The position numbers were made by a program, and so were the translations under genes. This document shows, in pieces, positions 1-64,000 of a stretch of DNA of 64,000 nucleotides. The notes below the pieces were generated by a model that had not been told where the DNA came from, made no database searches, and saw only the letters and a program-made list of their open reading frames with translations. The stretch comes from Allacma fusca (lineage: Eukaryota; Arthropoda; Collembola; Symphypleona; Sminthuridae), in the NCBI GenBank assembly GCA_947179485.1, contig OX359246.1, positions 32,922,001-32,986,000 of the forward strand. The letters are read 5' to 3'. Numbering within the stretch: the first letter of the stretch is position 1; every line of letters begins with the position of its first letter.

Positions 1-1057
1 AATCATGCCAGCAACTACCCCTACGTTTTGCCACTTGGCTTTTTGTAGTGGGTGGAATTAAACTTCAAAGGTTATACGGGCAGTTTGGCAATTTACTGGA
101 ACAGTACTGGAAATCACCGAGGCAGAATTTATTGCTTTCTGGAAACGACCAGCTACAACTCGCAGGTGCCAATTTTTATTAATTGTAATAATTTGTCTTT
201 AAAAAACTATTGGGTTATAAGAAATACAATTTCGAATTCAAGTTCGATTTTTCTAAAATGGGTTAGATGTAAGGAAAAATATAGTACATAATTGATAATG
301 ACTGAATAAACTAATGACCCCTGAAAATTTCTTAGAAATGTTCGGCCACATCCAAGATTTATTGAATTCCTTCAATTCAATATGCGGGTTTAATTTTCTC
401 GCTATTGTCGTAGTCAATACCATGTTACTTGTGAGTACATTGTATGGGGTGCAGGTTGAAGGGCAGGCGTTCGAACTAACTGGTTTTGTTGGACACTGCC
501 TCGTCCTACTGTTCATCTGTGGATTTGGTTATACTTGGGAGACACACGTAAGCAAGTTCAGTAATTAAGTGTAATAATTGCACCATCAACAATTTAATAC
601 CCATAATATTTTTATCTCCTTGACTTCAATATAGTAAAAGTAATTCCGTGGTCATTAGAGCTTACAATAATTATCTGAATGATTTTCCCTTATTTCCAGA
701 TTCAAAATACAAAAGACAGGGTTGAGCGGTGTAAAATTTTCAGGAATGCCTCTTACAACGATAAACCATTCTCCTACGACGAGGTTCCTCCGCAGCTAAC
801 GGAAGTAACCCAATGGTTCCTGAATTGGCAGTGGTCATTTTGTCCCAAAGGGGTTTTTCCCTTGAATAACACCTTGATGCCGATGGTATATACTATGTAA
901 CTTTTTTCAAAAAATCCTAGGAACATATCTTTCAAATGTATCGTCTGTATTTTATTAATTCCTATCATTATTGTTCTTACATCTGCAGATTGTCAGTTCC
1001 GTCATGACCTACATCATTGTCATATTTCAGCTTAAAGCTACTGAAGGGTCAGCCTAG
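1..1057 (+). CDS. Gustatory receptor family protein, copy 1 (partial, 5' end outside window)
   Basis: Exons read at 1-165, 336-547, 700-885 and 989-1057 (stop TAG), joined in phases 1, 0 and 0. The product is the C-terminal part of a seven-transmembrane gustatory receptor (7tm_7 family), a ligand-gated chemoreceptor channel of the plasma membrane. The last exon encodes MTYIIVIFQ, which fits the TYhhhhhQF signature of the last helix of this family, and the phase-0 introns just before it are typical. It is nearly the same as the complete gene at 3219-4867: the second exon differs at about 4 of 71 residues, the third at 2 of 62, and the last not at all. Splice sites are the same in both copies and no frame break is visible, so it looks functional. 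The ligand cannot be told. Confidence 0.82.
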
Positions 1058-3218
1058 TGGTCCATTGTCATTGAATTGTGGGAGACAGCAATGTTGGATT
1101 TTTTTCTTGTGAGGGGACGATTGAATCTCTCAGTAAATGTACCCAATCACTGGCTGTACTGTACTGACATTATTTGCATACGAGATAATAATAATTAGAG
1201 TAATGTCAAATTTTGTAAATAGTACTAAAGTGAGTGTTTCATTTTTCAAGTTCTTGTCATGAATTGAAAATTAGTACACAACATTTTGTGCAGTTTTCTC
1301 ACCAGCATTAGCCCTTGCACAGACGTATGCATATGCTACATACATTTATGTATGACTTTAAGCCCATAATGGTTTAACCAGCAAATGGACGGGATATACA
1401 TACATGTATCTATGCCTTCGTATGTATGTACAAAATATTGTCGCTCATGGGGTAAAATTGCTTAAGTACTCTACAAAAGCTATCGTACGCGGACGACTTT
1501 GCCTCTTCAACGACGATATGTTTACATGTGGTTCATGCGAGGTATCGTATTATCTAGAAATTGTTATTTAGTATAATATGACTGATACTAGGTTGCCAGT
1601 TGCTACCGTTAGAATACGTAATTTCTACAAGTGATATATTTTGTCTACTCGTATTTACTAACTCTCCCCGCACTATTTTCAGAAAGAGCCTATATATACG
1701 CAGTTCAGCTGTATTAATTTTATACGCTTGATTTGCATACGTGCGGAACGTGTTTTTTTTGCAAGGAATTAGGAGGGGTTTGTAAATAGAACATGGAACA
1801 GCATTAGTTGAGGCTTGAGGTACAAGATATGATGAGCAAATCGAATTTTAACCAACGCTCCAGTTCACAAAAGCATCTACATTTTTATGAGCGAAGCAAT
1901 ATAATGTAATGATCTCGGTTCTGACCTAGTGGACACAGAGGTTTACATGCTATTCAGCTTAACTGGAAATCAATTTCAGTAGCACAACGTCCTGACCACA
2001 TAGATGTACAAACCACTTCAAATTTTTCGAAATTTAGAAAAAATTCGAAAAATTACAAAAGCGCTATTTACGTTTCAAATTTGGCTAGCACGTTTCCCTG
2101 AACTCGTGATTGATCAAACCACCACTTCGAATTTCCAAAGATTATGGGAAACTTCTCAACAAATAGAATCCTGGAGCGATCTCTGCTTTGACCTCGTGGA
2201 CACAAAGACTTCTAAACGATTATGTATGCTTAGATGAAAAACATTTTGCCCAACACAAACACTTGACAATGTAGATGTGCAAACTACTTCAAATTTTCAA
2301 CGTTTAGGTATTTCGAGAAATTTAAAAAAATTTCAAAAGCATAATTTACTGTTTAAATTTAACTTGTACATTTCCCCGAACATGGAGTTGTGCAAACCAC
2401 TTCGAATTTTCCAATTTTTGAAAAAAAAATAGAAATGTCATACAAACTTGGAATCCGTGTTAAACTTCACTTCAACATTTCAGTATGCATGTATAGAAAC
2501 TAGTTCAAATTTTTCAGTTTCTCAGAACTTCGGGATAATTTCAGAAACAAATTCGCTTATAAAAAACAAATTGCGCTACCACAACAAGCTGCGAAATTAA
2601 TTTACGTGTATGCTGACGAACTCATACGATGTCAATCGCTTCGCTCATTGAGCTCTCTGTTAACCGATTGCAATTTACGATTTCTTGTAATCGAAGGAAT
2701 AATATCTTCCTTCATAATGAAGGAGCTGAGCTGCACAGGAAGACGTCAGCCACTGCTCCACATCTAATCGGGGAATTTAACATCCGCTTTTAAAAACCAA
2801 AATCCACCAGAGTTTTGACAAATTTCATATCAATATTTCAATTGTTCTGCTAATACTACCTAATGGTAGCAGGAAAAATTGGACGATTGAATGGAGGCTC
2901 AATTATAGAAATAGTGTTGGCAAATATAATTTGTTAAGCTGTTTTTATCGACACACGCATATCCAATATCTGTAGCTGAATATTCTTGTTCGGGTGTTAC
3001 CTGACGAAACCAACAAAAGTTTCCTAATTCAGTTATCTCAAGCATTTTGTTGAAGAAGGTATACGCTGACAGTGGATGTGAGTTTTTTATCAAGAGGTTT
3101 GGGCATTGAAGAGAATTATTACAAATTTAAAAAAAATACAGGGGCTTAATTATATTTAAAATTAGTGTTGCTGCTTCCTATTAATTTCGGCAGAGGTATT
3201 TACAGATATTACAAAATA
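1058..3218. other. Intergenic region between the two receptor copies
   Basis: No gene seen. The first 200 bases match the 3' flank of the second receptor copy (4868-5090), so the duplication runs past the stop codon. The stretch at about 1921-2560 holds a degenerate repeat listed separately. Confidence 0.6.
1921..2560. repeat. Degenerate tandem repeat, period about 265 bp
   Basis: Two long units and a partial third share the blocks CTGACCTxGTGGACACA (about 1921 and 2189) and ATGTxCAAACxACTTC followed by AAATTTT (about 2003 and 2269; a third at about 2390). Units are diverged and AT-rich, without an open frame of note. Confidence 0.5.
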
Positions 3219-4867
3219 ATGGTCAGGGAATTTCAAGCTCTATCCATTCTTGGATGGTTATCTGGCTGCTTCCCCGTTTCCCGTCCTTTCACAAAAAACT
3301 TGTCTAGGTATAGATTCCGATGGATCAGCCTAAGCTTCTTATACTGGATCTGTTCCATCAGTTATATGGTGGCGGTGACCTCGGACTATATCTATCACAA
3401 CGGGGCTAATTATTTTGAAAACGTTGAAAACCTGTCAGGAAAAACGCGGCGGCGGCTCCTAACCGTGGAAATTATGAGCTGGGTAACTTGGATTGGCTAT
3501 TTAGGCTCGGCTCTGGTAATTCGATTGAATTCATTGATGTACATACGAGAAACGATCTCCATGCTACAAAATATTCATCGTATTCAGACATTGCAATCCG
3601 AAATGCTAGCAAAAGCAAAAAAAGTTTCTGGTGTCATTCCAATGATTGATTATGAGAAAAATTGGGGCAGAAGCTGGTACCTGGTTTGGTTCGGTTTAGA
3701 GATAATATTGGGTTATCATGTGACTCACTTAAATATAGAGTTCATCAAATTTGTAACCATCAAATCTTTTCGATCTACGTTATTTTCTCATGTGAACAGA
3801 CAAGTAGTCGTTGTACTTTACTTATTGAGCGAAACATGCCAGCAACTACCCCTACGTTATGCCACTTGGCTATTTGTCATTGGTGGGATTAAACTTCAAA
3901 GGTTATACGGCCAGTATGGTAATTTACTGGAACAGTACTGGAAATCACCGACGCAGAATTTAATGCTTTCTGGAAACGACCAGCTACAACTCGCAGGTAT
4001 CAATTTTTCCTAAATTGTAATAATTTGTCTTAGAAAAAGTGTTGGGTTTCAGGGAATACAAGTTCAAGTTTAAGTTTGGTTTTTCCGAAGTCAGTTATAA
4101 GGAAATTTGCATAAAAAAAGTAAATCATGATCCCTCAAAATTCCATAGAAATGTTCGGCCACATCCAGGATTTATTGAATTCCTTCAATTCAATATGCGG
4201 ATTTAATTTCCTCGCTATTGTCGTTATCAATACCATGTTACTTGTGAGCACATTGTACGGGCTGCAGATTGAAGGGCAGGAGTTCGAACTAACTGGTTTT
4301 GTTGGGCATTGCCTCGTCCTACTGTTCATCTGTGGATTTGGTTATACTTGGGAGACACACGTAAGCAAGTTCAGTAATTAAGTGTAATAATTGCACCATC
4401 AACAATTTAATACCCATAATATTTTTCGTTTCCCTCCTAGACGTCAATAGTAAGTAATTCCGTGGTCATTAGAGCTTACAATAATTATCTGAATGATTTT
4501 CCCTTATTTCCAGATTCAAAATACAAAGGACAGGGTTGAGCGGTGTAAAATTTTCAGGAATGCCTCTTACAACGAAAAACCATTCTCCTACGACGAGGCT
4601 CCTCCACAGCTAACGGAAGTAACCCAATGGTTCCTGAATTGGCAGTGGTCATTTTGTCCTAAAGGGGTTTTTCCTTTGAATAACACCTTGATGCCGATGG
4701 TATATAAATGTGTTCAAACAATCATAGTAACATATCTTTCAAATGTAAATATTGTCTGTCTTTTATTAATTCCTATTTTATTGTTCCAACATCTGCAGAT
4801 TGTCAGTTCCGTCATGACCTACATCATCGTCATATTTCAGCTTAAAGCTACTGAAGGGTCAGCCTAA
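3219..4867 (+). CDS. Gustatory receptor family protein, copy 2 (complete)
   Basis: Exons 3219-3996, 4149-4360, 4514-4699 and 4799-4867 give 1245 nt, 414 residues, the usual length for this family. Phases are 1, 0, 0 and every border is GT-AG. The start is the ATG at 3219 (MVREFQALSILGW); the frame stays open upstream to 3165 but without ATG. The protein has several hydrophobic segments and ends with MTYIIVIFQLKATEGSA, matching the TYhhhhhQF motif of the last helix. These receptors sit in the membrane of chemosensory neurons and act as ligand-gated channels. The family call is firm from gene structure and motif; ligand and subfamily are unknown. It lies about 3.8 kb from its tandem twin upstream. 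Confidence 0.85.
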
Positions 4868-5968
4868 TAATGGCATTCATTTGTGGGAGACAGTAATATT
4901 GGATTTTGAACTTGTGAGGGGATGATTGAATCTCTCAGTAAATGTACCCAATCACTGACTGTACATTATTGACACTGTTTGGACATGATCTAACAAGTGT
5001 GAAGTTCATATTTTGTAAACAGTACTAAAAGTGAGTGTTTTATTTTTCAAGTTCGTGTCATGAATTGAAAATTAGTACAGAGACATTTTGTACATTTGTC
5101 TCACGAACAACGGCCCTTGCACAAACATCGGCATAAATGTGCAGGTCTATATATAAGTACTAGGATGATGTAATTTTTATGAAGAAAAGAACATCTTTCC
5201 GCAATGTTTTTATAACGTAGAGCTCATACGAGCTTGTAATACACATTCGAGTACGACCACCTCGAGGCGTTATTACCACACGCGTGTTTATCTATTGACG
5301 TGTTTGGCATTCATAAAATTATAAATGTGAGCATATATACAGACATACACAGTATTGATAAATTGCTACTCGGAATAAAATGCACTTGTATGATCTACTT
5401 TCCTATATTGCTTCAGACACTTTTAAATAATTACATAGATAACAAGATATGTGGGGCCATTACATATGTACATGTATCTAATTATGTATCGTACCACTCA
5501 CTTGTTATTACTTGACAGATTACGTTACAAATAATGCTGATGCGGCAACAGATGCTAGGTTTTCCACTATCTTATCTCCCTATTATTATACGAGTCTGCA
5601 AGAGTGAGCAGGCGGTTTCACATTTGTGCAGTACTTTCTATGGAAGCACTTTCGTTGGAAGTGACATAAAAATAAATGTGACATTCAGAACAAGTACGTA
5701 GCAACTAAAGGACAATTTCCCGATAGTTTTGATTCCCTGCTTTAACTACAGTTTTTTTTCTAGTGCTCGTGATATATTGAGAGTAGTGTTTAAAATTAAA
5801 GTGATTCATGATTACTCTCCATTGTGTCCCTCCCGAAATGACCCGATGGATATCAGCCTGTTTTCAATGAATAGGGTAATTACGGAACAATAATTTTTAA
5901 TATACGAATTTTTTTTTCTGAAGAATTATTTTAAATCATAAGTAACTCCAAATCTCAAAATTATAGCC
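4868..5968. other. Intergenic region
   Basis: Bases up to about 5090 are the duplicated 3' flank shared with 1058-1270. The rest is AT-rich and I see no gene, RNA or clear repeat in it. Confidence 0.5.
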
Positions 5969-6733
5969 ATGGAACATCCAATGAACCTTGTGGTGAAAGG
6001 CGTTGAGAAAGTGGACGTTTGGTACTCCGATTATAGGGAACGAGCAAAACAGGCCCAATTGGAAAAAATGGCCTCCCAGAAAAAAAGAGCCTATACATTA
6101 ATTGACCTGGGCCAGTACGACAAAGCCCTCACACTCCTCAATGAGGTGGTCAAAGAGGAGAAGACAATCCGAGGGGAGGATGATCCCCACACTTTAAAAA
6201 CCCAGCATAATTTAGCATACGTCCTGAAAAAAATGAAGAAGTACGACGATGCTTTCAGTCTCTACGTTCACGTATTCGAAAGGCGCGGCCAGGTATTGGG
6301 CAATGATCACCCGGACACCCTCTCCACACAACATAATTTAGCCTCGGTCCTCCATGACCAGAAAAAATACCGGGAGGCTTTGAAGATGTACTCGGACGTT
6401 TTGGAAGTTCGGACCGAGACCCTTGGATTTGATGATCCGGCGACGCTGAATACCCAGCATAACATTGCACTGGTGCTGAATGCCCAGGGGAATTATGAGG
6501 AAGCTTTCACCCTCTTTGCTAACATTTTAGATATCCAGAAGGATATTTTACATGATAATCATCCCAACATCCTGGCGACGCAGCATAACATGGCGGCAGT
6601 CCTGGAACATCAGAATAAAATCGAGGAGGCCTATGACCTCTACTCCCATGTCTTTCAAATGAGGTCCACCATTTTGGGAGAGAGGCATCCGGATACCTTG
6701 AATACAAAGGAATGCATGGATGCTCTTGGCTGA
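5969..6733 (+). CDS. Intronless TPR protein, kinesin-light-chain/nephrocystin-3-like repeats
   Basis: A single open frame of 254 residues with a good start context (GCCATGG). After about 40 residues with charged helices it consists of five repeats of about 42 residues. Each has a core like HPDTLSTQHNLASVL followed by a YDxAxxLY-type helix, the pattern of TPR_10/TPR_12 units in kinesin light chains and nephrocystin-3. Such arrays form a right-handed superhelix that binds partner proteins; there is no catalytic domain. The protein is much shorter than kinesin light chain and lacks its heptad stalk, so it is only repeat-related. No signal peptide or membrane segment. It has no intron, whereas most genes around it do, so a retrocopy is possible. 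An ATTAAA polyadenylation-type hexamer lies about 20 bases after the stop. Confidence 0.8.
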   Translation: MEHPMNLVVKGVEKVDVWYSDYRERAKQAQLEKMASQKKRAYTLIDLGQYDKALTLLNEVVKEEKTIRGEDDPHTLKTQHNLAYVLKKMKKYDDAFSLYVHVFERRGQVLGNDHPDTLSTQHNLASVLHDQKKYREALKMYSDVLEVRTETLGFDDPATLNTQHNIALVLNAQGNYEEAFTLFANILDIQKDILHDNHPNILATQHNMAAVLEHQNKIEEAYDLYSHVFQMRSTILGERHPDTLNTKECMDALG

Positions 6734-7185
6734 TTTTAATTTTTTTTGATTTATTAAAATACATAGATGTCATCGGAAGAAATATATAGATTTGTACAAA
6801 ATATAAATGTGTAGTTTGTAAATAATTATTTTTTTCAAGATATTTTCGTTGTTTCCTTCACTCTGTGCAGAATTTCAAGCCTGAAATATTTAAATGAATA
6901 ATATTAAGAACAGACCAAAAGTATAAAAATCGTCAGGACAATTTTTATATAAAATTTGCCTTTATAAGAGCAACTCTTATATAAAGTGCCAAAATTATTT
7001 GCCCCGATCATTCCTTCCACATTACCATTTTCCTTTTACTAAAAGTATATTCATATGCTTGTTATAATAAAATGTAAGCTAAAATAATATTATAGAATAA
7101 AAGATCAGCATTTTCTACAGTTAGGGGAGGCCCCAATATGCAGAAGCACACTAGGATTTAAAATCGGACCAAAATCCCAAGATTT
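6734..7185. other. Intergenic region between convergent genes
   Basis: AT-rich spacer where the TPR gene (+) and the protease gene (-) meet tail to tail. No coding signal is visible. Confidence 0.5.
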
Positions 7186-8572
7186 TCAAATTCTACCTGT
7201 CATTCGCTCAATCCATTCCAAGTACTTGTCAATTCTTGTCAAAATACTGATGTTATTCTTGTAATTGCATCTCCCAGTTCTTACACTTTGGATTCCAAGG
7301 GCATAAAATCTTCTTCTAGCGTCAGGAGTGTCGATGGAGCCCCCTGAGTCACCCTGAAATTGTTGTACATAGAGTAAGTTTAAGTGTCTATAGACATTAT
7401 TAATCCCGAAGACTAAATTATTGAAACATTTTAAAAATAGCATCTGGCTATAATTTACAGGTTGAGGTGTATTTTACGTCTGTGGTCACCTTGGGAATAG
7501 GGATTCGTATACATAATTACATATAACTAACCTCACAAACGTCAGAGTTATCAGACTTGATGCACATTTGTGTTTGATTGACATTGTAAGGCCAACCGAG
7601 GGATTTTGCCAGGACAGTGCAGTCATCAAAGTCAACTATGTAGAATTCGGACCACTGTAGCACATTCGGACTTTCAAAGCTTCCCTTCGCCCCCTTCCAT
7701 GCTCCCCAGCCTGAAGCATAAGTCACGTAACCAGTGTACTTGGCCTCCTTGGATTTGTAAGGAAGGCAAATTGGCCGTACCTGAAAAAACCCGTACCGCG
7801 AACATACTACCACATTACAGCTCATGATAATAATTTCTGTCAAGAATTTCTATTGAAAGTTTCTATGAATTTCTATAAATTGCAAGTGCAAATTTGCTGT
7901 AGTTAGTATTAAACTTTTCCAGTATTTGTAGACCAGATATTTCCTCACTCCATTTAAACTTACAGAGTCAGTAAATGTAAATCCACGTAATAGCCGGATA
8001 AGGGCAATGTCACTCATGAAGTTCAAATTTGGGGGTACATTGCCGTAATTGTTGTGGATGAGCACGTCCGTACCGAGAACATTCCAAAATAACGGAGTTT
8101 TGGAAGTCAAAGTTACATTCCCATATTCAATCTGAACAAAGTACTTGGATGGCGCCAGCCCTTTAACACCGTCAAAGCAATGTGCAGCAGTGAGGACCCA
8201 GTTTTTATCGATGATAGTTCCACTGCAACCCGAACCTTTCCTTTGCCCAATTTTTCCAACGAAAAGGGAAACTCTCCAAGGGAATTGTCCCTGCTTGGCA
8301 TCCCTCCCATTAAAAATCCTTGAATTGCCCTGCATTACAAATGCAATTTTTGTAAAGATGTGGACGCTGCACTTGCCAAAGCTATCTATGGTACTGAAAG
8401 CTTTTTTTAATTTAAAAAATATAATACCACTCACAGTCGTCATGGATGACACCCCACAATTTCTGCACAAATCCTCTATCCTCATTCGCTCCTGTAAAGA
8501 AGATCTCGGATTCTGACCTGATGCTCCTGTAAAGGTAGAACCCAGCTGAAGAAATAATATTAAAACCAACAT
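7186..8572 (-). CDS. Secreted trypsin-like serine protease (S1 family)
   Basis: Exons on the minus strand are 8572-8435, 8329-7964, 7780-7532 and 7353-7186, all phase 0, giving 306 residues. Residues 1-19 are a likely signal peptide (MLVLILFLQLGSTFTGASG). A short propeptide with cysteines is followed by an activation site after Arg50 (R-IFNG, a variant of R-IVGG). The catalytic triad is visible: His96 in TAAHC, Asp153 in SDIALI and Ser254 in GDSGG. The residue six before the Ser is Asp248, the S1-pocket Asp of trypsins, so cleavage after Lys/Arg is expected. The start is the least sure part: the ATG sits in front of a pyrimidine tract and CAG that could be an acceptor, so another first exon is possible. 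Probably a digestive or defence protease outside the cell. Confidence 0.85.
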
Positions 8573-9767
8573 TTTTGAGTAATAGGATTTTTGTAAATTT
8601 TAAGTCTCCTCTCAAGTCTGCCATGGAGATTACTGGAGGAGGTTTTAAAGCCTCATGAGAATTTAAGTAAAATAACCTGCTCTTGTCAGGAGCATCAACC
8701 CGGAACGGTGGTCACAAACCGTGGCAAAACACACAGTTTTCTTCCAGTGGCAGGTGAAACAGTGTGTTAAGAAGCAATAATTTTCTTCATGTCGGTGTGA
8801 ATTTGTTTTTAAAACCACGGTTACATTCCCATTACCCCAAAAAAATTAAATAACTAATTAACCTGATACCTTCCAAAGATACAAATTGCAAATATGCCTA
8901 TAAGTATTATGTACACATGCTCCTCATATTTTTTCTTCATATAAAGAATCAAGTTTTTTTTTCAAAATGTTGGACAGACGAGTTTTTGCCTCTTTTAGCT
9001 GAGGAAATGGAAAATGTAAATAGATAAGCACGTGGGAATTAGTACAAGTGCAAAGCGGACGGTGGATGAGATTTGACAGTGAATAATTACAGCAATTATA
9101 AGAAACTCCCTTGTAAGAGTAATTTTTTTTGGAAGAAATATTTGGGTGAGTATTGCCTTGTACAAATACACATGTAATTATGTTAAAATGAATTTTTATA
9201 ATCGTATTCCAAATTGTGCTTCTTTTATATAGGGATGCTCTTACAACGTGAGTGCACTGAGATGGGAAAACTAGTTCAGATAGGAGCTACCCAATGTTTA
9301 AAAAAAAAGACTAAAAAACTGTGGAGTTAAATGTGAACAGCTCGTACAATAATACTAAATTATTTAATTAATGATTTATTTATTGCGATCATCATTCCCT
9401 AATCATTATTAAAATTTCAGAGGTTATATGTATATATATTAATATTTAGGTACATATGAAATAAACGGTGATTTTAGTCATTACATTGCATAATACTAGT
9501 TCGGTTCTGAAACCTTGGTTGAAAAATGGATGCTTGTCTCCATATACATAGCCTTACTTCAAAGCTAAAATCAGATTTGACTGTTGGAATACCTACAGGT
9601 AATTACTAAAATGGTACTTGGTCCCTTCCAAGTTCCACAGAGCAGACAATGCGGGCTTCTTGAGATTTGGTTAATTATAAATATTACGATAGTTTCAATA
9701 CAATATCCACTTAATATGTAAGGAGCAATATTGTGAATGAATTAAAAATTATTTCGTACTGGAACAT
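8573..9767. other. Intergenic region
   Basis: Lies between the 5' end of the protease gene and the 3' end of MAT gene A. It is AT-rich, with short homopolymer and AT runs only. No gene found. Confidence 0.5.
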
Positions 9768-12070
9768 TTACATTTCTGGTTGTAAGAGGGTACTGGCCTC
9801 AGGGGATAAAAGGGGATTCAAGTCCCCTTTCCTGAGAATGGGTGTGAAATGAAGGCAGTCTTCCGGAACGGACTGTTTTAAAATCCCTTGGAAAATAGTT
9901 CTTGGGGATACTTCTACAACTAAAGCCCTATTTGGTATATGACGTACAGCCTCGTAGAACCAGACTTGATGGAGCATGTTCCTTACAAAATATTCCCCGG
10001 AGCAGTGGGTCACATCTTTCAAATCCCAGTCCCGGGAGGGGGCTGAAGTACAGATCCATTTACTACTTCGGGGTTTCTCAATTGAAACTACCCCTTGGAG
10101 ATTCTTACGGAAGAGCACGGCGGCATCGGAGGCTAGGGGACTATGAGGGGAGCAATCGCAGGAGTCCACTACTTTAGCATAGACTCCTTGGGCCTGAAGA
10201 TCATTCACAAAATTTAGTACGGAGTCAAGTGAGCCGGAGACGGTGACATTTTTGGAGGCATTATTGCAAGCGGGATAGACATCTGGAGGGCATATGTTTT
10301 GAATCTCTTGCCAGGATAACCCAACGGCGGCCATGGCCCCTAGCACTGGACGTGCCTCTTGCATAGCCCGCCCCCTCACGTCACTAATCACAAGTACTTG
10401 CTCGGCTGTGAGGCATCCATCCGCATAGCCACAGAGTAGCTCCCCGGCGGAGTGCCCGATAAAACCACTGGGTGTCGTATTGAAAACTGACTGGAGTGTG
10501 TCGTACAGCGCCACCTGTTGATATCAAATTTTTTCATTTAATTACAAACTAGAACATACAAGTGATTACTGTCTTTACAACACATTAAAACTAATACTAA
10601 CGAGACCTTAAACCTTTTTTATTTTTGTTTTCCCTAGTTATGAGTGATAAGAGTAGAATAAGAACTGAATATTCGGAAGCAAATGTAAAACGCAAATTTT
10701 AAAGATGTAGGACGAAATTGGCCATTGATTCCCTGGTAAGATTTATGTTCAGAGATCAAGGATGATAAGAGCTATGTATGTTCAGATCAAGCTGATAAGA
10801 GCTATGTTCAGAACAAGCTGATAAGAGCTATGTTCAGATCAAGCTGATAAGAGCTATGTTCAGATCAAGCTGATAAGAGCTATGTTCAGATCAAGCTGAT
10901 AAGAGCTATGCTCAGATCAAGCTGATAAGAGCTATGTTCAGATCAACGCTGATATGAAGGATGATAAGATCTATGTTCAAAGATCAAGGATGATAAGATC
11001 TGTGTTCAAAGATCAAGGATGATAAGATCTGTGTTCACAGATCATGGATGATAAGATCTATGTGTTCACAGATCAAGGATGATAAGATCTGTGTTCACAG
11101 ATCAACGCTGATAAGATCTATGTTCACAGATCAAGGATAATACAATCTCTCTTCAGATCAAAGTCCCTCAACCATTCCCACGTTATTTTAGGTCTAATAA
11201 CGTATAGTTGATGGAGTCCAATGGAATCATACAGAGGAGAATCCTTGATTGTTTTACAATCAACCCAAAAAATGAAACCTAATTTTTTTTAACCCGGTGA
11301 ATCATCCTATAGTTTTAAAAAACTCAAGGAACTTCCTCCCCACTATGTTTCTACCACTAACTGATTCCGTACATCACGTAAACAAAATGAGTGACTCTTG
11401 CAAAAAGATTTTGAGTACTCTTAAGGAAAGTAAGAACAATTATATGAAGTGCCTATGATATCAGTATATATGTATGTACAACAATCATTTAGTATGTTAG
11501 TCTGCCTCGAGACAAGAACTGAGCAGAAACTGCCTCGAATAATTGTTTTATAATATAAGCCAAATCCACCATGTACCTGGATGGCAGCAAGGGAGACAAA
11601 AGCCGCTTGAATATCCATAAAAATCCTATCATTATTGGGCTTGATGAGTTGATCCAGATCTAATCCCAAATTCCGCATCGTCAACCTGGACTCCCTCATG
11701 GATTCCGCAAAGGGCTCAAATGAGAAGAGTTCCTTCGGGAGTGTATTCACCTGTGAGCCCAGCCCCGAGAATACAAACCATAGAGGTCGTCTCGTCTCAC
11801 TCTGGAACTCCTTAACCTTGAGGTCCTCATTAAACCTATGACTCGTGACAGGTCTGACCGAGTTGGAATTCGTAAATATTTTCCTCTGTCAAGACAAAAC
11901 ACACGAAAGGAATCAAAACAAATATACAGGATCAGTTTTCTTACAAAAGCCTCATACACACAATTATTCCTCCCTTAAATTACTCCAATAGGCAGCAGGC
12001 TAGCCCTGTGAATGGAACTTACTTCAAAGGTCCGACGCAAATCCCCAAAACTTTTTCGAATGGACTGCAT
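9768..12070 (-). CDS. Stand-alone malonyl/acetyltransferase (FASN MAT-domain) protein A
   Basis: Exons 12070-12023, 11885-11577 and 10514-9768, all phase 0, give 367 residues. An in-frame TGA lies four codons before the ATG, which supports this start. The protein is essentially one MAT domain of animal fatty acid synthase, with a short N-terminus (MQSIRKSFGDLRRTFE) and no KS, DH, ER, KR, ACP or TE. Acyltransferase residues are kept: the FSGLGSQ oxyanion region, Ser141 in GHSAGE, Arg166 (25 residues on, like the Arg that binds the malonyl carboxylate) and His243 in SPHSP. It should be able to move acetyl or malonyl groups from CoA to an ACP, acting in trans if active. No targeting signal seen. 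It is divergent to the acetyl-CoA synthetase gene at 16711. The Trp after GSQ of the local FASN is missing. It could be a duplicated FASN fragment turned gene. Confidence 0.8.
10749..11150. repeat. Minisatellite with repeated TGATAAG sites, inside intron 2 of MAT gene A
   Basis: About fourteen units of 26-35 bp, of the form TGATAAGAGCTATGTTCAGA followed by TCAAGC in the first half and GATGATAAGATCTGTGTTCA with CAGATCAAG in the second half. I count 13 copies of TGATAAG on the plus strand, one per unit, plus one more just outside at about 10645. TGATAAG fits the WGATAR binding consensus of GATA transcription factors, so the array could act as an intronic enhancer; this is inference. Confidence 0.85.
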
Positions 12071-15000
12071 CTTGACGAGAGTTCATCCGACGTTTGACGC
12101 TGCCTGGTTTTGCACTGTCAGTAGAAAAGATCCTTGGAGGAAATCAGGCCCTTTGACATACTCCTGCTGTAAGCAGACGGAGCATTGAGACAGTCAAAGT
12201 CCCGGAGTAATTACTCTCGTATGGCTTCTGTAATTTAAGTTCCTACGGACTGAACGTCAAAGATAATTAAAAACTCACGCTTTCCCATCATGATCATACC
12301 TTTTGAGCTCGAGTGAGGTTGAAATGAAGAAATGGCACTCAGTCACATGATATTATTTTATGAGTCATCGTAGAGTCTTGTGATTCTCCTACGATATTCT
12401 GAGCTCAAAAACGGGTTCTCACAGGAACATTATAAGCCAAGGCTAGTACAAAAAAATAAAAAAGAGAAACTATACTACCCAGTCACAAGGTACACTTTTA
12501 CCATCAAATAAACCCAGCCTATTTTACATAACTCACATCTAACTTTCAAACTACCAATTGTTCACAATTGTGGGAAATTATTTACAAGTCTACTATATGA
12601 GCAGTGTTAAAATCTAATCCTCAACGAGGGTCTGGATGGAAAAACTAGTAAAATTCTTCCGGTTGTGATTTAATTAATTACCCAAATCAAATTCATCAAT
12701 CGGATTTAATTTCCCTAAATATTATTTTTTAAATCCGTCCAATTGGGCAGGAGTTTATTTTTCCTCCAAGGGATTTATGACATTCAAATGTGAAGCAATG
12801 AAAAACAAATTATAAATGCACTGTACAGTACACTATAAAGCTCCATCTCTTTGTACACGTGCCCTTAAAAGGGACTAATTTTTGATTTGCCACAATGACG
12901 AATGCTCTTAGAAGCAGAAAGAAAAAGAAAAATAATAAAATAAATAAATAACCCTCCCTGCCCAAGAGAGTCCCTAATAGCGAGAGTGGACTGTACACTA
13001 TAATTTTTCCATACAATAAGGAATCATCTGGAGAGATTGAGAAATATGAAATCTGTAATTTCCTGGAATTATTAATGTTCATATAATTCATGTTACTACT
13101 CTGGAAATTTCCTCCTCATTACAAAGTTCTCTGAAAATATCTGTAATAATTTCAGTTATTTCATAAATATTTATTTCCGGTGTTTATGGAACATTCAAGA
13201 CTCAATTATACTCTAATTTAAAAAAAAAAACTATTATTTTAAATTATATCTAACCCTCATTCAATTTGTTTGTAATAGTTTGACTTGCTTATAATTGACA
13301 GCCTCGTCAATCGATGATGAGATGGACAAGACAAAATTGACCTTAGCAATGAAACGCTGGGAAATGGACTTTTTTTTTTATGTTGCTATCTCTCTTGAAT
13401 TTACGTAAGGGCCATAAGGCAGGCTGAGGTTCCCTGGGGATAAAACTAGACGTACGTGGGTGGAAAAATTTCCCCCTGTTTCGACACTTGCTCATAAGTA
13501 TATGTTTAACAGCTCGTGTGTAATAATTATTACGCCAAGACATGATTCATATGAGAAGCCGCACATTACGGTTAATTTGGGAATTCCCAGTGGAGTGATA
13601 CAAATCTTGCCTGAACACACATGCACGAGTATGAGCTGATATTTCAAAATTGAGACGGGGAGAGAGCATTGATTACATACAGAATTAAATACGGATGATG
13701 GATGGGTTGTAATAATTGTGTGCGTCATTTATGTATGTCAAAAAGTGTGTGCTTGTGAAAATGTGTGGCCGGTGAACACGTCTTTATGTTTGATTGTATC
13801 TCAATTCATATGTATCTATCTATATATATATGGTAGCTATAAGTAGATATACAGAGACCCATTTTAATGTACATAATTACGCTCCAGGTAATTAATGACG
13901 GTTCTCATCAATGTAATTCTAATTAACTAAATGTAGATATAGACGTCGAGCTATTCCGGCCCCAATATACACCCTTTGAGTATCTACTGTCATCCTATAG
14001 TAATTTATTATGTATGTATTTTAAAGTAGATACGGCTCAGAGGATCTCTCTTTCTCTTCCTTCATTTCCGGATACTGACCTTTTTCCCCCAATCAAAAAT
14101 ACATACAAGCTCTACAAGATATGTACTGCTAATTGTAAGGCAGTGAAGCTTATAATAAAATATGAGACACAATACTAATCCTATGAGAGCTATTCTTAAC
14201 AAAATGAGAAAAAATCCCTGGATTGTGTGAACGAATTATTCTTTTCAAGACGTTATATTGGGATAGAGATTGAAAATTGAGAAGGAAAATGCTATCAAAG
14301 AATATCTCACTCATCCTATCATTTATGTACTTATTCTCTCATCCCCTGTAACAGTCACATTCACACACAGAGAGAGATTCCAGAGCGGTGTTACCAACCT
14401 TTTTGTCTGTTATGTATGGTCATTGTGGAAAAAAGGTCTGTAATTGAAATAATTATTCACGGGAATCGTCCTTACTCAATTGCTGACATTATAGGTTAAG
14501 TGCCTTGACCGGAATTCCCAGGCTAAACCTATGGGAGTGGTAAAATTGCTATATGCTCTAAAATTACGGAAGATATGCTTTGTTAAAGACCATCCATGAA
14601 ATTACATTGCCCTAAAAATATCTCTACCGGAACAAGGAGCAATTAACTGCTATGCAATGAGATAAACTCATTTTTTCCGGAAGCTCACTCTGTCAACCAG
14701 AGTTTAATGAGGGGCTCCACAGAGGTCGAATTCCTGATAATGAACTTCTTTTTCCTCAAAAGATTTCTCCTATCTGTCACAGACAAATTTTACATAAAAA
14801 TTTGACAGGCAAATATAGACGCTTTTAATATTATAATTTATTACAGTAAGAGGGAGGGGAATTGAACTTTCTGCCAAATATCTGTAAATACTTTGGCGTG
14901 CGTAAATATTCCTTGAGAGAAAGTGATCTTCCAAGGGGGGCTCAATCAGTGAGGGAAAATTGACTGGGCTCTTTATTTAATATTTCTTCACAAGAGTACA

Positions 15001-16710
15001 TATAATTACGTAATATGTACATGTAAAGTTATGTCATACATTTATATAATAGAACATTCTTAATGGAATCGTGTCTCTGCAAATATTATGCTCCTCACAG
15101 TAACTACCAAATGCGAAAATAATTTACCTGTAGACATTCGCAAATATGAAATAGTCCCATATTCCAGGCTAGGTGTCAAAAACAATCAGTCAGAGCCAGG
15201 AATGCCAATGAGTGGATGATACTACTCTAGATTAGTCCCCAATAAAGAAGCATAATACAAATAATTAATTACATACCTACGTTCTCCACCCAAGTCACAA
15301 GATCCAACAATAATACCCAAGACTCATAAAGTTTAAATACTGATAAATCCACATGCCTGGGAACCACCTTCCAACCTAAGGAGTCAAATCCCGTCAAGGA
15401 ATGAGTCTGAAAAAAAACAAATGTTTCCCATCACGTGAAATGTTATTACTCACACTGTAAAACTCTTCCTAACTGACGTTCCCTGACTGATGTACAGGAT
15501 GATGCATAAAATAAATCTCTCCCCTATTCACCCTCAGGATGAAATTCATGAGCAGTACTTACAAAAAATCACAGTCCCCCAGGAGGACGGGATACTTTGT
15601 AAAAGCATGGAGTACTGTTAAATACATGGAGTCACACGCTATTCTAGAAAAATTAGATTTGTTTTTTTTTTTAAATTTCCCAGTAATGTTTTAGGAGAAA
15701 GGAAAAACCACTTATGTAAGAAGATATAGAAGAAATGGTCATAATAATTTGGATTCTACTCCCCAATCAAACAATTAAACGTAGATGTTGAACATTCGAA
15801 GGGAAATTTGTTTCATCTCTTGAATGCTGTACTGTCGGATGGGAAATAATTATTATCCCAAAAAATATGGGGAAAATCAAAGGGGAAAATTTATACAAAG
15901 TAAATCAGTACATTTTATGGACCCTACGAGATCCAAGGAACAGAAGGAAGTGTGTAAACGCTATTGGTAGTAATTATGTATACGTCGTGAGTTTTAAACC
16001 TTGGGATAATTTTTTATTTGGACCATCAAGTAATAATAATATTGTATACTAGCACAAGACAAAAAGGGAGAGGGATTCCAGAGCCATCCTGTATCCCATA
16101 TATTATTGTGGGTAAACCAATTAGCACAAGAACAATCGGAAGTTAAAGGAAACTTCGAGAAACTGGATTTCTTCACAATTGTTATACGTCAGGATTTTGC
16201 AAAATAGTGTAACTTGTGAGGTTACTACGGAGGAATCATTGTAACCAGCAAATTACAATTCTGTGGACGATTATACTCCTCCTTATCATCATCATAAACT
16301 CACATTGCCATTTGAATTGTGCCTTACGAGGGGAAGGGATAGATAGATACATATTTGAGGGAAAAGTCCCAGCCGAGAACTCAACCACCAGATCCCAGTC
16401 AGTTTCACCCCAGAGCATTTCAATTTCTCTTGTTGTTGTAGATCGGGTCTGGGAAAGTCAGAGTGAACTCCTCTAATTTCAAAAGCAGGACCCTCAAACT
16501 CTCCTCCACATGTGGGAAGAGTATCTGAAGAGATTTTAGTCCGAGTTCTTCCCATGTTATAGAATTTTCTGCCCTGTCAAAATATTATTTTATTTTATTA
16601 ATCACATACTCTTGAGTGTCACTTATACCTCTTCCTTCTTTTTTTTCAATTCAATATTTTAACAATAATTGACAAACGTGCTACATTCCTCTCACACAAC
16701 AAATATAAAA
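12071..16710. other. Large intergenic region between divergent MAT gene A and acetyl-CoA synthetase 1
   Basis: About 4.6 kb, AT-rich, holding the 5' flanks of both genes. No long conserved open frame. Only one exon-like segment is worth naming, on the minus strand at about 15285-15408, and it is listed separately. Confidence 0.5.
15285..15409 (-). other. Possible orphan exon
   Basis: On the minus strand a strong acceptor (a run of T, then CAG) is followed by about 124 open bases and a consensus donor, G|GTATGT. The frame starting at the acceptor reads THSLTGFDSLGWKVVPRHVD and continues to WVENV, more complex in composition than its surroundings. I recognise no family and cannot join it to a neighbour. 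It could be a piece of an unmapped gene, a 5' exon, or chance. Confidence 0.25.
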
Positions 16711-19700
16711 ATGGCACTTAAACTCAACAAGGAAGACAACATCGGGGGTCAAGATAATCCGGTTAGCCGGTTACGAGAAATGGTTGAGTTTAAAAAAAAA
16801 ACAAATAAACAAATAAAAAAAATCCTTTTTAAATTTTGCTAATTACTGGAATAATTAAAGTGTTAATTTGTCCTGCTTTTAAATATTTTGGGTCATTTTT
16901 TGGTTTGTTTTCACAGGCATTCAAGCCTCCTAAAAGAATTGCTAATTATGCCTATGTCCAGTCAATGGATGACTACGAGGCAATGTATGAGTTATCTGTC
17001 AATGACCCGGAGAAATTTTGGGGGCAAATTGCAGAGGAGTTTTATTTTGAGAGGGATCAACCCGAGGGGGAGCCTTTCTTTCACTATAATTTTGACATCA
17101 CTCAAGGCCCCATTTGTTTTAATATGCTCAAGGGCGCCAAAACCAACGTCTGCTACAATGTCCTGGACTGGAACATCCAACGGAGAGGGATTGGCAAAAA
17201 TATTGCCATTCACTGGTATTTATAACACATACATACATAATTATGTCTTTCCTACATGCACAGTTCCATATTTTAAGACTTTTTATTTTATTTTCATTGT
17301 ATTTTGTGTTTTCATTGTATTTTTTCTTTTCATTGTATTTTGTGTTTTCATTGTAGTTTTTATTTTCATTGTATTTGGTATTTTCATTGTATTTGGTATT
17401 TTCATTGCAATTTATATTTTATAATTTATGTGCATTGAAATAGTCAATCAGACAATTCTATTGAGTCTCCCTATTTGTAGGACGCTCTTCACATTTAATT
17501 ACCATCACCGAAACCTTTGGCAGATCTAAGTCTTCCAAATTAAAGCCCAATTTTTCAATTTCAAAGATCTGAGATAGCAATAGCAACGAACATCCATACA
17601 TTATGTAACATTATGCATACAAATTTACTCTTGCCCCAAACACGGATTCTACTGTATACAAGCGCGTTTTTCTCTCTCCCTCACCTCATGAGCTTAGGAG
17701 TTCACATCAAAATATTTTCAGTTCTATTTGCTTCTAATATTTTCCCATGGATCGTGCAAGTCTTAAAATTTAATCGCAGGTCTTCCTCAAATTTCCAGTT
17801 TCTCTGTATGCATTTGTCCTCTTGGTATTGGCCTCAAGGTTATTTCTATTTGCTCCTTGTTAAAATTGCGTATGTAAATAGATAGTACAGTATTTGCCCT
17901 TCCCCTTCTGAGAGACCCGCTGGTAAGAGCAATGTTTTCCAGTGAGGCTGTTTTTATTGTAAGAGCACCTGAAAATTTTAAAACTTTAGTGCCCTAACTA
18001 GATTCTATAAAATTATAGGAAGTTACCCACCCTTGTGGTAAATCAGAGATTATTTAAATATTATTTGAGGGGAATGCTTTTGGAGAAAATTCTCTTAGAA
18101 AGAAGATGACTGTAAATATTCCTTCCTTTTTTATTAATTTTTATGTACAATATTACAGGGAGGGCAGTGAAACGGACGATCATTGGAGCATCACCTATGA
18201 TGAGTTACTAGTTGAAGTATGTAGATTCGCTAATGCTCTCAAGTCCCTCGGGGTCAAGAAAGGGGACCGAGTTGTGGTTTACATGCCGATGATAGCGGAG
18301 ATCACAATTACCATGTTGGCTTGCGCCAGGATTGGGGCAGTTCATTCGGTTGTGGTAAGAGAGGGATTTGAATATAGCTTCTTGTAAATAGTCAGGAGTT
18401 ATAAATCCTAATAAATAATTATTACTTGAGTATTATACTTAATTAAAAAATATATTTATTCACAGTTCGGAGGCTACTCAGCTGAGTCCTTGGCTGGAAG
18501 ATTAATAGATGCGAAGGCCGTGGTAGTGGTTACAGCGGATGGGGCATTTCGAGGGGATAAAGTCATACCATTGAAGGAGATTACGGATAAGGTGAGAGTT
18601 TCTTATGTAAATATGATATAATAGAAATATTTTATCCCTAAATTCTATATTATTCCCACAGTTTATTGAATTTGACAAAAGCTTTATTCCCTCAGATTCT
18701 TGACTAAAAAATTCCTAAGAGGGAGTACAAAAGCAATTAAAATTATTTTATATCATGCAAATCTCATATTATATGCTAATATTTATTTTAATATTACTCG
18801 TATTACTTGGTTTATAATTCGAGGACACGGGATGGATCTTCGTCCGTTAAGTCATTGATGGATTTGGTGAGGTCTAAAAAAACTTTTTTTCAATATTATA
18901 GGCTATTCAATTATGCCTCGAGCAGGGTCATAATGTGGAGCATTCGATCGTCGTGGAACATTTACCAAGGCTCAAGAAATATGAATTGATGGGGAAAAAG
19001 GTTTTATACTTTTACCATAAAAAAAAAATAATTCGCACAGGGCTGACACGATGCATGTACTTTCCTGTGCTTTACAAGAATTAAAGTCAAGCCTGCCAAT
19101 TTTATCAGGATTTGTTATTGTGTTCCAGAGCTGTATTCAAGGCCCATTGGATAAGTCATACCATGATATCATTGCTAATCAGTCGGACATATGTGTTCCG
19201 GAATGGGTGGATGCTGAGGATCCCCTTTTTATCCTGTACACAAGGTATAGATACGTCTATGACATGACCTTTTTCTGCGTCGTACACGGAACTGACGATA
19301 TGGATATGTGTCATGAGACTTTTGACTATCGTCTAAGAATTTAAATATAATCTTTGCAATTAAATTTATTTGTGCAACAGTGGCTCAACTGGGAAACCCA
19401 AAGGAGTTTTGCACACCACAGCGGGGTACATGATGTATGCGGCTTTAACATTCAAAATGGTCTTTGACTACAAGCCCGGGGATGTTTTCTGGTGCACGGC
19501 GGACATTGGCTGGATTACTGGTCATACCATGATGGTGTATGGACCACTTGCTAATGGGGCCACTGTTGTCCTCGTAATAATTTTTATAGTCTATAATTCT
19601 CTTGCTCATCTTGAAATATTTTGGGATATATTGGAGAAAAACCCCTGAAGATATTTACTTGAAATTGCCTTTAACACTCCAATTTCAATGATTTCCAGTA

Positions 19701-21637
19701 CGAAGGAACGCCACTGTACCCGTCCTACACTCGGCCTTGGACTGTCATCGAGAAATACAAGATCAGCCAGATTTTCACTGCCCCTACCGTCATTCGGAGT
19801 TTGATGAAGTTTCGGAACAGTCCGATGCTTCGGTTAGCTAACTTAACTACAATTGGGTTAACAATTTAAAATTAACATTCCCACTTCAGCAAATACTAAT
19901 ACAGTATGTAGGTCCACAGGGTTTGTCAATTTGAAGATTCTCCATGGTATGAAGGAGCAAATCCAGCTTAAAAGAAGGGCTTTGCCTCTAGTTGGATATC
20001 ATCTGACAATGAATATTTCTTGGAATTTTTTTTTTATTGAATGTTACATTTTACAAAACGGAAGTATTTCAATTCTTTTCAATGATTTCTTTTCTCGATT
20101 TGCTCGAAGGGCATTGTTGATTGTTAACCATGCTTGCTCATTAGATTGTTAACAACTAAATGCTCAAAATCATAACATTCAAATTGACCAATCCTAATAG
20201 TTATTACTGTTCCTCATGTGAGACACAAACTGAACTGCGCATGTATTCTTTGATTTCATAGGCATGATATCTCCTCTCTCAAGGTCCTTGGAACAGCTGG
20301 TGAGCGAAGTTTCCGATTAAATTAAAAGCTGCTTCAATAATTACAATAGTATAGATACATTATGTAGGAAATTATGAAGGAACAAAAAACTTGATTATAT
20401 TAGAAATTGGCTAAAAATAAAACAAATATTTTGGTATTTAAGGGGAACCCATTAACCCAGAGGCATGGCTATGGTATTTTCAAACCTTGGGGGGTACGAA
20501 ATGTCCAATTGTAGACACTTACTGGCAAACAGAAACAGGCGGACCTTGCATCACACCATTGCCAGGGGCCACGCCCACTAAACCCGGTTCAGCTGTAGGT
20601 TTATAGCATTTAAATAATAAATTTATTATTGGTGGATAATGCCTAGTCTTAAAACTATGTATGTATATTTACTTCAATATTTTAAAATTTGCAGACATTC
20701 CCATTTTTCGGAATAGTTCCAGAACTTTTGGATGAGGATGGTCATGTTGTTGAAGGTGAGGGGGAAGGATATTTAGTTTTCAAACAAGCCTGGCCCGGTA
20801 TGATGAGAACAGTTTATGGAGATCATGCACGTTTTGAAGAAACGTATTTCCGAAGATTCCCCGGTTATTACTATACCGGTGATGGTAAATCAAACTTTGA
20901 CAATTAAAACTCGAATTAAACTTCACAATTAGAAATGTATGTTTTTAGTCATTTGAAGAAATATTTCAAGTTGATTCTTTCTTGATTTCAGGGGCAAAAA
21001 GAGATAGCGATGGGTACATCTGGATCACGGGCAGAGTCGATGACATGCTCAACGTTTCTGGTCATTTACTTAGCACAGCACAAGTTGAGGCAGCCATTTT
21101 AGAACACAAATGTAAGGAACCATCCTAATAAATATGACATTAATATTGGTAAAATAACACAAAATATTTTTACTATAAAGTAATTGTATAATTACTTGAA
21201 CTGTGGTTTTATTCGTGCAATTAGGTGTATCGGAAGCTGCAGCAGTACCTATTGAGCATCCTGTAAAAGGAGAAGCACTCTACTGCTTCGTTGTTCTGAA
21301 TGAAGGCCTGGAAATGAATAAATCTATAATCGGAGAGATCAACGATAAAGGTTTGGGAAATTCATAGATAATGGCAAAGCTACTTTGAATTATTGGAACA
21401 AGTATGAAAATTTGCAAATCAATTTGATTGGTTTTATTTTTAGTGCGAGATAAAATAGGCCCCATTGCCACACCTGAGAAGATCCATTTGGCACAAGGCT
21501 TGCCCAAAACTAGATCGGGGAAAATTATGCGGAGAATCCTGCGTAAAATTGCAGCTGGCGAAACTGATTTCGGGGATATTTCTACTCTTGCTGATGAATC
21601 TGTCTTAGCTGCTCTTATAAAGCCCGCGAAGCAATAA
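16711..21637 (+). CDS. Acetyl-CoA synthetase 1 (ACSS2-like, AMP-forming)
   Basis: Fourteen exons: 16711-16782, 16917-17215, 18159-18354, 18466-18591, 18902-19000, 19129-19244, 19381-19573, 19699-19832, 20262-20299, 20443-20594, 20695-20884, 20992-21111, 21225-21350, 21444-21637. Together 2055 nt, 684 residues, close to the usual 650-700. The enzyme makes acetyl-CoA from acetate, ATP and CoA through acetyl-AMP. Visible motifs are the P-loop-like [12 protein letters not shown] (about 301-312), [10 protein letters not shown] in exon 10, TGDG in exon 11, [15 protein letters not shown] in exon 12, and the catalytic Lys (about 647) in [11 protein letters not shown]. No clear mitochondrial leader, so probably cytosolic. 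The donor after exon 5 (GTTTTA) is weak. An AATAAA overlaps the stop codon. It forms a divergent pair with MAT gene A. Confidence 0.92.
17277..17410. repeat. 18-bp tandem repeat in intron 2 of acetyl-CoA synthetase 1
   Basis: About eight imperfect copies of a unit like TTTTCATTGTATTTTGTG. T-rich and intronic; it causes a misleading open frame across the exon end. Confidence 0.75.
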
Positions 21638-22509
21638 ATATGAATGCACAGATTTTTAAATTGTTGCGTCATTATATTTAATATAATCTTAACATGTTCA
21701 AAACAACATATTTTCGGATGGTACTGATTTTGTTGTATCTCAAAAAAAAATCCAACATACCTATATACCGTTAGTAAGCTATGCGCTGGTTCGTTGATCT
21801 AATAGGGATACGATGTTTCTCATCAGAAGAAAATCCTCAAACCAATGTTGTGGCAGGTCTAAACATAACAGGATTAGCAATATTTTCATTTTGATCTTTA
21901 CTATTAATTTTAGGTTGACGCGAAAGTATGTATTTTATGCTATTTAATTTAACAATAATTATTCAGGAAGTGACTTAATAAACTATTTGAAAATTAATTT
22001 CATTAATGCTGAGACTCTTTCGTGAACTAGCCACATGAGTTAAGTATTTGTTTACAGTTGTAAGTAGTATTTGATGGGGACAATTTGCATGATTGTTAAA
22101 GGGAAAGGCTGCAGTTGGAGGAAATCTTAAATATCATCAAATCTTTCAACTATCACTATAGCCGCGAAGGGTCCCATGGAAATCGGAAGCAGCAATTAAT
22201 TTCAACAGCTAGCTAATCAAAGCGTTGTTGGGCGTGAGGAATTCAGGATGTCTAAAGGGTGTCATAATGTTTGTAGGGTTGGAAGTTGGAATTTACTAAG
22301 AAGAAAAAAACCAATTGGTTTGCAGTCAAAAACGTACGACTTCTCGGGTCTTAACTTGCGGATTGCGGATTTGGATGGGATTCAGTTTGAACTTCCAACC
22401 CACAGCAGCAATCCTAGTGATATTGGTGACGGAATAAAACAAGAAATGCAAATATGGGTTGTAGCTGTAGCTCCAGCATATGGGATACTTGAGCGACAGT
22501 TATAATAAA
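21638..22509. other. Intergenic region downstream of acetyl-CoA synthetase 1
   Basis: No gene or repeat recognised before the MAT remnant. Confidence 0.45.
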
Positions 22510-22886
22510 TTGAGACACATCCCTCAAATTCCAGTTACTTTGCTTGGCTGAAGTACAGACCCACTTATGACTGCGGGCTTTCTCATTTGGAACCACCCCT
22601 TCCAGATATTTTCGAAAGAGGTTACCTGCTGGTAACGCCAGAGGGCTATGTGGGGAATAGTTTCAGGAGTCTACCAATTTGGCGAAGATCCCTTTTCTTT
22701 GAAGTTCTTCTACAAAGGTGAGTACAGGGCCAAGGGATCCGGAAACCGTTACATTTTCAGCGGCGTTATTGCACGCTGCGTAAACATTGTCTGGACACTG
22801 ATTCTGTAAATCATTCCAAGACATTCCTACGGCTGCCATGGCTCCTTGTTCCAACCGTCCTTCATGCATGGCCCGACCTCTCATGT
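22510..22886 (-). pseudogene. Truncated MAT-domain pseudogene
   Basis: Nearly identical to bases 29345-29728 of MAT gene B exon 3. It keeps codons from about MRGRAMHEGR down to NWNLRDVS, but lacks the active-site GHSAGE part and the last 75 or so residues. A TGA replaces the Cys codon in VDSCNYSPHS, so the frame is broken just before the catalytic His. Its 5' side stops exactly at the outer edge of the large inverted-repeat element at 22885. The high similarity points to a recent copy of gene B rather than an old relic. Confidence 0.85.
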
Positions 22887-23191
22887 AATTTTAAATTTTT
22901 AAAATTTCTCGAATAATTACAGACTTTTTGTAATCCATATATCCCGTGTTTTCGAGCTATCGGGATGAAACAAATTCTCAAAAAACGATTTGCTAATTTC
23001 TGGGAGAATTCAGTATTTTTTGCCATTTGTCTTTATATGGGCTGGGGTGGGGGGGGGGGGTTCAGGTGTGTATTGTTTCTTGTAGCTTTATAATTGGAGC
23101 TGTTTAACTTTGAATTTTGCAGATGGGAATGCTCTTAATTCCTTTGGCTTGACAATACTTCCCACTAATCCGGTTTTCCTAGCGTCACTTG
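22885..23191 (+). repeat. Left terminal inverted repeat of the foldback element
   Basis: Inverted copy of 26262-26568 with only scattered differences. Shared landmarks are TTTCTCGAATAATTACAGACTTT, the G-run after TATATGGGCTGG, and CCGGTTTTCCT at the inner end. Confidence 0.85.
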
Positions 23192-23269
23192 TACTAATTC
23201 CAGTATATGTATTAGGTTAATATACATATATGTAAGAGCATTATATCCACTACAGGCCTCAATAGCAGG

Positions 23270-23770
23270 ATCCACCAGTCCCTACCTTTTTCAGTCCAAG
23301 TCAAAATCAGTCTTACGTTTCTGATCAGTCAGTCAGTCCTTAAGTCTGTTTGCCGTTTCCTATGAGTCTCAGTCAGTCACAGTCATTATAAGAGTCGCTG
23401 GAATCAGTCTCAGTCCCAGAGGGCAGCGTGTAATTTTCAAAAATACATACTTTTTGTAATTTTCTTGTGCTGCATTTCAATACGATTGATGACCTTTAAT
23501 CTGCTTTTGTAAAATACTACCAAAAACTCACATATTTTCAATGTAGATTTTTGCTCCGCTAGATACGGTATGTACGCTTTATGATTTTTCTTGATTCCTA
23601 CATTGGTTTAAGCGTTCGTCTCAGTCTCAGTCAGTCCCCTGAACCAGAAATAAGTCTAAGTCAGTCAAAGTCTTGAGCTGTAGTTAGATTTATCAGTCGC
23701 AGTCTCAGTCAGTCATCAGTCAGTCACTCAATGTTGCAGTCAGTACTTCAGCATCAGTCTAAGACTGGTC
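23270..23770. repeat. Degenerate CAGTC/TCAGTCAG simple-sequence region
   Basis: Many interspersed AGTCAGTC and CAGTCTCAGTC words, broken by unique sequence, inside the foldback element. Confidence 0.65.
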
Positions 23771-23939
23771 TATCCTGCTCAATAGTATACATTCTGCCTT
23801 AAAATAGCATGAGTATATGTAGTGGTTCTTGTTCCAGTCCACACCATAAATATATGTATGTGACTATCGAAGTATGCAGACGTATATAAACTGTTATGTC
23901 ATGTTTTCAATTATTATTCCTTCGAATTGACATAAAGAT

Positions 23940-24375
23940 TGTTCGAAGTTTTTATATTGCTATTTTATCTTTCATACGCCGTGCAGCTGAAATAAATAGT
24001 TGAGTAGGAATACATACGTGCATATTTCTATTCACAGCATTTCTCATAGACTTGCAAAGAGCGAGTGCTTTTTAGAATGCAAAATACACATATAGAAGGT
24101 TAGCCTAGTTCAAGAACTATGTAGGTCGAATGTCCAATTGTCCCATCCTTTGTTGGAGTCAAAGTAAAATTACTCCATTATTTCATATTGCCCTACTAAA
24201 TTACACTTCCGGTACACGTAAATTTGTATTGCTATTTTATTTTGTGTAGAGCAAAATTTTACAATTCGTAGCGAAAATTCTATGGATCTCTGAAACCCGA
24301 TTATAATGATAAGTTACAAGTAATTATAACGTACACAATTATTGGAGATTGCTCCGAAATGTCAGGGTTGGATTA
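23940..24375 (+). repeat. Dispersed repeat X, copy 1
   Basis: Diverged direct copy of about 31460-32056. Shared words include ATGTCCAATTGTCCCATCCTT, CTATTTTATTTTGTGTAGAGCA-like, CGTAGCGAAA and GATTGCTCCGAAAT. Lies inside the foldback element; unclassified. Confidence 0.65.
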
Positions 24376-24629
24376 AGTTTCCAAAACTTTGACTTAAATT
24401 GATGGACCCGATTAATAGAATCAAATCCTCCACTGGTTTTAACATATATGTCGAGGAAAGTGACCAATTGGAGTCGCAATGTCAAATTATGTTCATGAGC
24501 ATACACACTTCCCTGGTTGTAGCATATGTGAGCGGAAATTCGTAAGTCAGTTATAGTTACAACCAGACATGTGTAACCTCGTGTAGGATTCCCATAAGCG
24601 ACGTCCCGGGATGACCCCTTACATATATG

Positions 24630-24950
24630 TATATTATACTAATACATATACTGGAATTATTGAAAGAGTAGGTTATGGGTATACCATTAAATCCTAACTC
24701 CTGGAGTATTTACTTATGTAATTATTGAGAAATTGTAAATAATTGGAAATCGTGCTGATGGAAGGAATGATTATGAATAAACGATTGATTGTGATTTTCT
24801 ATTAATCCGAAGACTAATTACTTTTATGTAATAATCGAAATCAAAAGGAAAAGGAAATGAAGATTAACAACTAAAAATAGGTGTTAATGGAATGACTCTC
24901 AGTTATTCACTTAAGAGTCTGGAAGAATCTTAAACTTAACAAGTGGCTAC
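24630..24950 (+). repeat. Dispersed repeat Z, copy 1 (inverted copy at 28005-28320)
   Basis: The segment from AAAGAGTAGGTTATG to ACTTAACAAG is matched in reverse complement at 28005-28320, with landmarks ATTAATCCGAAGACTAATTA and GACTCTCAGTTATTCACT. Unclassified repeat. Confidence 0.7.
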
Positions 24951-25284
24951 TTGAGCCTATTTTTACAATCTTAAGTCTAGACGTTACATCATAATGGATG
25001 TAACCGGACGTTGACATTTGTCGGCTTGAGCCGGTGGGAAGTGCTTACATTGCACCTTTACAATAAAGTGTTTGAGTTACTTTGAACTGACTTAACCTAT
25101 GGTTGTGTCATCACAACTTAATTATTTATTCATGTGGGAACTTAACTAATTTGTGTAATTTCTATATACATACCTTACATTATTACAAGTGACCAGGGAT
25201 GTCAACGATTAATAATCACGATTAATGATTAACGATTAATGATTACTAATTATTAATCATCAATCGTTAATTTAGTAAGCTTGG

Positions 25285-25570
25285 ATTGTTTGAAATAATC
25301 ATCAATTGTAATCATCAATTAACCTTTTTGCAAAAATCAATCATCAATTGTAATCATCAATTAACCTTTTTCAAAAATCAATCATCAAATGTAATCATCA
25401 ATTAACCTTTTTCAAAAATCAATCGTCAATTGTAATCATCAATTTACCGTTTTCAAAAATCAATTATCAATTGTAATAATCAATTAGCCGTTTTCAAAAA
25501 TCAATTATCAATTGTAATAATCAATTAGCCGTTTTCAAAAATCAATTATCAATTGTAATCATCAATTATC
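25285..25570. repeat. Minisatellite, about 42-bp unit, in the hAT-type element
   Basis: Six to seven units of the form AATCAATCATCAATTGTAAT then CATCAATTAACCTTTTTCAA. Units are 85-95% alike by eye. Confidence 0.85.
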
Positions 25571-25758
25571 GGGCTGGCGACGTCTCCAAAATTCTAAGCA
25601 GTCTAGGGTTCGAAGAAGTTTTTACTAAGCAGTGTCCGGTGTATCTGGCTGATAATATAAAGGATATAATACACTCTGTTTACGATCAGAGCAGTTTACA
25701 CGACATGAACAGAATCCTGAACTCCTCGTCTCACCCTTTGTACAAGTTAGCTTATTAA
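25570..25758 (+). other. Short open frame captured between minisatellite arrays
   Basis: Sixty-two codons ending in TAA, with balanced protein-like composition (for example GDVSKILSSLGFEEVF and CPVYLADNIKDIIHSVYDQS), unlike the AT-rich repeats on both sides. There is no ATG at the start. It may be a captured exon or a fragment of a retroelement gene. I do not recognise the family. Confidence 0.35.
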
Positions 25759-25829
25759 AATGATAAATGCAAGCAGTATCTAAATACCCACATTACATTG
25801 TTAATTGCAATCCTCAATTAATTAATTTT

Positions 25830-26235
25830 CAAAATAATCGTTAATCGTTAATTGCAATCATCAATGAAAATTATTTTTAAAGTAATCGTTAATTGTAATC
25901 ATCAGTGAAAATTATTTCTAAAGTAATCGTTAATTGTAATCAACACGGAAAATTATTTTTAAAGTAATCGTTAATTGTAATCATCAGTGAATAATATTTT
26001 CAAAGTAATCGTTAATTGTAATCATCAGTGAAAATTATTTCTAAAGTAATCGTTAATTGTAATCATCAGTGAAAATTATTTCTAAAGTAATCGTTAATTG
26101 TAATCATCAGTGAATAATATTTTTAAAGTAATCGTTAATCGTAATTATTAATTATTAGTTATAAGCCCATTAATCATTAATTGTAATTATAAATTCATTT
26201 TGTTTTCGAAGTAATCGTTAATCGTTAATTGTAAT
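25830..26235. repeat. Minisatellite, about 44-bp unit, in the hAT-type element
   Basis: About nine units of the form AAGTAATCGTTAATTGTAAT then CATCAGTGAAAATTATTTCT. Related to the array at 25285-25570 through the core TTAATTGTAATCATCA. Confidence 0.85.
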
Positions 26236-26261
26236 CACAAAATTGGAAATTGACATCCCTG

Positions 26262-26568
26262 CAAGTGACGCAAGGAAAACCGGATTAGTGGGAAGTAGTG
26301 TCAAGCCAAAGGAATTAAGAGCATTCCCATCTGCAAAATCCAAAGTTACACAGCTCCAATTATAAAGTTACAAGAAACAATACACACCTAAACCCCCCCC
26401 CCCAACCAGCCCATATAAGGATAAATGACAAAAAATACTGAATTCTCCCAGAAATTAGCAAATCGTTTTTTGCGAATTTGTTTCATCCCGATAGCTCGAA
26501 AACACGGGATATATGGAAGTGGAGCAAAGTCTGTAATTATTCGAGAAATTTTAAAAATTTAAAATTAC
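26262..26568 (-). repeat. Right terminal inverted repeat of the foldback element
   Basis: Reverse complement of 22885-23191. Its inner end was interrupted by the hAT-type insertion. Confidence 0.85.
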
Positions 26569-27229
26569 TATAGAAATTCTTCTAAATTACTACTAGAAAA
26601 ATATTAAAAGCTACTCCCGCTCTAATTACAATTTTCTGTATTTACAAGTTTTGACAGCAGAATTTTAAGGGCGCAGCAAGAGGAAAACAAAAAATTGATT
26701 AAACTTTTAGAGCACGTCAATAACCTTGTCTCAAATTTGAAACACCGTTGCGTTGGAGAGGGCCGTAAAGACGTGGAAGGTTTTCCAGAAGTTGAAGAGG
26801 TCAAAACAACGGGACCTAGGTCAGATTTGATTTTGACTTGATTTATCGTGCATTATAAAAGGTCTGATCTCCCCAGAGTAGCATTGGAGAAGGATAAAGT
26901 TTATCTACAAAACCATTTCTTGATTTGAGTATTCTTGTTTGGTTTGTTATGAAGGTTTTGTATACGTAGAAAGTGGTAAAAGAGTTTGACATAAAAACAA
27001 CACTTTTTACACAAAATTTATGCGCACTATCTCAGTTATGGTGATAGGGAAAATTTAAACTGCAGTATTAAGGAAATGAGCTGGTTTGTAAAGGGTTTGA
27101 ATTTCCCAGCAACCTGACTGCAAGACGAGAGCGTCACTTCCCCCAAAGGGAAAGTGACGCTTTGAACTCAACAATTAGGGACAGGCTTTGAACGGTTCAT
27201 GTGCGGTACTCTCGCTCACATGGCATGAT

Positions 27230-27600
27230 TATGTGAACATTTATGTAAGTTTCTCGCTTAATCTTCTGAAAAACTCTGACATTCCTGATAATAACTTTTC
27301 TATTGGAACCTTTATTAGCCCAAATTTAAATAATTGATTAATAAATCCATTAAGATCCAACTTGAAGTTGGATTGTATGAATAATGTTTTTACAATGAAA
27401 TATTCAACGATAAAAATGAATTGTTACCGTAGTTTAATTACCTTAGGGATGAAATCCTGCTAGCTCGTTTGACTCGACATTTATGTCTGTGGTTACGTTA
27501 AGTACCCTCTAACTTAATAATACTACTTTATTAGACATAAAATATTTTCACTAGTAACCGTTCTGGCTTCAGATTTTTTGAATCCCTGAGCAAACTCGAA
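27230..27600 (+). repeat. Dispersed repeat Y, copy 1
   Basis: Roughly 75-80% alike by eye to 33311-33712. Landmarks are AACATTTATGTAAGTTTCTC, CCAACTTGAAGTTGGATTGT and GTACCCTCTAACTTAAT. The second copy sits in intron 3 of acetyl-CoA synthetase 2. Confidence 0.75.
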
Positions 27601-28004
27601 ACTTCTTTAACTTAATTAAATAATCGTAATAATATTCATGTACATACATGCAAATTATTTATTTATACAGTTTACTCAAACTACAAAATTTCCAACATTG
27701 TACAAAACACAAAGTTTAAACTGCCACTTTTGTGGGGACCTACCTATTTTATAGAAATGTCTAGCCAAAAGTGCGAAATGTCCCTAGAATGCTGGACATT
27801 TTCAAAACAAGACACAGTTGGAATAACGATAATTTAGTTTTATTCAAGTCCTGCCTCACAGTATGGCCAAAATATTTGTCCGCATGATGGTTTTGACAGT
27901 TGGAACTGTAACTCTTCACACTTCTGGAAAAGAATTTCGTTAAAAATGATAGAATCACACGTTTAGCATCGTTGGCCCTTAAATATATTATCTTCAAGTA
28001 CTTG

Positions 28005-28320
28005 TTAAGTTTAAGATCCTTCCAAGCTCTTCAGTGAATAACTGAGAGTCATTCTTGTAACATGTAATTTTAGTTGTTCAATCTTCATTTCATCTTTCCC
28101 TTTTATTTCTGTTTTAATAAAAACCAATAATTAGTCTTCGGATTAATGTAAAACTCCAATCAATCTTTTATTCAATCTCATCCTTCATTCAGCACGATCA
28201 ATAATTATTTACAAATCACTGTTTTATCCCATATTCATTATCAAATCAGTACGTAAATAATCTATGAGTTAGGCTTAAATGGTATGATCATAACCTACTC
28301 TTTCAATATTTCATACTGCA
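28005..28320 (-). repeat. Dispersed repeat Z, copy 2 (inverted)
   Basis: Reverse complement, diverged, of 24630-24950. Confidence 0.7.
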
Positions 28321-29112
28321 CACAATTCCGTAGCACTATTGGGATATAAAAATCTTTGAGGTACAATACTGAGATTTCTGCGATGTTATTAACGTCGGGA
28401 AAAATAGAAACCAAAGGTGTAAATTTACATGAAACTATTGATTTGGAGACTGAAGGAAATACCAGCACATGTTCCGATCAACAAGAATCGAAGAAATTCA
28501 AAAATGCATTTTGTGATCGTATTATCACTTATGACAGGGACAGGCTAATGAATTTATTCTATTCGTTCTGAACTTGAAGGAAGCATAATAATTGTATTTA
28601 CGGATTATCGGATATCCGCAGATAGGATCGGACGATGAAAGATGTTTATCCGAAATTCTCCGATAGCCATTCCGATCCGGATAGCCGGTTCAAAAAAGTT
28701 TCGGATAAAATATTTTAATCAAAAATAGTAAATTCGGATAGGATAGGATAGGATGTAGTTATATTCAAATTTGAGGATATAAAAAATACGGGACCCATAA
28801 TGGCTTTATCCTATCCGTGCAGAGCCTTACTGGATACATTTTTAAGAATATTTTGCAGATCTTAAATACATCTTTTCAATGAAAACACGTTTATCTAGTT
28901 CCCGACATCCCAGCTGGATTTGTTTAGAATAATTTTCGGATTTATTCATCATTGTAGTACCAGAAATATTTTTCTGACCTCTCTCTTACTTGGACTGTGG
29001 TTCTAATAATTACTATTGCACACACATATGATGTGGTCCCCACCCGAAACATTCTTAAAAAATTCCAATGATTTTATTGATCCCCAGTATTTTAAAAGTG
29101 TTCGTAATGTTC

Positions 29113-30364
29113 TTAAAATGCAGAAATTAGACGAGAACAACCCTCAGAAGACAATATAGGATTTAATGTACCATCTCGGAGAACGGGTACGAAATTGGTA
29201 CAATCCTTTGGAACCGTCTGTTTTAAAACTCCTTGAAATATGCTCTTCGGGGAGACTTCCACAACCACAGCGTTATTTGGTATGTGAAGGGTTGCTTCGT
29301 AGAACCAAACCGGTTCCAGAAAGTTCCTTACAAAATACTCCTCTGAGCAATGTGACACATCCCTCAAATTCCAGTTACTTTCCTTGGCTGAAGTACAGAC
29401 CCACTTATGACTGCGGGCTTTCTCATTTGGAACCACCCCTTCCAGATATTTTCGAAAGAGGTTACCTGCTGGTATCGCCAGAGGGCTATGTGGGGAATAA
29501 TTACAGGAGTCTACCAATTTGGCGAAGATCCCTTTTCTTTGAAGTTCTTCTACAAAGCTGAGTACAGGGCCAAGGGATCCGGAAACCGTTACATTTTCAG
29601 CGGCGTTATTGCACGCTGCGTAAACATTGTCTGGACACTGATTCTGTAAAACATTCCAAGACATTCCTACGGCTGCCATGGCTCCTTGTTCCAAACGTCC
29701 TTCATGCATGGCCCGACCTCTCATGTCGCTGATGACAAGCACTTGCTCTGCAGTGAGACATCCGTCAGCATAGCCACATAACACTTCACCAGCGGAGTGT
29801 CCAATGAAGCCGCTAGGTTCCGTGACGAACGTGGCCCGGAGTGTTTCATAAAGTGCCAGCTAAAGGGATGGTTTTAGTGTAAATAAATAATTTTTAATTC
29901 ATAAGTTTGTAATGTTATATCAGGCACCTGGAGTGATGAAGAGCATGCAAAAGCGGAACGAATATCCTTAAAAATTAAGTCGTTGCTCCTCCTCAGAAGT
30001 GGATCCAAGTCGATTCCCAGGTTCCGTAGCGTCACTCTTGACTCTTGTATGGAATTTCCGAAGGGCTCGAAGGACCATAATTCCTTCGGAACCTCATTAC
30101 ACTGTGAGCCCAGGCCTGAGAATACAAACCATAGAGGGCGTCTTCTATCTTGGATTTTGATCGACAACCTGTCGATGCCGATGTCCCGAGTAAGACTAGC
30201 ACCAGATTGGACTGAGCTACCGAAAAATGTCTTTCGTAGTTGACCCTTCGAATCCAATTTCATAATTTTTAATTACTAATTCATGTATATAATCAAATAA
30301 AATTTGATATTCTCACTTGAAATGTTGTTCGGAGACCCGTGAAACGATTTCGTGCCGACTGCAT
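29113..30364 (-). CDS. Stand-alone malonyl/acetyltransferase (FASN MAT-domain) protein B
   Basis: Exons 30364-30317, 30245-29928 and 29859-29113, all phase 0, give 370 residues. Exons 1 and 3 have exactly the lengths of those in gene A (48 and 747 bases). The N-terminus MQSARNRFTGLRTTFQ matches gene A. Active residues are Ser144 in GHSAGE, Arg169 and His246 in SPHSP. Like A, it contains only the MAT domain, so any activity must act on an ACP supplied by another protein, for example the neighbouring FASN. The acceptor before exon 2 (TTCGAAG) is pyrimidine-poor, so that junction is less sure. It sits head to head with acetyl-CoA synthetase 2, about 2 kb apart, repeating the arrangement of gene A and synthetase 1. 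Confidence 0.8.
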
Positions 30365-32323
30365 CTTTGTTAAGAGATCTTCCTTCAAAATTAGATCTAA
30401 GACTCTTGATGACTAAATTTGCTTCCATGAAATGTAATTGAATTGTAACTTTACAAACTTAACTATATAATTTTCCTTGAAGCATATTGTTATAATAGAG
30501 GAACTAGAGACAGCAGGTTATTAGGAACGAATACAGTCATCAATTGACATTCACATAATGACTATTTTATCTACGTGTGAAGTTCTCATATTTATTACGG
30601 AAAAAACAGATTAGATGTCGGATTTCGATATAGAAATAGCTTTAATGACAACCTTCAAAATGCTACAAAGTTTTCGAATCAATTACTAATCACCAACAGG
30701 GACCATTGATCCTTTGCTCCCCCCTCTCCTATAGAGAGCAGTAGCTCATCAAATAATCAAGTCTTTTATCTGGAAGCCAATAATTCTCTTGAAGATTTTC
30801 AAGAAAAATTTCCATTAACCCGCATTAATATTCCCAATTCCTGTCACAAGGGTGGAATACATCAGACAAACTGGGAGTTTTGAATTTTTTCCCCCAAAAT
30901 CGTTGTTTCACTGCCTTAAGGTGTTTCGTATGTTATACGTAAGACTATTTTGAAGGGAACGTTAAGGGCTTCTCAGAACGATGTTTAGCAAACCACTCAA
31001 ATATAGATACGGGAAGATAATCGATGTGGTCAGAATGGATATCACTGAATTAAAATCCTCCAGATTTTTGAAAGCTACAGGAAATGTTTGGCTACACACG
31101 AAGACATGAAAAACAGTGTTAGAAATGGGGGGGGGAGCTCGATGCCGAGAACTCACTTATTTTTGTAATGGTAATGAAAGCAATAAGTTTTTTTTTGAAA
31201 GTCCGTAGTTCATGTACCTACTTAACATTACTGCTGTGTAGACCGTAATAGAATTCCCACATCGTGAAACACTATTTCCTGCTTTTTAAGCTCAATTAAA
31301 ACTTAGCTTGCAAATGGACTCAATGGTGTATATTTTACGCTACAATTACACGAGTAGAAACCGTTCTTCTTCGGGCCGACGGCATACACCGTATGTAATT
31401 ATTAATGTATGTGTGTGTATGTATATAAAATATTACGTATGTATTGGTATAAATCCTCCTCGAAGCTTTTATGTGTCTATTTTATATTCCAGCTGAAATG
31501 AATGGCTGATTAGGAATATACATATAAATAGTTGTAATCGTGTAGATATTCCACTCACGTTCTCACAGACGTGCAAATAGCAAATACTTATTAGAATTCA
31601 AAATACACATTATATAAGTTTAGCCTAATTCAAGAACTTGGTCTAATGTCCAATTGTCCCATCCTTTGTTAATCCTGCTTGTTAATAAAATCATCCCTTT
31701 ACTTCATACTGCCAGAACGTATTGACTCTCACACTACACTTAAATTATTGTTGCTATTTTAATTGTTGTAGAGCACAATTTTGCCACTTCGTAGCGAAAC
31801 CCACATTTTCCTTCCGTCTCCGAAGTCAACTGAACTGGGAAACGCAAACGTCATAGTCATTTTGGTCGGTAACTCTTAAAATACAATTTACAAAAACCCC
31901 ATTTAAGGCCATACAACTCCTATTCCAAAACATCTAATTTCAGACTAACTTTGAAAAATTCCATGGATTCCTGTAATCCGATTATAACTATAAGTTACAT
32001 ATATGCAAATGTATACAATTATTAGAGATTACTCCGAAATCTGAGGGTTGGATTAAGCTGAAATAATATTCACAATTTACAAACAAATATAATAGGAAAG
32101 AAAGTCTCAGGTCGTAGTAGGCCTTTGAATTTGTGTCTTCTCTGTACCGATTACTGGAAAGGTGGGGAACACGCCCGGATTTTTCTGTACACAAGAAATT
32201 AATTTGTCATCAAGAGGGCAAAAGAGAAATCTTCCTTAAAAAGTTGTTTTCCCGCCTCCAAAAACTTTGACTTGAAAATCAGCCAAAACGCTCAAATAAA
32301 AGAAGATTTTACTTAAATTTCAG
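30365..32323. other. Divergent intergenic region between MAT gene B and acetyl-CoA synthetase 2
   Basis: Contains the 5' flanks of both genes and dispersed repeat X copy 2 (about 31460-32056). The first coding exon of synthetase 2 should be here, but I could not place it. Confidence 0.5.
31460..32056 (+). repeat. Dispersed repeat X, copy 2
   Basis: Diverged direct copy of 23940-24375, with about 120 extra bases near 31810-31930. Confidence 0.6.
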
Positions 32324-35300
32324 ATCATCCCCGTCATATCTGAAATGGTAAGGACGAGGAAAAATCCCGGTCAATTCTTTTAAGGATCCTTTCACCCAAT
32401 TTATGTTCATTTATAATTTATTTTATTTTATCTAATTTTTATTTTGAAATGATTTCCAGACTTACCAACCTCCAAAAAGGATTTCCGACAGTGCTCATGT
32501 CAAATCTATGGAAGACTATGAGGCCATGTATAAATTATCAGTGGCAGATCCGGAGGCATTTTGGGGCCAGATTTCAAAAGAATTTCATTTCCAACAAGAC
32601 CAGCCAAGAAATGAACCATTTTTTGAGTACAATTTTGATGTTAATAAAGGCCCAATTAGTATTAATATGCTCAAGGGGGCAAAAACTAACGCCTGCTATA
32701 ATGCGCTGGATTGGAGCATTCAACGGAGAGGAATTGGCCAGAATATAGCTTATCATTGGTATTGTCCAGGTTTTTTTTTTCAAATAACAATTTTTTGGTA
32801 ATTAACTATTTCTGCAAAGGAAAATATAGGTGATGGTATTTTGTTGTACGTCCTTTTTTTTATTAGCGGAAATAATTATTAGTATTTACACTTGGTGATC
32901 AAGCGTGGATATTTTATTTCACGCTTGTAAGGATATGGTATGATTTTGGTCAATACATTTTTATATGCACATAATGCCTTTGGAATTTTCAAGGGAAGGG
33001 AGTGAGGCCGATGATAAAGGGAGCATTACCTACGATGACCTACTGAGGGAAGTTTGCAGGTTTTCGAATGCACTCAAGTCCCTTGGAGTCAAAAAGGGTG
33101 ACAGGGTTGTGATTTATATGCCGGTCATAGTGGAAATAACTGTGGCGCTCTTGGCTTGTGCGAGGATAGGAGTTGTACATTCAGTTGTGGTAAAGTTAGA
33201 ATTTTAAATTATTCAAGTGCGTAGCATAGTGAGCCAAACGTTGAGGTTCTGTACTCGAACAAAAAAGTTGTAAAGCATGGGAATTTATTGCTTTTTTAAT
33301 TTATGAAGGTTACGAGAACATTTATGTAAGTTTCTCGCAGATTCATCTGAAAAATCCTGTCATTCCTGACATTAATTTATTATAATGAAAACTTTTCTCA
33401 GGCCGTAATTTAACTAAATAGTTAATAAAACCAGTAATGTCCAACTTCAAGTTGGATTGTATGAGTAATGTTTTTACAATGAAATTTCCAGTGGCAAAAA
33501 TATTGATTTTTACTCACGGATAACTACCTTAGGGCTGAAATCGTGCTAGCTCTGAGTCGACATTTATGACTGTGTTTACGTTATGTACCCTCTAACTTAA
33601 TTATACTGCACCATAAACAAAATAGCCATTTCACAGTAATTACTCATTCTAGTCATTATTGTATTTTATTTGGGGCTTGCGCTGACGAACCAGAGTTTTT
33701 TGAACATTTCTGTACATTTCAGTTTGGAGGCTACTCTGCTGAGTCAGTGGCTAATAGGATTTTGGACGCCCAGGCTCGTGTGGTTATTACGGCGGATGGG
33801 ACGTGTCGAGGAGATAAGATCATACCATTGAAAGGAATTACTGATAAGGTATATATGTATATGACACATATGTTGATAATTATACAATATCTGAACTTAT
33901 TGTTAGTGCTGGGAATGTTCGGGTCTGTTCAAAGATATCGGGTCTATGGTCTGAACCTTATGCAGGAATGGTCCTTATGGCTATTTCAAAATATACGAAC
34001 AGATTCATTGGTCCCTTATACCTTTGGAACATATACCCTTTGATTGATGACCCTATGGTTGGGAAAATTCCCAGCACAAATCTGAACAAGCATCAATAAT
34101 TATTTCAGAATAATGTAATCCCCACATTCCCCACATTAAAAGCAATGATTTCAGAAAATAATCCAAAACCCACACTCAAACTATAAAGCGCATTAATACT
34201 CATTCCAATTTTTTTTACCTAGTTTCTTAAATCCCTGTAGTTTTTATTAGCTACTCTAAAATTTAAGCTAGTTTTTTAAGCATTTAGTCAATAATCCAGA
34301 ATACAAGGGATAGTCGCAAGTTATTTTATTATTGTCTTTTTCCCACGCCTTTTTTGACTCATCCCATGAACTATAATTTTCCATCCACAATAATTTTTTT
34401 TAATGATTCGAAAATGTGACTGAAGTAATAAAATCTAATCCTTATCAAAATTCTTATAGGCGATTGAATTATGCAACGAGCAGGGACATAAAGTCGAGCA
34501 TACAATTGTGGTGGAGCATTTTCCAAGGCTAAAGAAGTTTGCTGTAAGAAAGGAAAAGGTATGAAAACTTTTATAATTTATATCCCAAATTTTCAAGGAC
34601 TTTCTTCCTAGTGCAATTAATTCCTGGGAGTTTTACAGTAATTGACAGAAATATTAACCATAGACTTAATCTTATCCTTCAATTAGAACTATGATCAAGG
34701 TCCGTTAGACAGATTGTATCATGATATTATTGCCAATCAGCCTGACACTTGTGAGCCAGAGTGGATGGATGCTGAAGATCCTCTATTCATATTGTACACA
34801 AGGTATAATAATTAATTATTACTACATGGGGTAGTTCCTGCTGGATGGTTTTAATTAATTTATGGTTAATAATTGTTTTGTTACAATCACTTGAATATTC
34901 CAGCGGGTCCACAGGAAAGCCCAAAGGAGTTGTTCACACCACTGGTGGTTACATGATATATGCCGCTCTGACATTTAAACTCATCTTTGATTACCAGCCT
35001 GGGGATGTGTTCTGGTGTACTGCGGACATTGGCTGGCTCACTGGTCACACCATGATGGTATACGGACCCTTGATTACTGGTGCCACCTGTGTTCTTGTGA
35101 GTCATTTTAATAGTATATGTCAAATGTAGTTGCATATGCACATAAGAGGTGTCAGCTTATATCAACAGTTACTCTTGCATTAATGTTTAATTTTCACAAA
35201 ACGTTTTGTACATTATAGTTTGAAGGAATGCCGCTATACCCTTGTTATACTAGGGTTTGGGAAATCATTGAAAAATACAAGGTCAGCCAGTTGTTCTTGG

Positions 35301-37462
35301 CCCCGACGATTATCCGAAGTTTGATGAAATTCAAAGCCAATACTACACTTCCGTTAGTTACTTTTTAAAAAATTTAAAGTAAACACGAAACTACCTTCAG
35401 AATTTAATTCAAGAAGATTTTAAAATAGTAATCAAGAGGCTTGTGTGTTTGATTGTGCGCAGATACGATATTTCTTCTCTGAAAGTTTTAGGAACAGCAG
35501 GTGAGAAATCTGTAATAATTTATGGTAGTAAATATATGAGAGCAGGTACTCCGGAATGTTTAAGCAAGTGTGGGAGGGGTCACATTTTTACTTTTAAGGA
35601 CAAGCCTAGTTTAAATATATGTAAGTTGTGCTGAACAATTTTAATTCCAGGATTTTATGAAGAATTCCCTAACAGATATAAAAATGTGTACATTAGCAAG
35701 CATAATCAGGTCTAGGCCAACACTTAAGATCACAGCAGTCAAACTAAAGAAGTAAAGACGGGAACTTTTATTCCTGTATTTTAGGTTCAAAACTTTTCAA
35801 AAAATAAAATTCAGGACTGTTATACATCTTTTCCAGAACAAATCCAATTTTAATTGCAATTGTTGCACTGATGTGATCGAAAAAATAAGGGGGCTGCAAA
35901 CATTTCCAGCACTTCTGGTGCTTTGCTTAAATGGAACAAATCTTTGGCACAAAACTTGTGCATGCATATGTGTTTTGCCAAACACACGATTCCATGATTG
36001 AGTTTTTAGCTATTATAATTTTCTTGAGTTGAGATCCTATAAAGAAATGTTTACGGTTTTTATGATTAGTAATAAGTTAAGCCTGTAAAATTATTCAAAA
36101 ATATTTTATTCCTTAAAAGTGGGGGCGACATTTGAACAGATTGTATCTTCTTTATTTTTCATTTGGGGGTGACAATCTTCGCTCATTTCGGAGTGCCTGT
36201 ATGAGAAAACAAAGGTGTTTAATGAATACTTGCTGCTAATCCAATTGAAACTAATTACGTCACTTTTTCAAATAAGGGGAGCCCATTAACCGAGAGGCTT
36301 GGCTCTGGTACTTGGAAGTAATGGGCAATAACCAGTGTGCCGTTGTGGATACTTACTGGCAAACGGAGACAGGTGGACCTTGCATTACACCATTGCCTGG
36401 AGCTACACCTACCAGACCTGGCTCAGCCGTATGTTTAACTTGTTCCTTTGCATCTAAAAAAAATTACACAATTATTTAAATAATTTTATGAACATGTTTG
36501 AACGTTTTTTCACATTTCCTTCTCAGACATTCCCATTTTTCGGTGTGGTCCCAGTACTTTTAGACGAGACAGGTCGTGTGATTGAAGGGGAGGGAGAAGG
36601 ATATTTGGTGTACAAACAACCATGGCCTGGTCTGATGCGAACGATTTATGGGGACCATGAACGCTTTGAAGAAACCTATTTTCATAAATTCCCCGGCTAT
36701 TATTACACTGGAGATGGTCAGTTTTTGTTCCAAGGAGACTCAATCAGAGAGAGGGACCACTCAAAGACAATTTTGCAAATTTAATTTACAATTCTTATGC
36801 ATTATTTCAGGGGCTACCAGAGACCGTGATGGGTACATTTGGATCACCGGCAGGGTGGACGATACGCTCAATGTATCTGGCCATTTACTCAGCACGGTTC
36901 AAGTTGAGTCGGCCATATTGGAACATAAATGTAAAAATGAATTCAAATTTAATTTGAAAGTCAAGCAATATCTACAAAAAATATTATTCATTAAATAAAT
37001 TGATAGTATCTGATGAAATTAATAAATTCTTTTTAGCTGTGTCAGAGGCAGCTGTAGTCCCAGTTGACCACGTTATAAAAGGACAAGCTCTCTACTGTTT
37101 TGTGGTTGTAAATGATGGTGTAGAATCTAACAGGTCTTTAATGGCGGAAATTTCGGACAAAGGTTTGAAACGAATGATTTAGGGGATTTCTTAAAATAAA
37201 TATAATAATTATTGGAGGGTAGTGACGACGGTTCATGTTGGAATAATAATGTGTGTTTGTGTTCATAGTGAGAAACAAAATAGGCCCGATTGCCAGTCCG
37301 GAGAAAATCCATTTTGCGCAAGCCTTGCCAAAGACCAGGTCGGGTAAGGTCATGCGCAGGCTCCTTCGTAAAATTGCTATTGGAGAAACTGATTTCGGAG
37401 ATATTTCCACCCTTGCTGATGAGTCCGTCATAGGCCTTCTTCTTGAGAGGCCAAGAGCTTAA
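32324..37462 (+). CDS. Acetyl-CoA synthetase 2 (ACSS2-like, AMP-forming; start not located)
   Basis: Exons: 32324-32347 (partial first), 32460-32758, 32994-33189, 33723-33848, 34460-34558, 34687-34802, 34904-35096, 35219-35352, 35463-35500, 36277-36428, 36527-36716, 36811-36930, 37037-37162, 37269-37462. From 32460 on, all thirteen exon lengths and phases equal those of synthetase 1. The motifs are present: [32 protein letters not shown] and the catalytic Lys in [11 protein letters not shown]. The short exon at 32324 corresponds to the end of exon 1 of the twin (both end in EM) but is preceded by an acceptor, so an upstream exon with the ATG is missing from my model. Exons 3 and 10 use AAG acceptors. 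An AATAAA lies at 37587. Function as for the twin: acetate activation for lipid synthesis or acetylation. Confidence 0.9.
33311..33712 (+). repeat. Dispersed repeat Y, copy 2
   Basis: Lies in intron 3 of acetyl-CoA synthetase 2, ending just before exon 4. Direct copy of 27230-27600. Confidence 0.75.
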
Positions 37463-38033
37463 AATGCTGGCCCTTATGCATAGCATGTAGTACTTCATAA
37501 GGGTAGAGCATTTGTAGTAGTGGAGCCTATACCCACAAATAATATTTTATGTACTTCCAAGAAAACCCCAATACTATTTTAGCAAAAATAAAAACTAACG
37601 CATTTATTTGCTATGTGATATTTCAAATACTGTATCCACTGGAGCCACAGACAAGTAGAAAAGTTTTAGGTACCTGAAATATTGACTACATTGTGTTCAT
37701 TTGAATTCAATGAGTAAATAAATCCTGTATAAAAACATTTTGCCTGTACAAGTTCCAGGAAAATTTACAGAAGAACCATTCTATAATTCTGATTCGGATT
37801 CTACCATCCAAGCTGTTCTTTGACTGGACGCTGATGTGCTAAAAATTAGATTCATGCTAGAAATAAGAAAAATGATTTTGAACCAATAAAATCCCAAAAT
37901 AACACAATTATGCTTTATTTAAAAAACCAAGAGATTACATATTTGAAATATAGAATGTATGTATATGTCCCCATAGTCAATATATTCGTACGCATTATTA
38001 TAGCTAAAAGTCAGCAATTGGACTTGCAAAGAA
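37463..38033. promoter_or_regulatory. Tail-to-tail spacer with two polyadenylation signals
   Basis: Holds AATAAA for acetyl-CoA synthetase 2 at 37587-37592 and, on the minus strand, AATAAA for FASN at 37914-37919. No gene in between. Confidence 0.6.
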
Positions 38034-41000
38034 TCATCGCATCAGAGTAAGGATCATGCTAGGGATTCCAAGTTCGAGTGGGTTCTCATGGAAGCAGTGG
38101 TGATGCCCATCGACTTCTATGACCTCTACCTTGTTACTGCAGTACTAAAAAAAGTAGAGTATTCGTAATCATTACCACAAAGCATCATCACAAAAATATG
38201 GTCCATCAAGATTCTCGACTAATTTAACAGCAAAAGTTTCATATGAAAAATATATGTTAAGGGGCTTATTGTAGTACATAATATATGTTCTTCCAATACA
38301 CGCGCAATATTTATTACATAAGCGGTCATGTATTATTATTTACAACGAAATGACCCCCACAAAGATTTTAGTTATAGCTAGATTTTTACTAAAGTTATAC
38401 TAAATTTGAGCCTCAAGACATACACATGCTGTATAACTGTTAATAAAATATTCTCACCTCCGGCAAGCCATAATCATTTCCCAAGGACTTGTCAAACCCA
38501 CCTCGAAGCGTCTTTATCAAAACAGTCCTGCTCCTGACCTTATTGGTTGGCTCATAGCTATATCCTATCTTCAACCTCCCCGCAAAAGAAATAGCCATGC
38601 ACATTATTTCCTGAATCTCAAAATTAACGTAAACTTCTGCAAGCTTTTTGGCAGTGAACAAAAGCTTGTCGTCAAAGCTACTGAGTTCGTTTAATTCTTT
38701 TTCAAAAATCCCCGGATCCGCTAAGGTCATATGCAGCATCATGAAATACATTAGCCAGCTGGTCTCATCGTTTTTGACACCTTTCTCGATAAAATTCTTG
38801 GTAAAAAATGCCTGCCATTTTGGGCAGCCATCAAGTAGCAATAATATGGATACTTCGGAACTTTCCCGCTCTAGCTGCACCGCCATCTCAAAAGCGACGG
38901 CGCTTCCGAAAGAATAACCAGCCAATTTGTACGGACCGTGTGGTTGGACTTTGCGGATCTGGTCGATATAAAAGGACGCTAATGCCTCCATAGAATTGAG
39001 CGGTGCTTCTGGTACACATTGCAATCCAAACACATTCAATCCTTCCATATAACTGACGAGTCTTTCCAGGAGGAATAAGGTGCCATCTATCGGATGGACA
39101 ATAAAAATTGTATCTTCGGGGGTTGCATTGCAATTATTTGATTTCATTTTTATTATCGATTCCCGCGGCATAGCTTGCAACGGAAACGGTTGGGTGGAGC
39201 TCAAATTTAATCTTCCAGTGTTGACCACTCCTTCATTTTGAAGATTAAGTAGTGTTTCAAAAGTCAACTGACCGTAGGCATTGATTGGGAGGAGAAGACT
39301 CATCCTGGAATCTAACACTTGTTTGATTTCCGTTGCCATGAGAGAATCCATGCCAAGTTCGGTTAATGTAGCTTTCGGATTCAATTTCGACACATCCTTG
39401 ATTGCAAGAACATGAGCGACGGCAGTGATAAGGGAATCCTTCAAATCAATGGAAGTAACTTTGCTCTCAGCATCCAAAACCAGGGATGAAACTACGGTTC
39501 TACTTTCTTGCAGTAGTGTGTCCAAAGTTTGGAGCCACGAGTGCATCCTTTGAGGAGCCAGTCCACCAAATATTACATCGCCCTTAGCACTTAGAACTTC
39601 GGAGACAATACCAACATCACCGATCGGACCCCACTGAATAGCTAGCGCAGGTAACTCATCAGCCCGACGCTGCTCGCAGACACGCTCCATGAAGGAGTTT
39701 GCGTATCCGTAGTTGGTCTGACCTGCATTTCCTCTTGCGGCCACAATGCTTGAGAATACCACAAAATAATCAAGTTGTGGTGAGAGGCCTCTTGAAGCAT
39801 GATCCATTTCAACTGTTGCTTCTACTTTTGATTTACATGTTTCCTCGAAAGTACGAACGGTTTGGTTTTCAAAAAGGGCATCGTTTAAAACCACTGATAC
39901 ATTAAAGATTCCACCGATGGGTCCATAAGAACAAGCGGCTTTAATCAGGCTCGCAGCACCCTCCTTGGTAGAGACGTTCGTCTGATCCAAGATAACATTG
40001 ACTCCACCCTGTTTGAGTATCCCAATACGGTATTCTTGATAAGTGGTTTTCACTCCTGAGCGAGAATTTAAAACCAAATGATGAGCACCTCGTTGCATCA
40101 TCCAATGGGCTATTTCAAGGCCCATGCCGCCCAATCCCCCAATAAGAATATATACTTTGCTGGGGTAGAAGTACGTACGAGGGAGCGCTGGAATATACTG
40201 GAGATCCTCCATGTTTACCAAAACTTTGCCAATATGCTTTCCTGTAGCCATAAACCTAAAAGCCTCCTCAAGTTGATCACTCCTGAAAGAAGTGTATGGC
40301 AAGGGATTTATTAATCCAGATGCGATACCATCTTTTACTAGCTTTACAAGTTGTAACTTTTCTTCGGACTCGCTTTGCATAACTTCATCAAGTAATATCC
40401 CTTGAATATTGACGCTCTTCAATAGGACGGACAGGCCTAATTTAGAATTATTGAATAAATCAAATTTCCCAATCTCAAGGAACCTTCCATATTTTCCTAG
40501 ACACCTGATTGAAGCTTGTAGTTTATCTTGGGCTAGGCAGTTCAAAACAATATCCACTCCTTTGCCATTAGTACCCTCACGGACACACTTTTCAAAATTT
40601 TGAGCGTCTCTCGAATCTGCAATATTTTCTGACCTCAGGGTTGGAAATCGTGTTTTCAAAAACTCTCGCTTTTCCACAGAACCAACGGTGGTGAAAACTG
40701 TGCAGTTCATATGGAGCGCCAAAGTTATTGCTGCTTGGCCTACACCTCCTGATCCTGCGTGGATTAGAACGGTCTCCCCTGACTTCAGGCCTCCTCTTAT
40801 AAGTAGAGCGTAGTAAGCAGTTGCGTACACCACTGGGACCGTTGCTGCTTGTGCTAAGCTCCAGCCTTCCGGTACATCCCATAGTAAGGACGAGTCTGGT
40901 TTTACACTTGTTGCTAGACATTTTGCGGTATGGAGTCCACAAACCTTCTTTGATTTATAGATTCCCGAGAATTCCAGTCCCAGTATGCAATCTTCAAAGG

Positions 41001-44000
41001 CAGAGTCACCAGGAAGAGCATCTCTTGTTAGTTTCCCAGTTGCTAACATTATGTCTCGAAAGTTTAACGAGGCATAATGGATTCGACATAATTCTTTCTT
41101 CTCTAACTTTAATGGACTTTCAATCCAACGGACACTTGATAAATCTCCGGTGACTAAAGCATCAGCATAGGCTTCTGTAGTTGGTCTTGGTTTTGTCAAA
41201 GTTTCGTTTGGGATTGCAAAGTTTCCATAACAGCCCCATTCATTGTTTTTTCTCACGTTGAACACCAGATCAAATTTGAGCTGCTCCGATGCATCCTCAA
41301 AATTGAAATCTTTGTCGTCAATGGAATATACGCAACGAACATTCTCATAGCCATGCTCCGCGATTAGACATTTAACCAGACCCAGTATGCCTGAAGTAAC
41401 TTTTGATGTAAGAATTATTCGTTCATTCTGATGTGTTCTCGATTTTAAAGCGTATTTAAAATCCTTTAACCAAGCAAATGCTCCAGCATCCATTGAAATA
41501 AACGTTTGCTTTAAAGATGTGTTTGGAACTTTCCGAAAGAGGGCGTACATGCCTTGTTGAGTTTGTTTTTGTGAAACTAAAACCAAGTCTTCGTTACCAG
41601 TGGTGGGCACTTCGCCTTTGTATATTAAGAATCCACAGTTCTGTATCATGCCTACGTTAAGACCTTTGTCTGTGTCCGTAAAAATTAAATTTGAAAATTT
41701 AAGCTCCTGTAATTCCTCAAGAGTGATTATCTTGGATCTGATTTGTGATTGTATAACTTCCTGTGACATTGGAACAAGGCGTAGATCAGGAGACGAAAAT
41801 TTTGGTGGACAAAGATTTGTAACGATGGTGAATATAGTTTGGCATGATTCGGTCAACATCTCGGTCAAAGTAAATTCACGGCCAAAAGTATTATCAATTG
41901 CTATTCCTACAAAGAACTCAATAACTTCATGCACTGAAGTAAGTCTCCCCGGCTGTTCAACATAAGGCTTGAATAAATGTTCTGTAAAAATCGCGTTTGA
42001 ACTCAATGATCTTCTTGCAGCAAGAGAAACCTTCATTCCACGAAACTCCACTCCTGGACATTGAGTGACCTCCAAATTATTCGAGTATTGAATTTGTATG
42101 GAAGCAGAATTTTCCGTAACGACGTTTTTAACCCTTGCAGGATCAATTGTTACTTTCTCCAAACGAATGGGAAGATAAAGCCCTCTCCTTGTAGATCTTA
42201 CTATTCCAGTTTGGAGAATCGCATCCAAAAATGTAACCCAATTTTCATTCCAGTTAACTTCCGCCCAGTCGCCATTTGTCCCAATGGAGCTCACGCCTTG
42301 AAAAACTTCGGAGTATTCGTATCCTCTTAGGCGCAGGTCTTTGTAGAAGCTTTGCTTATCCAAATACGCATCCTTTTGTAATTGTTTTGACCCCAGTTTA
42401 AATACTTCAAGATCATAATTCCCCTCCATCATTCTGATTGATCCACGACAAACAGCCCCACTATTCTCGAGAACTTCGAATTCTCCGTTGTCCAACAAAA
42501 TGCTTACAATGAAACTAACTGGAGCATTATAGTTCAGTACAGTGCTACGTTCAAATCTTAGATTTTCCAGTACTACTGGAAGCTCTTCGAAATTGACTCC
42601 TTGTTGTTTCGAAAATGCTTTCCAAACTAGCCAAATGTAGCCCGTGGCTGGAAATACAATTCGTCCATCAATTGTATGACCGGTAAAGAAAGAATCCATT
42701 TCGCTTGATAGGTCTATACTGAATTTAGTTCCTCCAGCTTTTGAGAGTTCATTTTTGATGTTAGGGACATCCCACGAAAGACTGTGATCCCACTTTATCA
42801 TTGAACTTATCATTGGTGTTGATGGGTCAACAGGAAAGTTAACAGGTTCGTACAGTGATCCAACTTCGAAGTTAACTCCTAATTGGTACAATTTTCCCAG
42901 AGATTTCAAAAAATTCACTGAATTATCTACGGCATACTTGTTCATGAGTCCAAGCTTTGTCGTTAAAGGGGCCAAACCTTGTTTCAGAATAGTTTGCATA
43001 AAACAGTGTGGTCCAATTTCCAGAACAATTGCATTATTCGGAATGTGTTTCAATGTAGCATAAAAATATACAGGAGATAAAGCATTGTTTACGTGGTAAT
43101 CTACAGAGGAGTATTTTGCCAGGTCGGAGTCCCACAAATTGTCCGGGATTGACGAACTTAGCCACTTGGTTGACCTCGGTTTTGGGTCTTGAATTACTTT
43201 CCCTAAAAGTTCCCGCATTATTTTTTCAGATCCGGCAACATAAGGTGAATGGAATCCATAAACAGCGGATTTAACCTCTCTAGCAAATGTCCCTTCGGCT
43301 TCCAGTTTTTGTAAAAATTCTCGAACCTTTTCCGGAGGACCGGATATTGTTACGTTATCTTTTGAGTTATGAATTGCTGGGTAAATTCCTTCAGGACACC
43401 TTCTCAAGGATTCCTCCCATGAAAGTCCCACAGCAGCAACGGTGCCTGGCGGCAAGTCCGATTCCAGAAAGGCCCTGGCTCTACCTAACGATACCAAAAC
43501 AGCTTGCTCATGCGTAAAGCATCCGTCAGCGTAAGCACTTGCACACTCCCCGGTTGAGTGCCCAACTATGCCATCAGGATGTATTCCCAAGGAACTTAAC
43601 AAATCCACTAAAGCGATTTGAATGGAGGTGATGGAAACAATTGAGTTCTTCAGATTTTCCAGTATTTCTGTGTCTTCTGTCTCTAAAACCTTGAGTAAGT
43701 CAAATCCGTTTTCCAGAAGTATCTGCGAAGATTTCAGTATCGAATCATGAAAAGTTTTAAAGGACATCATATCTTTGGACATTCCCACCCATTGACTTCC
43801 AAGGCCCGTGAAAATAAACCAAATCGGTCGTCTTGCATGGTTCAAACAGTTGTGAATCTGAATTTCTGGCTCCGACTCAGACAAAATTCCGTACCCTCTG
43901 TAAGGATGTCGAGATATATTTGTTTTGAAGGTAGCGTGCGTCAGGGCTATTAGGTTAAGATTCTCCCCATGATACCTGATTTGATTCAGGTGGTACTCAA

Positions 44001-45808
44001 CAGCTTCAGACGTCCGTCCTGATGCCAGTAATAAAATTGGTATCCGGGGTTTATGAAACATGGGAAGTTCTTTGGGAGTGAGCTTTAAAAGAATGTGTAC
44101 GTTGGTGCCCCCAAAACCAAATGAACTAAGAGCAGCGTATCTCCCACTAAATGGAGTATTTTCAGTAACTACTTTCAAACGTCCGTCCAGCAAACCAGGG
44201 ATGTCTTGGTTAGGATGTTTAAAATGAAGATTAGCCGGAAGAAGACCGAAGCGATGTGATAAGAGTATTTTTGCTAGACCGGCCATTCCTAAATAATTAA
44301 AAATGTTAATATGGTTTTTCATCTAACTAACAATATATTTACTTTAAAACCAATCATCTGAGTCATGAAGCTAATTAAGTATTTACAGAATGGTCCTTCG
44401 AGCGAAATTTGGGAAATGAAATTTAAACTCAAAATAATTAATCACCTGAGGCAACCTCAGCATGCCCCATGTTAGTCTTCACAGAGCCAATAAGCAGAGG
44501 TCCCTGGCGTCCCTCGCAGAAAACATTAGCCAGGGCATTGACTTCTTGAGGGTCCCCTGCCTTGGTACCCGTGCCATGTGCCTCAACATAGTCAATCTCC
44601 AGTGGACTGACCCCACATTCAGCATACACTTCCCTTATGAGCTGCTCCTGCAATTCTCCAGAAGGAAAAGTGATCCCTTGCTCCTTGTACCCATCACTGT
44701 TGCACTTTGCATGAACCAGTGTGGCATAGCTTCGCTTCGCTACCTCCTTTTTACATATAAACAACACTACTGCTGCCTCCGAGCGGACGTAACCGTTTCC
44801 ACTTGAATCAAAAGCCTTGCACATTCCTTCCGGGGAGGTGAGCTCCAAACCCTTAAACATAACTGACGTAAATGGGCAGAGAGCTATTTGAACCCCGGAC
44901 ACAACAGCTGAGTCACACTGACCACTTCGGAGAGCAACGAGCGCATTTTGTAGCGCTAGGGAGCTTGCGGAGCAGGAACTGTCAATGGCGTAGCTTGGAC
45001 CGTGAAAGTCAAACGCGAAAGATATTCGGTTTGCTAACATGGATATTGGTGTGCCAAGACTGGCGTAACAATTGGGGTTTTCAGATGAGCGTTTCCAAAT
45101 GGACAAAGCTTCCTCGCCGGCAGCGCCCACAAATACACCGGTCTTCGAACCACGGAGCTCGGTTGGATTAACGCCCGCATCCAATAGAGCTTCATGTGTC
45201 AGTTCCAGTACAAATCCTTATTAAAAATGCATACAAATTCATGCATTAAATCCCATATAGTACCATAAAATCACGTTTTAAAATAATCATAGACAAAATA
45301 TTACATACGTAACCTCGGGTCCATTACATCCGCTTGCTTTCCGTGTACACCGAAAAAATCCGCATCAAACTTATCCAAGTTCTCTAGTTTACCAGCTCTT
45401 CTGGGTACATTAAATGAGTTCAAATCCCATCTTTGGTCATTTTCTAAAGTCAACACTTGGCCAATATTAATTACAAGGTTTTGCTAGCATGAGTACATGT
45501 TAATTATATTGTTTGTAATTTAAAATTATTTTAACCATATGTACAACACGAAAACTTTCCAAAATTGATTTCGTCACCTAATTTTTGAACAATCGGTAAA
45601 ATCACAAGCAGTTACAGAAATTTAAGACCAAAACGTCCTAATTTAAGCAAAATTATTACAGGTATTACTCAAAAACTCAAATATTTACTGCACCTGAAAC
45701 CATATCTTTTCCTTCGACGAGATTCTGCCAAAATTCATCCAAGTTCCGGGAATTCGGGAACCTCCCAGCAATCCCACTGATGATAAATTCTTGTTCAAAA
45801 TTTTCCAT
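38034..45808 (-). CDS. FASN: Type I fatty acid synthase, full length
   Basis: Exons 45808-45694, 45443-45309, 45216-44446, 44288-38458 and 38144-38034 give 6963 nt, 2320 residues, a little short of the usual 2,400-2,500. Domains in order: KS with Cys165, His297, His335; MAT with Ser585 in GHSTGE, Arg610, His687; DH with His878 in HTIDGRIVFP; ER with HAGSGGVGQ near 1516; KR with GGLGGMG near 1722 and NYGYANS near 1869; ACP with GMDSL, whose Ser (about 1988) takes phosphopantetheine; TE with GYSFGS (Ser about 2133) and a His cluster near 2299 in the last exon. All active residues are present, so it should make palmitate from acetyl-CoA, malonyl-CoA and NADPH in the cytosol. Most of it, from the KS end to TE, is one 5.8 kb exon. 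The last exon uses TTTTTTTAG|TAC; a nearby CAG would give an early stop. Confidence 0.95.
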
Positions 45809-47963
45809 AACGGGTCAAGTTTTTTAACTGTCAGCACGTACAACTTAAATAGAAAAAATTTAAATGAGTATATAAAGGATTTATCGGAAGGTCAGGAATT
45901 GATGTAAGGTTAACATTAAACAACAACTGTTGACTGTGTGCTCCTCGGATACAGCCTGCAGTGCGTTCTTAACAAGTGCACATTGAGCACTATGCTTTCG
46001 AACTTGTTGCACATTTCATTTAGGGAAAATTGAGAGAGAGAAACCAGGAAAATAATTATCTCAAAATCTTGTATAGCAGAGCAAGTAATCATTCTACAAT
46101 GGATGTCATGGAATGGCTGTGTGTGTATTTTACTTTGTAAAAATTATGTCAGAAGACTTGAAAATAATTTTGCAGAAAAATCCCAGCGCAGTAATCTCTA
46201 TATGTAACAATTCCTCCGAATCTTATTACCGCCGTACGTCCATGTAGAACATTTTGATTGCTAAATAATATGCATATGATCACCCAGCACGGATGGTGCT
46301 GAAGCATTACAAGATTACATGTTACATTTCGTAAACACAAACTCCATACTTACAAACGTTTGTTCCACCGTCCAGGGTTTGGGTGTAACTTTTCTGTCAT
46401 GCCACAATTATATTGACATTTTGGACGAGTAAAACTACAAGTGTGAAATATATAATTTAGAACTAAAATCTTGGCTCAAACATCAAATGACCATGTGCAC
46501 GTCTGGTGACTGGAAATGAATTTTTAGTAAAACACCTTCACACTAAAACAAATTCGATGACCGTCGAATTTTTAAGCTTAGAAGGTTAAACCATTTCTCT
46601 GTATAACATGAACATTTGTTCAGATCAACAGTGCAGAAGCAGTGCAAAACCAAAATATTTATTTTACAGTAGTTAAATATTGTAATTGGGAAAATTACCT
46701 TTAAGAGAGGAGATGATAATATGGAATTTAGAAGGAAAATGAACAAACCAATTAAGCTGTAGGGCTTAAGCATTCTAAAATGTTTCATTGTATTAAACGG
46801 TCATGCTTGTGGATGTGAGGTGATTATATGTGCGTTTTTAAATGTTAATATGTACTGGGTAAGTGTCACTGAATTTAGCTCATCCAACGGAATTTCCATG
46901 TATTCGGGATCATGCATAATCATACAGATTACAACTTGTATATGAAGATTTTAAATAACGTCTGCACAGGGTAATTCACTGACCCCTAGGAAATAGGAAA
47001 AAACATAAAATAATAATGTCCTGCCAAGGTTTCCTCGTTCAGCTTTAAGACAAAATCTTGTTGGCATTATGTTTGGAAATGTTTCCTTTTCTTTGCATGT
47101 ACCTTTAAATATAAATTTTTAACCGGCACTGCCATCTCTGTCCGAGTTTTACACTTTTACTGCAGGAGCAAAGTCTTTTCGCAAAACGCCGTTTTGGGGA
47201 GTTGGTACGAAATTTTAATTTTAAAAATGAGAATTTCCATGTAACTACTGCTGGGTTCGTGGTTTGTTAAATTAATAATGGATTTGAGAAATTTATACTC
47301 ACGCGTCATGTTCACAGTCCTCAACAAAGATACATTCTTAACACGTGCCATTTTTGAGCATCATTCTTCCAATTTTATTATTCTTCGAGATTATTCAGGA
47401 AAGATTTTCTGTTTTGATGTAAATGAAATTGATTACCAGTTAAATCCATACATTTTAATACTGTATGAATTCATACAAATTCATTACAGAATAATTGAGC
47501 TCAGTTGTGCATATAGGTTGAGTCTGACTACAATTAAATGAAAAGGAATATAAAATAGTAATAATAGCGATGCATACTGCTTTCCACGTCCAACCTTTTG
47601 ACAATTTTTGGCCTCATTTTTGGAAAGGTGTAATTTTTTTTGTAATATACATAGTGTTAAATATAAATTTTGACCCGGCACTCTCATCTCTGTAATAGTC
47701 TTAAAATTTTAATGCAAGGACATAGTCTTTTTGTAAAACACGGTTTGACGTTCTAAGAGCTTCTAAGCCATTTTAATTAAATATGAGAATTTTCGTACTC
47801 CTTCTGGGCTCGTAAAATGATCCAAAACAAGTTTATGTTTCAATAAATATATTTTATTCTCCAGCTCTGTCATAAGGTACACTTTGAATTGGATTTCAAT
47901 AAATACATATAGGCAGCATATCTAATTGAAAGCATGACCTAAACATGTGTCTACATCCTACTT
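45809..47963. other. Intergenic region with a diverged direct repeat
   Basis: Upstream flank of FASN and 3' flank of the next gene. No gene seen. Holds the repeat pair at about 47105-47280 and 47650-47820. Confidence 0.5.
47105..47280 (+). repeat. Direct repeat pair, copy 1 (copy 2 at about 47650-47820)
   Basis: Both copies share TTAAATATAAATTTT, CCGGCACT followed by CATCTCTGT, CATAGTCTTTT or AAAGTCTTTT, AAACxCxGTTT, and GAGAATTT with CTGGG near the end. Function unknown, no protein frame. Confidence 0.5.
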
Positions 47964-49486
47964 CTATGAAAGTTTCTTGGTGGTTTCCTCCACACTGTAC
48001 TTGACACTGTTGGAGCTAGAGACGAACACAGTGGGCTTCTTCCGAAGTGTCTTCCGGACTTTCCCATGCTCCAAATCCGCAACGATTGTGGAGGGCTCCG
48101 TCGCATAGTAATTCACTGAGTTGACATAATTCCTGTAATTGTCATTGTAGTTACTGCCATTACTGCTGTAGTAATCCCAGTAGTTGCTCAGCCCATGGGT
48201 CTTCTGCCCGCTCGGCATGTTGTAGTAGCTACCATAGCTAGCATTCCCATTCTTCTCCAAAGGACTCTGAACCACAGGAGTCTCAGCAGGGATCCTGAAC
48301 GCCGGACTACACTTAAATTCAGAACAGTTCCCAGTCTTCGAGCCAGTCCAGAACGCTTGTTTGTAGTGTCTCAGGAGTTGTCGGGTCTTCCCCTTAGGAA
48401 CGGACTGCTCCACAAAGTCCAGCAATGTCCTAGCAGTGACCGCTTCAAAAGTCCCGTTGTTCTCAGAGGGCATTAAGAAACTGCCAGCTTGACAGGCAAA
48501 TCTCTCGGGACAGTGGTCCAAATCCAAACTCCTGAAACAGTCACACTTATTGTCATCCACATACACATCGGAGCTTCATTCGCATGGTCAACACAGTCCA
48601 GGACACTCAATTCCCAGGTAAGAATCCCACAAAGTATAAATTAATGTAAACATATTTTTGAAAAAAAAAAAAAAAAAAAATTAACTAGAATTTGCTTGCT
48701 AGCGTGACCGTACCTGGCGTAACGTGTGAGTAAGGCGCTGAAATCATGGTATATTAAGTTACCGAAGCTCCGGGCCTCCGCATTGTTATAGCCATGTCGA
48801 GTGGGCACTCCGGCATTCCTCATCATCATCATCATCATCCCTCCGTCCATCATCATCATCATCATCATCCCCCCCATCATGAGCAAGGGGAGGAGGAGAG
48901 CTAGGAGGGACAGGCCCAGGGGCAAGAGCAAGAGGGGTAAGAGCGGAAGGAGCAGCAATGGCAGGGCCGCAATCAGGAGCAACGGAAGTAAATAGTGCAA
49001 GTGATGGTCATTGGACTGCTGGGGCTGGGGTGGGTAATGGGACTGCTGACCCACTAATGGGACATGGTAATGGTAATAAGAGCCTGCCCCATGTCCACTC
49101 CCCCAACCGTGCCCATGTCCATGAGCCACTGGAGTTGCTGGATATGAACCTAATTTAATATAATTACCAGTTACAAATAATCCCCCAGCCTTATTGTTAC
49201 CAGTCACAACAGAATCCAGCTGGACCCACAATATAATCTGCTAAGGTATTTAAAGATCACAAATTTTGCAAAAAATAAAGCTCTCAAAAAAATTATAGAA
49301 TGATTTAAAAATTTTGAATATGAATCTTGTTTTTTTTTTAAGATTTTTTAAGAATCTTCAGAATTAAAAAAAAAAAACTGAAACCAGAATCTTACTATGT
49401 GACACTCCATAAGGCGGATCCACCTCATAGCTCTGGACGGACGAGCAAAGGACTCCAGAGATGAATAACAAAAACACGGCTTTCAT
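47964..49486 (-). CDS. Secreted or membrane protein with His/Gly, Leu-rich and poly-Met segments plus a Cys-containing C-terminal region
   Basis: Exons 49486-49396, 49149-48714 and 48573-47964 (phases 1 and 2) give 378 residues. A signal peptide is clear (MKAVFLLFISGVLCSSVQS). Then follow a His/Gly segment (AHGHGHGWGSGHGAG), a Gln/Pro/His part, a Leu/Pro-rich hydrophobic stretch of about 45 residues that could span the membrane, and two methionine runs (7 and 6) split by DGG, coded by an ATG microsatellite. The C-terminal third has six or so cysteines and Asn-rich NxS/T sites (NCS, NGS, NAS), fitting an extracellular location. The acceptor of exon 3 (GAATGAAG) is weak but fits the phase. An AATAAA lies about 110 bases after the stop. 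I do not recognise the family. Confidence 0.65.
48661..48680. repeat. Poly-A/poly-T run in intron 2 of the secreted-protein gene
   Basis: About twenty consecutive A on the plus strand, T in the sense of the gene, close to the donor of exon 2. Confidence 0.9.
48818..48872. repeat. CAT/ATG microsatellite coding for methionine runs
   Basis: Two CAT blocks on the plus strand (ATG on the gene strand), of six and seven units, separated by CCxCCGTC. They lie in frame in exon 2 of the secreted-protein gene. Confidence 0.9.
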
Positions 49487-49583
49487 TTTGAAAAAAAAAA
49501 AGGAAGAATTTAACTCTCAGAACTGAACTTGTTGTAAATTCAAGATCAACTGCTGGAATGACATTCATTTGCCAACTCCGAGG

Positions 49584-49594
49584 CTTTTATATGG
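49584..49594 (-). promoter_or_regulatory. TATA box of the secreted-protein gene
   Basis: The minus strand reads CCATATAAAAG about 100 bases before the ATG, the right distance for a TATA-driven start with a 5' leader of about 70 bases. Confidence 0.55.
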
Positions 49595-51575
49595 GGAAGT
49601 AAGAGGGGGACAAAGATTTAAAATGGGAACTGCTCCAGATTAAAGTCTTATCTGAGGGAATAGATCATCACGACATCCTACCTTCCTATCTTTCACGGCA
49701 CTTCTTTTACTCATTGACTTCCAATATACAAGTAGATATTATTCAGATGAATTTTTTTTTTGTTATTATCTGTGTCTTCTTAGTTCCTCATTGAGCAGGG
49801 AGGATTTCAACGGAGGAGCCGATCATTGATTGACAGGTTTCAGGAATCAGTCATAATTTGTGAGTCGTTTAGGTATCTATATGGAGGGATAGGTACTTAC
49901 TATTGTCTGGGACATCTCTCAAATGTTGGAAATGATAGTGGGATATCCGACACTTTTTTGTTTTGTCTTCACTCAACATCATCTCAAATGATAAGAGAGA
50001 TAGGGATCTGCGTAGAGTGAGTTCTGACAATAGGAGCGTTGTTTGCATAGGACTAAATGACGATGATGACTCGACATGTCTTAATTGGTGGAGACCGATT
50101 TCTCTCTCGAAATACCATTATTATTGACAGGTTGCCTCGTGACAGTGGAACCTGCTCGTGAACTACATTTGTAGCTCAGTCAGTTGATCTGTTTTTCCAC
50201 TTTTCCAATCATTACTATTGACTTCCATTAATTTATTAAATGAATGGAATCAGGCTGAGTTCTTTGAGTAGCAATGAATTCTTTTTATATCCTTTATATG
50301 TATAATTATTTCAAATATTATTATGAATGTATTTGGAGGGGGACAAGTATTTGTTTGTGCGTAGGTAAGTAAAAAATATTACAGTTTTGACATATTTACG
50401 GTGTCAGTTCCCATTGGACTGTATTTAATCGGGTTTGAAAATATTCCATCTTAATTACTGCATGGTTGAGGTGCGTCAGAGGGGCTTTGAATTTTGTTAA
50501 GACCACACTGTGCTCGGTATTAATGCCTTTATAGTAAATACTGATGTCCTTGATTTAGCCCTTTTTATTATGTCAAATTATGTACACGTGATAAAAAATA
50601 GTTTGCCTTTTTAATTGAAACGTGTTAAAAATTTGGCAATAGATACATTTCATTGTCAATGTAATTGTATTGTAGAAAATGTTGACTGCAAATTGTCGAG
50701 CATTCTAATACTTCACGTTCGCGGAAGCAGCTCTGGGACAGTAATAGACATTTTATGAAAAAATTGAAAATAATAAGAAAAATGTGTATGCTCACTAGCG
50801 GCTTGAATGGGAAGTAATTAAAATGTAAAATGTATGAATGACATTTTGTAAGGATTCATTTTTGTGAGGGATAATTATTGGAAGCAAGGCTCGTGTAAAG
50901 AAATTGTATTACGTTTATTTTTGCATCATTTGCACAATTCTTACTGTAAAATCCATACTTTTTATGGGCATTCTTTGCCAGGGAATCTTCATCCGAGTCA
51001 AAGAAACTTGTCAGGTCCGAAGTGTAATAGTAATCAGGTACAAGACCTGGATATACCGATAGTCACTATGTTAAAAATAACCACACTTTTTTTCTACAGC
51101 AGTTGAGTCAACATCCAAAATTCGATTATTTACGAATTGCAATTTACGAGAAATTGTATACTTGCAAGATCACTATACACTATATGTATCTAACATAATA
51201 TATATTGGCGCACAAGCTGACAAATATCAGTCAGAAACAAATAGTAGATCCTATTTTTATAATATAACTATACGTCTTGTAAGTTGTGTAAAATGGGAGC
51301 TCTGTGGCATTGCGGACTCTCACAAATCATTTGCGTTACCTTGTCTTAAAATTAATAAGTCAAAAATCATTTATACATGTAATTATCTACAGTAAGTTAC
51401 TGTCGAAATATAAAAGATAAATGTAATCAAATGAGACAAAACTACGCTGATAATCACAGGTTACCCCAACACAGTTGAAGTAACAATAATCTTATACTGG
51501 ATCTATATACTTTTGTAGGTTATTCTTCCGTAACAAAAAAAATTGCTTACTAACAAAAAAAAATATTTATCAAAT
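49595..51575. other. Intergenic region
   Basis: AT-rich, no conserved open frame, RNA gene or repeat recognised. Confidence 0.45.
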
Positions 51576-54500
51576 TCACGCATCCCCTCGGACTTTCTGC
51601 GAGAAATTCGAGAATAGATCGAAAAATTGACGAGTATAACTCCTGACGGGTGGTAACGCCTTCCATTGCTCGTATAATTCGGGTGTCTTGGGTCCCCATT
51701 CGGATGTTGGCTTCCAGGATTCCTTGATTTTCTGGAATTTCAAATGATTTTTTACTTTCCTGTGTGTGAATTTCCGTTTTTTCTAGATAACTTAAAATTA
51801 AAACATTTTATGTAAAATAACACTTTTTTTTACCCCAGCCACAGTATCAGATTTCCTTGTAGAAATAGCATGAAGAGCGCAAAGTGGGAGGAGCAGGACT
51901 GCAATGGAGGATAGAATCCAACCGCAAACTGTAACACGAAATATCAATGATAAAGTTATAAAACATTTTAAATTCTAAAAAAGATACTCAAATTAAAAAA
52001 TAATTACATGGCATTGAAATAAAATCAAATTTTGTAGCACTTACTGATGGCAGAGCTGGGGAAGAAATTTCCTCCATGCTTCAATGGCTCAATGGTGGCT
52101 AAAGTGTACATTAAAATAAGTGAAAGACCCACAGGGACAATGAATCCCCAGCAAATTTTCCAGTACAGTCCGATCTTTCTCTCCAACATGAACTCAATGT
52201 CCCGGATGATATTGCTCAGACCATAGACCCAGGCAATCCCAATGACTTCAATCACTGCCATCACATAGATCACAAAACCCGCACCAAAGTAATCCACCAG
52301 TTCAAGCAAAAATTGTCCACCCTGAAATTAGAGAGTAATTATTTCAAGGAAAAATCTCTTTTAATTAAAATCCAAAATAAAAATTGATATAGATTTTCAG
52401 AGTCACTTCGGCCCTAAAAAAACGTTTTGCTATATGGCTATTAGTGCTTATGACTTACAGGGGTCACGTAAATCAAGCCCGAGGCGAAACCAACCACACA
52501 AACGAGAGCCGTGATCGAGGGCTTGGTAATGTTAGGGAACTGGTCGTGAATGATGGTAATGATCCCTCCGGTAAGTGAAGTGGCGCTCCCTACCCCCAAA
52601 GTGAACAACATGAGGAAGAAGAGGACAGCGAATAACTGGAAGATTAAAGGACAAAATTAATTTAATAAAATCATTCTCTACAATAATTATCACCAATATT
52701 TTGTCCAGCCCACAATTTATACAAAAACCAATAATTCCCAGGGATATTTAAAATATAGAAAAATTTACCTGAGGAACAAACTGAAATGTGGAGATAGCAG
52801 CCGGGTACGCTACAAAAGCCAGGGAAGCACCCCCATCTGTTAATTTATCAATTGGGGTGTTGAGCACATGGGACAAATTCCCAAGGATGGCGAAGATTGT
52901 GAAGCCGGCGAGTAAGCTAGTGAAAGTGTCCATCAAACTAACGATAATAGCATCTCTGTACACATTATGTCGGAAGGGATTGTAACTGGCGAACCTGTCA
53001 ATCAAATCAAATCGAGCCAATGATTAGATTTTTTTTATCCTTTAAATAAAAGTATTTCCTCCTTTTTTGCAAACCATAAATCCCTCAGAACAAAATAAAT
53101 TGGATAGTTTGTCTCAGGAATTAACTCACATGATAATTGGGCCGAATCCAGTGGACAATGAGAAAAAGCACTGAGCAACTGCTGCGTACCAAACCTAGGG
53201 AAATTGACCAAATGAGTTGTTAATGAATGGGAAGGATCAGAATGGAGGTCATTGTTCATTTAAATATATGCCAATTCCCATTCAAGTATCTATCTCTATT
53301 TGCACACAACCACATCCTTTCGCACCCTTATCAATATTCAACATGTATACCTGAATGTGCATATGCAAACAAAAGATAGCTTCAATATACAAGAATTCAC
53401 GTGAGCAATGAGACAAGTCAAACACAATCATCAATACAATAGAGTTCCTGTATCCTCACCTTAGGATCCAAAATCTTTCCCCACTGAGGCTTAATAAAGA
53501 AATAGATGCCATTAAATGCCCCCTCCAGAGTAAGTCCACGGATCAGAAGGATTACCAGAACCACGTAAGGGAACAGAGCTGTGAAGTAAGCGACTTTCCC
53601 GGCGCTGCATCATAAGAATTGAATGTAAGCAATTTGGAAATGACAACTTTAACATATAAAGTCAAATGCATTGTTTAGAGCTATTTCCCAAATTTTAAAA
53701 CTGATGTCTACAAATCAAATCTTACCTTTTGACACCTTTGACTAGAGAACCGAAAATGATGAGCCAAGAGGCCAGAAGACAGAGCGTGAGTCTCCATTCG
53801 GGAAGACCAATTCCACTATCAATGTCCGGGATCTCCTGAAGGACATCTCGTCTATAAATGAAATATTACATTTACAATTTTTGGGCTGGTTTATTTTTGA
53901 GACAGCAAAAGCAATTTTATTACAAATTGTGTCCTATAGATCTTACCTGTAGTACAATCTTGACACGCTCTCTTCAGTAGCATTAGATCCAGGAGTGGCG
54001 CCAGCAACGAAGGCAGTGTTATTGACACAGGTCACATTCTCCCACTCGGGATTGCAAGTGGCCCAGGGTAAGTCCGTTTGGAAGGAGACACAGAAGTAAA
54101 ATACTGTGATGGCCATGAGGACACAGTAGTAGGAAACGACGCAAAATGTTCTGGGAAAATAATCATACAATAATAAATCCTCAGCATGTATACGTATCGT
54201 AGTTAAAGACGTGTAATTAAATTAGGGGCACTCTGATAAAACTGATAAAAATCTATTTAAACCACTCAGTGGACACTTACCCATAAGCAGATCCATAACC
54301 GACTCCTTTAAATATAGGGGACATTTTCCAAACTTTCACTTGTCCAAAGGAAGAGAACTGACCAATGGCAAGTTCAAGGAAGTACATGGGCTTCCCAATG
54401 AAGAACAAAACGATCAAATATGGGATGAGGAAAGCTCCTAAAAATTACAAATGGATCATCGTACTTTGATAATATCAGGACTAGCATTAAGTACTAAATG

Positions 54501-57090
54501 AATTAACCTTAAATGAAGTAATAAATTTCACCCGAATAAAATTAATCCCAAAATTACCTCCTCCATTTTTGTAGGCAGTGAAAGGGAACCTCCAAACATT
54601 TCCCAGACCTACTGACATGGCAATACAAGAGAACAGAAACTCAATGGGCTTGTCCCACTGCTCTCGGCCTCCTTCCTCCTGTCCTTCAGCCCTCTGTAAA
54701 AAAAATGTCACGACAATGATAATAAAAATATTTCTTAAAAAAATAACAGGAACAACTTCAAAGTCACTCTCGTATTGTCACAAGGTTTACTATCTACAAC
54801 AGTCAGTAGCTTCACTCAGTGGAGCTCAAGTCAGAGAAAGTGTACTGTACAAACTTTACATTTAAGTAAAAGATTTGAAGAAAAAATACGATTGTATCAC
54901 AATACCCCTTTTTCCGTATCATTATTCACACTGGACTTGCTATCCGCGTTTATTAAGGCATTGGTGGAACTAAATGGATTTTGGAACTTCATTTCAGCCC
55001 AGATATATGAGCATACACTTATTTGTTTCAGGACAATATTTGAGGATATATTTCTTGATTATTTTTTTTAACAGCTGTATTTTTGATATAATTTGATGGT
55101 AATTTCTATTCCCGTACTAAACTAAATACTTGGAAGGAATTTCTTGAGTCTTGAACTCTCAGTGTGTACAATTGAGCTAACTCTCAATTTATTTTTCGTA
55201 CTAAATTGATTTGCTGTCTATCACTTGGAATATATAAAGGAACTGAAATCTATGAATGGCTCAATGCTTTGTGGTCATCGATCTAACTACATCCACGATA
55301 CATTTCTGGTACGATATACCTTTTCCCCATGTGGAGAAATGAGACAAGCAAATTCAACAAGTCATTTTACACATAGCTATAATACTACGTACATATGTCA
55401 AATTTGTAGTAACTGCAAGGAATCCTTGTAAAATACATACATTGCTTTAGTTTAGGTAACATTACCCAAGTAAATGTATTACACAAAACCCGAAGTACTA
55501 TTATAGACTCAATGCAAATTGACTATGAGCAATTGCTTATTTTGCGGTTGTCTGGATTCCTATCTCTATTTGTATATTAACTTAACACGGAAAAATAAAC
55601 AAAAAATGTAAACATGAGATCCTACATACATACATCAGTATTTAAGCGTGAAATACCAACTAACCCTACAGCGACCTGAAAAGACCGGCTACACCTCCCC
55701 GGACACAAGTTCCGAATGAATCACAGAATTTCACAGGAATTTGTAAATGGATGATTTTAAATATGCCATATCTACAGAGATACAGTCGTAAAAAATTTAT
55801 CTTAATGTCAATGATATTCATTGCAAGATCCAGAGCATTAACGTTTCAAACATTTAATATCGACGTTTCTCTTTCGTTTCTGACATAAATCTAACTCCTC
55901 ATTGATTCTCCGTTCAAATAGGGATTTCCTACTCAAAATACAATTCTACAAAGTCAAAGAAATGAGGAAGTTGTATTGATATGTACTTGCAGTAGCCCGA
56001 GCGGAAGTATATGCATATATCAACACGAAAAGTTATTACATACGCTATATATACACGTCAGAATTACACACATGAATATTAAGGAGAGGAAGTTCATGGT
56101 AATGTGTTTCAAAATCCCTATAGGGATCGTTCATATCTCTTGTACGTCTTTTATCACATGTAGCTATCCCGTCCGTAACTATTTAGATGAGCTCCCACTC
56201 AAGTCCCCTCCGTCCCATATCGTATTTGTAGCTCATAAATAACGTCCCTATCCGTTTCTTGTCCCTCACGTATCCCATATCTTTCTGTACTACACAAAAT
56301 GCATGAATGACCCCCAAGTTTGTACACGCACTAACAGCCGGTCGAAGCTACATTTTGAAATAAAAAGGAAACATCGTTTAGACTTAACTGGTGTCGTCTC
56401 GCGTAGTCTTTTCTAACTAAGTAATAAGTATTATTTGTATCCGTTTGCGTCCGTCTTATGTCATTGGATCAGCCCGTCCCGTCCGTCTGTATCCACTATT
56501 CTTGAATGAATTTTCCGTCCCCTCCTACTCATCTCGTTTTGATACACATTAGTTCATGGGACAGAGGGCAGAGACGTACTGAGGCTCTCAAGGAGAGGAG
56601 CCAAGGAATTGAACGAGTGTGAGTAAACTCAAGACAAGCTTCGCTAGGTTTACACACAGGATGTTGACACGTATGAAAATTATTTTTTAAGTCTCTGCGA
56701 TTGGAGGTTAGCTTGATCTTATTTTTGGTCTGAGCTGTTGTTCTAGTGAAGCTCATCTTCACACAGAAATAATGTGGTCATTTTTTAAAAGGGGGAAAAT
56801 TAGATCATTTTGCTGTCGTTGCATTCGTCCTTCGTTAATTTCCCCAATTTGGCGTCAAGTCTCTCCAACAGGATGTACGTAACTTTCTCCGTGGTCCCAC
56901 AAATGATTATTTACATTCTCCGGAATAAAGTCGGCGCTTAATCGTTTGTACAGGGGTTTGATGAATTGAGGGGAACATTGAGTATTACACTTACCGTGGA
57001 AGCCAGCTTTCCATTATTGATAGAGACAATCTGCTTACTGTACTTGGGATTTTCTCCACATACGAAGCTCGTGTTGTACTGGCCATTTTC
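51576..57090 (-). CDS. SLC6-family Na+/Cl- coupled transporter, nutrient amino acid type (5' end not resolved)
   Basis: Twelve exons: 57090-56995, 54693-54558, 54437-54281, 54150-53947, 53851-53726, 53604-53460, 53194-53130, 52994-52769, 52635-52459, 52321-52045, 51928-51834, 51731-51576. All phases agree; 619 residues from the first listed exon, near the usual 600-650. The first listed exon is open but has no ATG in frame, so a start exon lies upstream. TM1 carries [12 protein letters not shown] followed by NGGGAFLIPY, the core of the Na+ and substrate sites. A Gly stands where monoamine carriers have Asp, pointing to amino acid substrates. The second outside loop has two Cys and NVT, NNT and NAT glycosylation sites. 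A plasma-membrane carrier that moves amino acids in with Na+. Substrate is inferred, not shown. Confidence 0.9.
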
Positions 57091-57379
57091 CTGGAAAATG
57101 AGTAATTAGAACCATCAAATTTTTTTTATAGGTAGATATAATAGTTTCACACAAGAATAAAAATCCACAGCGATCCATACGATCACACAAGAGCATCTAG
57201 TATCGTAATTTCAGAGAATCTCAGATCAGTACAATTCCTAATGTGTGACCTTAGCACTTTTTGTAGTATCCCACTTTTTAATTAACATTTCTAATAGCAA
57301 ATAAAAAGTTAACTTTTAAGCTCAATTTACTAACTTAAAGCTCTAGTATTGGATGAGTAATAGGCTAAACGCAACAAAC

Positions 57380-57778
57380 CAGGGTTGGCAAAAAACCGGC
57401 TTTTATCAATACAGGCCAAGCCAGTGGCAAGAAATGGTAACAACCGGTTTTTATTGGACAGTGGACTTATTTGGATAGTATTAATTATGACCATTTTATA
57501 CCAACCTATACAACAGGTCCGGGCCGGTTAGAACCAGATTTTAACCAATAATAACCAGGCCATTTCTGACCATTTGGCAACCCTGTGTTCATGCATGCGC
57601 AATATTAGCCAAGCCGGTGGTACGTTTTGGTTAAAACCGGTTTTTATTGAATAGTGGATTTATTTGGATAATATTAATTACGACCATTTTATACCAACCA
57701 AAGCAATTGGACCAAGCCGGTAAGAACCGGATTTTAACCAATAACGGCCAGGCCATTTCTTGCCACTTGCCAACCCTG
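57380..57778. mobile_element. hAT-type MITE with 8-bp target duplication
   Basis: A 399-bp element with ends CAGGGTTGGCAA and TTGCCAACCCTG, flanked on both sides by CAACAAAC (57372-57379 and 57779-57786). The size, CAGGG ends and 8-bp duplication fit a hAT MITE. Inside are two diverged direct copies of about 185 bp (about 57410-57590 and 57605-57775), each with ACCGGTTTTTATTG near its start and AACCAATAA near its end, so it folds on itself in several ways. It lies upstream of the SLC6 gene and may be in the intron before its missing first exon. Confidence 0.88.
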
Positions 57779-57786
57779 CAACAAAC

Positions 57787-58690
57787 ATATGTTCCTGGGA
57801 ACTTAGGTGCATTTGTTATGATAGGTTTTGTCTAGTGTGTTTTAGATAGAAAGTCACTGGTTCTTTAAAATTTAGTTTTTAAATTAATTTATTTTCTGTT
57901 ACATCAGATAAGAGTATTGTAAGTGACAGGGTCCCATGCGTGAGGCTCATGGTTTTGTTAGGGGAATTGTTAGATACATGGGATGGGGCAATGCGGGACA
58001 GTATTGAAAGCAAGTCCCATCTCTTCCTTATCACTTATTGTTAGGGGTTTATCTCACGGGGAGATATAATAACGGAAATTATATAACATAGATATCATGT
58101 AGATAAAGGATCTTATTTTGTCTACCTTGCACAATACATATCCCTTGCATAATCAAACATGACAAAATAAGCTAGAGATAGACAGTGGCACACAAAAGCA
58201 ACTTCATTTCCTTACAGCCCATTGATAACAGAGAGAAAACAAGAAATTATCATAGCAAGGCCAGATCAGTAACCAATATACAATAGAATGAGTGAGTTTA
58301 GTCATATTCAGCGTTGCGCTTCAAAAGTATGTGTTCAGTTCGAATTTTCTAAAAAGCATTAGGGAAGCATTAGTTTACTGAGCTCACAAGGCAAATTAAA
58401 TAAACAAAATCGTTCCAAATTTTAACACATGAGTACATAATTTTTTTTCAACAATAGAGCTTAGTTATTGGGTGAAAAAGTGTAATACTGCTTGCCGAGC
58501 GCAGCCTAAATAGATTTAGCTTTAAAAGGACCAGACCATTTATATACATAACTGCATGCCCGTAATGTATCAACGAAAAGGTAACCTTGATTTACAAACA
58601 TTTGTCCAAATAAGTATACAATAGCTAATATGGGAAAATACAAATTGATAATCATACACCATGTACTCTCATTTAAATAACGGTGCATAC
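57787..58690. other. Intergenic or 5' intronic region
   Basis: AT-rich sequence between the MITE and the LINE remnant. Nothing recognised. Confidence 0.4.
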
Positions 58691-59975
58691 TTAAAACTGC
58701 CCCATTGTTTCGGACACTTGCTTCAGCACATAGTGGCAGTGCTCTCTGAAGCTGAGCTTATCATCAATATTCATACCTAGATACCTAAATGGCCACCCTG
58801 GAGTTAACAGATCATTGCTTACATATAGTTTACAGTCCGTTTCAATGTCGCATCTAGATTAATTATATATAACATACATTGTCTTTGCAGCATTTATAGT
58901 CAAAGAGTTGTCATGCATTTACATTTATACCTGGTCCAACCAACCTTGCATGTTAGTACAAATTTGAGTTAAGCAAGAATCATACAAAAGCATTACCAAA
59001 TCATCAGCATATGCTACATAATCGGTTGTCAAAACGCTTCTGATATCTAAGAAAATATTGAATAAAAATGGCCCCAGTATAGAACCCTGTGGGACAGCTT
59101 TCAAGTCAGTATACTCTTGTCAGAGTTTCCCGTTAATAAATATTTTAAATTTCCTATTACTTAGGTAATCACATGGGATTGGTGTGACTGTTGCTGTCTT
59201 GAAAGGTGTAGGTATAGTGCATGCTAATAGTATCAATTTTAGCAGTAATACCACATGGTCACAATAGAGGCTCTACAGAAAATATCCCGATTGATTAAAT
59301 CGTAGTTATTGTTACCTTTACTTTTCAGGATACTAACAGCAGACCATTGTTCATCAGGAGATGTTGGAGCGCATTGAACATTACTATGTAGAATACTCTT
59401 GAACTATAGGATATCGTCGTTTGAATAATTACATGGAACCGTAAATGAGGTCGCAAGTGTGCCACAAATTTCTGTAAAGGAACTAATAATATTAATACCT
59501 AAGTCCAGTTTGTCTATATGGGTACAACCTTTCCTTTCAGTACCCATAATATCATCACGAATGCGCCAAACTCCATTGCTGAGGTGTTTTTACTCATTTG
59601 TGTACTGAAATATTTCCTTTTGCTGCATAAATTTCATATTTAACTTTAAACCGGAGGTGTTTATATTATTCCACATAGATGTATTTTTGTTATAACATGG
59701 ATGTTTCTTAGACTTATCTCTTTGTTTTATGAGCAGCCTTATATCCTTATTTATCCACGATTTTGTATTGAACTTTACATGCTTCTTTCTTAAAGTCGCA
59801 AATTCGTCTAACAATACCCGTACGGTGGACACAATTACATTGTACTTAAAATAAATATCATATTTATCACCAACAAGAAAAGTCCAGTCAATTATACATA
59901 TTTCAGTATTGAAGGCAGTCCAGTCCATGCCATTGAGATCCCTTGAGATAATCTCCTTAACATGTGTAGCTGTAC
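58691..59975 (-). pseudogene. LINE retroelement, reverse transcriptase part (degraded)
   Basis: Read on the minus strand, pieces of a non-LTR reverse transcriptase appear in order: SWINKDIRLLIKQRDKSKK (linker after the endonuclease) at about 59740-59770, VPQGSILGPFLFNIFLD near 59080, the catalytic YADDLVML near 59000, and the thumb motif FRYLGMNIDDKLSFREHCHY near 58750. The frame shifts and breaks several times between them, so it is dead. The style fits CR1/jockey-like elements, but the clade is uncertain. The matching endonuclease part is at 61012-61890. Confidence 0.8.
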
Positions 59976-59984
59976 CTATGAAAG

Positions 59985-61010
59985 CAAAAGCATCTTCCCT
60001 TCAATACGAAAACCAGGAGCTGAAGACGAAAGTGGAGATTGTAGACTTTAAAATAAACCGCCTCTGCAGAAGGAACAACCTCATCTTTTATGGCCTGCCG
60101 GAAAAGGACACGGAAACGAGAGCTGGACTTCATGAAAACCTGAACAAGTTCATACGGGAATCCATGGAATTCGGTGCGGTACCCGTCGATGATGCATATA
60201 GGATGACAACAGGCAAGTCAGATGAACCAAGGGCAGTAAAGGTTACTTTTATAACTTTTATGAGTCACCATGTACGTGAAACAGTCCTCGCAAAACAATG
60301 TATATTGAACAGAAAAAACATCTCCGTATTCATCTCGCCTGACCTAAACAAGGTCGACGCAAAAAAGGCAAAACGAACTCGAAAATTACATGAGACAACA
60401 ACAGGGAGACCAACAGGGGAGTCAACTGGGCATTCATCACTGGGCTCATGGAATTGATCAACCCTCCCCCCAATTACATGAAAATAGAAACGTTCAGATC
60501 ACCCTACATTACCAACCCAGTATCGGTAACGAAATCAAGATCTTTGCAATCTAAACTGTAATGGAAAACTGTAATTTAATGTACTGAGCTAATCTGTTCA
60601 GAGGGTAAGTGACCCGCCGCGGAAAGTTTATTCCTGAGTCCATTATTGTAAAAACTATCGCGTATATGTAAACCCTTTCAATATTTTAACCTTGTGATCG
60701 CTTTTATAAGTTATCTTTTCTTAAGTTATCTCATTTTATCTACTGCTTAACAAAACCCTGACATCTCTTGTAACTAAAATGAGTATCACGAATTAATCCT
60801 TGTATCTAGTTTTAAGATGTTTCTTACAGACAATTCATAACAATAAATACTCACTGATGATTTTTTTAGTAATATCTTTAATATTTTACTCAATCATGCA
60901 CACTTACTTGTTTTAAAAACAACTCCCATTTGACATTTTATGCAGTTTTGATTTTAATATCAGCTCTTTAGAAGAGTCCTTCATGATATGAGCTATATGT
61001 ATCTCAAAAA
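59985..61010 (+). pseudogene. LINE ORF1 fragment (nucleic-acid-binding protein), opposite orientation
   Basis: From about 59998 to 60457 an open frame encodes a LINE ORF1-type protein. A short coiled coil (QYENQELKTKVEIVDFKINR) leads into RRNNLIFYGLPE, the start of the RRM-like domain, and ends with VDAKKAKRTRKL. The upstream ATG at 59909 belongs to chance sequence. The 3' part to about 61010 has no frame. It sits between the reverse transcriptase and endonuclease pieces of a minus-strand LINE, so it probably inserted into that element. Confidence 0.65.
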
Positions 61011-61011
61011 G

Positions 61012-61890
61012 TTATGGATGACATGGGCGGCGCCCGCGAAGAATCCCGGTAACATCGGTATTAAAGTCTATGCATAGTACCGTAGGTACATACACATGGT
61101 CAATGAGTGATCTAGAGATACGTTTACCACCTATAAATCTGGTTTGAACATTAATAAAGTGCTTGAAGCCATACAAACCTCGCGATGATATCAGTTTAGT
61201 TGTATCCAGACTAGGGTTGGACAAATCAATATAAATATCACCCGTCATAATGCAAGGACGTTTAAGCGTAGAAATCTTATCAAACACATTTAATAAACGG
61301 GAGAAACGTTTCAATGGCGCTGGACGAAGATCTGTATATGACTAATAATACAATCGACTGATATTCCGTCGGGACAAGTTTTCAGGTAATACGTTCAACG
61401 CCAGAGTTAAAGTTTTCAAGACTAAAATCAATCACTTTATACCTGACCCTTGTATGTACATATAATGACCAATAACGCCACCCTTCTTTCCATTGCATCT
61501 ATGCGTCACTATAGTATTACATCCTTGTATGTTATATAAATTAAAGCTTGTGTCAACATCAAAACATGTCTCAACACACGCAGCAGTATCAACGGTTCTC
61601 TTACACAGTATATCTTTCAGCTCATCAATTTTATGCGTCGTGTAATTATTGGTATTAAGAAAGCGCATATGTATAAGTTTACGTGCTAAATCGTGTACCT
61701 TATGTGGTCACTGGTCACGGGAACATCAACAGAAGTATCATTCACGCTATTAGCACTAATGTTACTTTCAGCACAATAAACACTAACATTATTGTCATAC
61801 AAGCAAGATTTACACAGCCATAGAAAAATGTTAAATGATCTATAGATAGCATTGCTGATATCTGCACATTTCTTATGACACATCATCACA
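61012..61890 (-). pseudogene. LINE retroelement, endonuclease part and upstream zinc-finger-like segment (degraded)
   Basis: On the minus strand 61668-61432 reads like the start of an apurinic-type endonuclease (KIDELKDILCKRT, ETCFD, GGVIGHYMY). The segment 61314-61012 holds the later motifs TGDIYIDL and RISRSLIDHVYV. Upstream, 61889-61686 has CHKKCADISNAIYRSF then WLCKSC, a PHD-like zinc finger as found at the end of ORF1 in some CR1-type elements. Breaks between the segments show it is not functional. Confidence 0.75.
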
Positions 61891-62869
61891 TTTGCTACAT
61901 GTAAGGCAAATCACAATTTTCTTAGTTTTTAAATTGCAGATGGAACAGATATTTGATACAGTACACATCATTGTCTATATTATAGATGCGTTAAAAAACA
62001 GTGACAAGCAGAAAAACGTTTCCAGGTAATTACAAGCAAGGGCGAACAAAGTGCCAGAAAATTAGTGATGTTGTCAAAGGTAGGCTTATAACAAGCCGTG
62101 AAATAATGGCGTCATTAACCCAACCGCCTTTAGGGCGCATGTACAAATCACGTGATAACGTAAAAATGGTTTTTTTCAATGGGTGGGTGGGGTGACAATC
62201 TAACGTTGACTGGTTTTAAGGGTGGGAGGGTCTTGAAAATATTACAAGAGTTTAAGGGTGGGGGCCAGCAGAGGAAACGTTACGTTGAAAGGGTAGGGGG
62301 TTGTGAAATTTCTTACCACATACGTGGGTGCCTCCAAGTGTGCTTACGCTGCAGGAGGTTGAGTTCGAAATAATTTTCAACAACAAACATGATTTTAAAT
62401 GGTGTATATTTACATTCAGTAGGTTTGTGTGTAGATTTTTGACGTTGTTTGTAATCACGTTTTTATACTTGCAAAACTGACTTGCAGAAGCATTATCCTT
62501 TATTAATATTAATTAGTGTACACTTATATATATATATAAGTATATAATATACATATACAATATATATATAATATATATATTGTGAATCACGTTGTAATTC
62601 ACTATAGCTACGCTACTTATTTTATTGTTGAATTATAGCTATACTTGTTTATTTATGGTTAAATTATTATTGTCATTACAAAATGAAATGATTGGTACAA
62701 TAATTTTATGGTAAGATGCTTCAGAGTAGAAAAAGACACTCTTACGAAACGCCGCCGAAAAAACATCCCGCGTTATCTTTCTCTGACTTTTCTCCATTTT
62801 CACCCTTTGAGGTTTTCTCCGATTCACAAGATTAATTATAATTATAAACCTTACCTTTGTTTAGGCCCC
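61891..62869. other. Spacer between retroelement remnants, with a TA microsatellite
   Basis: Contains short TATATA arrays at about 62526-62580, partly palindromic. No gene found. Confidence 0.5.
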
Positions 62870-63978
62870 GAACTTTGAGTTGCTCTCTTGTCCCTCCGTA
62901 CCCCCTCTTAGTTCATCCCCAGCACCCGACAAATCCCGTGCTATCTGTGGATATTCTTCTAAGAAAGGACACCACCTCCGAACCTGTTTACAACTCACAA
63001 CAGATTTTATTCCCCGTCAACAAGGTCTGAATGAGTACGTACACCGCAATGAATTACATAAGTTATTGCAGCAACAGAATAACCAAACCCCTTTCAAATC
63101 CACAACCTGGCATGATAATTCAGAACAACCTGGCCCTTATCGCCCCAATAGACCTCACCCTAATAAATCCAACAAGCCGCCTCAAAATCGAACCACTAAA
63201 GGTCACGGTAGTAACAATACTCCGTTAAACCAACGGAGTATTTGAAACGCGTTGGAAACGCGGGCGGACCAGGCCAACGAGACTATACTTACCCAATCCC
63301 ATGATTACCCGCTTTCTAACGATCCAATAAATAATACTATTGTAAGTATAGCTTCCAATCATTTAAAATATAGTTTATTCAAGGAATTGAACTATACTGA
63401 TACAGCATCGACTCTCCTTACCATCCCAGTTACCACAGCTTCTAGACAGAAAATAGCCCTCGTAGACAGTGGTGCGGCTACGTGTATTATTAATAAAACT
63501 TGGTTTGATTCACTTCCCGATGTTATCACGGCTACGGCAACTCCACTCCTTAGACCCATATACCTGAAATTAGCTGTTCAAGCAGAGTAATTACGTAGTT
63601 ACTCATTATGTTAGTTTATCTATTCATATTAACAATTAATTTTCTTTCAGAGATTTCTTGATAGTTCCTAACTCTGCTAACAGTGTTATTATAGGTCTCG
63701 ATTTTCTTAGAGAAACGAATGCTGTGATATGTCTGCAAAATAATGTACTAAGCTTTGATACTCAATATAAATCTCCCATTGATCTCCCGACTGCTTGCGT
63801 ACTTCCAATTTGGGAAACCATTCGTTTTCTAGAATCCCCCTCATCTAGTTCTCCTGACATCCCTGTGTCAAGTTCCCTTGACATCCCTGTGTTGAGAGTT
63901 GAACCTGTTGTTGAGAGTTTATTTTTAAACATTGAAACGTGTATAGATTGGTGTTGCTTTTCCTCTAATTTTGCATAA
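62870..63978 (+). pseudogene. LTR-type retroelement fragment: gag zinc knuckle and aspartic protease
   Basis: Open segments at 62880-63245, 63252-63590 and 63658-63978. The first has a zinc-knuckle-like motif, CGYSSKKGHHLRTC, in which the second Cys of the CCHC pattern is replaced. The second holds the retropepsin active site ALVDSGAATCII. The third holds the closing protease motif SVIIGLDFL. Stops or frame changes separate them, so the fragment looks inactive. The order gag-protease with these motifs fits a Ty3/gypsy-like element, but reverse transcriptase lies beyond the window, so the class is open. Confidence 0.72.
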
Positions 63979-64000
63979 ATGTGATACAGCGTTGGACTTG

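Follow-up and report, generated by a model that had tools for sequence, protein, structure and literature searches.

Gene content of the locus

The close linkage of genes for stand-alone malonyl/acyl transferases (MATs), AMP-forming acetyl-CoA synthetases (ACSs) and a fatty acid synthase (FAS) raises the question of whether this part of the Allacma fusca genome holds a functional lipogenic cluster or genes that are merely neighbours. In the window, i.e., the whole stretch of 64,000 nucleotides that was analysed, gene models and domain matches bear out the predicted order MAT-A(-) ACS1(+) psiMAT(-) MAT-B(-) ACS2(+) FASN(-), including strands and domains. The original prediction spoke of seven loci, but six are named; they lie within 36 kb, and the gene models are intact at all of them except psiMAT.

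MAT-A, exons 12070-12023, 11885-11577 and 10514-9768, minus strand: stand-alone FAS-type malonyl/acyl transferase; 3 exons, 367 aa, spliced open frame
MAT-A exon 1, 12023..12070, minus strand: basic N-terminus, possibly presequence-like (mitochondrial); net +5 with 2 acidic residues in residues 1-30
ACS1, 16780..21637, plus strand: 661-aa AMP-forming acetyl-CoA synthetase encoded in 14 exons
psiMAT, 22511..22886, minus strand: fragment of MAT-B exon 3; 97.9% identity over 376 bp, one in-frame TGA
MAT-B, exons 30364-30317, 30230 (or 30245)-29928 and 29859-29113, minus strand: stand-alone FAS-type MAT; 3 exons, spliced model
MAT-B exon 1, 30317..30364, minus strand: basic N-terminus without acidic residues
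ACS2, 32345..37462, plus strand: 661-aa AMP-forming acetyl-CoA synthetase encoded in 14 exons, its introns placed as in ACS1
FASN, 38034..45808, minus strand: animal-type FAS-like megasynthase; ATG at 45808; exons were joined by hand with approximate borders, the main one running from about 44289 to 38457 and the last from about 38132 to 38034

Both transferases match Acyl_transf_1 (MAT-A, 189 bits, residues 52-336; MAT-B, 167 bits, residues 50-335), and their first exons are equal in length and phase. MAT-B is 365 aa long, or 370 aa with the alternative acceptor, and the PDB match of MAT-A is animal FAS (E 3.2e-68). The flanks of psiMAT show no homology to MAT-B. FASN had been called complete, which is accurate: KS, MAT, DH, pseudo-KR, ER, KR, ACP and TE were all matched, once joined, the N-terminal exons and the TE end align to the KS and the TE of human FAS, respectively.

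ACS1 and ACS2 each contain the Pfam domains ACAS_N, AMP-binding and AMP-binding_C and pass the TIGR02188 equivalog cut-off of 725 (872 and 862 bits, respectively). This is an equivalog-level match to the AMP-forming acetyl-CoA synthetase (ACSS2/Acs), from which no difference was seen other than their being tandem duplicates, 75.6% identical to each other. A genome search with the ACS1 protein, in which 57/57 candidates were scored and which replaced a TIGR02188 search that scored 9/125, found two further ACS-like loci (on C9, and at 0.99 Mb on C10, which is chromosome 3), both distant from the stand-alone MATs identified.

Duplication of the MAT/ACS pair

The proposal that a MAT and a synthetase were duplicated together in divergent orientation holds up. 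In the alignment of nine stand-alone MATs, MAT-A and MAT-B are each other's closest relatives (100/98), and ACS1 and ACS2 are sisters relative to the C9 gene (0.997); because both form sister pairs among the paralogs compared, duplication of the pair as a unit is the simplest reading. For both the MATs (dN/dS 0.16, dS 1.9) and the synthetases (dN/dS 0.094, dS 1.6), the low dN/dS and near-saturated dS indicate that the pairs are constrained and old. A shared duplication breakpoint, also proposed, cannot be shown, since a blastn comparison of positions 9001-17000 with 28901-32400 returned coding similarity only, with no non-coding similarity between the two pairs. The cluster is best explained as an old tandem duplication of one MAT(-)/ACS(+) divergent pair, next to a gene from a large FAS-like family.

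By a rough calculation assuming uniform placement, the chance of finding any of four ACS loci no more than 5 kb from a stand-alone MAT is 0.1%, and this improbability leaves room for a functional link. The corresponding rough chance that any of three ACS loci is located 30 kb or less from a KS is 3%. Stretches no more than 30 kb from a counted KS make up 1.0% of the genome, which makes it only mildly unlikely for an ACS to lie next to a FAS.

Descent and residues of the stand-alone MATs

Ten stand-alone MAT loci were found in the genome, of which nine were aligned; MAT-F was left out, as no exon 2 was found for it. In a tree of 21 rows, from which L002 (same scores as L001), L036 and L037 (not entered), L039 (motif not found) and MAT-F were omitted, the stand-alone MATs form a clade (100/100) on the FAS side, and FabD/MCAT proteins form a separate clade (100/100). 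This placement sets them outside FabD/MCAT, and the sequences show that an animal FAS MAT domain was the ancestor of the stand-alone MATs. A search for bacterial or viral relatives in viral contigs (37 pattern matches) and genome contigs (61) confirmed none.

The Ser-His dyad (S581, H683) and the motif Gln are retained in 9/9 aligned copies, while R606 and N738 are retained in MAT-A, MAT-B and MAT-C (3/9) and both absent from the six copies on C10. Position 553 is F, L or M, not Gln (FAS-type state). In these residues and in overall sequence the closest known counterpart is the MAT domain of animal type I FAS. Unlike that domain, the stand-alone MATs are free-standing, have an N-terminal extension of their own, lack the KS linker and the later domains, and carry Pro in place of F682 in all nine aligned copies. 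With mitochondrial MCAT and bacterial FabD they presumably share a reaction (acyl-CoA to free ACP) and possibly a compartment, but they differ in clade and in their FAS-type residues. Discrete acyltransferases of bacterial trans-AT polyketide synthases are free-standing ATs; the springtail MATs resemble them in this by description, but no class of AT-less partners was seen in the genome.

N-terminal extensions and mitochondrial fatty acid synthesis genes

Residues 1-30 of the stand-alone MATs have a net charge of +2 to +5 with 0-2 acidic residues, as against a mean of -0.28 for 95 control 30-mers. We scored presequences by simple charge and helical-moment features only, and took a net charge of at least +4 with at most 2 acidic residues as the criterion. 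It selects 4/9 MATs (6/9 with an alternative start or acceptor; several MAT start codons are guesses) and 6% of the controls, and it misses the MCAT positive control (+3). Helical moments do not clearly separate the MATs from ACS1, except for MAT-A, and no presequence was seen in the ACS1 and ACS2 models. The extensions are basic, which hints, weakly, at mitochondrial presequences.

Only one FabD-type MCAT was found (240 bits against human MCAT). Its catalytic Ser is replaced by Gly, the human AGFSVGE reading AGFGVGE here, with a GGG codon that could not become a Ser codon by fewer than two base changes; the human FPGQGSQ reads FPGDGTQ. This MCAT is probably catalytically inactive, and springtails or arthropods as a whole may share the Ser change. 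The mitochondrial ketosynthase (OXSM) was sought by a six-frame, exon-by-exon search of one assembly, with no positive-control animal genome; protein queries were used in place of a fabF model that had scored 68/94 candidates. Neither E. coli FabF (74 rows) nor human OXSM (73 rows) revealed such a ketosynthase, with 77/77 candidates scored for each: every row lay within 2 kb of a KS row with a MAT and had at most 35% identity. Two ACP-type gene matches were found, one just above the cut-off along with its neighbours and one below it. Nearly all animals are generally regarded as carrying out mitochondrial fatty acid synthesis.

Interpretation of the locus

We favour, at a probability of roughly 0.45, the reading that the stand-alone MATs are mitochondrial acyl-CoA:ACP acyltransferases of FAS descent whose ACS and FASN neighbours are largely coincidental. 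The basic N-terminal presequence would direct import into mitochondria, where the Ser-His dyad would transfer acyl groups from CoA onto the mitochondrial ACP. MAT-A, MAT-B and MAT-C retain the malonyl-binding Arg, and the C10 copies lacking it may use another substrate, perhaps neutral acyl groups. According to one study (PMC6954729), R606 of the FAS MAT holds the extender carboxyl, octanoyl transfer is possible for this domain, and the R606A change abolished octanoyl transfer in the murine enzyme and conferred it on the rat enzyme; given the murine result, a MAT without R606 need not prefer neutral acyl groups. The loss of the catalytic Ser from the FabD-type MCAT would have vacated a function that the MATs fill, and MCAT would be retained for mitoribosome assembly, human MCAT being described as an assembly factor of the mtSSU (PMC9892005). 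The adjacent ACS and FASN genes most likely encode cytosolic enzymes that have no joint role. If the MATs do act in mitochondria, a megasynthase domain would have escaped to a new compartment.

A related but doubtful possibility is that de novo mitochondrial fatty acid synthesis has been lost, with imported FAS-derived MATs salvaging acyl groups from CoA to ACP and MCAT serving only as a ribosome-assembly factor. A Ser-less MCAT, no visible OXSM and free FAS-type MATs would together split the catalytic role of MCAT from its role in ribosome assembly.

That the locus is a functional lipogenic cluster, as originally predicted, with cytosolic MATs acting in trans on the adjacent FASN or on other FAS-like synthases and ACS giving acetyl-CoA, we consider unlikely. 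The tight linkage, the intact MAT active-site residues, the maintenance of the MAT-ACS pair through duplication under purifying selection, and the improbable MAT-ACS adjacency fit this idea. FASN and ACS2, however, converge tail-to-tail, and the genome-wide count of KS loci, with FASN among them, stands at 78 (144/173 candidates scored; 49/132 KS rows, all in model positions 1-91 and representing separate first exons, were omitted from the count). A MAT lies in cis in 79/83 KS rows, which also speaks against a trans-AT system with AT-less partner synthases; the remaining four rows, found close to FAS clusters at three sites, resemble fragments. Regions scanned around the other stand-alone MATs found contain no ACS match, and the N-termini differ, those of the MATs looking, weakly, mitochondrial.

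Another reading, equally improbable, places the stand-alone MATs outside the two fatty acid pathways: as general acyltransferases or as hydrolases of acyl-CoA, they would have been amplified together with the FAS-like family to serve specialised lipids. The change of F682 to Pro and the loss of R606 and N738 in the C10 copies suggest altered specificity, and 78 KS loci point to lipid specialisation; against this stand the basic extensions, the conserved Gln, Ser and His, and the R606 kept in MAT-A, MAT-B and MAT-C. Finally, psiMAT has decayed to a fragment, the MAT-J frame stops early and no exon 2 is visible for MAT-F, but the constraint on MAT-A and MAT-B at near-saturated dS and the catalytic residues kept in nine copies make it very improbable that the MATs are non-functional relics of FAS duplication, placed here by pure coincidence.

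Among the titles and abstract starts listed in one open library for the terms used, none concerned free-standing MATs of FAS type, an expansion of FAS in springtails or a Ser-less MCAT. A large arthropod family related to FAS is a feature shared with the animal FAS-like polyketide synthases (AFPKs; PMC10764717). In the MAT tree, with eight genome copies, the window FASN groups with L008 (99/97), and the copy that sits with human FAS (92/90) is L001, located on C5. A MAT row at C1:78003089 has no KS near it and has other FAS domains present; one at C8:55098071, with no KS within 6 kb, might be an eleventh stand-alone MAT.

Genes of the window and duplication of the MAT/ACS pair

Pfam and tblastn searches bore out every locus position of the original prediction, which spoke of seven lipogenic loci and listed six. 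The loci and other features of the window, C8:32922001-32986000, are as follows.

MAT-A (-) and MAT-B (-): stand-alone FAS-type malonyl/acyl transferases, each with Acyl_transf_1
ACS1 (+) and ACS2 (+): AMP-forming acetyl-CoA synthetases, each with three ACS domains
psiMAT (-): 376 bp duplicate of a portion of MAT-B exon 3, containing a TGA
45808 to near 38034 (-): FASN, a FAS-like megasynthase with domains spanning KS to TE
about 763-870 and 4595-4684: near-identical peptides, suggesting tandem genes; the second copy has no Pfam match
5942-6733: TPR-repeat open frame matching a nephrocystin-3 TPR model below cut-off
7850-8599 (-): exon of a trypsin-like protease
10737-11142: 26 and 29 bp tandem repeats in the second intron of MAT-A
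25293-26146: between MAT-B and psiMAT, a 41 bp tandem repeat forming two arrays

Spliced models of MAT-A, MAT-B, ACS1 and ACS2 are intact, and the domains of all four were confirmed in full-length checks. Both synthetases pass the acetate-CoA ligase equivalog cut-off and have 14 exons at identical positions, and in the present models their N-termini carry no presequence. The hand-joined ends of FASN align with the KS and TE of human FAS, the TE alignment extending into a short last exon.

The claim that a MAT and a synthetase were duplicated as a unit is upheld by the sister pairings on both sides: MAT-A with MAT-B (support 100/98 among nine aligned stand-alone MATs), and ACS1 with ACS2 relative to a synthetase on contig C9 (support 0.997). 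ACS1 and ACS2 are 75.6% identical, versus 67.8% and 66.0% to the C9 gene, whose sequence was joined from tblastn matches. The dS values are concordant, yet near saturation (1.9 for the MATs, 1.6 for the synthetases), with dN/dS of 0.16 and 0.094, respectively; the MAT-ACS intergenic gaps are 4,709 and 1,980 bp. Most simply, these comparisons would reflect a single ancient duplication of the divergent pair.

Is the arrangement a pathway cluster?

The original prediction read the arrangement as a lipogenic gene cluster with a possible joint function. Its genes and their paired duplication are real, but the pathway inference is unneeded and some of the evidence counts against it. Across the genome (392.74 Mb, 91 contigs) we counted 96 Acyl_transf_1 matches and at least 132 KS matches (144 of 173 candidates scored); 83 of the latter were used, the 49 omitted matching model positions 1-91 only. 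The 83 fall into 78 FAS-type loci, chiefly on contigs C1 and C8, a very large FAS/AFPK-like expansion within a single animal genome. A MAT lies within 6 kb downstream in 79 of the 83; the remaining four lie close to FAS clusters at three sites and resemble fragments. Window FASN belongs to the 78 loci and stands apart from human FAS in the tree, and L001 on contig C5 groups with human FAS. Two FAS copies with equal scores, one of them L001, lie 215 kb apart (C5:53668193-53670465 and C5:53883460-53885732).

ACS-like loci comprise the window pair, the C9 gene and a more distant one at 0.99 Mb of contig C10, with weaker matches (identity at most 30%) elsewhere; none was found near the other stand-alone MATs in the regions scanned (L024-L043). 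The chance under uniform placement is about 0.1% for a MAT next to an ACS and about 3% for an ACS in the neighbourhood of a FAS; a single placement with later duplication suffices for the arrangement.

A family of stand-alone MATs

Not counting psiMAT, stand-alone MATs occupy ten loci on two contigs, presumably chromosomes 2 (C8) and 3 (C10).

C8: MAT-A, MAT-B, MAT-C
C10: MAT-D to MAT-H; MAT-I, MAT-J

MAT-E (L026) and MAT-F (L027) have identical exon-3 translations, suggesting either a recent duplication or an assembly copy, and no exon 2 is visible in MAT-F. MAT-J has an early stop, and the MAT-I model joins pieces 10 kb apart. At C8:55098071 there is also a MAT match with no KS within 6 kb, which may represent either a disrupted FAS or an additional stand-alone MAT.

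The alignment comprised nine stand-alone MATs, eight FAS-type MATs from the same genome (including that of window FASN), human FAS, partial E. coli FabD, human MCAT and the springtail MCAT. In the tree, the nine group in a single clade (100/100) placed on the side of FAS. All nine retain Ser581, His683 and the Gln of GxGxQ, and all have Pro for Phe682. Arg606 and Asn738, the latter of which we take to be functional as well, are present in MAT-A, MAT-B and MAT-C and both absent from the other six; L038, a FAS locus, likewise lacks Arg606 and Phe682. Roles are assigned to S581, H683, R606 and F682 in PMC6954729, where R606A loses octanoyl transfer in the murine enzyme and gains it in the rat enzyme; because these effects are opposite, the substrate of the C10 copies is not readable from the residues.

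A possible mitochondrial compartment and partners

The stronger finding is the combination, in one animal, of a FAS-derived free MAT family, an MCAT without its nucleophile and a mitochondrial ketosynthase that was not found. We give the reading of the stand-alone MATs as mitochondrial acyltransferases slightly less than an even chance (about 0.45). Each has 49-83 residues before the MAT core, and the first 30 residues contain zero to two acids and have a net charge between +2 and +5, against a mean of -0.28 for 95 internal-Met control 30-mers (MCAT, +3; ACS1, -1; ACS2, 0). A strict presequence rule (net charge at least +4, at most two acids) is passed by four of nine MATs, by six with alternative starts or acceptor, and by 6% of controls; MCAT fails it. 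The helical moment is clearly high only in MAT-A (0.61; other MATs 0.29 to 0.50, ACS1 0.36). Charge and moment are suggestive of mitochondrial presequences, short of proof.

The only FabD-type gene found was MCAT (L035, C12:21742779-21743699; 240 bits against human MCAT), in which the nucleophile Ser is Gly (GGG) and the Gln of FPGQGSQ is Asp. A single sequencing error is excluded for the Gly, since every Ser codon differs from GGG by two or more bases. Human MCAT has a role in mitoribosome small-subunit assembly, according to PMC9892005, and such a role would explain retention of a Ser-less MCAT.

Genome-wide searches with E. coli FabF and human OXSM (77 of 77 candidates scored for each) found no mitochondrial ketosynthase: the 74 and 73 matches, respectively, have at most 35% identity, and all of them are located no more than 2 kb from a KS match having a MAT. 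Two ACP-type matches were obtained, one marginally above the cut-off and one under it. A full salvage scenario, in which imported MATs would charge mitochondrial ACP with ready-made acyl groups after loss of de novo synthesis, we consider unlikely. At C8:55921476-55923740, a KS is followed by a MAT and the FabF/OXSM match reaches the C-terminal end at 31-35% identity; this gene may be of PKS type instead of FAS.
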